64,000 bases of DNA, taken from the NCBI RefSeq assembly GCF_023657595.1, contig NZ_CP098323.1, positions 2,380,001-2,444,000 of the forward strand, written 5' to 3'. Shown piece by piece: positions 1 to 64,000 of this stretch. Under the pieces are notes generated by a model. That model was given only the letters and a program-made list of their open reading frames with translations. It ran no database searches and was not told the DNA's origin. The position numbers and the translations under genes were made by a program. Source of the stretch: Cytobacillus firmus. Lineage in GTDB: Bacteria > Bacillota > Bacilli > Bacillales > Cytobacillaceae. Position 1 is the stretch's first letter. Each line of letters starts with the position of its first letter.

Positions 1-1
1 A

Positions 2-337
2 AATCATGGAGTGCCCGTTCTGGAGTGGGACGATACGGTTAAGGAAACGGCGCGCAAGCACAGCAGCGATATGGCAGAGAATAATTATTTTGACCATACC
101 AATCTGCAGGGCCTCTCCCCTTTTGACAGAATGCAGGCGGATGAAGTTTCATTTATGTTAGCCGGGGAAAACCTTGCTTCCGGTCAATTCAGCAGTATCT
201 TTGCTCACGAAGGATTAATGAATTCACTCGGCCACCGCAAAAATATTCTGCGTAGGGATTATGAATTTTTGGGTGTCGGTGTCGCTTTTAATTCAAAATC
301 ACAGCCTTATTATACGGAAAATTTTTATGCCAACTAA
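2..337 (+). CDS. CAP/SCP-domain protein, YkwD type (5' end cut by window)
   Basis: This is the C-terminal part of a CAP-superfamily (SCP/PR-1) domain; the reading frame is open to the left edge, so the start is missing. Visible family marks are the KHSSDMA helix, FDHT, GENLA and the GHRKNIL signature, then a C-terminal YTENF strand. In Bacillaceae such domains are usually secreted or spore-associated (YkwD/YlbC group), but any signal peptide lies outside the window. A hairpin terminator overlaps its stop codon. Family assignment is firm; the biological role is unknown. Confidence 0.85.
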   Translation, partial: NHGVPVLEWDDTVKETARKHSSDMAENNYFDHTNLQGLSPFDRMQADEVSFMLAGENLASGQFSSIFAHEGLMNSLGHRKNILRRDYEFLGVGVAFNSKSQPYYTENFYAN

Positions 338-366
338 AAGCTCCCGCTTCAGCAGGAGCTTTTTTT
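336..366 (+). terminator. Rho-independent terminator after CAP gene
   Basis: AAAAGCTCC pairs with GGAGCTTTT across a short loop and is followed by a T run; the stem begins inside the stop codon. Confidence 0.85.
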
Positions 367-452
367 CGTTATTTTGCAATCTTCGCTTTAATGAACATTT
401 CCCCCTATAGTGCATACCCTATATCAGCCTATTTAAAATTAGAGGAACGAGG

Positions 453-887
453 GTGAGACAGATGGTTGTAAAGGCACGGGATCAGGATATTGATTTGCTG
501 GCGCGCCTTCTTCGGGCAGAGGCTGAAGGAGAAGGCCAGCAGGGTATGCTAATGGTTGGAAATGTGGGGATTAACCGAATCAGGGGGAATTGTTCTGATT
601 TCAAAGGAATTCGCACCATACCGCAAATGATTTACCAGCCACATGCTTTTGAAGCTGTCCAAAAAGGCTATTTTTATCAGAGGGCAAGGGAAGTGGAAAG
701 AAGACTCGCGCGAAGGGCTGTACGTGGTGAGCGGATCTGGCCATCCAAATTTGCACTATGGTATTTCCGGCCGCCTGGCGAATGTCCGCCCACATGGTAC
801 AATCAGCCCTTAGCCGGAAGATTTAAGCTGCATTGCTTTTACGAGCCTACAGCGGAAGAATGCGAGAATGTTTATAATACATTTTAA
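453..887 (+). CDS. cwlJ: Spore cortex/cell-wall hydrolase CwlJ
   Basis: The 144-residue protein is a full-length hydrolase_2 (SleB/CwlJ catalytic) domain without signal peptide or peptidoglycan-binding domain, which is the CwlJ layout. Typical stretches are LARLLRAEAEGEG with the catalytic-type Glu near residue 23, GNVGINR, FKGIRTI, QMIYQPHAFEAV and the C-terminal ENVYNTF. CwlJ sits in the spore coat and degrades cortex during Ca-dipicolinate-triggered germination. The start may be GTG 453 or ATG 462; the GAGG sequences near 441-451 fit either. A terminator follows directly. Confidence 0.93.
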   Translation: MRQMVVKARDQDIDLLARLLRAEAEGEGQQGMLMVGNVGINRIRGNCSDFKGIRTIPQMIYQPHAFEAVQKGYFYQRAREVERRLARRAVRGERIWPSKFALWYFRPPGECPPTWYNQPLAGRFKLHCFYEPTAEECENVYNTF

Positions 888-890
888 AAG

Positions 891-924
891 AATCCCTGCC
901 AATTGGATACTGGCGGGGATTTTT
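891..924 (+). terminator. Terminator after cwlJ
   Basis: ATCCCTGCCA pairs with TGGCGGGGAT followed by TTTTC. It may serve the convergent YdcF gene too. Confidence 0.8.
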
Positions 925-931
925 CTTGACA

Positions 932-1594
932 TTAAATTTCCTGATCCATCAGAATGCCTTTTTTCACGTAATCAATTATTTTCCCGGCTTCATCAAACGC
1001 TCTTTTTCTCCCATAAGGATGCTGCTTCCATTGCTCTTTCCCGGTTGCACCATCATCAGAACATACGAGAGAGTAGTTTATCCAATTTGGCATATACGTC
1101 AATAATGTTAAGTGCAGCCTCCTCATATGAAATGGAGCCGTCACAACAATGATATTGGAGATGTTCTCCAGCCCGCACATCCGGTCCATAACCAGCATAG
1201 AGGCAAGCACATTTTCTTTTGTATGAAGAGATTTATTTTCAATGAAGAGGTCATTGGGGTGAATTCTGTACAAAATGGCTTTTTTCATTAACATTTCTGC
1301 TTCAGTCATTTCATTGCCCGGCCATTTTACACCACCTGATAAAAGCAGCTTTTTTGCCCTTCCTTCTTGATAAAGCCTGACAGCTTCAGGCAATCGATAT
1401 TCTGCAGCTCTGCTGCTTCCAGGCACAAATATTAAATCTCCTTTTTTCAGATTATCCTCAATCCCATCATAAAGCAGCTTGGAAACATCTTCCTCATTTA
1501 AATGCCTGGGGCTGAATTCCGAGATTTTCACAAACCTTCCCCCTTTCGTTCCCAGCTTATTAACTTCCTGTATTATACTATTCTTCCGGGACAA
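932..1594 (-). CDS. YdcF/DUF218 family protein
   Basis: A DUF218 (YdcF/SanA-type) domain protein of 220 residues. The core motifs are VPGSSRAAEYRLPEAV in place of the usual V-LGG strand, LLLSGGVKWPGNEMTEAEMM-like loop, IENKSLHTKENV and VVTAPFHMRR. No signal peptide or membrane segment is visible, so it is cytoplasmic, unlike SanA. The start is TTG 1594, preceded at good spacing by AAGGAGAG. Members are linked to envelope or nucleotide metabolism, but the substrate is unknown. It is a single gene convergent with cwlJ. Confidence 0.8.
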   Translation of the reverse strand: MSRKNSIIQEVNKLGTKGGRFVKISEFSPRHLNEEDVSKLLYDGIEDNLKKGDLIFVPGSSRAAEYRLPEAVRLYQEGRAKKLLLSGGVKWPGNEMTEAEMLMKKAILYRIHPNDLFIENKSLHTKENVLASMLVMDRMCGLENISNIIVVTAPFHMRRLHLTLLTYMPNWINYSLVCSDDGATGKEQWKQHPYGRKRAFDEAGKIIDYVKKGILMDQEI

Positions 1595-1626
1595 GAGCTC
1601 TCCTTATATATGCCTAGTCAAAAAGA

Positions 1627-1653
1627 AAAAGCAGCGGAAATCCGCTGCTTTTG
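1627..1653 (-). terminator. Terminator after azoreductase gene
   Basis: AAAAGCAGCGG and CCGCTGCTTTT form a perfect stem with an A/T-rich flank on both sides; it lies just past the stop at 1655. Confidence 0.85.
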
Positions 1654-1654
1654 T

Positions 1655-2290
1655 TTAGAAAGTTTTTGCTTTGTCTTTTGCACGGGCAATGGCATCAGCT
1701 TTGATTTCTTCAGCTTTATCAGGCATTGCGTTGTGCCCTTCCACGAACAGACCCTCGAATGAAGGGACGCCGAAGAATTGCATTAATACTGTTAAATAAC
1801 GGTGACCCATTTCCATCTCAGCTGCAGGCCCTTCAGAATAGATGCCTCCACGAGCCTGGATGTGAATCGCTTTTTTGTCAATCAATAACCCGATTGGGCC
1901 TTCAGCCGTATACTTAAATGCCTTGCCGGCTACAGCCACTGAATCAAGATACGCTTTCATTACTGGAGGGAACGAAAAGTTCCAAAGTGGTGTAACAAAC
2001 ACATATTTGTCAGCTGCAACGAATTGTTCGCTTAGTTCGGATAAGCGGCCTACTTTTGTCTTTTCATCTTCAGACAGTTCATCAAAACCTTTGCCTGACT
2101 GAAGCTTGCCCCATCCGCTGAATACATCTACATCAATTGCCGGGACATTTTCCTTGTATAAATCAATATGAACGATTTCATCATTTGGATTAGCTTCCTT
2201 GTAGGAATCAATAAATGCCTTTCCTGTTGCCATACTGTATGACACTTTATCATCATGAGGGTGTGCTGTAATGTATAAAACCTGAGCCAT
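1655..2290 (-). CDS. azoR: FMN-dependent NADH-azoreductase / quinone reductase
   Basis: A 211-residue flavodoxin-like fold protein of the AzoR family. Visible are the N-terminal [17 protein letters not shown] phosphate/FMN-binding loop, [21 protein letters not shown] (the conserved PLWNFS-P-K-YID block) and [14 protein letters not shown] near residue 147. The enzyme reduces quinones and azo compounds with NAD(P)H in the cytosol and usually answers quinone or thiol stress. The ATG at 2290 has AAAGGTGAT upstream. It is monocistronic, bounded by a terminator and a repeat-bearing spacer. Confidence 0.92.
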
Positions 2291-2529
2291 AATTTTATCA
2301 CCTTTCCATTTTGAGTTTTCAAGTTAGTTTGAATCAGAAGTAAAATATGTATTCATCCTGCAGTATGATCATTTTTTATTCTTAATCCGAGATAATCATA
2401 TTCAAAACAAAAAAGATTTTCAAATGATTTGCTCATGCTATTTTTTAATACCCAAAATTAAGGATGGATAATCCTCAATAAAATAGGCCCTTTTTTCAAA
2501 GCTTCTGTTTTTTTGTTTATGAAGTCAGC

Positions 2530-2717
2530 CCGTTGATTCCGCTCCACGCACGCAGCGAACCCGCGGGGAGGAATGTGAGCCTCCTCAGCTTCGCTTGGGG
2601 GGTCTCACACTTCTCTCTCCTCCCGCATGACATTGAATAAGCTTCCTCGAATGAACACCGAACGAAGGAAATGGCGTCAGCATTTTCGAGTATCAAGTGC
2701 CTTCCGCTCAATCAACT
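2530..2717. repeat. Dispersed Bacillaceae repeat (GTTGATT-GGAGCGGAAGG...GGAAATCAAC type), long copy
   Basis: On the minus strand this begins GTTGATTGAGCGGAAGGCAC and ends GGAGCGGAATCAAC, enclosing GC-rich blocks TGCGGGAGGAGAG and CTCCCCGCGGG. Related, smaller copies occur at 24534 and 63512. The centre carries extra AT-rich sequence not found in the other copies. The rest of the 2291-2803 gap shows only presumed promoter DNA. The element type is known from Bacillus genomes by recollection; its function is unknown. Confidence 0.6.
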
Positions 2718-2774
2718 CAGAGGTCTAATTTAATTACATATCCAAAAAATAGAAACTTAACTTTACGAATATAA

Positions 2775-2800
2775 CAAAAAAAAGACCCCAAAAGGGTCCT
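2775..2800 (-). terminator. Terminator after small ORF 2804-2953
   Basis: On the minus strand GGACCC-TTTT-GGGTC is followed by a run of nine T, four bases past the stop codon. Confidence 0.85.
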
Positions 2801-2803
2801 TAT

Positions 2804-2953
2804 TTATTCTTGTTCTTTAGGTGAATATGGATTGGTTCCGATGTTTTTTCTCATTTCATCTGTTAGTTCAAAAGGAATGCTTGAAGTTGCTTCATCGTCT
2901 GTTTCGTAGTTCATTTGTACGCTTCCATCAAAATGAAATGGTTTGTTTTCCAT
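2804..2953 (-). CDS. Small acidic protein, 49 residues
   Basis: A 49-codon frame starts with ATG 2953, preceded by AGAGGTGATC at normal spacing, and ends four bases before a strong terminator, so it has the full anatomy of a gene. The product begins MENKPFHFDG and ends NPYSPKEQE; it is hydrophilic and acidic with no membrane segment or cysteine. I do not recognise the family. It lies between azoR and the CorC-like gene, all on the minus strand but separated by terminators. Confidence 0.7.
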   Translation of the reverse strand: MENKPFHFDGSVQMNYETDDEATSSIPFELTDEMRKNIGTNPYSPKEQE

Positions 2954-3092
2954 GCTAAGATCACCTCTAACTTTATTGTTTTTATTACATTATATACTAA
3001 AAAGGACCTATTTTTTCAGAAAAATAAAAATTATTTATTTATTTTCCTGTACCTATTGTTCCCGAATATACCCTGGTTTATTTATTGATAAT

Positions 3093-3125
3093 AAAAAAGC
3101 ATTATTCCCGCGCGGAAATAATGCT
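3093..3125 (-). terminator. Terminator after CNNM/CorC gene
   Basis: GCATTATTTCC-GCGC-GGAATAATGC followed by TTTTTTA on the minus strand, just past the stop at 3134. Confidence 0.85.
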
Positions 3126-3133
3126 CATATATA

Positions 3134-4363
3134 TCAAGGTGTTTTTTTCTTAATTTCGACAAGCTTAATTCTGTTGTCTACAATTGATTTTATTTCAAAA
3201 TGCAGATGATGGTATTCGAATGTTTCCCCTTCTTCAGGAAAATGACTCAGTTCTTTTAGTAAAAATCCTGCAAGGATGTCTTCCTCTTCGGGGATTTTTG
3301 TTTTAAAGACTTCATTGATTCTGCGGATTGCCAGTTTGCCGTGAACAATAATGTGGTTTTCCGTTAATTCGTCGATCAGGACTTCCGCATTTTCATCCGT
3401 TTCATCTTCAATTTCCTGGCCAAGCATCGCTTCAAGAATATCCTCATGTGTGATGATGCCTTTTGTCCCGCCATATTCATCAAGAACAATGGCAAGGTGC
3501 TTCCTTTCTTTCATCATCATTTTGAACACCCTGTCAATGCTATGAAATTCATATACAAATAAAGGCTCTAAATCAGTAAAATCCTTTAAGGACTTCTCAG
3601 GCTGATTGGACCAGGAGAGCAAAAGCTTAGCATGGAAAACCCCGACAATATTATCCATATTATCTTTATACACCGGATACCTTGTAAAACGATTATCCAA
3701 CACTATATTCTTTGCTTCTTCCATCGTTGCTTCAAATGGAATGCCTTCAATTTCCATTCGCGGCGTTTTTAGCGCATCGCTGACATCTAAATTATAAAAA
3801 TCAATGATCCCTTTAATTCGCTGTGTTTCTTCTTCATGGAAGGTTCCTTCGCTGGCAGCAATATCAACCATGGTGATGAGCTCTTCTTTGGATACGGATA
3901 CAGCTTCTCCATTATTTTTTGAAAGAAATTTAATAATTCCCCTCGTAAACCTGGATATTAGAAAAGTGACCGGCTTTAAAATCAGCATAAGAATTCGAAT
4001 GATCGGAAATACAATATAAGCAATTTTGTCGGAAAAGCTTGCTGCGATGGATTTTGGCAGAACTTCCGCAAATAAAATTAATGCTACAGTCAGAATTCCC
4101 GTTGCCACCCCTACATTGAAATCATAATCAAGCGCAATTATGGTAACCAGTGTAGGCAGCATGATATTAGCAATGTTATTGCCAATCAAAATGGATGTAA
4201 TCATCTCATCAGGCTTTGACACCACATCCAAAATTCTTTGTGCTTTCTTATCATTATTATCTGCTCTGGATTTTAATTTCATTTTGTTAACAGCAGTTAA
4301 TGCAGTCTCACTTCCTGACAGGAAAAAGGACATGAACATAAAAAACAAAATAGCAATGAACAA
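3134..4363 (-). CDS. CNNM/CorC-family (HlyC/CorC) transporter
   Basis: A 409-residue protein with the standard order: N-terminal DUF21/CNNM membrane domain (about residues 1-170, starting SGSETALTAVNKMKLK), a CBS pair (about 195-320, with TRYPVYKDNMDNIVGV and IVLDEYGGTKGIITHEDILEAMLG) and a C-terminal CorC_HlyC domain ending at about 405. Relatives (YhdP/MpfA/YrkA) export magnesium or sodium across the cytoplasmic membrane, with the CBS pair sensing nucleotide-Mg. No Mg riboswitch is evident upstream. It is monocistronic. The exact cation cannot be read from the sequence. Confidence 0.9.
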   Translation of the reverse strand: MFIAILFFMFMSFFLSGSETALTAVNKMKLKSRADNNDKKAQRILDVVSKPDEMITSILIGNNIANIMLPTLVTIIALDYDFNVGVATGILTVALILFAEVLPKSIAASFSDKIAYIVFPIIRILMLILKPVTFLISRFTRGIIKFLSKNNGEAVSVSKEELITMVDIAASEGTFHEEETQRIKGIIDFYNLDVSDALKTPRMEIEGIPFEATMEEAKNIVLDNRFTRYPVYKDNMDNIVGVFHAKLLLSWSNQPEKSLKDFTDLEPLFVYEFHSIDRVFKMMMKERKHLAIVLDEYGGTKGIITHEDILEAMLGQEIEDETDENAEVLIDELTENHIIVHGKLAIRRINEVFKTKIPEEEDILAGFLLKELSHFPEEGETFEYHHLHFEIKSIVDNRIKLVEIKKKTP

Positions 4364-4544
4364 AGTTGATTTCCTCCAATATTAATCCATTTTTAATTGT
4401 TTTTACCCGATTGACATCCGAAAAAACGGAGCTGGGCAATTTTGTCTGCTAAACCATCATTATAAAGTAATTGGAATTATATCGAAAATTTAAAGCATTT
4501 ACTCAATCTGCTCTTTTCATTTGCTTTCAATAAAGTGAAACTTC

Positions 4545-4672
4545 AATCAGTGGGGGTATCCTTATCCCCCACTGATTGTTAGTTGAACCAATCGGGCCTT
4601 TACGGGCAGTTTGACCCCCGCTTATCCTCCTTTGATTCCTCTGAGTCTTGAAGTGGGGGTCTTACTGCCCGT
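4545..4672. repeat. Two adjacent long inverted repeats (palindromic element)
   Basis: First stem: AATCAGTGGGGG (4545-4556) with CCCCCACTGATT (4566-4577). Second stem: ACGGGCAGT-TT-GACCCCC (4602-4619) with GGGGGTC-TT-ACTGCCCGT (4655-4672). Both are perfect apart from the opposed TT pairs. The element fills the 4364-4745 gap between divergent genes and lacks T tracts, so it is not a simple terminator. Confidence 0.8.
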
Positions 4673-4745
4673 TAGACTGCGATAAAATATCTCTCTTTGT
4701 CCATAATAAACATGATTAAGTAACTTGAAGGAAGATGAGAAGGAT

Positions 4746-6017
4746 ATGCGCAAGCTGATTTTGCTGCTTTGCAGCTTCCTGTTTATTATCCCGTCAGATG
4801 CATGGGGAGATACGGCAGAAAACCATTTGCAGGCAGCTTTTATACGAAATGGCTATTTGTGGATCAAGACCGGAGCGGCTGAAGAACAGATTACTGCGGA
4901 ACCTGGAAATTTCACAAATACGCCAAAGTGGTCCTATGATGGCCAATGGCTCCTATACGAAAAAAAATTGCAGGAACCCCAATCGCCTGATATGGAAAAC
5001 AGCACAGAGATATGGGTATACAATGTAAAGTCAAAGAAGCATAAAAGGATTTTTCAAGGGGGCGGGAATGCCAAATGGGCACCTTCCGATTACAGGATTG
5101 CTTTCACCAGCAACGGAGTCTTAAACATATCCGATCTGGATCAATTCTATAATATCGCTTTAGGAGTAGATGATTATAATTGGTATCCTGACGGAAAAAG
5201 ATTTATTTTATCTTCAAGCGCCGTCTTAAAGCCGGATGGCTGGACCAGCCCCATTCTATATAAGGTTCAACTGCCGGAAAAACTTGAAAATATGAACTTG
5301 ACTCAGCATGTGAAACCGATATTTTCTATACCTAAGGAAATAGGCAACGGCAAGGCATCCATTATGGCTATAAACGCTACCACATTGGAATTCTCACCAG
5401 ACGGGCAATGGATTTCTTTCATAGTAAGTCCAACTGCATCCCTGGCCATGGACAGTGATATGGTTTGTGTCATTTCTCCTGATGGGAAGAATTTTGAAGT
5501 TCTTGATGAGATGATCCTTCATCTTGACGTTCCTAAGTGGGCGCCGGGCAGGAATTTATTGGGCTACATTGCGGGCGGGGGCAGAATTGTCATGGGCTTC
5601 AAAAACAAAAAATTGAAGGTGGCTGAATTGCCTGCTATTAAAACCTTGAACCTTACCCCTGCTAAATTTGCGGAAATGGGCTTTACGTGGGTCGATAATG
5701 AAAGGCTCGTAGCTTCACGCGTGGATGAAAGTGAATGGTCAAATGATCCGCAGAGGCGGCCGGAACCAACACTCTGTCTGATTCAGCTCAGCAAGACCCA
5801 GCAGACGAGAATCACCTATCCCAAAAATTCAATTGGAGATTATAACCCTCTTTACCTAAAGACATCCGGTAAATTAACATGGGTCAGAAAAAAGCTTGCA
5901 GAGCAAAAAGGAGATTTATGGATTGCTGAACTTAGCGGAAAAAATGCGAAGCTATGGGCAAAGGATGTTGAACAATATTCATTTTATGAAAACAGTGGTC
6001 AAAAAAGCGGTTCCTAA
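4746..6017 (+). CDS. Secreted TolB-like beta-propeller protein
   Basis: The protein starts with a signal peptide (MRKLILLLCSFLFIIPSDAWG, cleavage after about residue 21) and then carries five or so WD40-like/PD40 blades: PKWSYDGQWLLYE, AKWAPSDYRIAFTSNG, YNWYPDGKRFILSS, LEFSPDGQWISFIV and PKWAPGRNLLGYIAGG. Start ATG 4746 is chosen because it opens the signal peptide; a TTG 21 bases upstream is the alternative. The fold is confident. Function is unknown; it may bind a ligand at the cell surface. It stands alone, ending in a terminator whose loop contains the stop codon. Confidence 0.78.
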   Translation: MRKLILLLCSFLFIIPSDAWGDTAENHLQAAFIRNGYLWIKTGAAEEQITAEPGNFTNTPKWSYDGQWLLYEKKLQEPQSPDMENSTEIWVYNVKSKKHKRIFQGGGNAKWAPSDYRIAFTSNGVLNISDLDQFYNIALGVDDYNWYPDGKRFILSSSAVLKPDGWTSPILYKVQLPEKLENMNLTQHVKPIFSIPKEIGNGKASIMAINATTLEFSPDGQWISFIVSPTASLAMDSDMVCVISPDGKNFEVLDEMILHLDVPKWAPGRNLLGYIAGGGRIVMGFKNKKLKVAELPAIKTLNLTPAKFAEMGFTWVDNERLVASRVDESEWSNDPQRRPEPTLCLIQLSKTQQTRITYPKNSIGDYNPLYLKTSGKLTWVRKKLAEQKGDLWIAELSGKNAKLWAKDVEQYSFYENSGQKSGS

Positions 6018-6036
6018 ATGGAATCGCTCTTTGTTT
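6003..6036 (+). terminator. Terminator overlapping the stop of the propeller gene
   Basis: AGCGGTTCC-TAAAT-GGAATCGCT then CTTTGTTT; the TAA stop lies in the loop. It sits between convergent genes. Confidence 0.7.
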
Positions 6037-6734
6037 CAGTCCGATTGATGTTCTATTTTGTGTATATAAAGGAATACCTCCTCTAATGAGGAACATTTAT
6101 ATTCTTTGTAAGCTTGATCAAGCGTTCCATAAAATTTTATTTTCCCGTTAAATAAGATAATCAGTTTGTCGGCGATTTCTATGGCGTCCCTCATAATGTG
6201 ACTGCTGATAATGATCGTTTTATTTTTCTCTTTCAACTCCTTTATTATCTTTTTAAGCTGAATAACCCAATAGGGATCCAATCCGTCTGTCGGTTCATCA
6301 AGGATATAGATGTCCGTATCGGCGAGCAGACACTGAGCCAGATTAAGCCGCTGACTCATCCCTTTTGAAAATCCTCCAGCTTTCTGGTTCCGTTCGCTCC
6401 ATAAGCCTGTTTTTTCTAAAACTAATTTGATCGCTTCCTTGTTCTTATTTAAAAATCGACCATAATAATCAAGGATTTCATAAGGTGTAAGCTCTGCTGG
6501 GAACATCATTTGGTCAGGCATGTAAGCAAATGGCTTCCGCTGTTTCGAATGGAACTCCACACTTCCAGTGGTGGGACTTTCAACACCTGTAAGCATTTTG
6601 ATCATTGTACTTTTTCCCGCTCCATTCCCCCCGCACAATACGATACATTCCCCCTGATCAATGTGGAGATTCAGCGGTGCTAATGCTGTCTTCTTTTTAT
6701 ATGCTTTGTATAACTCCTTCAATTCCACTATCAT
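6036..6734 (-). CDS. nosF: ABC transporter ATPase, NosF type
   Basis: An ABC ATPase of about 232 residues with Walker A GGNGAGKST, Q/D-region MPDQMMF, signature FSKGMSQRLNLAQ and Walker B IYILDEPTDGLDP followed by the SSH switch. Together with the permease directly upstream it forms a NosFY-type exporter, thought to supply sulfur for NosZ copper-centre assembly. The start ATG 6734 has GAGGTG inside the 3' end of nosY and lies one base past the nosY stop, so translation is coupled. Last gene of the nosDLYF run. NosF naming rests on context; by sequence alone it is a generic ABC-2 ATPase. Confidence 0.85.
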   Translation of the reverse strand: MIVELKELYKAYKKKTALAPLNLHIDQGECIVLCGGNGAGKSTMIKMLTGVESPTTGSVEFHSKQRKPFAYMPDQMMFPAELTPYEILDYYGRFLNKNKEAIKLVLEKTGLWSERNQKAGGFSKGMSQRLNLAQCLLADTDIYILDEPTDGLDPYWVIQLKKIIKELKEKNKTIIISSHIMRDAIEIADKLIILFNGKIKFYGTLDQAYKEYKCSSLEEVFLYIHKIEHQSD

Positions 6735-6735
6735 T

Positions 6736-7689
6736 TTATACACCTCTTTTCGTTAAAAGCCGGGCTGAAGATAGGATGGTGATTAGAATTATGAGTGAGA
6801 TGGATACTGTAAGGGCAATTGCTAAAGACCCATTTGTCCCCCACTTTTCGATTATGAGGTATTCAGGTCCAAATACATATTCAGAATTCAGTTTAGAGAT
6901 CGACCATACGCGGACGGATTCAACCGGGTTCAGAAGGATAAACAAGAACAGGCTGTTTTGCTTGAATGCATATGGAACCCACCCGATGACAGAAAAGATG
7001 ATAAATTCGTATATAAACACCATGAGAATCCAGAATATAATGGCTGCTGACAGTCCCTGCATCCTTGTTTTGGAAAGGGCTCCAATGAGTAAGGATGCCG
7101 CTGAGAATACAAGGATTACAAGCATATTCACCAGCAAAAAAACTTGATAAATATGTGCATTAAAAGAGCTTCCCGCCAAAGAGAAAATCAAGCCGAATAT
7201 CCCATATGAAATGCCTATTACATAGAATAGTGAAAGGACTAAAGCCAGGTATTTACTGATCAGATAATATCCTGAAGATGCCTGATAGGTTCTGTATAAG
7301 GATAATCTCCCATTTTCTTTATCGGCAATAATCGAACTCCCGCCAAGAATCATGCAGATGACCGGAATCATCCAAAGAGATAGATTGATCAGCATGGCAA
7401 TCGAACGGTTGTAGGCAGACTGGCTGAATCCCGCTGCATTGCCCTCTTCCGCCTTTATTTCTTTTAGGCCGTAATATTCCGGGTTCACACCCATTGTCTC
7501 AATATTGTCATTAACACCCTCCAGCCCATACGTTACTTCAGCGGGATCGGATTTTACAGACTGAAGGCCATACAAATAAAGGAGAACTGCCAGAAAGAAA
7601 AATAAAATCATAAAATTAAAAAGCCATCTGCTTCTTAAAAGCAGCCGAAGTTCATGTTTTGTCATAGAATACAAAAGTCCGGGATTCAT
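6736..7689 (-). CDS. nosY: ABC-2 permease, NosY type
   Basis: A 317-residue membrane protein with about six transmembrane helices: one at residues 23-43, then after a large outside loop (about 45-105) helices near 115, 160, 190, 220 and 290. The MTKHELRLLLRSRW start and the IIADKENGRLSLYRTYQ amphipathic stretch are typical of ABC-2/NosY permeases. It pairs with the ATPase that follows. Transcribed with nosD, nosL and nosF; the nosL-nosY gap is only 35 bases. Confidence 0.85.
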   Translation of the reverse strand: MNPGLLYSMTKHELRLLLRSRWLFNFMILFFFLAVLLYLYGLQSVKSDPAEVTYGLEGVNDNIETMGVNPEYYGLKEIKAEEGNAAGFSQSAYNRSIAMLINLSLWMIPVICMILGGSSIIADKENGRLSLYRTYQASSGYYLISKYLALVLSLFYVIGISYGIFGLIFSLAGSSFNAHIYQVFLLVNMLVILVFSAASLLIGALSKTRMQGLSAAIIFWILMVFIYEFIIFSVIGWVPYAFKQNSLFLFILLNPVESVRVWSISKLNSEYVFGPEYLIIEKWGTNGSLAIALTVSISLIILITILSSARLLTKRGV

Positions 7690-7724
7690 ATTGATTCCTC
7701 CTCGTGCTGAGGGTATTTATCTTG

Positions 7725-8198
7725 TTAATGACTGTGATTCTTTCCATCTCCTTTAAAGCTCTTCATATCAGCTTCCAGAAGCTCATCTTTGGAGTACACA
7801 GTTCCACCGTGCTTCTTTCGGTATTCCTCGGCTTTTTTCAATGATTCAAAAGCTGCTATTCCATAGCTCATGGGGCTATCAATATCGCTGTTCTGTATAA
7901 ATGCAGCAGCATCAAACAATATCCATTCCCTGCTGAGATAATCATGTACAAAGGCTGCCTCATATTCAGGCTTCTCAGTCTGTAAATATTGTGTCATACA
8001 CCCAATATCATCGAACAATACAGGCTCACCGCTTTTTAAAATAAGCTGTGCTGCTGATTCCAAATCAGCAATCCCCATATTGCAGGCAGTACAGCTATCC
8101 TCATTCAGTTTGATTTCTGCCGGCTCCGATGCTGATGTAGAGCATGCACTCAGCAATAATGTGAGAACAGCCATTAGGATAACAGGTCTAAATCTCAT
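7725..8198 (-). CDS. nosL: NosL copper chaperone lipoprotein
   Basis: A lipoprotein with lipobox LLSAC near residue 20 and the NosL copper motif CTACNMGI about 20 residues further, then VLFDDIGCMTQYL. NosL delivers Cu(I) to apo-NosZ outside the membrane. The start is ATG 8198, preceded by GGGAGGA; a longer frame from 8213 is less likely. The gene overlaps the 3' end of nosD by 11 bases. No nosZ is in the window, so its client is either elsewhere or lost. Confidence 0.93.
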   Translation of the reverse strand: MRFRPVILMAVLTLLLSACSTSASEPAEIKLNEDSCTACNMGIADLESAAQLILKSGEPVLFDDIGCMTQYLQTEKPEYEAAFVHDYLSREWILFDAAAFIQNSDIDSPMSYGIAAFESLKKAEEYRKKHGGTVYSKDELLEADMKSFKGDGKNHSH

Positions 8199-9539
8199 TG
8201 TGCTTCCTCCCATAATTCAAAATAAGCAGACTTGTTAAAGCGATAAGGAAAAAGAACAGGATTAAAGAAGGGTCACGGCTTGGAGAGGCATTCCTTTTTT
8301 CTGATTTGAGTTCTTTCTGTTCAACAGGCGCAGCTTCAGCAAGCGGTGACTCATCTATGATAAAAGCATCTGATGGAATCGGAGTGTATTGTTCAATCAT
8401 ATTCCACAATTCTACGGCCGGACTTTGATAAAAGATCTGCAGTAAAGGTTCTTTATCTGCCATTTGATAAAAAACATCACCGCTTTTATAGGCAAAGTCC
8501 ACTTTATGGTCATGATCCAAATTCAATAAATGATGATCATCAAAATAGTTGCCATAAGAATCCTTACTGAATAGATTCCTGTTATCTTTTTCGGAAATGA
8601 TTTGCCTTGTATTCCCCGAGAAGTTATTTAAATAAATGGTGTTATCATTTGAGTTCTTCCCCATTTCCAGGCCGGTATCGTTCTCCTGAACCTGATTAAA
8701 TTCAAGTCTGTTCCGCTGTGCGTTTTCAAGAATCATCCCCCTGTAATTGCCCCTCACAATATTGGAAGCAATTTTGGAATCAAATGTGTCATACATAAAA
8801 ATCCCGGCACCCTCATTTTCAGTATTCTTATAAAAATAGTTTTCAAGAATAAATACTTCATAGCTTTGCATGATCATGAGCCCGTTGATGCTTTCAGTCA
8901 CCCTATTGTCTGCAATTAATACATTTCGGGAATCCATTGTGTGGACGCCATAGCGTGCTTTGGACATGATGTTCCCCGTGACTTCACAAAAATCAGAATA
9001 GGACACATAAACACCGTCCTGCGTGTGGAAGAAGTAATTATTTTTAACCGCAGTATTTGGGGCTTCGACCAAATAGATGCCAAAGCCCTTGTGCCGGTCC
9101 TTACTCTGGAAGCTGGTAATGAGATTATTTTCAAACCGGTGCCCATATGAATTCCTTGCATATATGCCGTGAAAAACATTCCTCAGCGCAATATGGTGAA
9201 GATACGCACGGTCTCCTGTCACATAGATTCCGGCATTCTGTGATCCGCTGCCTTCCACTTCCAGATTTTCAATGATGACATCGTCCGCTGCAATTGTCAG
9301 CACATGGCCATTTTCAGATCCTATAATTCTTGTTCCTTTATCCCCGATAATATGGACTTTTCTCTCTATTAAAAATTGCCTTCATATATTCCAGATTGTA
9401 ATTTAATGACTGATGCATTCGGATCCGACAAGGCTTCTCTCAGCTCTTCTGATGATGCTGCAGAGAGTTCCTGAGCGGAAGCTTTTCCGGCCAGGATCAT
9501 ACTGAAAAATAATAGAAACCATCCGATTTTTTTATACAC
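8188..9539 (-). pseudogene. nosD: nosD, disrupted by a one-base frameshift near 9371
   Basis: NosD is a surface-attached right-handed beta-helix protein needed with NosFY for NosZ maturation. The 5' part (GTG 9539, AGGTGATC upstream) encodes a signal peptide and reads to a stop at 9369-9371 after GIYEGNF. The next frame continues the family sequence as LIERKVHIIGDKG and then through PbH1 repeats (VIIENLEVEGSG onward) to a C-terminal transmembrane helix. The break lies in a five-T run (minus strand, 9371-9375); six T would restore a protein of about 450 residues. Either a recent mutation or a homopolymer sequencing error. Confidence 0.85.
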
Positions 9540-9569
9540 TCAGCGATCACCTGCCCGAAAATATGCGTT

Positions 9570-9595
9570 CCGGCTATCTTTTAAAAGGCAGCCGG
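9570..9595. repeat. Palindrome in the nosD leader
   Basis: CCGGCT-N2-CTTTTAAAAG-N2-AGCCGG is a near-perfect palindrome 31 bases upstream of the nosD start. It has no T tract, so it is more likely a leader structure or a protein site than a terminator. Confidence 0.5.
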
Positions 9596-9660
9596 AAAAA
9601 GGATTCCATTTTTGTTTTTTCTCTTGTATAATTTAGTTTAAGTTGAGTTTTTATTTATAT

Positions 9661-10722
9661 TTAATGGCTCATTGTAGCCTTGCCGTCGTCTTCACCGGTC
9701 TCAGTTACCTTTAGAATGGCGACGGCTCCTTTTTGTGCGTGGTTAAATTGATGCGTCACGATTGGGTAGCTGCCTTCCTTCGTAACGGTAAATTCCACAA
9801 CAGCTCCGCCGCTCGCCGGGAGCATGACCGTCTGAAGACCTTTGTAATGGTTATAAGGGTTGCCGTCAATGTATACATCGTCAAACACTGTACCAACCAC
9901 ATGGAAAGAGCTTACTTCATTTGGTCCCACATTGTTTACATAGATCCTTACTTTATCCCCTACTTTAGCAAGAAGCGGATTATCCTTAAGTGTGAACGTA
10001 TCTCCATTTGTATTAGGGTCTCCCTCTTTTAACGCCTTTGTTGAGAAAACCACATGACTTGGAACTCCATTCGTAAAATCATCAAGGTCGTTGTATTTAT
10101 ACCATTCGTTTTGAATAATTGTATATTCTCTATCAATCTCTTTATCAGTCGGATAGCCGTCTTTTGGCTTTACAATAATTGTTCCGTGCATGCCGTTTGC
10201 GATATGTGATAATACCGGTGAAGTTCCGCAGTGATACATAAACACCCCCGGTTTATTGGCAGGGTAACTGAATGTTCCCGTTTCATCAGGCTGGACGTTC
10301 GAGAAGTCTTTTGAAGGAGCTGCGTGTACAGCGTGAAAGTCCATGCTGTGCGGTATTGCCGGATCCATGTTTTTTAAGGTGAAATTTATTGTGTCCCCTT
10401 CATTGACAACCACTACCGGTCCAGGTGCTTCCCCGTTAAATGTCCATGCTTTATAGAATTTACCTTTGTCGATTTCTATATCTGTAATTTGGGAAGTCAT
10501 TTCGACATTCACTTCATTCGCCCCGACTCTTTCAATCTTCAATGGAATAGGTTCCTGATTTAAATCTTTGTGTGGTGCGATTGCTTCTGGCTGGTTTGTT
10601 TCTGCTGCAAGGACTTTTTCCTCAGGCTGTAGGGAATTTTCCGGTGCTGCCCCCTGGCTGCATCCCGTTAGCAAGCCTATGCCTATTGCGGAAGTAAGCA
10701 GATATTTTACTCCTTTTTTCAT
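9661..10722 (-). CDS. nirK: Copper-containing nitrite reductase NirK
   Basis: A 353-residue two-domain cupredoxin lipoprotein (lipobox LLTGC near residue 20). Type-2 copper and catalytic residues are visible: HSMDFHAVHA (His and catalytic Asp), the MYHCGTSPVLSHIANGMHG block carrying type-2 His plus type-1 Cys, His and Met, SSFHVVG (catalytic His) and THQFNHA (His from the neighbouring subunit). It reduces nitrite to NO outside the membrane in denitrification. The start is ATG 10722, with AAGGAGG upstream and a promoter at 10763-10805; a longer frame from 10767 would begin upstream of the predicted mRNA. It lies upstream of nosDLYF on the same strand. Confidence 0.96.
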   Translation of the reverse strand: MKKGVKYLLTSAIGIGLLTGCSQGAAPENSLQPEEKVLAAETNQPEAIAPHKDLNQEPIPLKIERVGANEVNVEMTSQITDIEIDKGKFYKAWTFNGEAPGPVVVVNEGDTINFTLKNMDPAIPHSMDFHAVHAAPSKDFSNVQPDETGTFSYPANKPGVFMYHCGTSPVLSHIANGMHGTIIVKPKDGYPTDKEIDREYTIIQNEWYKYNDLDDFTNGVPSHVVFSTKALKEGDPNTNGDTFTLKDNPLLAKVGDKVRIYVNNVGPNEVSSFHVVGTVFDDVYIDGNPYNHYKGLQTVMLPASGGAVVEFTVTKEGSYPIVTHQFNHAQKGAVAILKVTETGEDDGKATMSH

Positions 10723-10762
10723 TTTGATTTCCTCCTTATAATCGATTGGTTTATCTGCTTTT

Positions 10763-10805
10763 ATCATATGGTAAATCAGCTCTGAAATTGGTGATTTTTC
10801 TCACA
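10763..10805 (-). promoter_or_regulatory. FNR-like box and -10 element of nirK
   Basis: On the minus strand TGTGA-GAAAAA-TCACC (10790-10805) matches the Bacillus FNR/Crp box TGTGA-N6-TCACA in nine of ten positions. The -10 hexamer TATGAT (10763-10768) predicts a start near 10756, which places the box centre about -41.5, the class II activator position. No good -35 is needed there. The rest of the 10723-11069 gap holds the uppP promoter (TATAAT near 11020). Confidence 0.75.
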
Positions 10806-11069
10806 AGACTTTGGAATTCTGTGAAGAGTTTGTGAATTAGTGATCGAACTATTTTTTATTAAGATCCTATTAGATTTCAAAGACTTTGAATGGGGATTTC
10901 TGCCTAGTATTGACCATTGCTGCAAATCACTTTTAGGACATTTTCCGCTGAATTAATAGACAGTTTACAACTATATTACTTTGTAAAATAGTGTTCCTAT
11001 CTATCTCAAATGGTTTATAATCATTAAATGGAGTTGTTTGCATCAGATTAAAAGGAGAATGTAACAGTT

Positions 11070-11900
11070 ATGGATTTTATTATGATTTTGAAAGCAATTA
11101 TATTGGGGTTTGTTGAAGGAATGACTGAGTTTGCCCCAGTGTCATCGACAGGACATATGATTATTGTGGATGATATGTGGCTTAATACAAAAGAGTTCTT
11201 ATCCAAATATGAAGCCAATACGTTTAAAGTCGTTATTCAGCTGGGATCCATTTTAGCGGTTGTGATCATTTTTAAAGACCGATTCATTGAAATGCTCGGT
11301 CTTGGGAGGCGGGGTAAAAGCTCTGAAGAAAAACAAAGCCGCCTGAAATTATCTCAAGTTATTGTCGGGTTAATTCCAGCAGGGATTCTTGGCGTTTTGT
11401 TTGAGGATTATATTGATGAACACCTGTTTTCAACTGAAACGGTACTGATTGGTTTGGTTATTGGTGCATTTCTGATGATTTTTGCTGATATTTTTGGAGG
11501 CAAAAACCCGAAGACTGTTTCTGTTGATCAAATCACCTATAAACAGGCTTTATCTATTGGATTGATACAGTGTTTCTCCCTTTGGCCTGGATTTTCGCGT
11601 TCGGGTTCCACCATTTCCGGCGGCGTGCTGCTTGGCCTGTCACACAGGGCTGCAGCTGATTTTACTTTTATTATGGCTGTGCCGATCATGGCCGGTGCAA
11701 GTTTTCTTTCATTAATAAAGAATCTTGAATACTTCTCAGTCGAAGCGCTTCCGTTCTTTATTGCAGGATTCATCAGTGCATTTATTTTTGCCTTAGTTTC
11801 GATCCGCTTCTTCTTGAAGATTATAGGTAAGATTAAACTGATTCCTTTTGCCATTTACAGGATTGTACTGGCGGGGGTTATCTATTTCGTATTTCTATAA
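11070..11900 (+). CDS. uppP: Undecaprenyl-diphosphatase UppP (BacA)
   Basis: A 276-residue polytopic membrane enzyme with both family signatures: the N-terminal GFVEGMTEFAPVSSTGHMII (catalytic Glu and Ser/Thr-His) and the second LWPGFSRSGSTISGG block near residue 175. It recycles undecaprenyl pyrophosphate for wall and surface-glycan synthesis and gives bacitracin tolerance. Note E-F-A-P in place of the commoner E-F-L-P. AAAGGAGAA precedes the ATG. Single gene with its own terminator. Confidence 0.95.
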   Translation: MDFIMILKAIILGFVEGMTEFAPVSSTGHMIIVDDMWLNTKEFLSKYEANTFKVVIQLGSILAVVIIFKDRFIEMLGLGRRGKSSEEKQSRLKLSQVIVGLIPAGILGVLFEDYIDEHLFSTETVLIGLVIGAFLMIFADIFGGKNPKTVSVDQITYKQALSIGLIQCFSLWPGFSRSGSTISGGVLLGLSHRAAADFTFIMAVPIMAGASFLSLIKNLEYFSVEALPFFIAGFISAFIFALVSIRFFLKIIGKIKLIPFAIYRIVLAGVIYFVFL

Positions 11901-11903
11901 ACA

Positions 11904-11934
11904 AGAACCCGGGCTGTGGCTGCCCGGGTTTTTG
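11904..11934 (+). terminator. Terminator after uppP
   Basis: AACCCGGGC and GCCCGGGTT form a nine-base stem followed by TTTG. Confidence 0.9.
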
Positions 11935-12005
11935 TTTGTTTGGTTTCCGCTGATTTCTGATGCGTGGATTTGTTTATGGTGAGGATTTGTATAATGGGAA
12001 GGTGG

Positions 12006-12580
12006 TTCGGACTCAGATTCCGAGATTTTGGCTTTTTGAGTCCGAAGTTGCACCGGGTTCGGACTCTAACTCCCTGATTTTGGCTTTTTGAGTCCGAAGT
12101 TGCACCGGGTTCGGACTCTAACTCCCTGATTTTTGATTTTTGTGTCAGAAGTTGCACCGGGTTCGGACTCTAACTCCCGGATTTTCGCTTTTTGTGTCTA
12201 AAGTTGTTCCAGGTTCGGACTCTAACTCCCTGATTTTTGATTTTTGTGTCCGAAGTTGCCTCAGGTTCGGACTCAGGCTCCCTGATTTTGTCTTTTTGTG
12301 TCCGAAGTTGCCTCAGGTTCAGACTCAAACTCACTGATTTTGGCTTTTTGAGTCCGAAGTTGCCTCAGGTTCGAACTCAAACTCACAGATTTTCGCTTTT
12401 TGTGTCCGAAGTTGCCTCAGGTTCTGACTCAAATTCCGGGATTTTTCCTTTTTGTGTCCGAAGTTGCCTCAGGTTCGGACTCAGACTCCCTGATTTTCGC
12501 TTTTTGTGTCCGAAGTTGCTTCAGGTTCGGACTCATCGGGCTGGATTTCCCCTATTTATGTCCGATCCAATAAACTCAAG
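12006..12580. repeat. Tandem array, 52-bp unit, eleven copies in exact register
   Basis: TTCGGACTC or a one-base variant recurs at 12006, 12058, 12110, 12162, 12214, 12266, 12318, 12370, 12422, 12474 and 12526, always 52 bases apart. Each unit also has AGTCCGAA, so AGTCCGAA-N11-TTCGGACT makes a hairpin in every period; the loop drifts from GTTGCACCGGG on the left to GTTGCCTCAGG on the right. The in-between segment (about CTCCCTGATTTTGGCTTTTTG) is also conserved, so these are not CRISPR spacers. A further degenerate pair occurs at 12633-12678. It fills the 11935-12732 gap. Confidence 0.92.
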
Positions 12581-12732
12581 ATCAAAACAAATTTTTAAAG
12601 AAGCTGATAATTAACCGAGGTATCCAAAGTATGATCCGAAGAAAGAATTCCACAACAATTGAATCGAGGATTTCGGACATGATTTCTCGAAACAGTCCTG
12701 GTTTTCGTTTTTCTTTCTTTTTAATGAATTTT

Positions 12733-13293
12733 CTATATGCCATCCTCATCCTCTGTCTCCTTTACCTCATCCACAATGCGTTCAGCTGCTTTGCGGTACA
12801 AGTTGCTCATGTGAACCAGTGAAGATGCCAGCAGGACTTTTTCGAGCTGGGCTGGCTTCCCTTTATTTAGTTCTGCCGCCCTGCCCGCCTGATTTTCCAG
12901 ATCATTCATAAATGCATCGGCATTCAGTTTCGCCAAATCAAGGTAAAGCTGATAAAAATGGTCCAGATCCAACTTTCCCTCTGCCGTCCTCGAGTTGACG
13001 CCATCCAGCAGGCTTTTAATGTCGTTTATAGACAGAGCCCCTTTTAGCTGATAGATAAAAGCAATTAATATAAGGTGCTCCTTTGAGTATTTTTTATTTT
13101 TCACAGGAAAAAACAATTTCCCTTTTGCATAGTTATTTATCATTGTCTTGGTCAGCACTTTTTCCTCTTCATTTCTCGTCGTGCTGCCAAAAGTATTTTC
13201 AAATAGCTGGATTACCTGATCCATGTATAGGTCAATCTGCGGTATATCTTCCAATTGAATTTGGTTATCCGCAATGAGCTTTTTCAATTCCAT
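12733..13293 (-). CDS. DUF1836-domain protein
   Basis: A DUF1836 family protein of about 186 residues. The N-terminal half resembles a MerR-like DNA-binding helix set: TKTMINNYAKGKLFFPVKNKKYSKEHLILI fits the pattern 'second helix, N-Y-x-K, wing, Y-x-x-H'. The start ATG 13293 has TGAGG upstream; a frame seven codons longer exists. Members are small cytoplasmic putative regulators whose targets are unknown. It lies alone and is divergent from the hemolysin III gene. Confidence 0.75.
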   Translation of the reverse strand: MELKKLIADNQIQLEDIPQIDLYMDQVIQLFENTFGSTTRNEEEKVLTKTMINNYAKGKLFFPVKNKKYSKEHLILIAFIYQLKGALSINDIKSLLDGVNSRTAEGKLDLDHFYQLYLDLAKLNADAFMNDLENQAGRAAELNKGKPAQLEKVLLASSLVHMSNLYRKAAERIVDEVKETEDEDGI

Positions 13294-13359
13294 ACAATTC
13301 CTCAAACCCCTCATTTGTCGTTATATAAATTCTACTTAAAAAAACGCAGATTGTAAATA

Positions 13360-13388
13360 TTGACTATGTGTTGTTTTGTATATATTAT
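13360..13388 (+). promoter_or_regulatory. Sigma-A-type promoter of hemolysin III gene
   Basis: TTGACT (13360-13365), 17 bases, TATTAT (13383-13388), then AGGAGGAGA before the ATG at 13437. Confidence 0.55.
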
Positions 13389-13436
13389 AATAAGTAGTTA
13401 TAAAAACTATATGCAAGAACATTAGGAGGAGATATA

Positions 13437-14084
13437 ATGAATTCGTACATCCGGGAGCCCATCAACGGACTAACCCATTTAGCAGGGGCCATTCTATCCT
13501 TTGCCGGCTTGCTTGCCATGGTAATCAAAGCCTCATTGACAACTTCTTCACCAATTGCCATTACGGCTGTTGCTATTTTTGGAATCAGTTTGATGCTCCT
13601 TTATTCAGCATCTGCTACCTATCATATGGTCATCGCTAAAGATAAAGTCATTGCCTTTTTAAGAAAGCTTGATCATTCTATGATTTATGTATTGATTGCA
13701 GGTTCGTATACACCTTTTTGCCTCATCACCTTAAATGGTGTGACCGGCTGGGTTCTATTTGGAATTGTCACAGCTGTTGCTTTGTCAGGCATTCTATTTA
13801 AAATGATCTGGTTCAACTGCCCGCGCTGGCTTTCAACAGCGTTATATATTGCGATGGGATGGATTATCGTTTTCGCTTTCTCACCTCTTTCTGAATCATT
13901 AAGCTCAGCAGGCGTTCTGCTTCTTTTGCTTGGAGGCATTCTTTACACGATCGGCGGAGTAATTTATGCGTTTAAACCAAAATTCCTGGAGTTCAATCAT
14001 ATGGGTTTTCATGAGATTTTTCATATTTTCATTATGATGGGAAGCATGGCACACTTTCTTTGTGTGTTTATGTTTGTACTTTAG
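13437..14084 (+). CDS. Hemolysin III / PAQR-family membrane protein
   Basis: A 215-residue seven-helix protein of the hemolysin III family (YqfA/PAQR). Diagnostic are the early EPINGLTHLAGA with metal-type His, SATYHM, KLDHSMIYVLIAGSYTPF and the C-terminal GFHEIFHIFIMMGSMAHF, which supply the conserved Ser/His/Asp zinc-site residues. Homologs act in the cytoplasmic membrane and have been tied to membrane fluidity or ceramidase-like chemistry; hemolysis is doubtful. AGGAGGAGA precedes the ATG. Confidence 0.92.
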   Translation: MNSYIREPINGLTHLAGAILSFAGLLAMVIKASLTTSSPIAITAVAIFGISLMLLYSASATYHMVIAKDKVIAFLRKLDHSMIYVLIAGSYTPFCLITLNGVTGWVLFGIVTAVALSGILFKMIWFNCPRWLSTALYIAMGWIIVFAFSPLSESLSSAGVLLLLLGGILYTIGGVIYAFKPKFLEFNHMGFHEIFHIFIMMGSMAHFLCVFMFVL

Positions 14085-14191
14085 TCATATATTTATTAAT
14101 CATATTATTGGCACCCCTGCTCAATCTATAGGGTGCCTTAGTATAAAGATAGTTTATTTTCTTAAATTTTTTTCTCAAGTAATAGGCGAGA

Positions 14192-14256
14192 TTCTCACTC
14201 AAAACCCACCAGAGTTTCGTATGCTATTTTGAGTAATTATTAAAGGGGAGTGAGAA
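14192..14256 (+). promoter_or_regulatory. Mutually exclusive hairpins in the CotZ-like leader
   Basis: TTCTCACTC (14192-14200) can pair with GAGTGAGAA (14248-14256), which includes the end of the ribosome binding site. The overlapping ACTCAAAA (14197-14204) can instead pair with TTTTGAGT (14227-14234). Both use ACTC at 14197-14200, so only one can form. Confidence 0.4.
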
Positions 14257-14259
14257 CCG

Positions 14260-14946
14260 ATGTTTAAATATAGTCATCATGACCATAAAGATGAAAGCAG
14301 CTGTTGCCATTACGATGATAAACATAGGGACTGGATGGACGAAGAAAGCAGTGACGACTGCCATGATAAAGAGAAGAAAGAGAAGGATAAGGGTAAAAAA
14401 GATGATAAGGATAAAAAAGATGATAAGGATAAAAAAGATGATAAGGATAAAAAAGATCATCACAAACACCCTACACATCATAAAGTATGCGTAAGGGAAG
14501 TCTTAGCAGCTATTCTTAACGCTCAGAAAAAAGCAAAGCGTGATGATGAATGTAAAACATCTTGCAATGAATCTATAAAAGAGCTTTTGGGAGAATCTAA
14601 AAAGCCAAAGAAAAATGCAATTCCTTTCATTCTTTATAATGAAGAAGCTGAACCTTTTAAAGCTAGTGGTGTAACCATCTTTAGCCATTCTAAGCAAAAG
14701 AAATTTGCATGTATCGAATCGTTTATTTTCAAAATTAAAGATCTCGATGGTAAATGTGCCGTACTTGAGCTATTAACCTTCAAATCCGGAAAATGTTCAA
14801 AAGATCTATTCAAAAAGAGTATCTGTTCTCCATGCAGCCAAATTGACTGTGAGGATGTCTCTGATCTAATAGGGACTGGGATATGTATTACTGTAGATCT
14901 TTCCTGTTTCTGTGCTGTTACGTGCTTGCCTGCTGTGCGTTTATAA
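14260..14946 (+). CDS. CotY/CotZ (ExsY)-like spore coat/exosporium protein
   Basis: The C-terminal 150 residues match the cysteine-rich CotY/CotZ/ExsY family: CVREVLAAILNAQKKA, CNESIKELLG, AIPFILYNEEAEPFKASG, then a Cys-rich end with CSPCSQIDCEDV and CITVDLSCFCAV. These proteins cross-link into the crust or exosporium basal layer. The first 75 residues are unusual: His/Asp/Lys-rich and including three exact copies of a six-residue KKDDKD unit (18-bp DNA repeats at 14395-14448). AAAGGGGAG precedes the ATG. It opens the spore-surface block. Confidence 0.85.
   Translation: MFKYSHHDHKDESSCCHYDDKHRDWMDEESSDDCHDKEKKEKDKGKKDDKDKKDDKDKKDDKDKKDHHKHPTHHKVCVREVLAAILNAQKKAKRDDECKTSCNESIKELLGESKKPKKNAIPFILYNEEAEPFKASGVTIFSHSKQKKFACIESFIFKIKDLDGKCAVLELLTFKSGKCSKDLFKKSICSPCSQIDCEDVSDLIGTGICITVDLSCFCAVTCLPAVRL
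14395..14457 (+). repeat. In-frame 18-bp tandem repeat
   Basis: AAAAAAGATGATAAGGAT occurs three times in tandem plus a partial fourth, coding the KKDDKD linker. Such repeats vary readily in copy number. Confidence 0.9.
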
Positions 14947-14977
14947 GCATGAACAAAGCAGCAAGTTGGGAAAGAGT

Positions 14978-15013
14978 AAAAAAGGTGTACCTTCCATAAT
15001 GGTGCACCTTTTT
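14978..15013. terminator. Bidirectional terminator
   Basis: AAAAAGGTGTACC pairs with GGTGCACCTTTTT between convergent genes. Confidence 0.85.
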
Positions 15014-15029
15014 ACATAGCTGATAATGA

Positions 15030-15407
15030 TTAGCCGCCAAATGCCTCTAATACATCTTCTACCTCAATCAAATCAAGGTTAGATGTTTCGTTTATTTGTG
15101 TTGGTCCATTTCCCATTTGACCATTTCCTCTTGGGAGATAACCCATTTGCATCATTCTTTTAATTTCTCTTATTTCTTCGAGGAGTATACTGTTGCCGTT
15201 ATTTATACTCTTTGGCTGCAAATAGCTATTTAGAGCTGTTAAAACCAAATGAATAAGAGTACTATTGTTTGAGTGATATTCTATTTGTTCCAGAACCTTA
15301 GGTAATACCTCAATGGATTCGCCGGTTCTTACATCAATGAATTTGTCAGGAAGAGTAAGAGCAGTTTTATTAACATAGTCTGTATATGTCCTGAACATTT
15401 CCATCAT
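15030..15407 (-). CDS. Small partner of the actin-like protein (ParR-like position)
   Basis: A 125-residue soluble protein encoded three bases after the actin-like gene; its AAAGG ribosome site is inside the end of that gene, so the two are translationally coupled. The middle has a helical stretch (VLEQIEYHSNNSTLIHLVLTAL) and then IREIKRMMQMGY, and the C terminus is acidic (DLIEVEDVLEAFGG). I see no clear ribbon-helix-helix DNA-binding motif. Position and size fit a ParR/adaptor role, but this is inference; the sequence family is not recognised. Confidence 0.6.
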   Translation of the reverse strand: MMEMFRTYTDYVNKTALTLPDKFIDVRTGESIEVLPKVLEQIEYHSNNSTLIHLVLTALNSYLQPKSINNGNSILLEEIREIKRMMQMGYLPRGNGQMGNGPTQINETSNLDLIEVEDVLEAFGG

Positions 15408-15409
15408 CC

Positions 15410-16594
15410 TTAACCTTTAGTGGAAATTACGTGATTTCCTTGTACTTTCTTTAACTGATTCATTTTAGCCAAAATCATTAAACCCTGAACATTTAACTTT
15501 TCCATGTCTTGCGGGAACATTAGCTCAATTGGCCGGCCCCTTTCATTCCACCTTACTGCAGCTTCTTGGATTTGCTTCCGTGCCAATTTCGCTGCTCCCC
15601 CGACTGCAATATAGCGGACAGCTCCTTTAATTTCTGTGGTACTGCTTCTCACACGATCAAAATGCTCAAGATATTTAATAGCCATGGATTTTAGCTGAGG
15701 GATAATATATTTGCTAATATCCTTTCTTACACCTGCAAATGGCTCAACATACCATTCTGATTGACCGGCAGCCAATTTTTCCTCCAATTCAGCCCGTGAA
15801 TCAAATCGGAACATTTCCTTTTTGCTTACTCTTTGGATAATATTATCAAGAAATTGGTTGATCCCGAATGATTCTCCCTCCACAGATGCAACAGGCCTAT
15901 TATTTTTAATTCCCACAAAATCCACAGAGTCTCCCCCGAGATCCCCGATTATGATTCCTTTAATTGATTCTTTAACAAGTTCTTCATTCTTTACTTCGAG
16001 AGTTTCCTGATCTCTTGTTAACCCCAGGTATGCACAGGCTCCTTCAGCACCAACAATTATATCTTTAATTTCTAATTTTACTACTAATTCTTTGGGTTCC
16101 TGCACTCCGGGCACTTTATGAAAAATGACTGTATGTGTACCTGCCAGCTTATCTTTTAATCGTGATTTCCTTTCTTTATACTGAGTTGTTGGAAGTGAAA
16201 CAGCTAATTGGTCAATAGAATAATGTATTTCTGATTCTTCAGGGGACTGAAGCAATGCATGATAGGCTGCCATACCAAACAACAGCAAATAGGTTCTGTC
16301 CTCATCTGCTTTTTGGTTGTTAAATGCAGTTAGACTAACATCTCTTTGTCTGGCAGCTCCTTTGCCAATATAGAAAATTTCTCTTTTATCAATCACTGCC
16401 GGGCTTTTGACTTCTACAATAAGGTTCTCTTCCAGCACGATATCATCATCATCATATGGCTTTTCGTAAAATTCTTCATCAAACAGGGCAATAGCATTTG
16501 GCAGCTGATATTCTGAAAGGATTCCATTATCTGACGCTAAAGCTTTATACCAGCTGTTTCCAATATCTACAGCAAGAAAATTTTGTTTTTCCAT
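15410..16594 (-). CDS. ParM/StbA-type actin-like ATPase
   Basis: A 394-residue actin-fold protein. Visible are phosphate-1 VDIGNSWYKAL (residue 9 on), phosphate-2 IIGDLGGDSVDFVG (about 217) and the adenosine motif YIAVGGAAKLA (about 335), with LAVSLPTTQYKERK between, as in ParM/Alp7-type plasmid-segregation actins. The neighbours are chromosomal spore-surface genes and no centromere-like iterons are visible, so plasmid partition is not the obvious job. Its promoter box CATAGGATT resembles those of the adjacent surface genes. AGAAGGAGG precedes the ATG. Fold is confident; role unknown. Confidence 0.88.
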   Translation of the reverse strand: MEKQNFLAVDIGNSWYKALASDNGILSEYQLPNAIALFDEEFYEKPYDDDDIVLEENLIVEVKSPAVIDKREIFYIGKGAARQRDVSLTAFNNQKADEDRTYLLLFGMAAYHALLQSPEESEIHYSIDQLAVSLPTTQYKERKSRLKDKLAGTHTVIFHKVPGVQEPKELVVKLEIKDIIVGAEGACAYLGLTRDQETLEVKNEELVKESIKGIIIGDLGGDSVDFVGIKNNRPVASVEGESFGINQFLDNIIQRVSKKEMFRFDSRAELEEKLAAGQSEWYVEPFAGVRKDISKYIIPQLKSMAIKYLEHFDRVRSSTTEIKGAVRYIAVGGAAKLARKQIQEAAVRWNERGRPIELMFPQDMEKLNVQGLMILAKMNQLKKVQGNHVISTKG

Positions 16595-16616
16595 AGATTC
16601 CTCACTCCTCCTTCTG

Positions 16617-16625
16617 AATCCTATG
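16617..16625 (-). promoter_or_regulatory. Sigma-K-like -10 of the actin-like operon
   Basis: CATAGGATT on the minus strand, eight of nine to CATANNNTA in the fixed positions bar the last. It lies within CGCATAGGAT, an exact inverted copy of the box at 16732-16741. The start would fall just before AGAAGGAGG. Confidence 0.5.
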
Positions 16626-16733
16626 CGTGATAGGAGTCCAAATGTGCCCGTACTTTTATAAATTTTTTTAGACTAATATATAAAAATTGGCCAAATTTCC
16701 ACGTTTGTACTACTGCAAATAACCATGGAAACG

Positions 16734-16742
16734 CATAGGATA
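16734..16742 (+). promoter_or_regulatory. Sigma-K -10 box of the first SPOCS-like gene
   Basis: CATAGGATA is a full CATANNNTA match 35 bases before the ATG; no AC at the ideal 16-base spacing is seen. Confidence 0.6.
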
Positions 16743-16776
16743 ACATGAACCTAAAATCAAAGGGAGGAAAAAGTTA

Positions 16777-17577
16777 ATGAATAGCAACGACAAAAAATGT
16801 GTGGATGTTAACGTATCTGCTCATATGGGCGAATGCGAAAATGTACCGGTACCTGTAGCCCCAACAACACCTGTAGGCACCAGAGTTTTGAGAGTTCCTG
16901 TAACACTTGCTGAAATAGCTGTAAGAACAAATATGGTGGCTAATATTAAATTTCCGGATCCTGTACTAGAAATTAAGGATATCAAAAAGAGAGTTAAAAT
17001 TATTCAATGCCGTTTACTGCTTCCTGGCATAACTGCTGGTTCTAATCCTTTTCAGGCTACGACCCTGAGATTATTTATAAAAGGTTTCGTTCGAAAAAAT
17101 ATTCAATATGCAACTCCGTGTTCTAATTCATCAGGTCAATGTGTTTCTTCTGAAATGCGTTCCTTAACAGTAGATGTGCCTTTTGAGTGTGTGACGACTA
17201 TCCCGAGCAACAGGTTTTTAACACCGCCACAGCTCCCATTTGTAAACACTCGACAAGAATTTGACTTTTTCAGGGAGCAAGAATTGGGTCATGGATATCC
17301 TGAAAAAGATCACCTTCTGTCCAGTGATCTTTCCCAATTCCACCAAGTGAGTACACAATTTTACAACCAGCTTCCTTATTGCGAATTAATTTCAAGTAAT
17401 ATCATTGAATGGGATGAAGCTATTGATAGGGAGAAATTGCCAGGTCATGCTCCATTTGAAGAAGGAGCTTTCCATGAAGTTGTAGAGAAAATGTTCTTGG
17501 AGTTCACAGTGAAAATCCTTCAAAATCAGCAAGTGCCTGTAACCGCAGTCGCTCCTCCCCCTACTCCACCGCTCTAG
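16777..17577 (+). CDS. SPOCS/CsxC-like spore-surface protein 1
   Basis: A 266-residue protein with one compact domain and no signal peptide. Landmarks shared with its three neighbours are VPVTLAEIAVRTNM, PDPVLEIKDIKKRVKIIQCRLLL, LRLFIKGFVRKNIQYAT and the closing EKMFLEFTVKILQNQQV. I associate this pattern with DUF3794/SPOCS-like exosporium proteins of the CsxC group; the family name is moderate confidence. Cysteines at the N terminus and in the middle suggest cross-linking. GGGAGGA precedes the ATG and a strong terminator follows. Likely mother-cell expressed. Confidence 0.75.
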   Translation: MNSNDKKCVDVNVSAHMGECENVPVPVAPTTPVGTRVLRVPVTLAEIAVRTNMVANIKFPDPVLEIKDIKKRVKIIQCRLLLPGITAGSNPFQATTLRLFIKGFVRKNIQYATPCSNSSGQCVSSEMRSLTVDVPFECVTTIPSNRFLTPPQLPFVNTRQEFDFFREQELGHGYPEKDHLLSSDLSQFHQVSTQFYNQLPYCELISSNIIEWDEAIDREKLPGHAPFEEGAFHEVVEKMFLEFTVKILQNQQVPVTAVAPPPTPPL

Positions 17578-17628
17578 TCAGGCCAATGTGAATCTATCTA
17601 ACTTTGGCGAGTGGCGATAGGATTCATT

Positions 17629-17672
17629 AGGCAGTATCATGAATTCCTCTGGAATCATGGTACTGCCTTTTT
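17629..17672 (+). terminator. Terminator after SPOCS-like gene 1
   Basis: AGGCAGTA-CATGA-TTCC pairs with GGAA-TCATG-TACTGCCT, followed by five T. Confidence 0.9.
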
Positions 17673-17811
17673 AAATACATTGCCCTGCAAAATATTATAT
17701 TCCCAATATAAAAAAATGACATAGATAAACATACATAGTCTTTAAAAGTTTAAAAATTAATACTTAAAGGAAAAAAAACGATTCCGCAAATGCCCATGGG
17801 CAACCGCCCAA

Positions 17812-17838
17812 ACATGGACGTTTATCATGCATAGGATG
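17812..17838 (+). promoter_or_regulatory. Sigma-K-type promoter of SPOCS-like gene 2
   Basis: AC (17812), 16 bases, CATAGGATG (17830-17838); only the last -10 base departs from consensus. GCATAGGAT is shared with the two promoters at 16.6-16.7 kb. Confidence 0.6.
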
Positions 17839-17866
17839 CAATATCTTGATTTTAGGAGGACCCCGA

Positions 17867-18643
17867 ATGTCAGATAAACATAAAGATCATAAAAAACATG
17901 ATTGCCAAGTAAAAACTACTCATTGTGAATGTGAAAGTCATGAACACCACCATCCGCAAGTATCTATTGGAAAAATAGTGGCAAAGGTTCCAGTTGTCCT
18001 AGCTGAACTTACACTTCAAATAAATGTGGATGCGGTTATAACCTTTCCAGAACCAGTGCTGGAAATTAAAGATATCAAAAAACATGTAAAACTAACTCAA
18101 TGCAGGTTGCTGCTCCCTACAAACAAGTTATTTATAAAAGGTTTTGTGAGGAAAAATATTCAATATGCAAGTCCGAGCCCGGAGATTGAACCCAGCACGC
18201 CGAAATCTGTTGCTTCCGATATTCATTCTTTCACGACAGATATTCCATTTCAGTGCATCACAGAGATTAAGAAGTTTTTAACTTGTCCTGTTATGCCTAA
18301 GACGAATAAACGCAATGAATTTGATTTCCTGGTTTCACAGCCTCTCCCATCAGGGTTCCCTGAAAAAGATGAATTGCAGTCAAATGATCTTTCCCAATTT
18401 CACCAGGAAAGCAAGCAATTTTACAATGAATTGCCTTTCTGTGAGTTAATTTCGAGTAAGATTATTGAATGGGATGAAGCAATTGATCGGGAGCCGCTGC
18501 CAACCTCATCTCCTCTGGGAGAGGGATATTTTACAAAAGTAGAAGAGAAAATGGTTCTTGATATTGACCTTAAAGTACTCCAAAACCAACAGATTCGTGT
18601 AGCTTCGACTACCAATGATGATTGCTGCGACTGCTGTGATTAA
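17867..18643 (+). CDS. SPOCS/CsxC-like spore-surface protein 2
   Basis: A 258-residue close paralog of the preceding gene, with VPVVLAELTLQINV, EPVLEIKDIKKHVKLTQCRLLLP, KLFIKGFVRKNIQYAS, DLSQFHQESKQFYNELPFCELIS and KVLQNQQIRV. The N terminus is His/Lys-rich (about 40 residues, HEHHHP) and the C terminus ends in a Cys cluster DDCCDCCD, both fitting metal binding or disulfide cross-linking in the coat. The start is ATG 17867, behind AGGAGG; an upstream in-frame start lies before the ribosome site. Co-transcription with the long acidic gene is likely (gap 73 bases). Confidence 0.75.
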   Translation: MSDKHKDHKKHDCQVKTTHCECESHEHHHPQVSIGKIVAKVPVVLAELTLQINVDAVITFPEPVLEIKDIKKHVKLTQCRLLLPTNKLFIKGFVRKNIQYASPSPEIEPSTPKSVASDIHSFTTDIPFQCITEIKKFLTCPVMPKTNKRNEFDFLVSQPLPSGFPEKDELQSNDLSQFHQESKQFYNELPFCELISSKIIEWDEAIDREPLPTSSPLGEGYFTKVEEKMVLDIDLKVLQNQQIRVASTTNDDCCDCCD

Positions 18644-18685
18644 GATTCTTACAGGAATCTCAAAGTAAGGAGGGGATTGGAGAGA

Positions 18686-18715
18686 ATGGTTTTCATGCCA
18701 ACATCTTCCATTTAA
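18686..18715 (+). CDS. Nine-codon upstream ORF with strong ribosome site
   Basis: AAGGAGGGG (18667-18675) serves an ATG at 18686 whose frame, MVFMPTSSI, stops at 18713-18715, one base before the ATG of the 791-codon gene. The long gene has no ribosome site of its own, so coupled re-initiation is suggested. Alternatively an indel separates the true start from the gene. Confidence 0.5.
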   Translation: MVFMPTSSI

Positions 18716-18716
18716 T

Positions 18717-21092
18717 ATGAATAATATGAACGATGCTTATAACCGAATTTATGGCTTCCATGAAAGAATACCTTCAACAGAAGGACGGGGCAATAAACCT
18801 GATCCTCTCTTTTTTTCGCAGAAGGATCAGAGAAATAATCAGGATAATAAAAATAATCCCAAGATTATGGATCCCCTGAATAACCAGGTGTTGAAAACCA
18901 AGGAGCGGACATCTGCTCCTGGGAATTCATCAAGCAAAAGTGGATCTAAACCTTTAATATTCCCGTCGCCAAAGATAGAAGCACAGCAGTTAATTCGTCG
19001 CAGTCCGAAAGATTCAATAGAAACAAACAAAAATAAAGCGCCAAAAAATAAAGAAATTAATGAGAAAAAGAAGAGCCAAAAAAATGGAGTGAAAAAGAAC
19101 TTATCAGACAAATCCTGGATAGATAACGAGAAAAGAGCCTCTTACATGCTGACTCCATTCTCTCCAATGCTTTCCTGGTCTCCAACAGTCCCTGAAAAAA
19201 ATTCAGCCGTAAAAACTCAGTTCTTTTTAAAGGATATGTCTGCATCTGACGGATTTGATGAAGTTTTTTCAAATTTAAAGCTGAATGATCGTCAGTTTTT
19301 TCATGATGAAAAACGGACAGAGGATTCTCCCTCCATTGAGGAATCGCTTCCTTATTCAGTCGAATTTATGGCTGATAAAAGTATTGGAAACAGTAAAGAA
19401 CATAACGATAGTTCACTATTAGAGCAACAATTTCTTTTGATGCTGCAAGGAAAAGAAGCAGGAAGATTGGAGAATTCAGATACTGCCGTAGAAAGATTAT
19501 CTTTTTTTGAAAATAAACTAGCCAGCGAAGTGGAATCAGATACGCAGGATTATTTAGCTGCTCCTACAGAGGAGGAACTTCCCCTTGTGGAAAAATTTTT
19601 CTCAATGCTTTATGAATCCTCCTCTGAGGAAGTACTTCGATCTCTATATAATCATCCCCTTTCGCAGCAGGATGAAGTTTTTTCAATGATGTCAGATTTG
19701 TATTCAGAACAAGAAGAATCCTCTGCAGAGAAGAATGACTCTCTTGACACTTATCTAATGGGTGATGAAGAATCATCTGCTGTAAAAGAAATAAATCATG
19801 TAAATACCCTTGATGCTAATGAAGAAACATCCTCATTTGACGGCCTTCAGCCAGATGAAAAAGACCTGCACATATCACAGGATGAAGTGTATCTTGAGAC
19901 TGATGAATCCGGACTGCCAGAAGATAATGACTTGGCCCCATATAAAGGCGAATTCTCATCCCTATTGGAAAAAGCCTATTCAATACTAGAGAATTTAGAT
20001 TCAGAAAATAATGTTCTAGGTTTCCATGGGGATGATGATAAAGACCAATCTTTAAAAATGCAAGAAACATTTTCGAGTATACTCCAAATAGCCCATGAGT
20101 CAAAAAAGAAGAACAAAAATATGATTGCAGATTCTGGTGATAATCTCAAAAAGGTCTCAGACTTGCTTGAAAGTTTTTCTCGCATCCTTAATTCTGAAAA
20201 TGAAGAAATATCTTCAGAAATTAAAAATCTGGGTATTGCAGATAATGAGTTACCTTCATGCGAGCTTGAGTCCGAATGTCAGGATAGTTCATGTTATTCA
20301 GCTTTAGAGGAATCAAAAAATGCTGAGTTTCTGGGTATAAATGAGGAAAAATTCTTTTTGGATCTTGAAGAGTCTTCCTCTCATCCAGAATCCTATTATG
20401 GGGATTATGTAGAATCATCATCAGAAGTTACAGAAAGTACCGGCGAATCCACTGCTCTTGAGGATGTTTTTGATCGGAAACTCTGTCCTGACGAATCGAG
20501 CAAAGAAGATCAATGCCTTGCAGCTCACATTAAGAGATGCTTGCCGAAAGTCTTAATGCCGACGGTGAAAATACCCGTTCTTGTGGAAAAGCTGAACATT
20601 GAATTAGATATTTTTGATGCCTTCCCTATCCATTTGCCAATTAAGAACATCACCAAATTGGAATGGTCCGTTCAAACACTGGAAACGAATGTTATTCTCC
20701 CTTCAAGTGTTATATTTTTAAAAGGGACACTTATAGCAGATCTTGAATATGAAGATAATGCTGCTGGAGGTTCTCTTCATACAATTAAAATACCTGTAAA
20801 ATGGGATAAAACAGCAGATGCGGATTGGCTCTACCCTCCACAAATGCCAATAGCGAGCTTCCAAAAGGAATATACTTTTAAGACAGATGACGGTCATGGG
20901 ATAACTTCACATTATGAAGCCGCTCAGTATTTTTCAGAAAAAATAGAAGCCCAATTACAAAGTATTCATTTTGTATGGCACAATGACATCCTGGAGAATG
21001 AAATAACAGAGATCGATATTCAGGGAAGAGCTATTCTGGAAATTGATTTACTGCAGAAACAGTATGTAGATCTTAATCCAGCTAATAAATAA
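18717..21092 (+). CDS. Long acidic protein with C-terminal SPOCS-like domain
   Basis: A 791-residue protein in two parts. Residues 1 to about 600 are low-complexity and acidic, rich in Ser, Glu and Asp with many ESS/EESS clusters and no stable fold apparent. Residues about 610-790 (CLPKVLMPTVKIPVLVEKLNIELDIF, INLPIKNITKLEW-like strand, VIFLKGTLIADLEY, WLYPPQMPIASFQKEYTF, AILEIDLLQKQYVDL) match the single domain of the neighbouring surface proteins. The acidic part could be a spacer or brush projecting from the spore surface and, being Ser-rich, an O-glycosylation target (inference). Translation appears coupled to a nine-codon ORF. Confidence 0.72.
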   Translation: MNNMNDAYNRIYGFHERIPSTEGRGNKPDPLFFSQKDQRNNQDNKNNPKIMDPLNNQVLKTKERTSAPGNSSSKSGSKPLIFPSPKIEAQQLIRRSPKDSIETNKNKAPKNKEINEKKKSQKNGVKKNLSDKSWIDNEKRASYMLTPFSPMLSWSPTVPEKNSAVKTQFFLKDMSASDGFDEVFSNLKLNDRQFFHDEKRTEDSPSIEESLPYSVEFMADKSIGNSKEHNDSSLLEQQFLLMLQGKEAGRLENSDTAVERLSFFENKLASEVESDTQDYLAAPTEEELPLVEKFFSMLYESSSEEVLRSLYNHPLSQQDEVFSMMSDLYSEQEESSAEKNDSLDTYLMGDEESSAVKEINHVNTLDANEETSSFDGLQPDEKDLHISQDEVYLETDESGLPEDNDLAPYKGEFSSLLEKAYSILENLDSENNVLGFHGDDDKDQSLKMQETFSSILQIAHESKKKNKNMIADSGDNLKKVSDLLESFSRILNSENEEISSEIKNLGIADNELPSCELESECQDSSCYSALEESKNAEFLGINEEKFFLDLEESSSHPESYYGDYVESSSEVTESTGESTALEDVFDRKLCPDESSKEDQCLAAHIKRCLPKVLMPTVKIPVLVEKLNIELDIFDAFPIHLPIKNITKLEWSVQTLETNVILPSSVIFLKGTLIADLEYEDNAAGGSLHTIKIPVKWDKTADADWLYPPQMPIASFQKEYTFKTDDGHGITSHYEAAQYFSEKIEAQLQSIHFVWHNDILENEITEIDIQGRAILEIDLLQKQYVDLNPANK

Positions 21093-21110
21093 TTTATATT
21101 CCTAATTAAT

Positions 21111-21136
21111 AAGGGCGCCTGAAAAGGCACCCTTTC
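21111..21136. terminator. Bidirectional terminator between convergent genes
   Basis: AAGGG-GCCT-gaaa-AGGC-CCCTT, four/five-base blocks flanked by AT-rich runs. Confidence 0.7.
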
Positions 21137-21141
21137 TAAAT

Positions 21142-21909
21142 TTATCTGCGTCGAGTAATTTTTTTAAATCTTTCGACCATAGATCCTGCACTTGCAGGGC
21201 CATTTGGAGATGGTTCGGCCACTTGTTGTTTTTGAGACAATTTAAGGAAAAGCTGAACATTCATTTTTTCAGTAATCTTGTTAAAACGTCCCCAATTATC
21301 AAAATCACTTAGAATGTCCCACTGGTCAACGAAAGATGCAAGCAGTTTGCATTTAATTGGCTCATTATTTACTTCAAAGGTAATAGAACCAAAATTACAG
21401 CGATCTGCACTCATTCCATCCTTCGAAATCTCCCTGATTTCCAAGTTACCGCTGTTCTTGCTGCTGAATGGATCCTCGAAAGGAAAAGCAACAGGGTTGA
21501 TAACATCAACAAATTCAAAACATCTAAAAGGTACATTTACACTATAATCCCTTACACAGCTTCCACCGTCAACATATTGAATATTTTTGTGCACATATCC
21601 TTCTACGAAAAGTTTTACTCTAAATGGATCTGAAAAGTCCGGTGTAGCCTTACATTGTGTTAAATGAACATTCTTTCTGATATTTTTAATATCAGACGCA
21701 AAAGTAGGCAGGTGAATATCGGCTTCTACGAGCGTTTCCATGACAACATCTGCCAAAACAACTGTTTCCTCAGTGCCGCCAATTAGAAACGTGTCAACGT
21801 CACAGCCAGTGCTGCGAGATTTTACTTGGTCGCTTGGAGGCATTGGTGGGCATGCTTTATGATCATTGCATCCACAGCCATGTCCAGTATTGTTTTTCAT
21901 ACATTCCAC
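21142..21909 (-). CDS. SPOCS/CsxC-like spore-surface protein 3
   Basis: A divergent member of the same family (255 residues). It starts with a Cys/His-rich tail (GHGCGCNDHKACPP), then VVLADVVMETLVEADIHLP, SDIKNIRKNVHLTQCKA, VKLFVEGYVHKNIQYVDGGSC, YSVNVPFRCFEF and MNVQLFLKLSQKQQVAE, aligning block for block with the others. The end is basic (RFKKITRRR). The start may be ATG 21909 or ATG 21900; AAGGAG spacing favours 21900. Transcribed alone, convergent with the long acidic gene. Confidence 0.72.
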   Translation of the reverse strand: MECMKNNTGHGCGCNDHKACPPMPPSDQVKSRSTGCDVDTFLIGGTEETVVLADVVMETLVEADIHLPTFASDIKNIRKNVHLTQCKATPDFSDPFRVKLFVEGYVHKNIQYVDGGSCVRDYSVNVPFRCFEFVDVINPVAFPFEDPFSSKNSGNLEIREISKDGMSADRCNFGSITFEVNNEPIKCKLLASFVDQWDILSDFDNWGRFNKITEKMNVQLFLKLSQKQQVAEPSPNGPASAGSMVERFKKITRRR

Positions 21910-22291
21910 TCCTTATAATTTTTTGTCAACTAAAATTTAAAGTGCAATACCGAAAATAGTATTTTGCCTTAAATTTTTGACTTACTTATATATATGTCTA
22001 ATGTTTATAAAAGGAATGGACTAGTGCCGATGGGTATTAATCTATTTTTTAAAATACTCATAGACTTTTCGTTCGTTTTGTTTAGCTTCCTTTTTATTAT
22101 ATCCCCCTATCAGGGTTTCGGATTAAACCATTAATATTTAGCTTTTATTAAACGGTCCCTTATTCTCACAATAATTGCTTTTTCATCATATATTAAAAAC
22201 GAAATGAAAAATGTTTAATTCTAGTTAATTCTAGTATTGAAATGGCGTCAAGTGCAGCAGGAATGCAATCTCAATCAATACTTTTAATTTC

Positions 22292-22325
22292 ACTAAAGAT
22301 GTAATTTTGTTATTTCATCTTTAGT
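22292..22325 (+). other. Hairpin in the leader of the CgeB-like gene
   Basis: ACTAAAGATG (22292-22301) and CATCTTTAGT (22316-22325) form a perfect ten-base stem 18 bases before the ATG. There is no T tract. Otherwise the 21910-22343 gap shows nothing I can name. Confidence 0.45.
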
Positions 22326-22343
22326 AACTTTGGGTGATTATTT

Positions 22344-23309
22344 ATGAGAATCCTATTTATTACTTCAGGATATAAAGGCATTTATGACTGGTTTGAATCA
22401 TGGATTCATACTGAATTAATAAAAGACCATCAGGTGACTTTTTATACTTTTAGTCAGGGATTAAAAGATTTTGAAACGATTATACAAAATTTTAAACCAG
22501 AGCTTGCCTTAACAATCGTTGGCTACAAATTACCAAAAATAATAATTCAACTTCTAAATCAATATGGAATTAAAACTTCACTATGGCTGACAGAAGATCC
22601 CTATAATTTGGATCGTTCCATAGGCCTCATTAACGATTTTGAATATTTATTTACAATTGACACCGCAGCTCTTGAATATTATCAAAAAATAGGGCATAAG
22701 AAAGCTTACCACTTGCCGCTTGCTGCAAACACCGATGTTTTTAATCCCCAAAAGGTTGAAGAAGAATTCAAAAGTGATATTTGTTTCGTTGGTTACCCAT
22801 ATCCTGACCGTTTGAAAATTTTGGAATTTCTTTTGCTAAATACATCTTACAAGATTAGTGTTGTTGGAAATTGGAGCCGCTATTTACGAAATTATAGGCA
22901 AAATAAAAACCTAATAATCAATGAAGGATGGGTAGAACCTCCAAAAGTAGCAGACTATTATAACGGAGCCAAAATAGTACTTAATTCTCATCGGCCATCA
23001 AATTTGCGGCAAAACAAGAATAAGCTAGGAATTGTCGGAAAAACCATCAATAATCGTACATTTGATGTGGCGGCTTGTGCAGCATTTCAGCTTATAGAAT
23101 TTAAAGAAGATTTAGCAAACCATTTTGTTGAAAATAAAGAAATCGTAGCATTTAGAGATATGGAAGAACTAGTTGATAAGATTCATTATTATATGGCAGC
23201 TGATATAGAACGGACAAATATTGCAAATAAAGCCCGAGATCGTGTGTTAAAAGAACATACCTTTCAGCATAGGATCGATAAAATGCTTTCCCTAATTGGT
23301 AATTTCTAA
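22344..23309 (+). CDS. CgeB-like glycosyltransferase (GT4-type, DUF3880)
   Basis: A 321-residue GT-B enzyme like the spore maturation protein CgeB: N-terminal MRILFITSGYKGIYDWFESW, TSLWLTEDPYNLD (DUF3880-type), YHLPLAANTDVFNP, CFVGYPYPDRLKILEFL, INEGWVEPPKVADYYNGAKIVLNSHR and the donor-site end NNRTFDVAACAAFQLIEF. In B. subtilis cgeAB acts in the outermost spore layer. It likely transfers a nucleotide-activated sugar to a surface protein or glycan from the mother-cell cytoplasm. First gene of the decoration island; followed 73 bases later by a sulfotransferase gene on the same strand. Confidence 0.85.
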   Translation: MRILFITSGYKGIYDWFESWIHTELIKDHQVTFYTFSQGLKDFETIIQNFKPELALTIVGYKLPKIIIQLLNQYGIKTSLWLTEDPYNLDRSIGLINDFEYLFTIDTAALEYYQKIGHKKAYHLPLAANTDVFNPQKVEEEFKSDICFVGYPYPDRLKILEFLLLNTSYKISVVGNWSRYLRNYRQNKNLIINEGWVEPPKVADYYNGAKIVLNSHRPSNLRQNKNKLGIVGKTINNRTFDVAACAAFQLIEFKEDLANHFVENKEIVAFRDMEELVDKIHYYMAADIERTNIANKARDRVLKEHTFQHRIDKMLSLIGNF

Positions 23310-23382
23310 TTTGGTCATGCAGAATACATTAGGTAATAAATTTATAAACATTTTATAATACTCCAAAAAGGAGCTGTTGACT

Positions 23383-24045
23383 TTGGAAAAGAAGAGCAAA
23401 CTTTTCCTAGTTTTATGCCTTCATCGTTCAGGCTCTAGTGCAACGGCAGGTGTTATGCACCTTTTAGGAATTCATATGGGAGATAAACTCCTGACATCAT
23501 CCCCTTATAATCCAAAGGGCCATTTTGAGAATATGGAGTTTGTGACTATCAATCAAGAAATTCTGCAAACTGCCAAAGCTTCATGGAACAATCCTCCTAT
23601 TAACAAGAAAATAGAAGCTAAAATTTATACATTATCTAAAATGCGAGCTTTTCTTTCTGAAAATATAAAACCTGTTTGGGGAATTAAGGATCCCAGAACA
23701 TTATTTACTTTTGAAGTTTGGAAACCATTATTAGAAGAAGTGGCTGACATTACTTATGTATTTATACATCGGCCATTTGAAGCTTCGGTCCGTTCAATGG
23801 CAAATCGTGATCGTAAGGGAACTGGTAATGCATCGCTAATTTTAACTCCATATTTAAAAAACCTTTATCATTACCGGCATACCTTTGGGCTGCCTGCTGA
23901 AACAATTATTGATGTCTATTATGAGGACATGTTAAAAAACCCCGAGCCTTATGTTAGAAAGTTCAATGAAAAAATCGGAAATTCTCCAGGTTACCGACTT
24001 AAGGAGGTTAAAAATTTTTTAGATAAGGATTTAAAAAATTTCTGA
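23383..24045 (+). CDS. Sulfotransferase family protein (1)
   Basis: A P-loop sulfotransferase of about 220 residues. The 5'-phosphosulfate loop is LCLHRSGSSATAGVMHLLG (residues 11-29), GIKDPRTLFTFEVW follows near 108, and the 3'-phosphate element is VFIHRPFEASVRSMANRD. It would move sulfate from PAPS to a hydroxyl of a glycan or protein. The start is taken as TTG 23383, nine bases after AAGGAG; TTG 23377 is too close. Transcribed with the CgeB-like gene. Acceptor unknown. Confidence 0.82.
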   Translation: MEKKSKLFLVLCLHRSGSSATAGVMHLLGIHMGDKLLTSSPYNPKGHFENMEFVTINQEILQTAKASWNNPPINKKIEAKIYTLSKMRAFLSENIKPVWGIKDPRTLFTFEVWKPLLEEVADITYVFIHRPFEASVRSMANRDRKGTGNASLILTPYLKNLYHYRHTFGLPAETIIDVYYEDMLKNPEPYVRKFNEKIGNSPGYRLKEVKNFLDKDLKNF

Positions 24046-24144
24046 CAAATAGGTATTTCTCTTTAAAGTTACTTTTAACCCTTCTCCTTTCAGGGTAAAT
24101 CTTAATAGTAAGTAATATGAAATCCAAAATAAAAAAACACCTTT

Positions 24145-24470
24145 TCAAAGGAGGCCACTGAAAATCTGCCGATTTTTTGGTTTTCCTGGGGAGACCTGAA
24201 AGAAAAAAGCCTGCTTATTCGTTTTTATTTGGAATAAGCCCGGCTTTTTTCTTGTTTTCAGTTCTCTTTTTACTTTATATTTACCCAATTGCTTAAGTAT
24301 TCTTTTTAGATTGACCGTAAATATGATCATGGCGCCTTGTAATTCCAGGCCAATTAGATCCGAGGGTGTGGTACCTTCATACCCGTGTCTGTGTTTTTAA
24401 TCTGAATACGCTACATCACCGATCACTGCTTCAAACTGTAGAAAACAAAGAACAGCAGTTTCCCTCACAA
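24145..24470 (-). pseudogene. Probable decayed transposase fragment
   Basis: Minus-strand frames read AVIGDVAYSD-stop-KHRHGYEGTTP-DLIGLELQGAMIIFTVNLKRILKQLGKYK, which resembles the C-terminal end of an IS1182/IS4-like transposase with an internal stop and no upstream part. The resemblance is by eye and uncertain. It occupies the 24046-24716 gap together with a terminator and a dispersed repeat. Confidence 0.35.
24203..24250. terminator. Long bidirectional hairpin
   Basis: AAAAAAGCC-GCTTATTC pairs with GAATAAGC-GGCTTTTTT with one mismatch region; typical two-way terminator. Confidence 0.65.
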
Positions 24471-24533
24471 AAAGCAAGGAATTCTGCAGTTCCAGTTAGG
24501 CTAGGTTAAAAGTTATTAGATAAGTAGCACTAG

Positions 24534-24624
24534 GTTGATTGGAGCGGAAGGTGCGAGACTCCTGCGGGAGCAGCGGGACAGGTGAGCCCGGCGGAAAGCG
24601 GGCATCCTGTAGTGGAAATCAACC
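24534..24624. repeat. Dispersed Bacillaceae repeat, compact copy
   Basis: GTTGATTGGAGCGGAAGGTG starts and AGTGGAAATCAAC ends this 91-base element; the interior has CTCCTGCGGGAGCAGCGGG and GGCGGAAAGCGGGC. Same family as 2530-2717 and 63512-63553. Confidence 0.7.
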
Positions 24625-24716
24625 GGCTAATATAATAAAGGCTATCCTTTAAGAGCTTTCTTTCAAAGGCGGTGTTTTTTATCTATTATGACAAAACATA
24701 ATTCTAATATTTTTTA

Positions 24717-25592
24717 TTATTCACTCCTCTTTGCAACTATTCCTCTAAGAAAATACAATACTTCTTTTTCGAGGTCCTCTCGCTGTAATGCAAATTCAAT
24801 AATGGTTTTAAGGTATCCAAGTTTGTCGCCAATATCATAACTCTTACCATTAAAAACATGAGCATATACTGGCTCATATTTAAGCAGAGCTGAAATGGCA
24901 TCAGTTAACTGAATTTCATTCCCAACACCTGGTTCTTGATTTTCTAACAGATTAAATATCTTAGGAGTAAGGATGTATCTTCCAAAAATAGCTAAATTGG
25001 ATGGTGCTTGTTCTTGGGAAGGCTTTTCAATTAAACTTTGAATATTATAAACTGGTCCGTTTTCCTTTTCAACATCAACAATTCCGTATTTATGCACATC
25101 TGTTTTATCAACACACTTAATACCTATGATAGAATTCTGACATTTGTCGTACAACTCCATCATGTCCTTTAGGCAGGATTTTTTTTCTTCCACAAGAGTA
25201 TCTCCAAGTAAAACAGCAAAAGGTTCATTTCCAATAAACTTTCTTGCACACCATATTGCATGTCCTAATCCATTAGGCTCACTTTGACGGATATAATGAA
25301 TATTGGCTAACTGTGAAATCTTCCTAATTTCTCTTAATTCTTCTAGTTTTCCTTTTTTACTTAAAGTCTCCTCCAATAAAAAAGAAGAATCAAAATGATC
25401 CTCAATTGCTTTTTTCTCTTTCCCTGTAACAATAATGATGTCTTTTATGCCTGACTCCACTGCTTCCTCAATAATATACTGGATCGTTGGCTTATCAATA
25501 ATAGGCAGCATTTCTTTAGGCAAAGCCTTCGTTAACGGCAATAGCCTTGTTCCAAGACCAGCTGCAGGAATAACCGCCTTTCTAACTTTCAC
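24717..25592 (-). CDS. gtaB: UTP-glucose-1-phosphate uridylyltransferase
   Basis: A GalU/GtaB enzyme of about 291 residues: VRKAVIPAAGLGTRLLPLTKALPKEMLPI with the GLGTR-K nucleotide site, IQYIIEEAVESGIKDIIIVTG, LLGDTLVE and the sugar-site GVGNEIQLTDAI. It makes UDP-glucose, the source for the UDP-glucuronate/UDP-xylose genes at 51-54 kb and for glycosyltransferases here. The start is set at GTG 25592, where family similarity begins; an ATG 27 bases upstream is in frame. A B. subtilis-like cell would have another copy, so this one may be dedicated to spore-surface sugar. Confidence 0.93.
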   Translation of the reverse strand: MKVRKAVIPAAGLGTRLLPLTKALPKEMLPIIDKPTIQYIIEEAVESGIKDIIIVTGKEKKAIEDHFDSSFLLEETLSKKGKLEELREIRKISQLANIHYIRQSEPNGLGHAIWCARKFIGNEPFAVLLGDTLVEEKKSCLKDMMELYDKCQNSIIGIKCVDKTDVHKYGIVDVEKENGPVYNIQSLIEKPSQEQAPSNLAIFGRYILTPKIFNLLENQEPGVGNEIQLTDAISALLKYEPVYAHVFNGKSYDIGDKLGYLKTIIEFALQREDLEKEVLYFLRGIVAKRSE

Positions 25593-25865
25593 TATTCTAA
25601 ACACCTCCATTTGAAACAAACCTTACTTAGTTTAGATTATGGACTTATACTTCCTTTTGGCACGGCTCATGTACTACATTCATAATTTGGGTATGAGCGA
25701 TAGTAGCAAATGAGACAAGCACTAAATTTAATTTACTATGATTAACATAAAAATTCTTAGAGCCTGTTTCAAAGTAACTAAACAATGAGGCTGCAAAATA
25801 AATAACCACAAAATGAGATTCTAAAGAGGTTTAAAAAAGGGCACTATATAATCTGTCCAACCATA

Positions 25866-25893
25866 ACAAATTAAAGCCTTTGTTCATATCCTA
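25866..25893 (+). promoter_or_regulatory. Sigma-K-type promoter of the first MT-GT fusion
   Basis: AC (25866-25867), 17 bases, CATATCCTA (25885-25893), a full -10 match. The predicted start is about 59 bases before the ATG. The rest of the 25593-25958 gap shows nothing I can assign. Confidence 0.6.
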
Positions 25894-25958
25894 TAAAGAA
25901 GTAGCATGTCTAAAAGAGATTTTGTATTTGATATAACTTATATAAGAAAGGAGAAGTT

Positions 25959-27455
25959 ATGAAACACAGTGACACTCAACCTAAATTTAATCTATTAAAT
26001 AATGATAAAAGTCATTTAGGAGATAGAGATGTATATAATTTCACAAATTCCATTATAAGAGATTTAAATAATAAGGATATATTGGAAATTGGCATTGGCG
26101 GAAAATATTCCAGGTCATCTCAGCTAACAGCGGGCAGTAAAAGTTATCAAACAATTGATCTGAAAACCTTCGATTTTATAAATGCAAATAATAGTTCTGA
26201 CCCAATATTAAATCTGGAATTAAAAGAAAAAATTCCTCTAACTGTTCAGGCTTTTGATGTAATTTTCATAAATGAATCTTTTGAACATCTTTCAACTTTA
26301 AAGATTGAAATTGCCCTGGAAAAAATAATAAAAATTCTTCGGCCAGGTGGATTGCTTGTTATAAGGACTCCTATCTGCAGTAATACGACTGATTCTGAAC
26401 ATAAATCCTCCTGCCCATGTAATAAACATTTCATATCTACCTTATTAAAAATTTGCTTAGAACATAATTTTATTTGTGCTAAGGCCGATAAGCGTTTGTT
26501 TGGATTTGTTCGGAGAAGTGAAATTAAGCATTTCGCAGCACCAAGAAGGAATAAGAATATAGACCGGTATATTTCTTTATTACAAAAACAAAAGCACCAT
26601 GCCGAGCCTAATAAAGAAGCAGGACGACTAATGATCGGCTGTGTAACAGAAAACAATGCAAAATATCAAAGGCAAACTTTAAATCTGATAAAATCAATTC
26701 GCTGGTTTGGAGGAAATATTGCTGGGGCAGATATATTTGTTTGCATAGTTGATGAAGCAGATGATGAATTTGTAAGGGAGCTTAAGAAATGGGGAGCCTT
26801 TGTACGGATAGTGAAACGGTTCAGTGAAGATCATCCGCAATCCAATAAACTAAGATTTTTCGAATTATCGGAAATTAACTATTATGATACGATTATGTTT
26901 TTGGACTGTGACACAATTATTGTTCAAGACCCTTTAAAATATATAGATGGGAAAAATTTCCAAGCAGAAATGGCTGCCGGTGCAACTGTACCGCATGAAT
27001 TGTTTAAAGAAATTTTTTATCATTACCAATTAAAAGTGCCCGAACGAGCATATAAGACAGCTTTATCAAGAATATCCACTATATGGTATTGTAATGCAGG
27101 TGTATTGATATTTCCGAAATCTATCCTGCAGCAATTTTTTCCTGTATGGAAGGAATACACCGAAGATCTTATAAATAATAAACATCTGCTAAAGGACTAC
27201 TTTAAGTTTTGCGAACAAGCTTCATTAACATTATCTTTTGTAAAAAACCCTGTCCCATTCAAGAAGCTGCCAATGAAAATGAATTTCCCCCTGGTTGGAC
27301 GCTATTTGCCTGAAATTCAACATTGCGACCCGGTAATTATTCATTATCATCATCGTTCTGATGAATCGGGTTTTATTCATGAGGTCACGAAAAGCCCATA
27401 TGCACAAAGACGGATTAAGGAATTTAACCAAATGTTAAAAAAACATGGCAGATAA
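25959..27455 (+). CDS. Methyltransferase-glycosyltransferase fusion (copy A)
   Basis: A 498-residue two-domain protein. Residues 1 to about 200 form a class I SAM methyltransferase-like fold: ILEIGIGGKYS, FDVIFINESFEHL, LRPGGLLVIRTP; the SAM loop is EIGIGG, less canonical than E-x-G-C-G. Residues 218-498 form a GT8-like glycosyltransferase with LMIGCVTENNAKYQRQTL, the metal site MFLDCDTIIVQDP and YCNAGVLIFPKSIL. It is paired in mirror image with 30152-31729, the two flanking three sulfotransferases. AAGAAAGGAG precedes the ATG. Substrates are unknown. Confidence 0.8.
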   Translation: MKHSDTQPKFNLLNNDKSHLGDRDVYNFTNSIIRDLNNKDILEIGIGGKYSRSSQLTAGSKSYQTIDLKTFDFINANNSSDPILNLELKEKIPLTVQAFDVIFINESFEHLSTLKIEIALEKIIKILRPGGLLVIRTPICSNTTDSEHKSSCPCNKHFISTLLKICLEHNFICAKADKRLFGFVRRSEIKHFAAPRRNKNIDRYISLLQKQKHHAEPNKEAGRLMIGCVTENNAKYQRQTLNLIKSIRWFGGNIAGADIFVCIVDEADDEFVRELKKWGAFVRIVKRFSEDHPQSNKLRFFELSEINYYDTIMFLDCDTIIVQDPLKYIDGKNFQAEMAAGATVPHELFKEIFYHYQLKVPERAYKTALSRISTIWYCNAGVLIFPKSILQQFFPVWKEYTEDLINNKHLLKDYFKFCEQASLTLSFVKNPVPFKKLPMKMNFPLVGRYLPEIQHCDPVIIHYHHRSDESGFIHEVTKSPYAQRRIKEFNQMLKKHGR

Positions 27456-27506
27456 ATTCTTTTCCATGTATACACATTGTGCTATTTCTTAGGGGAATTA
27501 TTTTAG

Positions 27507-28292
27507 ATGGCGTTGTTTAGATATTATAAAGATCAAGAGGTGAAAATTTTGGATAATAGTAAAGAATTGATTATTCATACTCATATCCCCAAAACAGGCG
27601 GAATGACTTTGCGGTCCATCGTAAATAAAAATTACGATAAAGAAAAAATGTTAACTAATGTTTTTTCTTCAAGTGTCTCGAAATTTAAAAAGGATATACA
27701 AGAAAAGACAGATATTGAATTTGTAACTGGCCACCACCCTTTTGGCCTTCATGAATATACAAATAGACCTTGCGCTTATATCACTATGCTTCGGGATCCA
27801 ATTGAAAGGGTTATATCCATGTATTATTACAATCTTCGCAAGGAAAATCACCCTCTCCATAAAAAGGTTAAACAACTAACCTTTGAAGAATTTATAAATG
27901 ATAAGGGGTTATCCCGCAGAACAATAAATCGGCAAACACAAAAAATAGTAGGAAGCTTAAACCCAAGAGAAGACGATCTGCAGAAGGCAAAAAACATTCT
28001 TAGTAAACATTACAAAGTAGTTGGCATAACAGAAATGTTCGATGAATCAATTTTTTTGATGAAAAAAGAACTTGGATGGCAAGATATTAGCTATGAAAGA
28101 AAAAATTATACAGCCGATCGCCCAACAAGAGAACAGTTTTCTAATGAAATTATTGAAAGAATAAAAGAGCTCAATCATATAGATATGCAGTTATACAAAT
28201 GGGCAAAAAGAAACTTAATGGAACGCTTAGAAACATTGGATAGCAGCACTAAGCAGGAATTGGAAAATTTTTTAAATAGAAATAAAAAATAA
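27507..28292 (+). CDS. Sulfotransferase, Sulfotransfer_2 type (2)
   Basis: About 261 residues, with the 5'-PSB loop HIPKTGGMTLRSIV that marks the heparan-sulfate 2-O/chondroitin sulfotransferase-like Sulfotransfer_2 family, FVTGHHPFGLH with the likely catalytic His, and the 3'-PB stretch ITMLRDPIERVISMYYY. An ATG at 27507 and a TTG at 27549 (AGAGGTG upstream) are both possible starts; the paralog next door favours a short N terminus. Tandem with the next gene, clearly from duplication. Acceptor probably a glycan (inference). Confidence 0.88.
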   Translation: MALFRYYKDQEVKILDNSKELIIHTHIPKTGGMTLRSIVNKNYDKEKMLTNVFSSSVSKFKKDIQEKTDIEFVTGHHPFGLHEYTNRPCAYITMLRDPIERVISMYYYNLRKENHPLHKKVKQLTFEEFINDKGLSRRTINRQTQKIVGSLNPREDDLQKAKNILSKHYKVVGITEMFDESIFLMKKELGWQDISYERKNYTADRPTREQFSNEIIERIKELNHIDMQLYKWAKRNLMERLETLDSSTKQELENFLNRNKK

Positions 28293-28354
28293 TTTAATAA
28301 GCTTTCATTATCCCCTGCAGTTCTTGATTATTATTTAAGCAAAGGAGAAGTGAC

Positions 28355-29068
28355 ATGAAAAATAACTTGCCTGCAGATGAATATCTTTTAATTTTCATGC
28401 ATATACCAAAAACAGGCGGAATGACATTGAAAAGAATTATTAAGAGGCAGTACCCGGATGATAGGATATTAAAAGACATTACAGACGGAAAAATCCAGGA
28501 ATTCAAAGAAAAGATGGAAGAACAAGATTTCAGCTTTGTATTTGGGCACCTTTCATTTGGGCTGCACCTTCACACCACCAAGCCTTGCACTTACATCACA
28601 ATGTTGAGGGAACCAATAGATCGAGTTATTTCGATGTACTATTATGTATTAGGCAAAGAAAACCATCCATTACACAATATTGTAAAGGAACTGTCATTTG
28701 AAGAGTTCCTTGATCATCCTGATTTGAAAAATCATACGAACAATATGCAGACCAAAAGAGTACTCGGCAAAAATACGTTAAAAACTTCTGATCTTGAACA
28801 AGCAAAATTAAATCTGCTAAATCATTTTTCAGTAATTGGCATAACAGAAATGTTTGATGATTCTATTAAGCTAATGAAAAAAAAATTAAATTGGAATGAC
28901 ATTTCGTATGTTAGAAAAAACCAAACGAAAAAAAGACTAAGCAGGGACCAAATTGATCAAAGATTAATAGAAAAGATAACCGAGAATAATAAGTTGGATA
29001 TACAATTATATAATTGGGCTAAAATTAAATTAGAGACTGATTTGAAATCTTCCAAAGATAACTTGTAA
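28355..29068 (+). CDS. Sulfotransferase, Sulfotransfer_2 type (3)
   Basis: A 237-residue paralog of the preceding gene: HIPKTGGMTLKRII, FVFGHLSFGLHLHT, TYITMLREPIDRVISMYYYVLGKENHPLH and IGITEMFDDSIKLMKKKL. The Arg/Asp in the 3'-PB region becomes Arg/Glu (LREP for LRDP), a mild change. CAAAGGAGAAG precedes the ATG. The 62-base spacing suggests one transcript with 27507-28292. Confidence 0.88.
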   Translation: MKNNLPADEYLLIFMHIPKTGGMTLKRIIKRQYPDDRILKDITDGKIQEFKEKMEEQDFSFVFGHLSFGLHLHTTKPCTYITMLREPIDRVISMYYYVLGKENHPLHNIVKELSFEEFLDHPDLKNHTNNMQTKRVLGKNTLKTSDLEQAKLNLLNHFSVIGITEMFDDSIKLMKKKLNWNDISYVRKNQTKKRLSRDQIDQRLIEKITENNKLDIQLYNWAKIKLETDLKSSKDNL

Positions 29069-29258
29069 TTGATTAAATTAATCAAAAATAAACATTTTAT
29101 ATTAAGTGGATATCCGCGTGTTAGTACACAAGGATTATCCACCTTATTTTTTTTCATCCCCCTTTCCATTTCTATTTGTGTTTAATCTATATGAAAATTT
29201 ACATAAAAAAAGAGGGTTACCCCTCTCTTTTTCAAGTGCTGTCAGATTTCTTTTATTT

Positions 29259-30155
29259 TCAGAGGTTGGTAGAAAGCTGTTGTTTATACTTATAAAAGAG
29301 GTTATCATCAGGGAAAATTGAATTAAGATTTTCGCCGTTTTCAAGTACAAAATTAAACAAACTATTAATTTCATTTTTATTCAACCGTGTACTCCATAAC
29401 TCATTTCGATCTGGATTTATGTTTTTTAATAAGGAAACAGGAAGAATTGCAGGTAATCCTAGGAATTTAAGACACTTGGTGATGACCTTCTCCGGCTGTG
29501 AGACTAATTCCTCTTCTTTAACGATGAAAATCCGATCAGAAGAAATGGAATTTGCGAAACTTGAAATTGCTTTGTTTGTTTCATACCAATATTCTGCAAA
29601 ATATCTCACATCACCTCCTGGAAAACAACGCTGTCTATCAATATTGGCCGGTATGCTATTAAAAATGCATTCCCAGCAGCGAACTGTATCTGGATTCGTT
29701 TTTTCAGGCCAGTAATGAACCACTTTTCTGTTCAAAATTTTTTTTAGGCTTGCCGTTACACTTGGCATATCCCGATAGATCCAAATAAACTTAGCATCTG
29801 GAAATAATTCGTTAACAAACGGCAATTTGTTTCCCAGATGAGGATTTTTATTAAGAAATAAAGAGTTTTTCATTTTTTTATTTCCTTTATTTTTCCTCAT
29901 TTCTTCTTTAAATGCCTTCGTTAGCATTTCTCTCTGTCCTGGTTTTACATCTTTTTCGGTTAAGTGAGGACATTTGTGATCAAATGTTTTTGGTGATGCC
30001 ATTGGAACCCCTGCTTCCCTCGACCAAACTCTTCTTAACTCAAAAGGACAGTGGATAATATTGGGATGAGCCCCTAATAATTCAGCGAACATGGTGGTAC
30101 CGCTTCGCATGCAGCCGACTAAAAACACCGGAGTTTTAATTTTGCTTAATGTCAT
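29259..30155 (-). CDS. Sulfotransferase, Sulfotransfer_1/3 type (4)
   Basis: A 298-residue P-loop sulfotransferase: FLVGCMRSGTTMFAELLGAHPNI is a textbook 5'-PSB loop, and FIWIYRDMPSVTASLKK is the 3'-PB motif. The middle contains a Cys/His-containing insertion (YWPEKTNPDTVRCWECIF). Its ATG overlaps the stop of the upstream MT-GT fusion as ATGA, so the two are one operon and probably act on the same product. Different subfamily from the two convergent genes on its left. Confidence 0.87.
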   Translation of the reverse strand: MTLSKIKTPVFLVGCMRSGTTMFAELLGAHPNIIHCPFELRRVWSREAGVPMASPKTFDHKCPHLTEKDVKPGQREMLTKAFKEEMRKNKGNKKMKNSLFLNKNPHLGNKLPFVNELFPDAKFIWIYRDMPSVTASLKKILNRKVVHYWPEKTNPDTVRCWECIFNSIPANIDRQRCFPGGDVRYFAEYWYETNKAISSFANSISSDRIFIVKEEELVSQPEKVITKCLKFLGLPAILPVSLLKNINPDRNELWSTRLNKNEINSLFNFVLENGENLNSIFPDDNLFYKYKQQLSTNL

Positions 30156-31729
30156 GTTTGTTCCTCCTTATTGCGGTATTGATTAAGAAGTCTATTAAAA
30201 AGCTGTACTCTGTTCCTCGCTAAGTCACTGGAAGTTGCATCAGTAATAAATCCTTCTTCATCCACCCTGTTATGATAATGAATTATAACAGGGTCACAAT
30301 GAATAACTTTATGAAGTTTACTTTCCAGAAGATGAAAATTCATTTCCATCGGCAGTTTACTATATGGGATCGGATGAGCTGCAAATGCTAAAGTTAATGA
30401 TGCCTGCTCACAAAAGTTAAAATACCTGTCAAGCAAATATTTCATATCGATAAGATTAAGAGTGTACCCTTTCCAAATTGGATAAAAATCTTGAAGGATG
30501 CTCTTCGGAAATATTAAAACACCTGCATTACAATATAGTATCGTTGGTGTATTTGTGATCGTGGTTCTGTAATCTAACGGCAGCATATTCAATCGGAAAT
30601 GAGAAAAAAGCTTTTTGAAAATATAGTGTGGAACAGTTGGTCCTGCAGCAATTTCAGCCTGAAAATGAACTCCATCTATAAAAGGATACGGATCTTGGAC
30701 GACAAGTGTATCACAATCTAGAAGCATAACAGTGTCATAAAAATTAATCTCTTCCAGTTCAAACAGCCTCAATTTATTTGATTGGGGATGATCATCACTA
30801 AACCGTTTGACAATACGGACAAATACTCCTAATTTCTTTAGTTCATCAACAAATTCCCTATCTGCTTTATCGACAATGCATACAAAAATATTAGCACCTG
30901 CTGAACTGCCGCCAAACCAGCGAATAGATTGTACTAATCTAAGTGTCTGATCTCTATATTTTCTATCATTTTCTGTCACACAGCCGATAAGCAGGCGGCC
31001 CGCCCCCGGAACAACCTTATCTATTTCATCATCTTCATAGTATTCTTTCATTTCAAGCCCATGTTCACTTAATATTTTTTGATGGAAAGCCATGTACAAT
31101 TCTTGCTGTTCCTTCTGAAAATTATGAAGGTCAGCTTTCAATACCATTCCAAAACAATTGTTATTAAAGCTTGCCAAAATAAACCCCTGCTGCAGACATG
31201 TCCTTAAAATGGTTCCAATTGTTTGCTTATGGCATCGATATTCTTTGGTGAATTTTAGTGATTCACCTATTTCTAAAGCATTGGGGCTATCAAATAATGT
31301 GGTTTTTAATACGATAAAGCCGCCTTGTCTCAGCATTTTCCTTATTTCTCCCCAAGTTTCTTCCATTTCAAAAACGGGAGTATGTTCTATTATTTGGTTT
31401 AGGATTATAACATCGTATGTTCTTCCCGTGTTAAGATTTTCTGGTTCGCAATGTTCATTTCTCCACCATAAACATTTAGGTCCTTCATAAAAGTTCTTTT
31501 TAGTTACTCCACCGTCATTTATATTGGTCGTTCCTTTCAAAGATAGCTTTGTATGATTCCCCTTGTGACATCCTATCTCGAGGGTTTTTTTATTTTGCAG
31601 CTCTGGGATGAAAGTATCTAAAAAATTATATAAATCATTACATGACTCGGAAAATTCCTTACGATTATGTTCTCCATTAGCTTTACCAACAAAATCCTTC
31701 AACGGCATTTTTGCAGGAATCCCTTGCAT
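30152..31729 (-). CDS. Methyltransferase-glycosyltransferase fusion (copy B)
   Basis: Second copy of the fusion, about 525 residues. The methyltransferase part has KKTLEIGCHKGNH, YDVIILNQIIEHTP and LRQGGFIVLKTTLF; the GT8-like part has RLLIGCVTENDRKYRDQTLRLVQSIRWFGG, the metal site VMLLDCDTLVVQDP and YCNAGVLIFPKSIL. The SAM loop EIGCHKG is more canonical than in copy A. Start ATG 31729 has GGGGAGAG upstream; a frame from 31747 is open too. The sulfotransferase gene follows with a four-base overlap. Confidence 0.82.
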   Translation of the reverse strand: MQGIPAKMPLKDFVGKANGEHNRKEFSESCNDLYNFLDTFIPELQNKKTLEIGCHKGNHTKLSLKGTTNINDGGVTKKNFYEGPKCLWWRNEHCEPENLNTGRTYDVIILNQIIEHTPVFEMEETWGEIRKMLRQGGFIVLKTTLFDSPNALEIGESLKFTKEYRCHKQTIGTILRTCLQQGFILASFNNNCFGMVLKADLHNFQKEQQELYMAFHQKILSEHGLEMKEYYEDDEIDKVVPGAGRLLIGCVTENDRKYRDQTLRLVQSIRWFGGSSAGANIFVCIVDKADREFVDELKKLGVFVRIVKRFSDDHPQSNKLRLFELEEINFYDTVMLLDCDTLVVQDPYPFIDGVHFQAEIAAGPTVPHYIFKKLFSHFRLNMLPLDYRTTITNTPTILYCNAGVLIFPKSILQDFYPIWKGYTLNLIDMKYLLDRYFNFCEQASLTLAFAAHPIPYSKLPMEMNFHLLESKLHKVIHCDPVIIHYHNRVDEEGFITDATSSDLARNRVQLFNRLLNQYRNKEEQT

Positions 31730-31782
31730 AACTCTCTCCCCTCTCATGGAAAGCGTTGGGTCTTTAAAATCGTTCCTCCTTT

Positions 31783-31791
31783 TAGAATATG
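31783..31791 (-). promoter_or_regulatory. Possible sigma-K -10 of fusion copy B
   Basis: CATATTCTA matches CATANNNTA 54-62 bases before the start codon; no AC at 16-17 bases, so it is weaker than the others. Confidence 0.35.
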
Positions 31792-31970
31792 TAATCCTCT
31801 GTTGTTGGGGACTAGGTAAAAGCTGATTATTAGAGAAGGGATGAGTGTAGTAACTAACAATTCATAGCTTTTTTAGGCTATTGTAAGTGTCCGCTCTCTT
31901 TTTCAAACATATTTATATAACACGGGATAAACAAGGATGGGTTCTCAGAAATTTTAAGGAGTGAAGCAGG

Positions 31971-32813
31971 TTGATATTCTGTACAATTGCACGGCCAAAT
32001 CAATTAGCAGCAGCATTAATATTGGCTAAATCAATAAAGAAGCACCATCCCGAGGCAAAAATGGCGTTATGTCTAACAAGTAAAAATATTCCGGATGCTG
32101 CTAAACGTTCCCGCCATATTGATCATGTAGTATCTGAAAATGATATTGGTAGCAGCCTTTTAAAAAATTTAAACGAATATTACTCAATTATAGATAGATC
32201 TCGGGCCATTAAAGCACCTTTTCTTAATTATCTTTTCAACCAATTTACCAATGAGAATATTTTTATCTATCTAGATTGTTTTACAAAGGTTTTTGCTCCC
32301 TTTAGCGAACTATTATCATCGTTAGATAGGCATTCTATTATTTATTCAACTTATTGCCTTACTTCCCCCTCCTCTGGCAGTGGCATATTAAATGAGTTCG
32401 ATCTTTTAAAGAACGGGAATATTAACGGGGGATTCCTCGCTTTTAAAAGGACGGAAGAATCCACACAATTTATAAAAAGATTTAATCGGCTTATAAGGAA
32501 AGATGTAAATAAAAACAAACGTGGATCTGTTGAAGGGTTATTTATTGATGAAAGATGGCTTTGTCTAATGATTGGCCTCTTTAATATTTATTTTTTTAAA
32601 CATCCTTCCTACCATCTTGCTGTTTGGAATTTACATGAAAGCGAACGAAAAATTGAAAGAACTGATGAAGGAAGCTGGGGGGTAAAAGGTGATCCCATTA
32701 AGTCTATGTATTTTGCTGACTTAAAAGGATCATTAGGTTGGACACTGAATGATAGTGCTGTCAATTTGCTTCAGGAAAATTACAAAAAAAGGTTAAGTTC
32801 AATTAAAAGCTAA
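31971..32813 (+). CDS. GT8-like glycosyltransferase paralog 1
   Basis: A 280-residue enzyme: MIFCTIARPNQLAAALILAKSIKKHHP, then FIYLDCFTKVFAP where the expected D-x-D reads D-C-F, INGGFLAFKRTEE, FIDERWLCL and AVWNLHESER. The two following genes carry intact IDSD/LDSD motifs, so this copy may have lost metal-dependent activity or use another mode. The TTG start has AAGGAG at nine bases. First of three tandem paralogs. Confidence 0.72.
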   Translation: MIFCTIARPNQLAAALILAKSIKKHHPEAKMALCLTSKNIPDAAKRSRHIDHVVSENDIGSSLLKNLNEYYSIIDRSRAIKAPFLNYLFNQFTNENIFIYLDCFTKVFAPFSELLSSLDRHSIIYSTYCLTSPSSGSGILNEFDLLKNGNINGGFLAFKRTEESTQFIKRFNRLIRKDVNKNKRGSVEGLFIDERWLCLMIGLFNIYFFKHPSYHLAVWNLHESERKIERTDEGSWGVKGDPIKSMYFADLKGSLGWTLNDSAVNLLQENYKKRLSSIKS

Positions 32814-32860
32814 ATTCCTGATTGGTTAATACCATTCAATGTTTGGAGGGGAAAAAGACT

Positions 32861-33829
32861 TTGATCATTGCAACCGTTTCTTCATTAAATTATTTATACA
32901 AAGCAGAAGTATTGGCAAAGTCAGTAAAGAAGCATCATCCTGAAGCTAAGGTGATTGTTTGTTTAGTTGAAAAAGAAATGCATCCAGATGCACGAAGCGT
33001 TCCTTTCTTTGATGAAATAATATTGGCTAAAGATTTAGGAATTGCTGATTTTGATCAATATATATTTAAATATGATGTTGCAGAGGCTGCTTGGGCACTT
33101 AAAAGCCAGGTATTAAAGTATTTGTTAGTAAATGAAAAAAAACATGACCAAATTATATATCTTGATTCAGATATTATGCTCTATAGCCCTTTAATTGAAG
33201 TTCAGGCAAAACTAAAAAATTATCCGATTGTTCTTACACCACATGATATACAGAATGGGCCCAGAGGAGTTTATTTATATAATGGAATTTTCAATGCAGG
33301 ATTTATAGGAATAAGCAGAAGCCGTGCAGCAAAAGATTTTATTGACTGGTGGGCAAAAAGAGTCACACGCTACTGTTATAGGGATCGGAGTCTTCGTCTT
33401 TATGATGATCAGGGGTGGTTAAAACTCGTCCCAACCTACTTTGAAACTTATATACTTAGACATCCAGGGTACAATATTGCATTTTGGAATCTTCATGAAA
33501 GAAAAATAGGTTTATCAATTTTGAAGGAATATATAATAAATGATCATTATCTACTTCGATTTTTTCATTACTCCCAGCATTCTGCAATTCTTAAAGAAGC
33601 TGTGGAGAAAGAACATAACAAAATTCTCCTGGATTTATATTTACAATATTCAGAAGAATTAAAGCAAGCCAAATTGTTTCCTCTTTCTAATAAACCTTGG
33701 AGCTATGATTTTTTTATAAATGGAAGCAAAATAAAAAAAACATCCAGAAGAAACTACCTAAATAATACCCGTTTGCAAACCCAAGGTAATCCTTTCACTT
33801 TATCAAACGAAAAACTTACTGTATTTTAA
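32861..33829 (+). CDS. GT8-like glycosyltransferase paralog 2
   Basis: About 322 residues with LIIATVSSLNYLYKAEVLAKSVKKHHP, the metal/nucleotide site IIYLDSDIMLYSP, IFNAGFIGISRSRAAKDFIDWW, YDDQGWLKLVPTYFE and HPGYNIAFWNLHERKI. A TTG at 32861 after GGAGGGG is chosen since the three paralogs then align from the first residue; a TTG at 32822 lies before the ribosome site. Transfers a sugar from a nucleotide donor; acceptor unknown. Confidence 0.8.
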   Translation: MIIATVSSLNYLYKAEVLAKSVKKHHPEAKVIVCLVEKEMHPDARSVPFFDEIILAKDLGIADFDQYIFKYDVAEAAWALKSQVLKYLLVNEKKHDQIIYLDSDIMLYSPLIEVQAKLKNYPIVLTPHDIQNGPRGVYLYNGIFNAGFIGISRSRAAKDFIDWWAKRVTRYCYRDRSLRLYDDQGWLKLVPTYFETYILRHPGYNIAFWNLHERKIGLSILKEYIINDHYLLRFFHYSQHSAILKEAVEKEHNKILLDLYLQYSEELKQAKLFPLSNKPWSYDFFINGSKIKKTSRRNYLNNTRLQTQGNPFTLSNEKLTVF

Positions 33830-33913
33830 ACAAATGTAACCACCCGAAACTAAATCTGAAAATTAAAGAACCATGCTGCGGAACCCAGTTTTTTTAAAGG
33901 GGGAGATTATCCA

Positions 33914-34885
33914 GTGATTTTCATTAGTGTATCAACTTTGAATTATCTTCACAGAACGGAGATAATGGCTAAATCAATAAAAGAATTCCATCCTGACTCA
34001 AAAGTTATCATCTGTTTGATTGAAAGTGAAATGCAGCCTGAAGTTAAGAACATACAGGTATTTGATGAAATATTACTTGCTAAGGATTTAGGGATTCCGA
34101 ATTTTGATCACTATATTTTTAAATATACCGCTTCTGAAGCTTCCTGGGCACTAAAAAGTGAATTAATGAGATATGTATATAAAAATGAGGTGCAGGAAAA
34201 TTACTTTATTTATATTGATTCAGATACAAGGCTTTACAGCTCTATAATTGAAGTTCAGCCTATTTTGGACATGTACCCTATTGTATTGACGCCACACTGC
34301 ATCAAAAAGCCAAAAGATGAGTACTTACAATTTGGGATCTTTAATGCGGGATTTTTGGGAATCAAAAGATCAGATGAAGCTGAAAACTTTATTAATTGGT
34401 GGGCTGATAAAGTAGAATGGCATTGTTACATGGACTGGGACCGATTTATATTTGTTGATCAAGGGTGGTTAAAACTCGTCCCAACCTACTATAACGCACA
34501 CATTTTAACACATCCTGGATATAATGTTTCTTTTTGGAATTTCGACGAGCGAAAAATTTACAAAGACCAAGATAAACAATACACAATAAATAATCTTCCA
34601 CTGCGTTTTTTCCACTTCTCCCAGCTTCTTACATCCCTTAAAGAAGCTGTAGAAAATTCCAACAATGAAGTACTCCGAACCTTATATGGGGATTATTTAG
34701 AAGAGTTAAAGATTTCGAGTGTGTACCACCTATCAGCTGAACCATGGAGTTACGCCTTTTTTGATAACGGCGACAGAATCAAACAACTAACACGCAAAGC
34801 ATATCTCCATCATTCTCATCATCATTTATCTTCAAATCCATTTTACTCATCAAATGATAAATTAACTCAATGTTTTCAGGAATAA
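33914..34885 (+). CDS. GT8-like glycosyltransferase paralog 3
   Basis: A 323-residue paralog: MIFISVSTLNYLHRTEIMAKSIKEFHP, FIYIDSDTRLYSS, IFNAGFLGIKRSDEAENFINWW, VDQGWLKLVPTYYN and HPGYNVSFWNFDERKI. The GTG start follows AAGGGGGAG. The C-terminal part again has PWSYAFFDNGDRIKQLTRKAYL as in paralog 2. Part of a run of same-strand genes from 31971 to about 35680. Confidence 0.8.
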   Translation: MIFISVSTLNYLHRTEIMAKSIKEFHPDSKVIICLIESEMQPEVKNIQVFDEILLAKDLGIPNFDHYIFKYTASEASWALKSELMRYVYKNEVQENYFIYIDSDTRLYSSIIEVQPILDMYPIVLTPHCIKKPKDEYLQFGIFNAGFLGIKRSDEAENFINWWADKVEWHCYMDWDRFIFVDQGWLKLVPTYYNAHILTHPGYNVSFWNFDERKIYKDQDKQYTINNLPLRFFHFSQLLTSLKEAVENSNNEVLRTLYGDYLEELKISSVYHLSAEPWSYAFFDNGDRIKQLTRKAYLHHSHHHLSSNPFYSSNDKLTQCFQE

Positions 34886-34953
34886 ATGTTTCCCTCAAAA
34901 TCTTGGAAGAGAGAAATAAATAAATTTATGAGCAGAAGAAAGAAGTGATTCTG

Positions 34954-35871
34954 TTGTACTCAAAAGAATTTTTTGAAGAAATCGAACATGCAGCTCAAAA
35001 ATCTGCTGAGCAAATGGTTCCAATTGTTATGGATTTAATAAACCCGTCCTCTGTAGTCGATGTCGGGTGTGGAACAGGGAACTGGCTATCTGTTTTCAAA
35101 GATAACGGAGTTGAGGAAATTTTAGGAATTGATGGGGATTATATCGAACGCAGCCAACTAAGGATTTCTAAAAGTAATTTTCAACCCTTTAATTTGGAAA
35201 ATCCAGTTAATGTAAATAAAAAATTTGACCTAGTCATTTCCTTGGAGGTTGCAGAGCATCTGCCGGAAAAATGTGCGAATATCTTTGTACAAACTTTAGT
35301 GAATTTGGGGCCAATTGTATTGTTTTCTGCAGCTGTCCCCTTGCAGGGAGGGTTAAATCATATCAACGAGCAATGGCCGCCTTATTGGATAGATCGTTTT
35401 AAAAACCACGGCTACGAGGTAATCGATTGCATCAGATATAAGATTTGGGATAATCAAGAAATTGCGGGCTATTATGCGCAGAATACTCTGCTGTTTGTAA
35501 AACAGGATATTTTGCATAATTATCCAAAACTCTTAGAAGAACAAAAGAATGTAAATCATTTTATACATTCAATTGTTCATCCTGCCATGTTTGAATGGAA
35601 AGCCGGTAAAGTTAACTTATTAAAAAATAAAGTTAAAAAGCTTCAGAAACGAATGAAAAAAAAAAAACCAATAAAAGTTAAAGACATTGATAAAAAAGCG
35701 TACGATATGTACGCTTTTTCTATCTTTAATTATTGTTCGCGTTTTAACCTAAAAAATTCCTTTGCCATTTCTTCACAATTGTCCAGCAAGTTAAGAAGTG
35801 CATTTACTTCATTTTCTTTCGTATACTTAAGGTTAAGCGGCTTACAGAATGATAAATCTACAGGCTTGTGA
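34954..35871 (+). CDS. SAM methyltransferase; 3' end likely shifted at A12 run
   Basis: A class I methyltransferase: VVDVGCGTGNWLSVF, EILGIDGDYIER, FDLVISLEVAEHLPEKCA, VLFSAAVPLQGGLNHINEQWPPYW. The TTG at 34954 gives the usual Y-S-x-E-F-F start. The frame runs through a perfect terminator hairpin and on for 150 bases antisense to the next gene, which is implausible. A run of 12 A at 35656-35667 explains this: loss of one A ends the protein at 35674, gain of one ends it at 35681, both just before the hairpin. The real product is thus probably about 240 residues. Confidence 0.8.
   Translation: MYSKEFFEEIEHAAQKSAEQMVPIVMDLINPSSVVDVGCGTGNWLSVFKDNGVEEILGIDGDYIERSQLRISKSNFQPFNLENPVNVNKKFDLVISLEVAEHLPEKCANIFVQTLVNLGPIVLFSAAVPLQGGLNHINEQWPPYWIDRFKNHGYEVIDCIRYKIWDNQEIAGYYAQNTLLFVKQDILHNYPKLLEEQKNVNHFIHSIVHPAMFEWKAGKVNLLKNKVKKLQKRMKKKKPIKVKDIDKKAYDMYAFSIFNYCSRFNLKNSFAISSQLSSKLRSAFTSFSFVYLRLSGLQNDKSTGL
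35693..35719. terminator. Perfect bidirectional terminator
   Basis: AAAAAGCGTAC-GATAT-GTACGCTTTTT, eleven-base stem, between convergent genes yet inside the nominal 3' end of the methyltransferase frame. Confidence 0.88.
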
Positions 35872-36695
35872 ACAAGGGTTATATCTTTTAAATCTGTATT
35901 GCAATGATAATCTTTTGCTAATTGGATTAAGTCATCTTCTGTACTGATTTGGCCATCCTTAATGATTTGAACAAACCTCTCTAAATAATATAAGTTCTCA
36001 ATTTTCTGTCTTGATAATCTATTGATCCAGGATACCAGCAATTTCGACTTGAATTGTTCTAATGAGCGAATTGGAAAATGAGCAATCCTTAATTCTTTTA
36101 TTGAATTTATTTTTACCTTCCTTTTCCCGCGTTTTATTCGGTATTTATGATTGCCATCTGAAAGAGCACCTGGATAGTTTTTGGCAATATTAGCTGAAAC
36201 AACTACTTTATGATTAACCTCATGATGATCTGCTCTTGCAAAAGTTATCCTTTTTGGAATAAACAATTCATTCCTATTTTCAAATTCATTTAAAACATAT
36301 GTTCTCCAATCGATATGATGCAGCTCATTTAAATCTATTTTGTCAAGAATATCACACGGGTGTTGAAGATTATCCGATGATACCAAAAACTCATCTGCGT
36401 CAAGGGGCAGGATAATATCGGGCTTAAACTGTTCAAATGTATTGAACATTAATTGTGTTGTTTTCTTACTCTGATCGAATTCCCTGTCAGTGTCATAGAA
36501 TAAAAAGATTGGAAGGCCTTCCTCCGTTAGTTTTTCAAGAATATCAGGCGTTCTGTCAGTACTCATATTTACCAAAAATACCATCCCATCAAAAATATGC
36601 TGATGATATCTGACAAAGGATTCAATAATGTCCGCCTCATTTTTCACCATACTGACGGAGAAAATTTTCCTCCTTGTTTTTCCATTTTTCGGCAC
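35730..36695 (-). CDS. GT2-like glycosyltransferase paralog A
   Basis: A Glyco_tranf_2_4-like GT-A enzyme, 321 residues from GTG 36695: IFSVSMVKNEADIIESFVRYHQ, MSTDRTPDILEKL, metal site IILPLDADEFLVSS and ITFARADHHEVNHKVVV. The loop usually read D-N-M-S is V-N-M-S here, unlike its neighbour. The upstream start at 36818 would add 41 residues without a ribosome site; GTG 36695 gives exactly the same length as the paralog 36894-37859. The two genes are a tandem duplication on the minus strand. Confidence 0.8.
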   Translation of the reverse strand: MPKNGKTRRKIFSVSMVKNEADIIESFVRYHQHIFDGMVFLVNMSTDRTPDILEKLTEEGLPIFLFYDTDREFDQSKKTTQLMFNTFEQFKPDIILPLDADEFLVSSDNLQHPCDILDKIDLNELHHIDWRTYVLNEFENRNELFIPKRITFARADHHEVNHKVVVSANIAKNYPGALSDGNHKYRIKRGKRKVKINSIKELRIAHFPIRSLEQFKSKLLVSWINRLSRQKIENLYYLERFVQIIKDGQISTEDDLIQLAKDYHCNTDLKDITLVHKPVDLSFCKPLNLKYTKENEVNALLNLLDNCEEMAKEFFRLKREQ

Positions 36696-36893
36696 CTTGA
36701 ACAACACCTCTTCCTTCTTTATTTTGATTTCCGTTGAATAGTGGTTAGGATTTCTATTCCGTGTTCCCCGATTCCGTTCTATGTTTAGTTGTGTTGCTAC
36801 TCCCTTTTTATGAGACAAACGAGTCTAAGTTGATTTTAATAAAATCCCTTTCATGCCAACAAATTATCCTTTTTAATAAATTTATAATATTTT

Positions 36894-37859
36894 CTATTCA
36901 TTGCGTTTTAACAATGCAAATTTCTTAGCCAATTCTTCACTGTTTTCCAAAAGGTTAAAAAAAGAATCCACTTCATTTGCATTTGTATATTTGAGATCAA
37001 TGGATTTACAGTCCGACAGATTTATAGGTTTATTGACAATTTTCACATTCTCTATATCCGTTCTGAATGGAAAATGTTTGGCTAATTGGATTAAGTCATG
37101 CTCCGTCTTACTTCTGCCTTCCTTAATAGCTTGAACAAACCTTTTTAAATATAATTCATTTGCATCTTTTCTCGCTAATCTATTGATCCATGCGATAAGC
37201 ATTTTCGATTTGAATTGTTCTAAAGAACGAATAGGAAAATGAGCGAGTTTCAACTCTTCTATCATGTTGACCTTTACTTTTTCTTTTTTTCGTCCTATTA
37301 GAAAGTTATGATTCCCCGTCGTAAGAGTACCTCTAAAGTTATTAGCGAATAAATATGGAACCACTACTTTATGGCGATTTTCATGGTTATCTTTTCGGGC
37401 ATAAGTAATTCTTTTTGGAATGAACAGCTCATTTTTATTTTCACCCTCATTCAATACATATGTCCTCCACATAATATGGTGCAGCTGCTGTAAATTAATT
37501 TTGTTCAGGATGTCACGGGGATGATCCGTATTATTAGTTGCAACCAAAAACTCATCTGCATCGAGAGGGAGAATGATATCCGGATGGAATTGCTGAAAAG
37601 TGCGCCGCATTAATTCTGTTGTCTTTTTTCGCTGAGCATACTCATGATCCACGTCATAGGAAATATAAATTGGAAGCCCCTCCTCCCTTAATTTTTCGAG
37701 GATTTCAGGTGTTCTGTCAGAACTCATATTATCCAAAAATACCATCCCATCGAAAATATGCTGATGATACCTGACAAAGGATTCAATAATATCTGCTTCA
37801 TTTTTTACCATACTAATGGAGAAAATTTTCCTATTTTTTTTACTTTCATTTTTTCCCAA
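36894..37859 (-). CDS. GT2-like glycosyltransferase paralog B
   Basis: A 321-residue paralog: IFSISMVKNEADIIESFVRYHQHIFDG, DNMSSDRTPEILEKL, IILPLDADEFLVATN, IMWRTYVLNEGENKNELFIPKR. The TTG start has AAGGGGAG at seven bases. Likely inverting or retaining transfer from a nucleotide sugar with metal help (DAD). First gene of a two-gene unit; acceptor unknown. The 37860-38070 stretch upstream has no clear promoter. Confidence 0.82.
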   Translation of the reverse strand: MGKNESKKNRKIFSISMVKNEADIIESFVRYHQHIFDGMVFLDNMSSDRTPEILEKLREEGLPIYISYDVDHEYAQRKKTTELMRRTFQQFHPDIILPLDADEFLVATNNTDHPRDILNKINLQQLHHIMWRTYVLNEGENKNELFIPKRITYARKDNHENRHKVVVPYLFANNFRGTLTTGNHNFLIGRKKEKVKVNMIEELKLAHFPIRSLEQFKSKMLIAWINRLARKDANELYLKRFVQAIKEGRSKTEHDLIQLAKHFPFRTDIENVKIVNKPINLSDCKSIDLKYTNANEVDSFFNLLENSEELAKKFALLKRNE

Positions 37860-38070
37860 CTTTTTTCTCCCCTTATTATTCGGATTATATTGAAGAACTC
37901 ATTATAAATATATGTTTTGGAGTTTTTTTAGTGTCGGCAGGATAAAAGTTAACCAAAAAAGCCCTTCATTCATGGGTTTATGCTTGATTTCTGGATGTGC
38001 CGTTTCCATTTATTCATACCGTTCATAAACTGAAATTATGATATTTCCTATCAAGGGAAGGAGATCTTGG

Positions 38071-38184
38071 ATGTTCACGGGAAAATTTCTTCTAAAAATC
38101 ATAGATAAGGATTCTCTCCCCGTTAAAAGAAAAAAAGTTAATAACTGCGTTAACAATCAATTGGAAGGGGCTGATTTCTTATGA
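38071..38184 (+). CDS. 37-residue leader ORF coupled to the SLC13 permease
   Basis: AAGGAGAT precedes an ATG at normal spacing and the 37-codon frame (starts MFTGKFLLKIIDKD, basic middle VKRKKV) ends in TGA that overlaps the permease ATG as ATGA. The arrangement predicts translational coupling. The peptide has one Cys and no clear membrane helix. Not a known family. Confidence 0.6.
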   Translation: MFTGKFLLKIIDKDSLPVKRKKVNNCVNNQLEGADFL

Positions 38185-39959
38185 CATGGGAAATAGCATT
38201 TGTGTTAACGGCCCTTTTATGTATGCTAGCTTGTCTGATTTTAGAATTAGAAAGACCAGAAATTATTGTTTTCACTACACTAGTAATCTTTTTGTTAGCA
38301 AATTTTATTTCTCCTGAGGAAGCATTGAGTGGTTTTTCGAATGAAGGCATGTTGACCATCGCATTGCTTTTTATAATTGCCGGTGCTCTACAAAAAAGTG
38401 ATTTAGTTAAAATTTCTCTTTACAAACTTCTAAAACCAGATGATAAAGAAAAAAAGACAATGCTTAAAGTTTTGTTTCCGATTTCAGCAATGTCTGCCTT
38501 TATGAACAATACCCCGCTCGTTACAACGTTTACACCAATTCTAAAAAAATGGTGTGAAGACAATCAGCTTTCTCCCTCTAAGCTGCTAATTCCGCTATCG
38601 TATGCAACGATACTTGGCGGAACCATAACCATTATAGGAACCTCAACAAATTTAGTGGTTCACGGACTTTTACTTGATTACAATCTTCCGGGTTTTACTT
38701 TTTTTCAGCTGGGAATTGTCGGTATCCCCATTACACTTTTGGGAATCCTTTATCTCTATACTATTGGTTTCCATCTGCTTCCTGATAAAAAAGGAAAGAG
38801 AAATGTACAAGAGGAAAGTAAGGAATATATCGGGGAAGTCAAAATTACCGAAGAATATGAACATATTAATAAAACGATAAAAGAAGCAAGGTTAAGGAAA
38901 CTTGCCGGACTCTACCTGCTGGGAATTATTCGTGATAATGAGATGATAACGCCTGTTACAAGCTCTACCATTATAAAGGCGAATGACCGGCTCATTTTTA
39001 CTGGCTTAATCTCTACGGTTGCAGAACTGCAGTCTCTTAAAGGGGTTCATCTTGAAACAAATACAGGTCCATTGCTGGAAGGGTTATCATCTGGAAAATC
39101 CAAGCTAGTAGAAGCAGTTGTTTCCCATCATTCATCCCTATTGCATAAAAAAATAAATGAGACACATTTTCGCGGGAAATTTGATGCAGCAGTCATAGCC
39201 GTTCACCGAAAAAATGAGCGGATCAATAGCAAGATCGGGGAAATTGTATTAAAACCTGGAGATACTCTGTTAATGGTGGCTGGGCATGATTTTCAAGAAA
39301 GGAATCACTTTCATGAATTTTATGTAGTGAATACAGTAAATGAAGAAATTCTTCCAGCCACAATTTCGCGAAGAAAAGGATGGTTTACCATCCTAATCAT
39401 GTTTCTGCTTGTTTCTTTAGTTGCCCTTAATTTTTTAAGCATGTTAAAGGCTGCCTCATTGGCTGCAGCTGCTCTTTTAATCTTTAAAATTATATCTCCT
39501 GAGGAAGCAAAAAAATTTATTAAATTTGATGTACTCTTAATTATTGCATCTTCTTTTGGGATAGGAACTGCATTAATTAATTCAGGAACGGCTGAATGGA
39601 TTGCCAAAAGCATTTTAGCAATCGTTCAACCTTACGGTATAATCTTTCTTCTATTTATCATGTATTTAATTACAAACCTCTTTACAGAAGTTATTACAAA
39701 TAATGCAGCAGCGGCAATGATGCTTCCTATTGCAGTGGAAGTTGCTTCGCAAACTTCAACTAATCCTGTTGCATTAGCCGTGATTGTCGCAATTGCTGCC
39801 TCTGCAGGGTTTTCTACCCCAATTGGATATCAAACCAACATGATTGTATACGGTCCGGGCGGGTATACTTTTAAGGACTATTTAAAGGTAGGCATTCCGC
39901 TAAACCTGCTCGTAATGGCGGTAACTGTTATAATCGTATATACCGTGTGGATATTGTAA
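38181..39959 (+). CDS. SLC13-family anion (sulfate-type) permease with TrkA_C domains
   Basis: A 592-residue polytopic protein. The membrane part has the SLC13/DASS marks FMNNTPLVTTFTPILKKW and GTSTNLVVHGLLL early and TEVITNNAAAAMMLPIA plus GYQTNMIVYGPGG late; two RCK_C/TrkA_C domains (about residues 205-285 and 300-370) sit in the middle. This layout is that of SAC1/SLT-like sulfate transporters. With sat and cysC at 54-56 kb and five sulfotransferases nearby, sulfate is the best guess, though carboxylates are possible. The ATG overlaps a leader ORF. Confidence 0.88.
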   Translation: MTWEIAFVLTALLCMLACLILELERPEIIVFTTLVIFLLANFISPEEALSGFSNEGMLTIALLFIIAGALQKSDLVKISLYKLLKPDDKEKKTMLKVLFPISAMSAFMNNTPLVTTFTPILKKWCEDNQLSPSKLLIPLSYATILGGTITIIGTSTNLVVHGLLLDYNLPGFTFFQLGIVGIPITLLGILYLYTIGFHLLPDKKGKRNVQEESKEYIGEVKITEEYEHINKTIKEARLRKLAGLYLLGIIRDNEMITPVTSSTIIKANDRLIFTGLISTVAELQSLKGVHLETNTGPLLEGLSSGKSKLVEAVVSHHSSLLHKKINETHFRGKFDAAVIAVHRKNERINSKIGEIVLKPGDTLLMVAGHDFQERNHFHEFYVVNTVNEEILPATISRRKGWFTILIMFLLVSLVALNFLSMLKAASLAAAALLIFKIISPEEAKKFIKFDVLLIIASSFGIGTALINSGTAEWIAKSILAIVQPYGIIFLLFIMYLITNLFTEVITNNAAAAMMLPIAVEVASQTSTNPVALAVIVAIAASAGFSTPIGYQTNMIVYGPGGYTFKDYLKVGIPLNLLVMAVTVIIVYTVWIL

Positions 39960-40069
39960 TGAGGACAAAAAAAAATCAACATTTGTTTTTCATACCCAGC
40001 ACACATAGTGAATATCCCTTCATTATGATGTTTATGCTCATCGATTGATCAATTTATCAGCTTGTTTAT

Positions 40070-40103
40070 CCCCCACAAATCTGTTGTCAATTCGATGTGG
40101 GGG
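40070..40103. terminator. Inverted repeat between convergent genes
   Basis: CCCCCACA and TGTGGGGG, 18-base loop, without a long T run; probably a weak two-way terminator for the permease and spsL. Confidence 0.4.
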
Positions 40104-40110
40104 TTAATGT

Positions 40111-40569
40111 TTATCGGTTATCAGTTGACCAATTAAATGCGATCAAAGGGTCATCCCAAGGAATCCGCTTTTCATCAGGATCTTTTAAGTTATAGGATTC
40201 AGTTGTAAAATAAATTATCACTGCGGGCTCTTGCCCAAGTACTCTATACCCATGTGCGACACCTCTGGGAATAAAAAGCATAATGGGGTTTTCCTCCCCC
40301 ATATAATAAACATCTGTTGTCCCATGCGTCGGTGAATCTTTTCTTAAATCATAAAGAACAACTTGAGCATTACCTGAAGGAAAAAACCATAAATCATCCT
40401 GCTTTTCATGATAGTGAAAAGCTTTAATTACACCTGGGTAACTCATAGACCACGATGCCTGGCCAAATCTTGATAAAAACTCAGGCTCATTATCACGAAT
40501 AAGTTCTGAAAAAAAGCCCCTGTCATCACAATGCTTAATAAGTTTTTTTACCTTAACCCCATCTATCAT
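40111..40569 (-). CDS. spsL: dTDP-4-dehydrorhamnose 3,5-epimerase (SpsL/RmlC)
   Basis: A 152-residue cupin epimerase, the length of B. subtilis SpsL rather than the longer housekeeping RmlC. Visible are DDRGFFSEL, WSMSYPGVIKAFHYHEKQDDLWFFPSG (catalytic His region) and IPRGVAHGYRVLG. It converts dTDP-4-keto-6-deoxyglucose to the L-lyxo form. The ATG overlaps the end of spsK by four bases. Last gene of spsIJKL, which supplies dTDP-rhamnose for the spore surface. Confidence 0.92.
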   Translation of the reverse strand: MIDGVKVKKLIKHCDDRGFFSELIRDNEPEFLSRFGQASWSMSYPGVIKAFHYHEKQDDLWFFPSGNAQVVLYDLRKDSPTHGTTDVYYMGEENPIMLFIPRGVAHGYRVLGQEPAVIIYFTTESYNLKDPDEKRIPWDDPLIAFNWSTDNR

Positions 40570-41411
40570 TTATCCATCTCTCTCCTTAAAAACTCCTTTA
40601 AGGCTTCTTTCCAATGCCTTAGAGGTTTAATTCCTTCTTTAAGCAGCGCGTTCTGGTCCATTACTGAATAAAGGGGCCTGGGGCAAGAGGATCCGTATTC
40701 TTTCGTCGTTACCGGTATTATTAGGTCTGAATCAAAACCTGCTTCTTTTAATATTGCTTTTGCAAATGTATTCCAAGTGCATGGACCGGAATTGCATACA
40801 TGATAAATCCCATTTTTTTTATCGAGTAAGTGAATGATTGTGTCAGCCAGATCATGCACATAAGTAGGACATCCCGTCTGATCATTTACCACCATAATTT
40901 CTTTGCCCTTCTTGGCGTTTTTGAGCATCGTTTTTACAAAATTGGCTCCATCGTGCCCAAAAAGCCATGAAGTACGTATAATTGTAGCATTATTAAATAA
41001 ACGTGCCAGCCTTTCCCCAAGCAATTTGCTGATTCCATAAATAGATTGAGGGTTTGGATCGTCATCTTCCGAATAAGGAGATTGCTTTTTTCCATCAAAT
41101 ACATAATCAGTACTAATATAAATCATCCTTGCATGAATTTTATCTGCTGCTTGTGCCACGCATCCGGTACCGAGAGCATTTACTTCAAATGCTTTCTTAC
41201 GGTCCATTTCGCATTGATCAACTGAAGTAAATGCGGCAGTATGAATAATATATTGAGGCTGATAATGTGATATTACATCGGCGACCTGGTTATAGTCTGT
41301 AATATCCAAATCTTTTTTTCCTAGACCTATTACTGAATGAGATCGACCAAGTTTACGTACTAATTCCTTGCCTAATTGGCCATTGGCTCCAGTTATTATA
41401 ATATCCATCAT
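40566..41411 (-). CDS. spsK: dTDP-4-dehydrorhamnose reductase (SpsK/RmlD)
   Basis: About 281 residues, SDR fold: MDIIITGANGQLGKEL (NADPH loop), IIHTAAFTSVDQCEMD, ISTDYVFDG and YGISKLLGE with the catalytic Tyr-x3-Lys; FRREMDK end. Final step to dTDP-L-rhamnose. The frame is open to 41426 but AGGAAGTG favours ATG 41411 (or 41408), which overlaps or abuts the spsJ stop. Confidence 0.93.
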   Translation of the reverse strand: MMDIIITGANGQLGKELVRKLGRSHSVIGLGKKDLDITDYNQVADVISHYQPQYIIHTAAFTSVDQCEMDRKKAFEVNALGTGCVAQAADKIHARMIYISTDYVFDGKKQSPYSEDDDPNPQSIYGISKLLGERLARLFNNATIIRTSWLFGHDGANFVKTMLKNAKKGKEIMVVNDQTGCPTYVHDLADTIIHLLDKKNGIYHVCNSGPCTWNTFAKAILKEAGFDSDLIIPVTTKEYGSSCPRPLYSVMDQNALLKEGIKPLRHWKEALKEFLRREMDK

Positions 41412-41412
41412 C

Positions 41413-42372
41413 TCACTTCCTGCCATCCATTCTCATTAAATACCATTCTATTGTTTTTTTAATTCCTTCTTTGAAGGATACACTTGGTTTCCATCCTAAA
41501 TCCCTAAAAATTTTCGATGTATCCATTGCGTATCGACGGTCATGACCTTTCCGATCATTAACAAATTGAATTAGTCCTGTATCCTTTTTTAAATTCCTAA
41601 GTATTATTTCTACAATATCCAAGTTTGTTTTTTCCTCAGTACCGCCAATATTATAAATTTCTCCTGGAACCCCTTTTTCAAGGACTAAATGAATCGCTTT
41701 ACAATGATCCTCTACATATATCCAATCACGTATATTTAATCCATCACCGTATAGCGGGATTCGCTTATCTTTTTGTGCAAGAGAAATTGTTTTAGGAATT
41801 AACTTTTCCGAATGCTGCATAGGACCATAATTATTGCTGCAACGTGTAATGATCAAAGGAAGCTGATGTGTTTTAAAAAATGATCTCACTAGCAAATCAG
41901 CGCTTGCTTTACTTGCAGAGTATGGATTGTTTGGTGCAAGAGGACTTACTTCTTTAAATGGGGGATCAAGCGGCTCAAGAGAGCCATATACTTCGTCAGT
42001 TGATATTTGAATCATTTTAAAGGCTTTTCCCGTTAAAACAGCCTGCAATAAATAAAAAGTACCTTTAATATTTGTTTGAATAAATGGAGCTGCATTCGAA
42101 ATGCTCCGATCAACGTGTGATTCTGCAGCAAAGTTAATAATAGCTTCATATCGTTGGTTAAATACTTTTCCTAAATCTGCTTCTATAGCAATATCACAAT
42201 TAATAAAATGATAGCGATTCGATTTTTCGAATTCTTGAATCATTACCTGATTTGCGGCATAAGTCAAAGAATCCAAGTTGGTGATATAATAATTTGAGTT
42301 GCGCAGCATATAGGAAATGAAATTTGAACCAATAAATCCTGAACCGCCAGTTATTAGGAGGTGTTTTTTCAA
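41413..42372 (-). CDS. spsJ: dTDP-glucose 4,6-dehydratase (SpsJ/RmlB)
   Basis: A 319-residue SDR dehydratase: [55 protein letters not shown] (catalytic Tyr-x3-Lys) and [17 protein letters not shown]. Converts dTDP-glucose to the 4-keto-6-deoxy sugar. ATGA overlap with spsI upstream. Length fits B. subtilis SpsJ. Confidence 0.95.
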
Positions 42373-43109
42373 TAGGTATCATCCCCCAATTTGTTTTCGT
42401 TTACTTTTTGAAAAGCTTTATAAAGTGATTCGTGTGTACCTGCATCAATCCACCAGCCTTGTAAGATGTCAAATTGAAGCTCATTTTTCTTTGCATATAA
42501 ATTATTCACATCCGTTATTTCAAGTTCATTCCGATGTGAAGGCTGAATGGCATCAATACACTGAAATACTTTATGATCATACATATATATTCCGGTTACA
42601 CAAAAGGAGGAAGGCGGATCTGCTGGTTTTTCAAAGATTGCCTTTATTCTTTTCTTATCGTCATCCAGTTGGGGAACCCCGTATCTTGATAGATCTTTTA
42701 CTTCTTTTAAAAGGACTCGGGCACCTTTATCCTGTTTTTGAAATGCTTGAAGATATGGTTTTAATGAATCTTCAAAAATATTATCACCCAGGATTGTAAT
42801 GAATTTTTCCTTCTCTATAAAATTTCTCGCACACATAAGGGAATCTGCAATACCTCCACCTTCATTTCTCTGTATTTTATAAGAAAACTTAACATTCAGT
42901 TCCTCTCCATCTCCTAATATCTTAAGAAATGAATTTATATCGTTCTTATTCGTAATGATTAAGATTTCATATATTCCAGCTTCCCTTAATTTAAATATAG
43001 GCCAATAGATCATCGGATAGGGACCTACAGGCAAAAGGTGCTTATTGATAATGTGGGTAAACGGCCTTAAACGGGACCCTGTTCCACCAGCAAGAATAAC
43101 CCCTTTCAT
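42369..43109 (-). CDS. spsI: Glucose-1-phosphate thymidylyltransferase (SpsI/RmlA)
   Basis: A 246-residue nucleotidyltransferase, short like B. subtilis Sps[30 protein letters not shown] (GGTGSRL, K-L-P), [12 protein letters not shown] and [16 protein letters not shown]. It makes dTDP-glucose and opens the spsIJKL operon, all four genes overlapping or touching. AAGAAGGGG lies upstream of the ATG. B. subtilis spsI-L is sporulation-controlled, in line with the -10 box at 43159. Confidence 0.95.
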
Positions 43110-43158
43110 TTGTATAAAACCCCTTCTTCAGATATTATTCCTTCATGGAATTTCTATA

Positions 43159-43167
43159 TAATATATG
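43159..43167 (-). promoter_or_regulatory. Sigma-K -10 box of spsIJKL
   Basis: CATATATTA on the minus strand, a full CATANNNTA match 50 bases before the spsI start; the AC element is not at 16-17 bases. The rest of 43110-43454 has only a hairpin at 43280. Confidence 0.5.
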
Positions 43168-43279
43168 TGTAACATCTTTATTTGACTTAGATCCATTATA
43201 TAAATATCAATCTAAAATTTTTTGACACCTTCAGAATATAAACGTATATAATTAAATGAAGCTTTTTTTAAAATTAATA

Positions 43280-43304
43280 AAGCACTCACAAGTAGCGAGT
43301 GCTT
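43280..43304 (-). terminator. Hairpin downstream of the Stf0 gene
   Basis: AAGCACTC and GAGTGCTT enclose a nine-base loop; on the minus strand it is followed by TTATTAATTTTAAAAAAAG. It lies 150 bases past the sulfotransferase stop, so the link is likely but not tight. Confidence 0.5.
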
Positions 43305-43454
43305 AGGTCTCAAATTAGAGGTATCTTGAAAACTCAAATGGAGCCTTTCGAAAATCTGGAAACACAAAAGAAAGCGGACTATATTACATCTCCTTAATTT
43401 TATCAAATGAAACCCTTTTTAAAATGGGGGAATTAGTTAAATTTAAAAGAAATA

Positions 43455-44270
43455 TCATAAGTATTCCCTATCAGTTATTTCAAGTAATGCTTCTTTAAAT
43501 GTTAAAGCAAACTCTTTAGATACTATTTTTTTGATTTTTCTCTCATCTAAAGATTTAACGTCGAGTTTAACTCCAGCCTTCGCACCTATTTCCAGCAAAT
43601 AGCTCGGATATTCATTCCTAATTTCTTCATAAACCAAAGGTATATAATTAATACCTTGCTTCTTCATAAATTTTTGCAGTTGCTTATCTTGCCTGCACGT
43701 CCTGTCATATATTCTATTGAAAAGCTCTATATCAATATTATCAAGCAACTGATGTTCTTTAAGTGAATTCGAATGTTTGGTCTTAACTTTTTTTCCTTCA
43801 ATGATATGCCATAAATTTGTTTTTGCAGATCTATAGTGTGATAGTGCTTGTTCAAATTTATTCTTACGCTGAATATATATAAAGGTTACATTGTCAAACT
43901 TTTCCAAAAAAAATCGCAATGCAAGTTCACGATATTTCTTCGTATTGGTTTCTTTGTCTAATACTCTATCACTTATCCAAAATCCAAACATATCAAGATG
44001 GTTGTACATCAGTTTAATGGAATAAAAATCAGAGTTATTGAGGTTTCCATTTGAAGTAAAATAGTCGACTAATTGCTCACCGGATGTACCTTTTTTTTGA
44101 GTAAGAACTTGCCAAAAATGTTCATCAGGTGTACCTAAAATTCCGAGAGCTTTAATATCTTGGCATAGCATAGTACTACCACTTCGCTGTGTGGACAGAA
44201 TTACCAAGGCTTTTTTTTCCTTAAAATTTATTTCAGGTATCTCTTTTAATAGATTCTTTTGTTTGTACAT
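43455..44270 (-). CDS. Stf0-type sulfotransferase (5)
   Basis: About 271 residues with the Stf0 pattern LVILSTQRSGSTMLCQDIKALGILGTPDEHF (5'-PSB loop plus the conserved G-x-P-x-E), then FIYIQRKNKFEQALSHYRSAKT as the 3'-PB region and WHIIEG. Mycobacterial Stf0 sulfates trehalose; the acceptor here is unknown. The ATG 44270 follows AAGGTG; a TTG at 44300 lies upstream of it. Its promoter and the 60 bases above it are nearly the same as those of the five beta-helix genes next door, so it is probably co-expressed with them. Confidence 0.85.
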   Translation of the reverse strand: MYKQKNLLKEIPEINFKEKKALVILSTQRSGSTMLCQDIKALGILGTPDEHFWQVLTQKKGTSGEQLVDYFTSNGNLNNSDFYSIKLMYNHLDMFGFWISDRVLDKETNTKKYRELALRFFLEKFDNVTFIYIQRKNKFEQALSHYRSAKTNLWHIIEGKKVKTKHSNSLKEHQLLDNIDIELFNRIYDRTCRQDKQLQKFMKKQGINYIPLVYEEIRNEYPSYLLEIGAKAGVKLDVKSLDERKIKKIVSKEFALTFKEALLEITDREYL

Positions 44271-44340
44271 ACACCCCACCTTTTCCTTATTTTTATTCAA
44301 TAGAGAGAATCGAAGTTAACTTAGATTACGCTGTAATATT

Positions 44341-44370
44341 TTTACCTGGTAAACAAAGAAAACAGGTAAA
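44341..44370 (-). other. Hairpin in the Stf0 leader
   Basis: TTTACCTG (44341-44348) and CAGGTAAA (44363-44370) flank a 14-base loop in the untranslated leader, about 70 bases before the start. Confidence 0.35.
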
Positions 44371-44388
44371 AAACCACATGCTTTCTAA

Positions 44389-44416
44389 TATTATATGATT
44401 CATTCTGTAAAATGGT
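44389..44416 (-). promoter_or_regulatory. Sigma-K-type promoter of the Stf0 gene
   Basis: AC (minus strand, 44415-44416), 17 bases, CATATAATA (44389-44397), full -10 match. Upstream it continues with GTCCGAT-AC and CTTGTCCAC, as in the beta-helix genes. Confidence 0.7.
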
Positions 44417-44490
44417 ATCGGACATACGTGGACAAGTGATTAAAATGGATAAATAGAGGTTTAAGAATCACTAATAGCCTGTGGGTGATT
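44414..44490 (-). promoter_or_regulatory. Conserved upstream element, copy at Stf0 gene
   Basis: On the plus strand GTATCGGAC-N5-GTGGACAAG, then TTAAAATG, TAGAGG and ACTAATAGCC follow in the same order as above each beta-helix gene (45735, 47043, 48322, 49633; shortened at 50908). Confidence 0.7.
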
Positions 44491-44558
44491 GTAATTATAA
44501 TAAACAAAAAACTTTTGAACGATCAATTTTAGCTTTCCAAAACTTAGGAACGAAACTG

Positions 44559-44600
44559 AAAAAAGCCGTCTCTAAAAAGTGAACTAGAGACAGCTTCTCC
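44559..44600 (-). terminator. Terminator after beta-helix gene 1
   Basis: AAGC-GTCTCTA pairs with TAGAGAC-GCTTTTTTC on the minus strand. Confidence 0.8.
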
Positions 44601-44653
44601 GTTAGGATTCTATCATTAGGTTCTTTTTGTATTGGTGCCAAATAACCCTTTTA

Positions 44654-45679
44654 TTACGAGCAGAGTCCTGGGGGGGAACTGGTTTCACAATTATTTTCAT
44701 CAAATGTGTTATTCGTATCGGCTGGAGTATCTGCCTGAATGTCCGGTGTATTGTCAGTTAGTGTATTCTCTCGTACAGCGTTATCATCTGCATCACTAGT
44801 TAAAAGAATACCCGGGCCAACGTTCTTTTTCACCAGGTTCTGGTCAACGATGTTCAGGTCAGCGCTGCCACTTAATTCAATACCAGTGAATGCGTTTAAT
44901 TTTACCTTATTTTCTATGATGCGGTTGTTATCGCCACCGTTTACATCGATTCCTTCCTCGTTGTTGTTCTTCACGTTATTTCTAAAGATCAAGTTATTTT
45001 CAACTGAGGTTACCTCGATTCCGTCATCTTCGTTACGATTCGTCTTATTCAAGAAGATAAGGTTCCCATCTGAAAAAACGGTAATCCCATCGTTTTCATT
45101 CTTTCTTATAACATTCTCTACGATAAGTGAACCATTTCCATTTACTTCTATACCCCTATCAAGGTTGCCATTCACCTTATTCTTCAGAACTATAGTGCTT
45201 GTGCCCAATATATCAATTCCGTCGTCTTCATTTTTCAAAATTTCACTTTGGAGCACATAGTTGTTACTGCCGCCTACTTCGATTCCATCACTGCCGTTTT
45301 CTGTCGATTTTATATTAAAAATCAAGTTGCGATCTCCTTGAATATCGATTCCGTCATCTCCATTGTTTTGAACTTCAAGATCGCGGAGGATGTTGTCACT
45401 TGTATTGACTAGAATCCCATTAGAACTATAGTCTCTTACTGTAAATCCAGCAATTGTCACAAAAGCTGAGCCCACTGTAATACCATCACCACCGGAACCT
45501 GTCCCATCCAAAATTGTCTGGCCGATCCCAGCTCCAAGAAGTCTGAGGCGATCCAATCCAGCTGGAATGACAACATTTTCTTCAAAAACGCCTGCCGCTA
45601 CACGAATTGTATCTCCAGGATTTGCTCCAACAAAAGCTGCGTTAATACTTCCGCCAGCAGGAACATTAATTACTGTCAT
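44654..45679 (-). CDS. Right-handed beta-helix surface protein 1
   Basis: A 341-residue protein with no signal peptide. Residues 1-60 are the family cap (INVPAGGSINAAFVGANPGD, then IRVAAGVFEENVVIP and DRLRLLGAGIGQTILDGTG); residues about 65-310 are PbH1 coils with repeated N-x-DDGI, NNNY and NLI steps; the end NTFDENNCETSSPPGLCS carries the only two cysteines. Such helices build rods; late mother-cell expression is indicated by the promoter at 45710-45736. It is likely a spore-surface structural protein or glycan carrier (inference). GGAGGTGAGA precedes the ATG. Confidence 0.82.
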   Translation of the reverse strand: MTVINVPAGGSINAAFVGANPGDTIRVAAGVFEENVVIPAGLDRLRLLGAGIGQTILDGTGSGGDGITVGSAFVTIAGFTVRDYSSNGILVNTSDNILRDLEVQNNGDDGIDIQGDRNLIFNIKSTENGSDGIEVGGSNNYVLQSEILKNEDDGIDILGTSTIVLKNKVNGNLDRGIEVNGNGSLIVENVIRKNENDGITVFSDGNLIFLNKTNRNEDDGIEVTSVENNLIFRNNVKNNNEEGIDVNGGDNNRIIENKVKLNAFTGIELSGSADLNIVDQNLVKKNVGPGILLTSDADDNAVRENTLTDNTPDIQADTPADTNNTFDENNCETSSPPGLCS

Positions 45680-45709
45680 CTAATCTCACCTCCTTTCATT
45701 AACTTAATA

Positions 45710-45736
45710 TATAATATGAATTTTTAATTGAATTGT
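45710..45736 (-). promoter_or_regulatory. Sigma-K promoter of beta-helix gene 1
   Basis: AC (45735-45736), exactly 16 bases, CATATTATA (45710-45718): full consensus. Confidence 0.8.
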
Positions 45737-45852
45737 ATCGGACGAATGTGGACAAGTTATTAAAATGTGCTTTTAGAGGATTACTAATAGCCCGTCGAAA
45801 AAGATAGGAAAAATACTATGAGTGATTTCCGACTTATTAATAGTAGAAAAAG

Positions 45853-45902
45853 GAAAAAACTGACTCAGTAAATTCATTTTTTCAATGAATATTGAGGCAG
45901 CT
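45853..45902 (-). terminator. Terminator after beta-helix gene 2
   Basis: CTGCCTCA-ATTCATT / AATGA-TGAGTCAG stem followed on the minus strand by TTTTTTCC. Confidence 0.65.
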
Positions 45903-45955
45903 TCTTCGTTTTAGTCCTGTTATCTTACCTTGATCTTGCAGGTGATATTAATAAC

Positions 45956-46987
45956 TTAGGAGCAGAGTCCTGGAGGGGAACTGGTTTGACAATCGTTTTC
46001 ATCAAACGTGTTATTTGTATCCGCTGGGGTATCTGCTTGAATATCGGGGATATTGCCACTGAGTGTATTCTCACGAACAGCATTATCGTCTGCATCACTA
46101 GTTAGATGAATTCCAGGACTGGCGTTCTTTTTCACCAGGTTCTGATCTACAATATTTTCATTTGAGTCACCGTCCAGCTCGATTCCTGTAAATGCGTTCT
46201 TCTTTACTTTGTTGCCGACGATGCGATTGTTATCTCCGCCTTGCAAATCAATCCCATCACCATTGTTATTTTTCACATTGTTGTTAAAGAACAAGTTATT
46301 AACAAACCCATCTTGGAATATTGCATCGAGGGAGGAGCTGCGATTTACCCTATTCCCAAAGATAAGGTTACCATCAGAAAAAACAAAAATCCCGCCTGCG
46401 TTGTTTTTGACAACATTATCAATGATCAGTGTTCCGCTTCCATTATTTACTTCAATTCCCACATTACTGTTGCCGATCACCCTATTCTTAAGGAAAAAAT
46501 TGTTGGTACCTATTAAATCAATACCGTCATCTTCATTTTCAATAAACTTACTTTCGACCACATAGTTGTTATTACCATCAACTTCTATTCCATCACTGTC
46601 GTTTGATGTCGATTTAACATTAAAAATTAAGTTGCGATCTGCTTCATTAATATCGATTCCATCATCTCCATTGTTCTGGACATCGAGATCACGAATAATG
46701 TTGTCACTTGTATTGACTAGAATGCCATTAGCATTATAGTCTCTTATCGTAAAACCGGCGATGGTTACAAAGCTTGAGTCTACAACGATTCCATCCCCTG
46801 GGGAACCTGTCCCATCGAGAATTGTCTGTCCTTTTCCTGCACCCAGAAGTCTAAGTCGATCCAATCCAGGTGGGATAACTACATTCTCTTGAAAAACACC
46901 TGCAGCTACTCGTATTGTATCTCCAGGATTTGCTCCAACAAAAGCTGCGTTAATACTGCCTCCAGCAGGAACATTAATTACTGCCAT
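45956..46987 (-). CDS. Right-handed beta-helix surface protein 2
   Basis: A 343-residue paralog. The cap (MAVINVPAGGSINAAFVGA, VFQENVVIPPGLDRL) and tail (NTFDENDCQTSSPPGLCS) are near-identical to copy 1; the coils in the middle differ most, for instance IFVFSDGNLIFGNRVNRSSSLDAIFQDGF, where the regular N-DDGI rhythm is broken. The invariant cap and tail with variable middle suggest fixed assembly ends and a changeable exposed face. Confidence 0.82.
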   Translation of the reverse strand: MAVINVPAGGSINAAFVGANPGDTIRVAAGVFQENVVIPPGLDRLRLLGAGKGQTILDGTGSPGDGIVVDSSFVTIAGFTIRDYNANGILVNTSDNIIRDLDVQNNGDDGIDINEADRNLIFNVKSTSNDSDGIEVDGNNNYVVESKFIENEDDGIDLIGTNNFFLKNRVIGNSNVGIEVNNGSGTLIIDNVVKNNAGGIFVFSDGNLIFGNRVNRSSSLDAIFQDGFVNNLFFNNNVKNNNGDGIDLQGGDNNRIVGNKVKKNAFTGIELDGDSNENIVDQNLVKKNASPGIHLTSDADDNAVRENTLSGNIPDIQADTPADTNNTFDENDCQTSSPPGLCS

Positions 46988-47017
46988 CTAATCTCACCTC
47001 CTTTCTATCAATCAATA

Positions 47018-47044
47018 TATATTATGAATGTTTTAATAGGATGT
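47018..47044 (-). promoter_or_regulatory. Sigma-K promoter of beta-helix gene 2
   Basis: AC (47043-47044), 16 bases, CATAATATA (47018-47026): full consensus. Confidence 0.8.
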
Positions 47045-47157
47045 ATTGGACAAAAGTGGACAAGTTATTAAAATGTGCTTTTAGAGGATTACTAATAGCC
47101 CTTTGAAAAATGGAAGGAAAATTCATAAGTGATTTCCAAATAATTAAGAGGAGAAAA

Positions 47158-47195
47158 AAGAAAAAGCTGACTCTGTAAATTATTGAGACAGCTTC
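47158..47195 (-). terminator. Terminator after beta-helix gene 3
   Basis: AAGCTGTCTC / GAGTCAGCTT stem followed by TTTTCTTTTTT on the minus strand. Confidence 0.75.
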
Positions 47196-47240
47196 TTCGT
47201 TTAGTATCTAAATTTGAACATGCAAGTGATATTCTATCCT

Positions 47241-48266
47241 TTAGGAGCAGAGTCCTGGAGGAGAGCTTGTTTGACAATCGTTTTCATCAAACGTGTTATT
47301 TGTATCAGCTGGGGTATCTGCTTGAATGTCCGGTGTATTGCCACTGAGTGTATTCTCTCGAACAGCGTTGTCATTTGCATCCGATGTTAAAAGGATTCCA
47401 GGACCAACGTTCTTTTTCACCAGGTTTTGGTCTACGATGTTTTCGTCAGAGTCACTATCCAGTTCAATTCCTGTAAACGCGTTTTTCTTTACTTTATTGC
47501 CCACAATGCTATTGTTATTTCCGCCTGCTACATCAATTCCATCCTCGCTGTTATTTTTCACATTGTTATTAAAAACTAAGTTATTTGCAAACTCAGATAG
47601 ATCGATTCCATCGCTGGTGTTGCGGTTAAAGTTATTCCCAAAGATGAAGTTACCATCGGAACCAACGTCGATCCCATCATCACCGTTGTTTTTGGAAACA
47701 TTATCGATAACAATGTGTCCGCCAGCTACCTCAATACCATCGACTGCGTTGCCAATTACCCTATTCCTCAACACCAAATTTATTGATCCATGCAAAATTA
47801 TCCCGAAGGATTCGTTTTCTTTAAACTTGCTTTCGACCACATAATTGCTGCTACCATCGATGTGGATTCCTGCAATCCCGTTTTGTACCGAGGTAATCTT
47901 AAAAATTAAGTTGCGATCACCAGATGGCATATCAATTCCGTCACTTCCATTGTTTCGAACCTCTATATCTCGAAGGATGTTATCACTGGTAAAAATGTCA
48001 ATTCCATCTTCAGTATAGTCCCTTACTGTAAAACCAGAAATTGTCACAAAGCTCGAGTTCACAACAATCCCATCACCTGGAGATCCTGTACCGTCCAGAA
48101 TCGTCTGGCCGATCCCTGCCCCCAGAAGTCTAAGGCGATCCAGTCCAGCTGGAATGACAACATTTTCTTCAAAAACGCCTGCAGCTACCCGGATTGTATC
48201 TCCAGGATCTGCATCATTAAAAGCGTCATTAATACTTTCGCCTGCAAGAACATTAATTACTGCCAT
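47241..48266 (-). CDS. Right-handed beta-helix surface protein 3
   Basis: A 341-residue paralog. Cap differs slightly (INVLAGESINDAFNDADPGD), giving a more acidic start. Coils include DGIDIFTSDNILRDIEV and GSSNYVVESKFKENESFGIILHG. From about residue 183 to the end it is identical to copy 5, as part of the duplicated block. Same tail with two Cys. Own promoter and terminator. Confidence 0.82.
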   Translation of the reverse strand: MAVINVLAGESINDAFNDADPGDTIRVAAGVFEENVVIPAGLDRLRLLGAGIGQTILDGTGSPGDGIVVNSSFVTISGFTVRDYTEDGIDIFTSDNILRDIEVRNNGSDGIDMPSGDRNLIFKITSVQNGIAGIHIDGSSNYVVESKFKENESFGIILHGSINLVLRNRVIGNAVDGIEVAGGHIVIDNVSKNNGDDGIDVGSDGNFIFGNNFNRNTSDGIDLSEFANNLVFNNNVKNNSEDGIDVAGGNNNSIVGNKVKKNAFTGIELDSDSDENIVDQNLVKKNVGPGILLTSDANDNAVRENTLSGNTPDIQADTPADTNNTFDENDCQTSSPPGLCS

Positions 48267-48296
48267 TTAATCTCACCTCCTTTCTATCAATCAATA

Positions 48297-48323
48297 TATA
48301 TTATGAATGTTTTAATAGGATGT
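48297..48323 (-). promoter_or_regulatory. Sigma-K promoter of beta-helix gene 3
   Basis: AC (48322-48323), 16 bases, CATAATATA (48297-48305): full consensus. Confidence 0.8.
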
Positions 48324-48449
48324 ATCGGACGAACGTGGACAAGTTATTAAAATGTGCTTTTAGAGGATTATTAATTGCCCGTCGAAAAAGATAGGAAAAA
48401 TACTATGAGTGATTTCCGACTTATTAAGAGTAGAAAAAAGAAAAAAGAA

Positions 48450-48498
48450 AAAACTGACTCTGTAAAATTCATTTTTTCAATGAATATTGAGACAGCTT
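48450..48498 (-). terminator. Terminator after beta-helix gene 4
   Basis: GCTGTCTCA-ATTCATT / AATGAAT-AGAGTCAG stem followed by TTTTTTC on the minus strand. Confidence 0.65.
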
Positions 48499-48551
48499 CT
48501 TCGTTTTAGTCCTGTTATCTTACCTTGATCTTGCAGGTGATATTCAATACT

Positions 48552-49577
48552 TTAGGAGCAGAGTCCTGGAGGGGAACTGGTTTGACAATCGTTTTCATCA
48601 AACGTGTTATTCTCATCAGCCGGGTCATCTGCTTGAATGTCCGGTGTATTGCCGCTGAGTGTATTCTCACGAACAGCGTTGTCATTTGCAGTGGAGGTTA
48701 AAAGAATACCAGGTCCTACGTTCTTTTTCACCAAGTTCTGATCTACAATGTTCTGATCCGAGTCACTATCTAGCTCAATGCCTGTAAAGGCGTTCTTCTT
48801 TACTTTATTGGCGATGACCTTGTTGTTATCTCCGCCTGCTGCATCAATTCCATCTTCGTTATTATTTTTTATATTGTTATTAAAAATTAGGTTATTTTGA
48901 AAGCCAGTGAGGTCGATTCCATCGTTTGTATTTCGATTCGCATTATTGCCAATAATGAGGTTTCCATCCGCAAGCACAGAGATCCCATCATCCTCATTCC
49001 CTTTTGAAACATTATCAATGACATAGTGTGGACCGCTTTCCAATTCAATCCCTGAGAGTGCGTTACTTAATACTCTGTTTCTTAAAGCGAGATTGTTGAA
49101 ACCATGCAGAACAATTCCAAAATCTTCATTTTCTATAAACTTACTCTCGATTACATAGTTGCTGCTCCCATCTATGTGAATTCCATCGGAACCATTCTCG
49201 TTGGATTCAATTTTAATAACTAAATTACGATCAGCAGCTGTATAGATTCCGATATTTCCATTGTTTTGTACTTCAAGATCACGGATGATGTTGTCACTTG
49301 AATTGACTAGAATTCCATTAACACTGTAGTCTCTTATCGTAAAACCGGCGATGGTTACAAAGCTTGAGGTTACAACGATTCCATCCCCTGGGGAACCTGT
49401 CCCATCGAGTATTGTCTGTCCTTTTCCTGCACCCAGAAGTCTAAGTCGATCCAATCCAGGTGGAATAACTACATTCTCTTGAAAAACACCTGCAGCTACC
49501 CGGATTGTATCTCCAGGATTTGCTCCAATGAAAGCTGTGTTAATACTGCCGCCAGCAGGAACATTAATTACTGCCAT
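48552..49577 (-). CDS. Right-handed beta-helix surface protein 4
   Basis: A 341-residue paralog with the standard cap (VFQENVVIPPGLDRLRLLGAGK) and tail. Middle coils are distinct, e.g. NIGIYTAADRNLVIKIESNENG and IELESGPHYVIDNVSKGNEDDG. The tail region reads ADDPADENNTFDENDC, a small variation. The 5' portion of the gene lies in the duplicated block. Own promoter at 49608-49634. Confidence 0.82.
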   Translation of the reverse strand: MAVINVPAGGSINTAFIGANPGDTIRVAAGVFQENVVIPPGLDRLRLLGAGKGQTILDGTGSPGDGIVVTSSFVTIAGFTIRDYSVNGILVNSSDNIIRDLEVQNNGNIGIYTAADRNLVIKIESNENGSDGIHIDGSSNYVIESKFIENEDFGIVLHGFNNLALRNRVLSNALSGIELESGPHYVIDNVSKGNEDDGISVLADGNLIIGNNANRNTNDGIDLTGFQNNLIFNNNIKNNNEDGIDAAGGDNNKVIANKVKKNAFTGIELDSDSDQNIVDQNLVKKNVGPGILLTSTANDNAVRENTLSGNTPDIQADDPADENNTFDENDCQTSSPPGLCS

Positions 49578-49607
49578 CTAATCTCACCTCCTTTCTATCA
49601 ATCAATA

Positions 49608-49634
49608 TATATTATGAATGTTTTAATAGGATGT
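49608..49634 (-). promoter_or_regulatory. Sigma-K promoter of beta-helix gene 4
   Basis: AC (49633-49634), 16 bases, CATAATATA (49608-49616): full consensus. Confidence 0.8.
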
Positions 49635-49747
49635 ATTGGACAAAAGTGGACAAGTTATTAAAATGTGCTTTTAGAGGATTACTAATAGCCCTTTGAAAAA
49701 TGGAAGGAAAATTCATAAGTGATTTCCAAATAATTAAGAGGAGAAAA

Positions 49748-49785
49748 AAGAAAAAGCTGACTCTGTAAATTATTGAGACAGCTTC
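49748..49785 (-). terminator. Terminator after beta-helix gene 5
   Basis: Same stem and T-rich tail as at 47158-47195, from the duplicated block. Confidence 0.75.
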
Positions 49786-49830
49786 TTCGTTTAGTATCTA
49801 AATTTGAACATGCAAGTGATATTCTATCCT

Positions 49831-50853
49831 TTAGGAGCAGAGTCCTGGAGGAGAGCTTGTTTGACAATCGTTTTCATCAAACGTGTTATTTGTATCAGCT
49901 GGGGTATCTGCTTGAATGTCCGGTGTATTGCCACTGAGTGTATTCTCTCGAACAGCGTTGTCATTTGCATCCGATGTTAAAAGGATTCCAGGACCAACGT
50001 TCTTTTTCACCAGGTTTTGGTCTACGATGTTTTCGTCAGAGTCACTATCCAGTTCAATTCCTGTAAACGCGTTTTTCTTTACTTTATTGCCCACAATGCT
50101 ATTGTTATTTCCGCCTGCTACATCAATTCCATCCTCGCTGTTATTTTTCACATTGTTATTAAAAACTAAGTTATTTGCAAACTCAGATAGATCGATTCCA
50201 TCGCTGGTGTTGCGGTTAAAGTTATTCCCAAAGATGAAGTTACCATCGGAACCAACGTCGATCCCATCATCACCGTTGTTTTTGGAAACATTATCGATAA
50301 CAATGTGTCCTCCTATTACTTCAATACCTTCAGAAGAGTTTCCAATTACCTTGTTACTTAATGCTAGATTGTTTACACCATGCAAAACAATGCCTATGCT
50401 TTCATTTTCTTTAAACTTACTTTCGATCACATAGTTACTGCTTCCATCTATGTGAATACCATCAGAACCATTCTCGTTTGATTCAACATTGATAAATAAG
50501 TTACGATCAGCTGCAGTATAGATTCCTAGATTTCCATTGTTTAGAACTTCAAGATCGCGGAGGATGTTGTCATTTGTATTGACTAGAATCCCATTAGAAC
50601 TATAGTCTCTAACTGTAAATCCAGCAATTGTTACAAAAGCTGAACCCACTGTAATACCCTCACCACCGGAACCTGTCCCATCCAAAATTGTCTGGCCGAT
50701 CCCAGCTCCAAGAAGTCTGAGGCGATCCAGTCCAGCAGGAATGACAACATTTTCTTGAAAAACGCCTGCCGCTACACGAATTGTATCTCCAGGATTAGCT
50801 CCAACAAAAGCTGCGTTAATACTGCCGCCAGCAGGGACATTAATTACTGCCAT
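49831..50853 (-). CDS. Right-handed beta-helix surface protein 5
   Basis: A 340-residue paralog, one residue shorter in the coil region. Standard cap; coils such as LEVLNNGNLGIYTAADRNLFINVESNENG resemble copy 4, while the C-terminal half equals copy 3 exactly, so the gene is a mosaic. It is the first of the array in transcription direction, but each gene has its own promoter. GGAGGTGAG precedes the ATG. Confidence 0.82.
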   Translation of the reverse strand: MAVINVPAGGSINAAFVGANPGDTIRVAAGVFQENVVIPAGLDRLRLLGAGIGQTILDGTGSGGEGITVGSAFVTIAGFTVRDYSSNGILVNTNDNILRDLEVLNNGNLGIYTAADRNLFINVESNENGSDGIHIDGSSNYVIESKFKENESIGIVLHGVNNLALSNKVIGNSSEGIEVIGGHIVIDNVSKNNGDDGIDVGSDGNFIFGNNFNRNTSDGIDLSEFANNLVFNNNVKNNSEDGIDVAGGNNNSIVGNKVKKNAFTGIELDSDSDENIVDQNLVKKNVGPGILLTSDANDNAVRENTLSGNTPDIQADTPADTNNTFDENDCQTSSPPGLCS

Positions 50854-50882
50854 AATCTCACCTCCTTTCTATTAAGTTAATA

Positions 50883-50909
50883 TATGTTATGTAAATTTCG
50901 ATAGGATGT
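50883..50909 (-). promoter_or_regulatory. Sigma-K promoter of beta-helix gene 5
   Basis: AC (50908-50909), 16 bases, CATAACATA (50883-50891): full consensus. The element above it (TATCGGGCAAAGGTGGACAAGT) is a diverged, shorter version. Otherwise the 50854-51195 gap contains only the next promoter. Confidence 0.8.
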
Positions 50910-51132
50910 ATCGGGCAAAGGTGGACAAGTACTAAAAATGTGCATTAGTCATTATACTTAAGCCTACTTACATGGTTGGGAAAAATCCTTATTAGCTCAT
51001 CCCACAATTCTTGCCCTATACAGATTTTAAACTCCTATTTTAGTAAACAAGCTTTTTCTATTTTCTATTCCTTTATAAATTGCAGGATCTTTCTTGATAC
51101 GGGCAGTTGCCGTGTCCTATTTTGTTCAAAAG

Positions 51133-51141
51133 CATAATATA
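51133..51141 (+). promoter_or_regulatory. Possible sigma-K -10 of the UDP-sugar operon
   Basis: CATAATATA matches CATANNNTA 55 bases before the ATG at 51196; no AC at 16-17 bases. Confidence 0.45.
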
Positions 51142-51195
51142 GAACACGTGAGAAATCCGGGGATAACTTAGTAAGTGAATAGGTGGTGAAATAAC

Positions 51196-52119
51196 ATGAA
51201 GGTACTAGTTACAGGGGGACTGGGCTTTATAGGGTCGCATCTTGCAGACCGCTATGTGGACCTCGGTTATGAAGTGATTATTATGGATAATCTTTCAAGC
51301 GGTACACTAGCTAATCTGAATCCTAATGCCCGCTTTTTTTCAATGTCTCTGTTAGATAAAGAAGTCTCTGATCTATTAAGAAAGGAAAAACCAGACATTA
51401 TTAATCATCACGCAGCACAAGTAAATGTAAGAAATTCTGTCGCTGATCCCTTATTCGATATTGATACGAATTTGCTAGGAACAGTTAAGCTATTGGAAGC
51501 AGCTGGCCAGGCTGGTGTTAAAAAGTTTATTTTCTCTTCATCGGGAGGTACGGTATACGGTGCAACACCAAATCTGCCAACTTCCGAAGAATACAAAACA
51601 AATCCCATTTCCCCATACGGAATAAATAAGCTTGCATCTGAGTATTATATTGATTTCTACGCAAAATTATATGGGTTTCAATCGGTTATCTTACGTTACT
51701 CAAATGTATATGGAATCCGTCAAAATCCATTATCCGAGTCTGGTGTAATTTCAATTTTTGCACATAGAATAAAAAATCACTTGCAGCCAGTTATCTATGG
51801 TAATGGAGAGCAAGTCCGTGATTATATTCATGTCAGTGATGTTGTAAATGCGAATATAATGCTTAGCCAATTAGATTCCTCTTTATATGGAACTTATAAC
51901 GTAGGAACAGGTAAAGGCACTTCTTTAAATAAGCTTCTCACCTTCTTTTATCAGATTTTTCCAGATGCCAAGTCACCGATATATAAAGATGCTAAGGAAG
52001 GCGACTTGTTATTCAATGTACTATCTATTAATAAACTAGCTTCTTTAGGTTGGTCTCCCAAATTAACCCTCCAAGAAGGAATTAATCAACTTTGTCAAAT
52101 ACAGGGGGATATAACATGA
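51196..52119 (+). CDS. NAD-dependent epimerase (UDP-glucose 4-epimerase-like)
   Basis: A 307-residue SDR: VLVTGGLGFIGSHLADRYVD, NHHAAQVNVRNSV, FIFSSSGGTVYG, SPYGINKLASEYYI (Tyr-x3-Lys) and RYSNVYGIRQNP. It fits the UDP-glucose/UDP-glucuronate 4-epimerase group; followed by Ugd and UDP-xylose synthase, it could act on UDP-Glc, UDP-GlcA or UDP-Xyl. The stop overlaps the ugd ATG (ATGA). Exact substrate not decidable. Confidence 0.85.
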   Translation: MKVLVTGGLGFIGSHLADRYVDLGYEVIIMDNLSSGTLANLNPNARFFSMSLLDKEVSDLLRKEKPDIINHHAAQVNVRNSVADPLFDIDTNLLGTVKLLEAAGQAGVKKFIFSSSGGTVYGATPNLPTSEEYKTNPISPYGINKLASEYYIDFYAKLYGFQSVILRYSNVYGIRQNPLSESGVISIFAHRIKNHLQPVIYGNGEQVRDYIHVSDVVNANIMLSQLDSSLYGTYNVGTGKGTSLNKLLTFFYQIFPDAKSPIYKDAKEGDLLFNVLSINKLASLGWSPKLTLQEGINQLCQIQGDIT

Positions 52120-53444
52120 AGATTTGTATTATAGGTGCGGGCTATGTGGGTTTGGTCACCGGTACATGTTTTTCCGAATTAGGATATGATGTAGTTTGTG
52201 TCGATCATAACCCTGAAATAGTGAAAGAGTTAAATAATGGGAAAATCCCCATCTATGAACCTGGATTAGAGGAAATGGTTAAGAAAAATGCTTCAGACGG
52301 ACGTTTAACTTTTACTACTAATATCTATAAAGCTATACAATCAAGTTTGTTTATTTTCATTGCTGTTGGAACTCCTTCTGCTGAGGACAATTCTGCAGAT
52401 CTCTCTTATGTATTTAATGCAGCCGAACAAATAGGCACCTATTTGAACTCTTACTCCATTATTGTTAATAAATCGACTGTTCCAATTGGAACAGCGGAAA
52501 GAGTAATGGGTATTGTTAGGCACACTCTTAATAAGAGAGATTTATGTGAGTTGGATTTTGACATTGTCTCCAACCCTGAGTTTTTGAGGGAAGGCAAGGC
52601 GATAAAGGACTTTTTAAACCCAGACCGTATCATAATAGGCAGTGATAATCCTAAGGCTGCCAATCATATGAAAAAACTTTACGAACCTATTACACGTAAT
52701 GGTCATCCGCTGCTTGTAATGGATATTCCTTCAGCTGAACTTACTAAATATGCAGCAAATGCCATGTTGGCAACTCGCATTAGTTTCATAAATGAAATAG
52801 CTGGAATATCGGATGCATTCGGAGCTGATATCCAAATGGTTCAAGAAGGAATCGGTTTAGATCATCGAATCGGGCAATCTTTTTTATCCCCAGGAATAGG
52901 ATACGGAGGCTCTTGTTTTCCAAAGGATGTTAAGTCATTAATAAAAACTGCTTCGGATAAGAATATTCCCACACCCATACTGGAATCAGTTGAGAAAGTG
53001 AACCATCGCCAAAGGAAAAAATTATTTGAGATGATTGTTGACCAGTTCGGTGAGTCAAATCTATCAAAGCTAAAATTTGCAGTATGGGGGTTAGCATTTA
53101 AACCAGAAACTGATGACATCCGTGAAGCACCTTCAATTGAAATCATTCGATTGTTAATTAGGCATGGTGCAGAAGTACATGCAAGTGACCCTATTGCAAA
53201 TCATAAAGTACGGAAAGTTTTTGATGATGATAAAATAAAATACTTTCAAGACCCTTATTCAGCCATTTCAGGAACAGAGGCTTTAATCATTTGTACAGAG
53301 TGGCCTCAATTTCAGCAAGCGGATTTAGAAAGAATAAAGAAGCTTCTTAAAATGCCAATCATATTTGACGGACGTAATATTTATAATCCTAAGGAAATGA
53401 AAGAGGCTGGATTCATTTACAGATGTATAGGGAGGAAGGCATAA
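52116..53444 (+). CDS. ugd: UDP-glucose 6-dehydrogenase
   Basis: About 442 residues: MKICIIGAGYVGLVTGTCFSELGYDVVCVD (NAD loop), FIAVGTPSAEDNSADLSYV, FDIVSNPEFLREGKAI, ELTKYAANAMLATRISFINEIA and GIGYGGSCFPKDVKSL with the catalytic Cys. Oxidises UDP-glucose to UDP-glucuronate. ATG 52116 is chosen (TuaD-like start, AGGGGGA upstream). The stop is immediately followed by the ATG of the decarboxylase gene. Confidence 0.96.
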   Translation: MKICIIGAGYVGLVTGTCFSELGYDVVCVDHNPEIVKELNNGKIPIYEPGLEEMVKKNASDGRLTFTTNIYKAIQSSLFIFIAVGTPSAEDNSADLSYVFNAAEQIGTYLNSYSIIVNKSTVPIGTAERVMGIVRHTLNKRDLCELDFDIVSNPEFLREGKAIKDFLNPDRIIIGSDNPKAANHMKKLYEPITRNGHPLLVMDIPSAELTKYAANAMLATRISFINEIAGISDAFGADIQMVQEGIGLDHRIGQSFLSPGIGYGGSCFPKDVKSLIKTASDKNIPTPILESVEKVNHRQRKKLFEMIVDQFGESNLSKLKFAVWGLAFKPETDDIREAPSIEIIRLLIRHGAEVHASDPIANHKVRKVFDDDKIKYFQDPYSAISGTEALIICTEWPQFQQADLERIKKLLKMPIIFDGRNIYNPKEMKEAGFIYRCIGRKA

Positions 53445-54377
53445 ATGAAAACCAAAAAAATTCTTATCACGGGGGGTTCTGGGTTTTTAGGTTCTCATTT
53501 ATGCCGTTCCCTGTTACAACAAGGTCATGAAGTAATTTGCATCGATAATTTATATACAGGACGAAAAGAAAATATAGCAGATCTAATAAGAAATAAGCGT
53601 TTTACATTTATCCTGCATGATATTGAGCAGCCAATTGATATTATAGCAGACGAAATCTACCATCTTGCATGTCCTGCATCCCCTCCCCACTATCAGCTTG
53701 ACCCAGTTAAAACATTAACCACTAACTTTATTGGATCTATGAATCTGCTTGAACTAGCAAAAAAGTATAAAGCAAAGATACTATTCGCCTCAACAAGTGA
53801 GGTATATGGAGACCCCCTTATTCACCCACAAAAGGAATCTTATTATGGGAATGTCAATTCCATTGGGCCAAGGGCTTGTTACGATGAAGGCAAAAGATGC
53901 GCTGAGTCATTATTCTTTGAATATTTTCGGCAGCATCAAGTGAATATACGTGTGATCCGCATCTTTAATACGTATGGTCCTGGGATGGCACTAAACGACG
54001 GAAGAGTCGTCAGCAACTTTATCCTTCAAGCCTTGAAGGGAGACGATATAACTGTTTATGGTGATGGAAGCCAAACAAGATCATTTTGCTTTGTAGACGA
54101 TCTCATTACTGGAATGATTTCCATGATGAATCATACAGATGGTTTTCCAGGTCCGGTTAATTTAGGAAATCCGGCAGAAGTTACTGTCATAGATTTAGCG
54201 AAAAAAATAACCAATCTAATAGGCAAATCTGCAAAAATCACCTTTTTACCAATTCGACAAGACGATCCTTCCCGCAGAAAACCAGACATCACTCTTGCAA
54301 AGGACTTATTAGGTTGGATGCCCACTGTTCCCCTGGATGAGGGTCTAAAAAAGACAATTGAGTATTTTAGAAATTAA
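53445..54377 (+). CDS. UDP-glucuronate decarboxylase (UDP-xylose synthase-like)
   Basis: A 310-residue SDR of the UXS type: [19 protein letters not shown], the diagnostic [48 protein letters not shown] (Tyr-x3-Lys) and [10 protein letters not shown]. It decarboxylates UDP-GlcA to UDP-xylose. Directly after ugd, forming the pathway UDP-Glc to UDP-GlcA to UDP-Xyl. A terminator follows. Confidence 0.92.
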
Positions 54378-54387
54378 AACAGCAGAT

Positions 54388-54427
54388 AAGGCATCACAAT
54401 AATAAATTTTTTACTGTGGTGCCCTTT
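54388..54427 (+). terminator. Terminator after the UDP-sugar operon
   Basis: GGCATCACA and TGTGGTGCC with a 16-base T-rich loop, then CTTT; it separates the operon from cysC-sat. Confidence 0.6.
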
Positions 54428-54459
54428 CCAATGGGATACAGGAAAGGAGAATTCTAATA

Positions 54460-55086
54460 ATGGCTGTGAACGAAAATGATAAAAACATTATCTGGCATCA
54501 TTCCACGATAAAAAAAGAAGATAGACAAAAATTAAATGGCCACAAAAGTTTAATGATTTGGTTCACGGGTTTATCCGGTTCAGGAAAATCCACTATTGCA
54601 AATGCTCTTCAGCATGAATTATACAAAAACAATGTAAGTGTATATTTATTAGATGGGGATAACCTTAGGCATGGCATAAATAGTAACCTATCTTTTTCTT
54701 CAGAGGATAGAAAAGAGAATATAAGAAGGACAGCTGAAATCGGCAAACTTTTTGTAGATGCCGGGATTGTTGTGCTTGCTGCTGTTATTTCTCCTTTTGA
54801 AAAAGATCGGTTAAACGCAAGAAAAATATTCCCAGCTGAAGAATTTATTGAAGTTTATGTGAAATGTTCACTGGAAGAGTGTGAAAAACGAGATCCTAAA
54901 GGTCTTTATAAAAAAGCAAGAAATGGAGAGATAAAACAATTTACAGGTATTGACCAGCCTTATGAAGAACCCGAAAATCCAGAAATCGTTCTTGATACCA
55001 ATCAATTATCACTTGTCCAATCTGTAGAGCTGCTTTCTTCTTATATTTTCGAAAAGGTTGGTCTCAAACAAAATGCAAAGGAGTGA
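54460..55086 (+). CDS. cysC: Adenylylsulfate kinase
   Basis: A 208-residue APS kinase: [17 protein letters not shown] (P loop), [38 protein letters not shown] and [20 protein letters not shown], all in place. It phosphorylates APS to PAPS, the donor for sulfotransferases. AAAGGAGAA precedes the ATG. The sat start lies just after its stop, so the pair is one operon. No PAPS reductase or sulfite reductase gene is nearby, which supports use in sulfation. Confidence 0.96.
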
Positions 55087-55091
55087 TTCAA

Positions 55092-56231
55092 TTGCCATTA
55101 AGTGTTCCACATGGCGGGAGATTAATCAATCAAATAAACTTAAACCTAGATGCCTCTGATATAACTGGAGAAATAGAAATGGACTCTATGGCACTGTCTG
55201 ACTTAGAGCTAATTGCCAATGGGGCATACAGTCCGATTACCGGTTTTCTAGGAAAAGAAGACTATGAATCTGTACTATATAATTTAAGGTTATCAAATGG
55301 GGCAGTATGGAGTATCCCCATTACCCTCCCTGTTAGTGAAAAAGCAGCGGAGAATCTAAAAGTTGGGGAAAAAGTTAAGCTTAAATATGAAAACATTGTT
55401 TATGGTATATTAGATCTTAAAGAAATTTTTTTCCCTGATAAAACAGAGGAAGCAAAAAAAATTTTTCAAACAACAGATCACAATCACCCAGGTGTAAAAA
55501 AGCTTTTTGAACGTCCTAATGTGTATTTAGCTGGCCCTATTACTTTAACGAAGCTTCCACCCAAAAAAGCTGATTTTATAAAATACTATAAAACTCCTTT
55601 AGAAACCAGAAGTGAATTCGAAAAGAATGAATGGAAAACAGTTGTAGGTTTTCAAACCAGGAATCCTATACACCGTGCCCACGAGTATATTCAAAAGTCA
55701 GCTTTGGAAATAGTTGATGGACTGTTCTTAAATCCTTTAGTTGGGGAAACAAAATCTGATGATATTCCAGCGAATATTCGAATGGATAGTTATAAAGCAT
55801 TATTAAAAAACTATTATCCCCATGATAGGGTATATTTAGCGGTTTTCCCTGCTGCCATGAGGTATGCTGGACCAAAAGAGGCTATTTTTCATGCCCTAGT
55901 GCGAAAAAACTTTGGCTGTACCCATTTTATTGTAGGAAGAGATCATGCTGGAGTGGGTAATTATTATGGAACTTATGATGCACAAAAAATATTTACACAA
56001 TTTAGTGCAGAAGAAATCGGAATTGTGATTCTCTCCTTTGAACATAGCTTTTATTGTACTAAATGTGAAAATATGGCTTCAAGCAAAACGTGTCCCCATA
56101 ACAAGGAAGACCATCTGCATTTATCGGGAACGAAAGTTCGAGAAATGCTGCGGAAAGGAATTACTCCACCTTCACAGTTCAGTCGCCCGGAAGTAATTAA
56201 AATATTAATTGAAGGTTTAAAGAATTCGTAA
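55092..56231 (+). CDS. sat: Sulfate adenylyltransferase (ATP sulfurylase)
   Basis: A 379-residue ATP sulfurylase of the Bacillus Sat type: [11 protein letters not shown] start, [18 protein letters not shown] (QTRNP and HRAHE active-site motifs), [20 protein letters not shown] (GRDHAG) and a zinc-like CTKC-x9-C end region. It makes APS from sulfate and ATP. Start TTG 55092 has AAAGGAG eight bases upstream; a GTG at 55083 overlaps that site. Order cysC-sat is one transcript ending in a terminator. Confidence 0.96.
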
Positions 56232-56235
56232 CATA

Positions 56236-56279
56236 AAAGAGCTGACCACATTTTCATGCGGCCAGCTCTTTCTTTTTTC
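56236..56279 (+). terminator. Terminator after cysC-sat
   Basis: AAGAGCTG-CC pairs with GG-CAGCTCTT, followed by TCTTTTTT. Confidence 0.88.
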
Positions 56280-56359
56280 AAATGTTTTAATTTTATAGTT
56301 TCTATTATAGAAATTAAAAGAGCAGACATTCAGATACTTATTTATTAACAGAGTACAGG

Positions 56360-57031
56360 TCAGTCCCCTTTAGTCTTTGTTAGATCATACAATGAATTTA
56401 TAACCATCTTAGCCTTTTTTCTGCATATCTCATCCTGCTTTTTTGATTGTACAGTATATTTTGCCATATATATAAAGTCTATATTATATTTTTCGGCAGA
56501 TTCTAGATCTGAAATGGCATCACCAATGAAAATAGCCTTTTTAGATAGATTATTTCTGAGTATATCTGCAATACATTCTAGTTTAGTTTTTGGGGACCCA
56601 TAAATCGTTTGAAAGTATTGACTCAAATTTCTATCGATAAACACTTGATTTAATTCTTTTTCATCACTTCCAGAAGCGATGTATAATCGTTTCTTTAAAG
56701 TTTGCAGCTCAGTAAATAAGCTTATACATCCTTCTGTTATTTCAGCATCTCTATAAATTTGATTACATATACTTGCATACTTTTCCAAGAATCCATTGTA
56801 AACTTTTTCTTCGAATGGAACATTAGCAAAATCACTTAAAAATTCTTTGAATTTAACATATCTTGAGACACCGAAAGTTCTTCTGCAATGTTCTACGAAG
56901 TCATCAATATTCTTTTTGGGATATCCTTCCACGACTCTCCCGAAGGCTTCACATTTTAAATTATTTACATCCAAAATAACTCCATCACAATCAAAAATAA
57001 AAATATCATATTGTTTTAATAAATCTTTCAT
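56360..57031 (-). CDS. HAD-family phosphatase
   Basis: A 223-residue HAD hydrolase with cap: FIFDCDGVILD (motif I), YIASGSDEKELNQ (motif II), GSPKTKLECI with the Lys, and IFIGDAISDLESAEKYN (motifs III/IV). Resembles phosphoglycolate phosphatase. Its place below a KdsB-like gene and an aldolase suggests it removes phosphate from an ulosonic-acid precursor, as KdsC does (inference). GGGGAGGA precedes the ATG. Confidence 0.85.
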   Translation of the reverse strand: MKDLLKQYDIFIFDCDGVILDVNNLKCEAFGRVVEGYPKKNIDDFVEHCRRTFGVSRYVKFKEFLSDFANVPFEEKVYNGFLEKYASICNQIYRDAEITEGCISLFTELQTLKKRLYIASGSDEKELNQVFIDRNLSQYFQTIYGSPKTKLECIADILRNNLSKKAIFIGDAISDLESAEKYNIDFIYMAKYTVQSKKQDEICRKKAKMVINSLYDLTKTKGD

Positions 57032-57176
57032 TTACTTCCTCCCCATCCTTATTGACCTATCTGTAAGCCCAATATGGGAAATGAATAATAAATACCTGCC
57101 ATCTATTAAATCTTTAACTAGAATGGAATTGCTATACCAGCAATCCTTGCATGTTACGGCATTCACATTTATTGCT
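57032..57176 (-). other. Open stretch between the KdsB-like and HAD genes, possible gene remnant
   Basis: After the KdsB-like stop another minus-strand frame stays open for about 48 codons (INVNAVTCKDCWYSNSIL ... GLTDRSIRMGRK) up to the TAA touching the HAD ATG. It has no ribosome site or good start. It could be a small gene or the tail of a lost one. Confidence 0.25.
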
Positions 57177-57908
57177 TTAAAGTCCCCTCTCTTTGATTGC
57201 AGATTCTGCACGATGGATATCCTCATGTGTATCAACTGCAATTGAATCACTAGATAGTTGAATCATGCGGACTTCCCATCCAAGTTCTAAAAATCGGAGA
57301 ATTTCTATATCTTCTATATTTTCTAAAGTTGTTTTCTTGCCTAGTGAAGCAAAATCCTTTAACGCTTTTTTTGGAAAGGCATAGGCACAAATTTGACGCC
57401 AAGCCTTTTCAAAACCGTGTTCTTTATTAGAAGGTATGGGTGAACGTGACATGTATAATAAACGAAAATCTGGCCGAAAAACCACTTTTGGAATTGAACT
57501 GCTTCTGAAAGGTACTTCATCATTAATTTGACAAAAACCATTTAACACCTCGCCAGGATAGTTCCGCGCTTCTGTGATAAGCTTTTCCAAATCTTTTGGG
57601 TTAAATAATGGTTCATCACCTTGTACATTTATATATACATCTGCATCCACTTGGTTTGCACACTCTGCAATTCGGTCAGTACCCGTTAGGCAGCCCTCTG
57701 ATGTCATTAAGACTTGGATGTCCTTAGCTTCACAGATTTCTCGGATTCTATCATCATCTGTGGCTACATAAACCAGTTCCGAAGAGCATGCTTTAATGCA
57801 TTGCTGGTAGGTTCTGATAATCATGGGAATGCCCGCTAACTTTATAAGAGGCTTTCCCAGCAGCCTTGAAGATTTATAACGAGCTGGAATTATGACACAA
57901 TATTTCAT
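57177..57908 (-). CDS. kdsB: KdsB-like CMP-ulosonate cytidylyltransferase
   Basis: About 243 residues, complete KdsB pattern: VIIPARYKSSRLLGKPLI, TSEGCLTGTDRIAEC, VYINVQGDEPLFNP, LYMSRSPIPSN and the end IAVDTHEDIHRAE. KdsB activates Kdo or related 3-deoxy-ulosonic acids with CTP; B. subtilis SpsF is a distant spore-coat relative. A Gram-positive cell has no LPS, so the product must go elsewhere, most simply the spore glycan. Start ATG 57908 after GGAGGT. Sugar identity is inference. Confidence 0.88.
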   Translation of the reverse strand: MKYCVIIPARYKSSRLLGKPLIKLAGIPMIIRTYQQCIKACSSELVYVATDDDRIREICEAKDIQVLMTSEGCLTGTDRIAECANQVDADVYINVQGDEPLFNPKDLEKLITEARNYPGEVLNGFCQINDEVPFRSSSIPKVVFRPDFRLLYMSRSPIPSNKEHGFEKAWRQICAYAFPKKALKDFASLGKKTTLENIEDIEILRFLELGWEVRMIQLSSDSIAVDTHEDIHRAESAIKERGL

Positions 57909-57985
57909 AACTACCTCCATAAATTAAATTCCTGTTTTAATATCTGATTTCAAACTTTGTTATGGATTCATACATTTTGATGAAC

Positions 57986-57994
57986 TAACCTATG
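57986..57994 (-). promoter_or_regulatory. Possible sigma-K -10 of kdsB-HAD
   Basis: CATAGGTTA matches CATANNNTA 78 bases before the start; no AC at 16-17 bases. Confidence 0.4.
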
Positions 57995-58080
57995 AAATCA
58001 TTTTTCTTACTTTGGAAATGCCCCCTCCTGAAAATTATTCCAAAAGAGGGTCCATTTTCGCTAAAGCCACAAAAATAATT

Positions 58081-59688
58081 TTATAAAACATAAATAGAGG
58101 TGGTATGAACTTTATATTGAGTTGGTGTAACTGCAATCATTTGAGGGGTACCGGGCACCTGCGAAAATCTGAATAATAATTGATCTACCTCATTGCTTCT
58201 TGGATCTCCTATACCGTATCCGTCAAATCCCGCCAATAAAATTCGTGAAGCTTTTCCGCTGGCTGCAATTGCTAAGGCATATGCAATTACAAGAGAATTT
58301 GGCAGAACACAATAATTCTCTTCAAACCTAAAGGTATTTTCCTTAATCGAAATTCCGAAATCCAGCATGTTTTTACCGCTAAAAGCATTAATAATTTTTT
58401 TAGGCAGCATAGACAAAGGTATAACAAGGGGCTGGGGCAAATTATTATGAACAGAACTATCTGTAAGCAGGCGCACTGGATGACATGCTGCACGAATATC
58501 AATTAATGCAGGGGCAACTTGAGATTGCGTGTTTAATGCAATCACAAAAGGATTTTCCCTGCGAATGTAATCCTCTAATGCAAGGCGATGTTTGACAATT
58601 CCTTGTCCTGTACCAATGATAACAACTTCCCTATCCTTTATCATGTCTGCCGGATTCCAAGTTCCTTTTGGTTCATCAGCATAGAAGTTACGGGCTGCTT
58701 CTAAAGTGTTGATACTAAACTTTTTTCCGCCTTCTGATTTTAAGTGTTCTATTATACCTAGTATGTCCTCCGCATTATAGCGTGAATCATTAAGCATTTC
58801 CTGAATATATGTGGGATGGATTCCGTATTTGCCTGCCAAATAATAATACGCATTTGTCCCCCATCCATATTCATGCTGCATCGGTTTAAAGAACTTTTGA
58901 ATAATCTTCAACAAAGGAATAGGGTTGGAGTGCACCTGTCGCTGCGAATTCAGTTCTATAGCTATATATTCCGTTTTTGCATTTCCTGGACCACGGCCCA
59001 TTCCTGTAACAGTACTATCAATCCAAGTAACCCCTTCCTCCACGGCGCGCATAGAATTAGCCAATGCAAATCCCATATTATCGTGTGTGTGTATACCTAA
59101 CGGACCCTTCCATTCCTCACGGAGGACTTTAATAATATCCGATGTCCGTTCTGGATCTAAACTGCCCATACTATCTGCAAAATATAGTACATCAACAGGA
59201 TACCTATTCGCAGAGGAGGCTAACTTTTTAATCTCAGGAATACTGCGGTCAGCAACTTGCATAAGATTAAAACCAACTGTGTACCCCTCACCTTTTAGCC
59301 AGTGACATGCTGGCAGAACAGCCTCAAACTCGTGTACGTGACAAGCAATGCGAACCAGTGACACTGGTGAATCTGCTGAGGGTGCAAATAGTTTAGCTAA
59401 TGACGGTTCAATACCATCAGTATCTTTTAACAAATCACCTGCATTGATCATAACTCCTATTTTTAAGCCATCCGGAATGTCCAGACTGCGAATGAAGCTG
59501 TCACTTGTATAAGCACAAGCACCTTTAAATCCTTCTCTGCTGAACCCTCGAAAACCTATTTCAACATAATCAATAGAAATCGCATTCATTGCATATAAGT
59601 ATTCTTGGATAAGGGAACGATCAAAGTCCCAGGAGTTATAATATCCACCATCTCGAAGTGTGCAGTCCAAAAGCTTTAATTGATCCAT
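58081..59688 (-). CDS. DRE-TIM (HMGL-like) aldolase with extra C-terminal domain
   Basis: A 535-residue protein. Residues 1 to about 290 form a pyruvate-aldolase type DRE-TIM barrel: LLDCTLRDGGYYNSWDF at the start, VEIGFRGF, LYFADSMGSLDP and GIHTHDNMGFALANS (metal His-x-His). Residues about 340-535 (VVIIGTGQGIVKHRLALEDYI, ALNTQSQVAPALIDI, ILLAGFDGYGIGD) form a separate Rossmann-like domain similar to those in sialic-acid/DUF115-type enzymes. Next to a KdsB-like gene it could join pyruvate or an analogue to a sugar aldehyde, giving a 3-deoxy-ulosonate (inference). AAAGGAA precedes the ATG. Confidence 0.8.
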   Translation of the reverse strand: MDQLKLLDCTLRDGGYYNSWDFDRSLIQEYLYAMNAISIDYVEIGFRGFSREGFKGACAYTSDSFIRSLDIPDGLKIGVMINAGDLLKDTDGIEPSLAKLFAPSADSPVSLVRIACHVHEFEAVLPACHWLKGEGYTVGFNLMQVADRSIPEIKKLASSANRYPVDVLYFADSMGSLDPERTSDIIKVLREEWKGPLGIHTHDNMGFALANSMRAVEEGVTWIDSTVTGMGRGPGNAKTEYIAIELNSQRQVHSNPIPLLKIIQKFFKPMQHEYGWGTNAYYYLAGKYGIHPTYIQEMLNDSRYNAEDILGIIEHLKSEGGKKFSINTLEAARNFYADEPKGTWNPADMIKDREVVIIGTGQGIVKHRLALEDYIRRENPFVIALNTQSQVAPALIDIRAACHPVRLLTDSSVHNNLPQPLVIPLSMLPKKIINAFSGKNMLDFGISIKENTFRFEENYCVLPNSLVIAYALAIAASGKASRILLAGFDGYGIGDPRSNEVDQLLFRFSQVPGTPQMIAVTPTQYKVHTTSIYVL

Positions 59689-59957
59689 TTCCTTTCCCTC
59701 TTTCCCAAAAAAATCACATCATTGAATCCGCAAACCTGAAAGCCTGCTTATCTAGTTGATTAGCAACAACAAATTAAAAAAGGATTGTTTGCGTATTTAA
59801 AGTAAGCCATATCCTGTAAATATAATATGTAACTCGAATTAAATGGTATGGACTAAAGCCATTGTTGGGCAAATAAGGAGTGGAACAGAAAACATAACCA
59901 ATACCATTGTTAATGGCTATGATCTCTAATTGATTATTCCTTATTTTTTTATTCAAA

Positions 59958-59995
59958 GGAAAAGAAAATGGAGGCGCTGTTTTTGAGCACCTCCT
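59958..59995 (-). terminator. Terminator after gene 60019-61575
   Basis: GGAGGTGCTC-aaaa-CAGCGCCTCC then ATTTTCTTTT on the minus strand. The remaining 59689-60018 gap shows nothing else. Confidence 0.75.
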
Positions 59996-60018
59996 AACAT
60001 CTTTAAAAGGGTAAAATC

Positions 60019-61575
60019 CTACTTTCCATTTTTTGAAAGGGACTTTTTTAGCTTTTTCATAAATATCATGCAAACAACTTCTGGGTCCACACTGTAGCTT
60101 ACATTTGGTCCTTCATTTTTGTTTTTATCAACTAGGATGTTTTTTACATACTTATCCGGAATTTTATAAATAGAGGGGTGTTTGTGCAGGTTTATGTTTT
60201 TAATGGTGTTTAAATGTGCTACACCATGTTTTCCACAAACATGGGCAACGTACATAGTATCAGTGGAATAACTTGTTAAGAAAAAATCTATCTGAGAGGC
60301 ATAAGCAATTTTCTTTTTAGAAGTACTTCCAATAAGATTAAAACTTGGTATTGATGGATCAATTCTATTTAATATTTGTTTCGCAGCTTCTGCATCCTCT
60401 CGGGCACTTTCCTTTCTGAATTGTTTTTCATTTTGTGCTTCTGTAGAAGTTAGTCCGTCTAACACAATACCAACATTTGGATATAGTTTATGCACTTCAC
60501 GGACAATTTTTTGTATTCCTTCAGCCTTTTCGATCCATGACCTTTTTTCACCGCATATGCCGAACCATAAAATTGGAAAGCAATCCTTTAATTTTTCAAA
60601 GTTATTCCTTTCCTTCTGTTGTTCTAATAATCTTTCAATTGACTTACTGATCAGTAAATTACTTAAATCTGATAATAGCTTTTCCGAATAGTGCCTATTG
60701 TTAGAAGATGGTTGAATAATAAATCCATAGTTATTATATAGAATCTCGTTCAAATCTGTTTTATCAACTACTTGTTCTTCACAAGGAAGTGAATAAAGGT
60801 TTTTTATTGAATAAAACATCCCATCTTCGAATGAAATAATCTTGGGGATTTTTCCGAAAGGATCAGTTTTGTTAACATCAAGATCTGATACATGGCGGAA
60901 GTTGTGTATGATAGGCAAGAAGTCTCTAAAATAATGATAAGGTCTTTGGCAGGAAACTAAAAGACCATAAAGAGATACCCTATTTATCGATTTTAAGAAG
61001 GTTACAATTTTATCAAATATGCGAACAGTTTCTCTGTTCAGCTGCTGTACATGTTTTTTTAAGTTTTTATTTCTATATTTTTTACCTGTGATCTCAAAAA
61101 CAGTCTTCCTTGCGGGAAAATAAATACCCGTAAAACTGAACCGTTGAATAATATAAAAGGATTCATTTCCATCTATAAACCTTAGAAAATTCCTCCCCAT
61201 ATGCACAGGAAGATAAATGCTCTGCTTTGAACTAGCCTTTTCATTTCCAAAAAGGCTATCTATTAAAATTTCATTTTTTTCTATAGCCATGTTAAGGAGA
61301 TTATTGATAAAATCAGGATCCATTATTTGAGAATAGAGTTTTTTAATTTGGCCCTTTTCATAATCGTTAAACACTTTTGCTGAATTAATTTCACCTACAT
61401 TATTATAGAATGTCAGCTCCCCTGTTAGCCATTTATCTACCTCCTCCATCGACAGGCTTTGTAGGGCTTCTACATGTAAACTATTTATTTCTGAAAAGAG
61501 ATTCTTATTATAATAATTCCAGCATTCCTTGGCTAATTCGATATTAAGGTTATGATTCGGTTGCTCCTCGTTCAA
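60019..61575 (-). CDS. Probable GT-B-like glycosyltransferase, unrecognised family
   Basis: A 518-residue soluble protein. The N-terminal 280 residues are not recognised. The C-terminal part looks like a GT-B donor domain: FPILWFGICGEKRSW, VREVHKLYPNVGIVLDGL, FNLIGSTSKKKIAYASQIDFFLTSYSTDTMYVAHVCGKHGVAHLN, reminiscent of heptosyltransferase-like 'second-domain' patterns (strand-G-S-D-T-xx-H-x-A). With the CMP-sugar genes beside it, it may be the matching transferase. The TTG start has AAGGATGTG upstream. Function remains unproven. Confidence 0.5.
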   Translation of the reverse strand: MNEEQPNHNLNIELAKECWNYYNKNLFSEINSLHVEALQSLSMEEVDKWLTGELTFYNNVGEINSAKVFNDYEKGQIKKLYSQIMDPDFINNLLNMAIEKNEILIDSLFGNEKASSKQSIYLPVHMGRNFLRFIDGNESFYIIQRFSFTGIYFPARKTVFEITGKKYRNKNLKKHVQQLNRETVRIFDKIVTFLKSINRVSLYGLLVSCQRPYHYFRDFLPIIHNFRHVSDLDVNKTDPFGKIPKIISFEDGMFYSIKNLYSLPCEEQVVDKTDLNEILYNNYGFIIQPSSNNRHYSEKLLSDLSNLLISKSIERLLEQQKERNNFEKLKDCFPILWFGICGEKRSWIEKAEGIQKIVREVHKLYPNVGIVLDGLTSTEAQNEKQFRKESAREDAEAAKQILNRIDPSIPSFNLIGSTSKKKIAYASQIDFFLTSYSTDTMYVAHVCGKHGVAHLNTIKNINLHKHPSIYKIPDKYVKNILVDKNKNEGPNVSYSVDPEVVCMIFMKKLKKSLSKNGK

Positions 61576-61912
61576 TTTTATAACACATCCTTATTGCTAT
61601 TATAGTGATTCAGGTATTTTCACCTGTTAAATTATCTTATTGTAATCAAACTTCGAGGGTAAATAAGCATACCGTGCGCTTTAAATGAATTTCATAATAT
61701 ACCACTGATTCTAATATATGCTCGGTCAAAAAAGCTGTATAGTTAATCTACCCCAAAAAATACAAACATTGAAAATACCTATTTATAGGAATAAATACTT
61801 TAATCAGATAATGAAAAAAGGTAAAAATATAAAACAGCAGAATTCCCCCATTTATTTAACTCTATTACTTTACTTTTTTTCCACCTTACCCATGCGATAT
61901 TGCATTGATTCA

Positions 61913-61921
61913 CATACGATA
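61913..61921 (+). promoter_or_regulatory. Mother-cell-type -10 of the kinase-like gene
   Basis: CATACGATA matches CATANNNTA and is also close to the sigma-E -10. It is 43 bases before the GTG. The rest of the 61576-61963 gap shows nothing else. Confidence 0.4.
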
Positions 61922-61963
61922 TATTGTTAACAATCTTCATAAAAATAGTAAAGGAGTGATGGA

Positions 61964-62467
61964 GTGAAGAGTCTTTTCTTGTCAGATCGAGATATCCATT
62001 CCATAAAATTATGGTTATCTCGTATGAAGACTCCTAAAAATGTTAAATTAAGAAGGAAAGAAAAGGGCATGCGCGCAGAAAGTATTTTACAATTAAAATA
62101 TGAAATGATAGGAAGTGGATCCCACCGGATTGTCTACGACCTCCAGAATAATTATGTATTAAAAATTGTCATTTCTCGTAAGGGATTTTTTAATAATAGG
62201 AATGAATATAACATTTACAATAACTGTCCTCCTGGGTTGAAAGAGCATCTATGTCCAGTTATAGAAATTGGACAAGGCTGGATTATTATGGAAAGAATGG
62301 TACCGGGAATACCTATGGATGAAAAATATGCAGAGAAATTAAGCCAATTGAATAGCAAATTCTCAAATTATGGAATTACTCCTTTCGACGTAAAAAATAC
62401 CAATCTAGCATTATCTCAAGAAGGAGAAATCGTTGTTATTGACTATGGGAATTTCGAAATGAAATAG
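61964..62467 (+). CDS. Small protein-kinase-like protein (YrzF type)
   Basis: A 167-residue reduced kinase fold: a glycine loop IGSGSHRIVYDL, the ATP lysine in YVLKIVISRK, a C-lobe catalytic-like loop ITPFDVKNTNLAL in which the usual H-x-D reads P-F-D, and VVIDYGNFE in place of D-F-G. The helical C lobe is missing. It resembles Bacillus YrzF-type proteins and may phosphorylate a small molecule or surface protein, or be inactive. GTG start behind AAAGGAG. Adjacent to the decoration island; a spore role is inference. Confidence 0.7.
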   Translation: MKSLFLSDRDIHSIKLWLSRMKTPKNVKLRRKEKGMRAESILQLKYEMIGSGSHRIVYDLQNNYVLKIVISRKGFFNNRNEYNIYNNCPPGLKEHLCPVIEIGQGWIIMERMVPGIPMDEKYAEKLSQLNSKFSNYGITPFDVKNTNLALSQEGEIVVIDYGNFEMK

Positions 62468-62584
62468 GGTGCGGTATAGTATAAAGTCACTCCCCGAATA
62501 AGAAGAAACTAAAAATCTTCCATATAATCAATAAGAAAGGCACGGTAATCTTCAATGATCAATAGCTTAATCACCAAAAAAAGC

Positions 62585-62624
62585 AAAGAAGAGCTGTTTC
62601 AATAGTGAACAGCTCTTCTTTATT
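62585..62624. terminator. Bidirectional terminator
   Basis: AAGAAGAGCTGTT and AACAGCTCTTCTT form a 13-base stem between convergent genes. Confidence 0.9.
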
Positions 62625-63417
62625 ATAAATCATATCCAAAATCTCCCATTAAGTGCTCTTCATTATGAAAATCGGATCCGCCTGTAATTATTTTTTTATA
62701 CTTTTGGCCTACACCTTTATAACGAATGACATCTTCTGGCTGGTGTTTACGATGCCAAACTTCAATTCCATCAAAGGGAAGCTGCATTAGTTCCTCTACA
62801 ATTAAATCATCTTGAATTAGCATCGGATGTGCTAAAACAGCTATTCCCCCTGTATTGTGAATTAATTTTATTCCCTCATCCGGTGTAAGGACCATTTTAT
62901 CTACTGCGCATGGTTTTCCATCACCCAAATACAAATCAAAAACTTCTTGTGTATTTTTTGCATACCCTTTCTCAACTACAGCCTTTGCTATATGGGGACG
63001 CGCTATTACCTCTCCTTTACTTTGCTTTTGGACATCTTCTTCTGTGATAGTCATCCCTAATTCGCAAAATTTATTTACAATTATTTGGGCCCTGTTTTCT
63101 CGGTGGTTCCGAATTTTTTTCAAAACTGCTAATAATTCTTTTGACTCGTCGATTTGGTAGCCTAGTATATCAATGTTTTTCCCCTTATACTTAGTACTTA
63201 ACTCGATTCCTGGAATGACATTCACACCCAGTCTTTTTCCGGCTTCCATCGCTTCTTTAATCCCATTGGTTGTATCATGGTCTGTAATCGCAAGGGTGGT
63301 AATTCCTTTGGCCGCTGCCATTTCCACCACTTCTGATGGTGAAAAACTGCCATCGGATGCGGTAGTGTGCATATGGAGATCAAAATGACCCTTTTCAATT
63401 ATGCTTGTAAGATTCAT
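62623..63417 (-). CDS. PHP-domain phosphoesterase (YciV/TrpH type)
   Basis: A 264-residue PHP protein: FDLHMHTTASDGSFSPSEVV, LAITDHDTTNGI, VIPGIELSTKYKGKNIDILGY, GGIAVLAHPM and a C-terminal ITGGSDFHNEEH, giving the metal-binding His/Asp set. Relatives are 3',5'-nucleotide bisphosphate phosphatases or 5'-3' exoribonucleases. Interesting here because such enzymes hydrolyse pAp, the by-product of PAPS-using sulfotransferases (inference). The TTG-free start is ATG 63417. Confidence 0.88.
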   Translation of the reverse strand: MNLTSIIEKGHFDLHMHTTASDGSFSPSEVVEMAAAKGITTLAITDHDTTNGIKEAMEAGKRLGVNVIPGIELSTKYKGKNIDILGYQIDESKELLAVLKKIRNHRENRAQIIVNKFCELGMTITEEDVQKQSKGEVIARPHIAKAVVEKGYAKNTQEVFDLYLGDGKPCAVDKMVLTPDEGIKLIHNTGGIAVLAHPMLIQDDLIVEELMQLPFDGIEVWHRKHQPEDVIRYKGVGQKYKKIITGGSDFHNEEHLMGDFGYDL

Positions 63418-63511
63418 ATATTTAACTCCTTTCTATTTGTGAATCCGCAACTATTTTCATAATTCTTTAAAAATATGGCTATGTTAAAGCTAAATGTTGA
63501 TTTTGAAGAAT

Positions 63512-63553
63512 GTTGATTGGAGTGGAATGCACGACACCCTAGCGGAAGTCAAC
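63512..63553. repeat. Dispersed Bacillaceae repeat, minimal copy
   Basis: GTTGATTGGAGTGGAATGCA ... CTAGCGGAAGTCAAC: both ends of the repeat without the GC-rich middle, 42 bases. Confidence 0.5.
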
Positions 63554-63589
63554 ACTCAAGGTTAACAGACTTAAAAAGAAATTCTTTAA

Positions 63590-63999
63590 TTACTTGAATC
63601 CCAACTGTTTTGGATACTTCCAATGCAAACTCTTTTGACTTTCGCATACAATCATTTGCAAGACTTCACCTTTATCGTATACATCAACTCTTTTTGCAGC
63701 AATAAAATCGGCAATCCCCTTCGCAGCTTTCCGTACCGTATAGATATACATCTGATTCGTCCCTGCCCCTAGCTGTCAGAGGATGCCAGCTGTTCCTAAG
63801 TACAATTTTTATAAAAGCTGTCTTCCAAAGTCTTCTGATCTCTCTTCACAACTAATAATAAATTTCTTAGCTCTTTATCTAAATCCTTAGATGAAATCCA
63901 TTTTTCAACCCTCAATATCCTTGTCACTGCTGTGAATCTCTCCCTTCTGCATATTTCAATTTTTATTATATGAAGGGGATAAATAATTGGCTGTCTCAT
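63590..63999 (-). pseudogene. Unidentified decayed coding DNA
   Basis: Minus-strand pieces stay partly open: 63796-63999 (ends KTLEDSFYKNCT) and 63590-63751 (MYIYTVRKAAKGIADFIAAKR, then VYDKGEVLQMIV), with another frame continuing SKEFALEVSKTVGIQ. No ribosome sites. Looks like one or two frameshifted genes reaching past the window edge; family not recognised. Confidence 0.3.
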
Positions 64000-64000
64000 G

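Follow-up and report, generated by a model that had tools for sequence, protein, structure and literature searches.

We analyzed a gene island within a 64,000-nucleotide stretch of Cytobacillus firmus DNA (contig NZ_CP098323.1, positions 2,380,001 to 2,444,000; hereafter the window). According to Pfam, its core consists of five sulfotransferases (ST1 to ST5), a cysC-sat pair and an SLC13 permease, set amid rhamnose-type spsIJKL and glycosyltransferase genes, so that the island looks able to take up and activate sulfate, to sulfate sugars of the spore exterior and to recycle the by-product. Spore-surface genes lie on its left side. A CotZ-family spore coat protein is encoded in the left flank (14260..14946, plus strand; PF10612, 162.3 bits), and three CsxC-family exosporium proteins, a (16777..17577, plus; also DUF7852), b (17846..18643, plus) and d (21142..21909, minus), score 263.7, 271.3 and 170.6 bits with the NCBIfam family CsxC_fam (NF045794), all passing its cut-off of 135. 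Between the CsxC genes lies an acidic 791-aa protein (18717..21092, plus), kept in the relatives G036, G045 and G060 and matching no Pfam or NCBIfam family. Together with a PHP phosphatase and a separate assimilatory operon described below, the CsxC and CotZ genes go beyond an earlier note on this DNA.

That note had counted five sulfotransferases of at least three subfamilies, and all five score above a Pfam cut-off, two with PF13469, two with PF03567 and one as Stf0, that is, in three Pfam families; by family profile they are putative PAPS-dependent enzymes. ST1 (23377..24045, plus) is marginal (PF13469, 28.6 bits; cut-off 27), its ortholog in G036 falls under the cut-off at 23.1, and its unit opens with a glycosyltransferase gene (22344..23309, plus; DUF3880 and PF13524) that we take to be CgeB-like. 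ST2 (27507..28292, plus; PF03567, 41.8 bits; PF06990, 43) and ST3 (28355..29068, plus; PF03567, 54.3 bits) are 49% identical in alignment and follow a methyltransferase gene (25959..27455, plus; PF08241, 28.5 bits) that by reading is also sugar-transferase-like. ST4 (29259..30155, minus; PF13469, 93.7 bits) shares its unit with a methyltransferase-like gene (30152..31747, minus; PF08242, 27.4 bits, under the cut-off of 30), which again reads as sugar-transferase-like, and ST5 (43455..44300, minus; PF09037, 63.5 bits) is the Stf0 member. In profile and fold, ST2 and ST3 resemble the heparan sulfate 2-O/6-O sulfotransferases (PDB 4ndz, 5t03) at 17-20% identity; for ST2, a sulfotransferase fold is supported by an AF2 model (pLDDT 91.8) and its Foldseek match to 4ndz (E 1.2e-8). 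The heparan sulfate enzymes are animal proteins acting on a secreted polysaccharide. In an alignment of 22 rows covering the ST2/ST3 family, H26, K29, T30 and G32 as well as R96, P98, S104 and Y106 are invariant, residues of the 5'-phosphosulfate loop and the 3'-phosphate motif.

The target of these enzymes could in principle be something other than a glycan, with spore glycan genes standing beside sulfotransferases for a small molecule, a lipid or protein tyrosines. The nearest solved structures of ST4 are the tyrosylprotein sulfotransferases TPST1/2, and the named member of the Stf0 family is trehalose 2-sulfotransferase, whose model ST5 matches at 47.8 bits, far under the cut-off of 400. 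Against this, ST1 to ST4 share units with glycosyltransferase- or methyltransferase-type genes, and ST2 and ST3 match polysaccharide sulfotransferases; we therefore regard a non-glycan target as quite unlikely.

Among the remaining genes, a nucleotidyl transferase (24717..25619, minus; PF00483, 122.5 bits; 87-89% identity in relatives) appears by reading to be GalU-type. Three putative glycosyltransferases starting at 31971, 32822 and 33914 (31971..34885, plus), recognized by reading the sequence and without a Pfam match, are followed by a methyltransferase (34945..35871, plus; PF13489, 51.3 bits) and two family-2 glycosyltransferases (35730..37859, minus; PF13704). The sps genes reported beside the sulfotransferases were found as spsL, spsK, spsJ and spsI, of dTDP-rhamnose type (40111..43109, minus; PF00908, PF04321, PF16363/PF01370 and PF00483). 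Further on, five tandem right-handed beta-helix proteins (44654..50853, minus; PF13229/PF05048 in 5/5), with no TM-like segment, may be spore-surface structural proteins, and a galE-like epimerase, a UDP-glucose dehydrogenase and a gene that we name UDP-glucuronate-decarboxylase-like by inference (51196..54377, plus) all score below the NCBIfam equivalog cut-offs. The cluster thus combines sugar genes of the sps type with genes for surface structures, as do sigma-K sps/cge-type glycan clusters. The spsIJKL-type dTDP-L-rhamnose genes are common to the island and to the B. subtilis sps spore-surface glycan genes, which are expressed in the mother cell under sigma-K; a text search of that report gives no sign of sulfation, "sulf" occurring once, in the phenol-sulfuric method (PMC7439481). 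Similarly, CsxC is known from Clostridium sporogenes as a cysteine-rich exosporium protein of clostridia, and "sulf" does not occur in that text (PMC4942563); it is to this protein family that the three window proteins passing the CsxC_fam cut-off belong.

For sulfate supply, the cysC-sat pair and the SLC13 permease with TrkA_C domains named in the earlier note were borne out by matches to PF01583, PF01747, PF03600 and PF02080. CysC, an APS kinase (54460..55086, plus; 232.5 bits), precedes Sat, an ATP sulfurylase (55083..56231, plus; PF01747, 334.3 bits, with PUA_2). The permease (38181..39959, plus), a candidate sulfate importer of the SLC13/DASS type, has 10 TM-like segments in a hydropathy scan and scores above the cut-offs of PF03600 (208.1 bits) and PF00939 (56.5), with TrkA_C in two stretches (77.8), and reaches 141.3 with TIGR00785 against a cut-off of 198.6. 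Homologs directly adjoin cysC-sat in seven relatives; against a shared role, the window gene lies 14 kb from cysC and is no more than 39-45% identical to them. The second cysC-sat could be a spare assimilatory set that lies near the sulfotransferases incidentally, since the assimilatory operon encodes these two enzymes as well (57% and 63% identity between the pairs). However, an assimilatory sulfate operon is recognized by PAPS reductase and sulfite-reduction genes together with sat-cysC, and the island pair does not qualify, as neither a reductase nor a siroheme-type or PHO4-type permease gene adjoins it. The claim that no assimilatory reductases are nearby holds inside the window, where PF01507 is absent, and less well outside it: the near end of a full operon, ordered cysH-cysP-sat-cysC and presumably of the B. 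subtilis type, lies 19.6 kb past the right edge. The genome has two PF01507 matches, at 2468809 and 2877976, both outside the window. In the tree, the 17 cysH-linked Sats form a single clade (100/100 support) with the island Sat outside it, and a second sat co-occurs with sulfotransferase genes. Because the reductase is absent, a separate operon exists and the Sat tree sets the island copy apart, we rejected the spare copy as highly improbable.

A PHP-family phosphatase (62623..63417, minus) is a candidate PAP (3',5'-ADP) phosphatase, separated from sat by genes annotated as a HAD phosphatase, a Kdo-cytidylyltransferase-like protein, an HMGL-like aldolase and one gene without an assigned family (56360..61575, minus). 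Its best NCBIfam match is the 3',5'-nucleoside bisphosphate phosphatase/RNase RNM family (NF041577), at 197.8 bits against an equivalog cut-off of 400; its PDB matches are 7ug9 and 2yb1, and its conserved His/Asp motifs align with 7ug9. It probably removes PAP, the sulfotransferase by-product, a role that we assign because of linkage and not of family score. Within the genus, island-type orthologs occur in 16/16 PF03567-positive genomes versus 1/20 negative ones, and sat lies within about 10 kb of 16 of the 19 ortholog loci and of none of the 20 paralogs examined; the stretches fetched for G039, G040 and G063 contain no sat.

PF03567 is absent from all 14 control genomes and present in 32/193 genomes of the family, and is thus neither a chance match nor universal. 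All genome counts were taken over related genomes, which are not independent samples. The island is collinear in G036, G045 and G060, and parts of it recur rearranged in diverged genomes: spsIJKL diverges from SLC13-cysC-sat, with the PHP gene converging, in six genomes, and in Alkalihalobacterium elongatum a close-packed spsIJKL-glycosyltransferase-sulfotransferase unit, preceded by CACA-N15-CATATTTTA, diverges from SLC13-cysC-sat. Within the genus, 15/16 genomes with PF03567 carry at least two sat genes, versus 4/20 without it; G044, G047 and G048 are sulfotransferase-negative and have two sat genes each. In an even 398-genome draw of Bacilli, SpoIVA accompanies the ST2/ST3 family in 21/21 positive genomes, versus 247 of the 377 others. 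The possibility that the sulfotransferases occur mainly in non-sporulating relatives is therefore not borne out within the class, yet relatives of ST2 and ST3 are present in many other phyla. Across the class, few sulfotransferase loci have supply genes nearby: among 20 of the 21 positive genomes of the draw (the window's own omitted), CysC lies within about 10 kb of the sulfotransferase locus in 5, Sat in 1, and SLC13 and PHP in none. A general linkage to supply genes across Bacilli was rejected on this count, and the eight g20 sulfotransferase loci likewise showed no linkage.

Sigma-K-type promoters, also proposed earlier, were recovered as exact sites in 8 of the 26 upstream regions between 16595 and 54459 (shuffled mean 0.48; 0/1000 shuffles reach 8). 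When the five beta-helix genes are set aside, each of which carries such a site 29-30 bases upstream, 3/21 regions remain (shuffled mean 0.32; reached in 4/1000). The ST1 unit has CACA-N16-CATATATTA before 22344, kept with N15 in three relatives, and the ST2-ST3 unit has AACA-N16-CATATCCTA before 25959, near-identical in three relatives, so that the sites of two sulfotransferase units are kept in four genomes; the ST5 site, TACC-N16-CATATAATA, has no exact counterpart at the single ortholog (G036). No strict site precedes SLC13, spsI or ST4 in the window, and the galE-ugd-uxs-cysC-sat unit shows just a conserved -10-like GCATAATATA, with one base differing in G045. Among the loci looked at, strict sites precede 0/6 SLC13 operons and 1/14 cysC genes; sigma-K control of the relatives' SLC13-cysC-sat supply operons was thus sought by the strict pattern and not found. 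When loci were chosen by eye, 25 island loci had 73 sites and 23 control loci had 14, or, in intergenic regions of at least 40 bases with one duplicate dropped, 68 versus 14.5 in shuffles (island) and 7 versus 7.6 (control). This set (24 to 27 loci; omitted were, among others, L056, L059, L066, L071 and L075, each with at least two matches) was biased to loci with several island-type matches, and the unit test was therefore redone on all 53 loci, namely 40 loci, 12/16 Bacillota loci (four duplicate contigs dropped) and the window, none selected out. Sites then preceded 15/56 sulfotransferase units, 61/540 other units and 2/203 control units; for sulfotransferase units, the figures were 6/42 without the collinear genomes and 4/17 in the class draw. 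The eight g20 loci had sites at 0/7 sulfotransferase units and no overall excess (8 versus 6.6 shuffled).

These promoters bear on whether the locus instead makes a sulfated vegetative capsule or exopolysaccharide and merely neighbors spore-surface genes, as might be argued from the ST2/ST3 relatives in many phyla and from the SLC13, cysC-sat and sps promoters, which are not clearly sigma-K. The sites before sulfotransferase units, of which two recur in four genomes, speak against it. Furthermore, the hydropathy scan shows SLC13 to be the sole polytopic protein among the 40 main ORFs of 16777-63417, and no flippase, polymerase or ABC exporter, hence no capsule exporter, was found among them. 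A capsule locus is disfavored on this ground, and we consider it unlikely.

Taken together, the computations show which families the enzymes belong to, how their genes are linked, that promoters are conserved, that the Sat lineage is separate and that the main ORFs include no export gene; from this we infer activities, substrates, the acceptor, when the pathway acts and that spores carry sulfate. It seems reasonably probable that the mother cell runs a sulfation pathway late in sporulation, making PAPS and sulfating a spore-surface glycan. SLC13 would import sulfate, and the island Sat and CysC, which differ from those of the assimilatory operon, would convert it to PAPS. Soluble glycosyltransferases would assemble, from dTDP- and UDP-sugars, a methylated glycan containing rhamnose and probably also uronate or xylose on surface acceptors, which may be CsxC, a beta-helix or another surface protein; within the genus, 4/16 genomes with PF03567 (G040, G049, G057 and G063) lack DUF7852 genes, the group to which the CsxC family belongs, and this weakens CsxC as a general acceptor. 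The five sulfotransferases of three families would modify different glycan positions, and the PHP phosphatase would turn PAP into AMP, so that they are not inhibited by PAP. An exporter would be unneeded, since the cytosol of the mother cell adjoins the spore surface and disappears when that cell lyses. The earlier suggestion that the mother cell sulfates a coat or exosporium glycan thus gains from the adjoining CsxC and CotZ genes, the sites at sulfotransferase units, the non-assimilatory cysC-sat and the SpoIVA count, and loses from the relatives' supply promoters. Whether all parts form one complete sporulation-dedicated cycle, from SLC13 uptake and PAPS made by its own Sat and CysC through three-family, multi-position sulfation to PAP removal by PHP, yielding a sulfated, heparinoid-like Bacillaceae spore-surface glycan, we regard as evenly balanced.

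In titles and the beginnings of abstracts, with subscription papers and preprints thinly covered, no report dealing with sulfation of bacterial spores or with their sulfotransferases was found; sulfation as a spore decoration would, if true, be new relative to the literature searched. Spore-surface sugars affect adhesion and hydrophilicity, according to work on B. subtilis. A sulfated sugar on the spore surface would be strongly anionic and should alter spore sticking and dispersal, and the island would be a source of bacterial sulfotransferases that are cytosolic and related to the enzymes of heparan sulfate. The model further offers a testable function for a PHP phosphatase clade and for the second sat-cysC lineage, which annotation can easily mistake for assimilatory.

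The window covers positions 2380001-2444000 of a complete 4.98-Mb genome, which encodes SpoIVA. As the earlier note had proposed, one island holds five sulfotransferases, cysC-sat (54460-56231, plus strand) and an SLC13 permease (38181-39959, plus strand); each passes its curated Pfam cut-off, ST1 marginally. The suggested minimum of three sulfotransferase subfamilies is borne out by the three Pfam families represented, namely PF13469 (ST1, 23377-24045, and ST4, 29259-30155, minus strand), PF03567 (ST2, 27507-28292, and ST3, 28355-29068) and Stf0 PF09037 (ST5, 43455-44300, minus strand). An ST2/ST3 profile made from 22 relatives matched heparan sulfate (HS) 6-O- and 2-O-sulfotransferases, and the AlphaFold2 model of ST2 (39 sequences, pLDDT 91.8) has a predicted fold resembling its best PDB match, the HS 2-O-sulfotransferase 4ndz (E 1.2e-8, TM ~0.57). 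Tyrosylprotein sulfotransferases are the nearest relatives of ST4 among solved structures.

The island is collinear in three related genomes (G036, G045 and G060) over the stretch fetched, and its parts recur in rearranged order in more distant genomes. The commonest core, found in six genomes, has spsIJKL divergent from SLC13-cysC-sat, with a PHP-family phosphatase gene convergent on sat. Named relatives come from the best 80 loci of a species-genome scan, among the matches listed, some with short fetched stretches. CysC or Sat lay within the fetched stretch at 7/16 Bacillota loci (Bacillus sp. V59.32b, Paenibacillus sp. yr247, B. solitudinis, Virgibacillus sp. YIM 98842, B. litorisediminis, Aliibacillus thermotolerans and Alkalihalobacterium elongatum) and at 2/64 other loci, where queries with window proteins are less sensitive. 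The Virgibacillus locus contains Sat, SLC13 and CysC, and that of A. elongatum has spsIJKL close-packed in one direction with a glycosyltransferase and a sulfotransferase gene, downstream of CACA-N15-CATATTTTA. Elsewhere, at four loci in as many genomes of two other families (L201, L203, L208 and L211), a divergent ST2/ST3-type gene immediately adjoins a cysC-like gene, and no sat was found in the fetched stretch. In the window, a Kdo-cytidylyltransferase-like gene adjoins a 535-aa HMGL-aldolase-like gene (57177-59688, minus strand), and the pair could encode synthesis and activation of an unusual sugar acid; G060 has both (90-91%), and G036 and G045 have at that place the cytidylyltransferase only (37-38%).

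The genome's own assimilatory operon (PAPS reductase, PHO4-type permease, Sat, APS kinase, tetrapyrrole methylase, CbiX and SirC-type genes) lies to the right of the window, at ~2463552-2469447. Maximum-likelihood analysis of 45 Sat proteins groups all 17 cysH-linked Sats in a single clade (100/100); the island Sat falls outside it, in a separate 17-row set (98/95) to which three genus-g18 genomes and B. litorisediminis also contribute. Some cysH-free Sats lie outside this set too (e.g. G040, G049, G050, G063, G064 and G086). Within the window's genus, at least two sat genes are present in 15/16 PF03567-positive versus 4/20 PF03567-negative genomes; in G031, which is among the latter four, ~3 kb separate a PF13469 gene from a sat.

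Sigma-K-type promoters were sought with the consensus pattern AC-N-N14-17-CATANNNTA. Sites precede the units that begin at 22344 (with ST1) and 25959 (with ST2-ST3) in the window and all three collinear relatives, in surrounding sequence that has diverged; in the window one precedes ST5, and five tandem right-handed beta-helix genes (44654-50853, minus strand; 340 aa each) all have an exact site 29-30 bases upstream. Sigma-K-type promoters, as named in the earlier note, are present at these genes; the SLC13-cysC-sat supply operons of the relatives' loci examined lack strict sites. In an unselected test of 53 loci, sites occurred at 15/56 sulfotransferase-holding transcription units and 61/540 other units, and at 2/203 units of 23 control loci. 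Sulfotransferase units had sites in 6/42 cases with the collinear genomes left out (p 4e-4), in 4/17 in a draw of genomes from class Bacilli (p 3e-4) and in 0/7 at the g20 loci. Relative to shuffles, intergenic sites were 4.7-fold enriched in 24 chosen loci (3.9-fold without the collinear four), 3.2-fold in 20 class-draw loci and 0.92-fold in the 23 control loci, with no excess in 64 non-Bacillota loci (5 vs 6.6 shuffled) or eight g20 loci (8 vs 6.6). Candidatus Frackibacter sp. WG13 (locus L085), a member of the Halanaerobiales, has five ST2/ST3-type genes within ~8 kb and sigma-K-type sites at two of the units.

Three genes (16777, 17846 and 21142) pass the cut-off of the CsxC family; CsxC itself is known as an exosporium protein of Clostridium sporogenes (excerpt of PMC4942563). 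Between CsxC genes lies a gene for a Ser/Glu/Asp-rich 791-aa protein lacking a family match (18717-21092, plus strand; 77-84% identity in the collinear relatives), and a CotZ-family gene (14260) stands in the left flank. These CsxC and CotZ genes, the PHP gene and the assimilatory operon are additions to the earlier note. Where the window has its five beta-helix genes, G036 shows one copy and G045 none. Further left, NosD-like and multicopper-oxidase genes (8188-10767, minus strand) keep their position in G036 and the related genome G053.

In an even draw of 398 genomes across the class, the ST2/ST3 family is present in 21, all of which have SpoIVA, versus 247/377 of the others (p 4e-4, kinship ignored), whereas CysC lay within ~10 kb of the sulfotransferase at 5/20 loci (window's own omitted) and SLC13 or PHP at 0/20. 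The full module is therefore limited to this genus and some relatives, and is not common to every spore-former with an ST2/ST3-type enzyme.

SLC13 is the sole polytopic protein among the 40 main ORFs of 16777-63417, so the glycan is most likely both assembled and sulfated in the cytosol. The likeness is to B. subtilis, where the mother-cell Sps products are thought to be built in the cytosol and spsIJKL serve dTDP-L-rhamnose synthesis under sigma-K control (excerpt of PMC7439481). Sulfate may enter through SLC13, Sat and CysC would make PAPS, the sulfotransferases would decorate the glycan, and PHP (62623-63417, minus strand) would remove PAP; we infer substrates, acceptor and timing. Sulfate import by SLC13 is the least secure step, because its gene lies 14 kb from cysC and the protein has only 39-45% identity to the permeases adjoining cysC-sat in relatives. 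Searches of open-access literature, judged by title or abstract start, yielded nothing on spore sulfation or spore sulfotransferases; the earlier note likewise knew of no such system in Bacillaceae. The parts are of known kinds, and no description of their combination was found.

PAP can be inhibitory to sulfotransferases (excerpt of PMC8268124). Among curated families, PHP scores highest with the 3',5'-nucleoside bisphosphate phosphatases; its 197.8 bits fall short of the equivalog cut-off of 400. Island-type PHP, defined by at least 45% identity (next-ranking matches reach at most 39%), occurs in 20/193 family genomes, one copy being broken (G153). In the window's genus it is present in 16/16 PF03567-positive genomes (G040 and G063 only at 46-47%) versus 1/20 PF03567-negative ones (G039; Fisher 2e-9, kinship ignored). 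A sat lies within ~10 kb at 16/19 loci fetched (window's own omitted; G039, G040 and G063 lack one nearby), at eight of them within 100 bases, and near paralogous PHP genes at 0/20 loci examined of 47 listed. Several relatives carry a second PHP paralog, distinct from the clade that tracks non-assimilatory sat genes. We found no previous description of the PHP-sat partnership; in Bacillaceae, this PHP clade may serve to mark gene clusters for sulfation.
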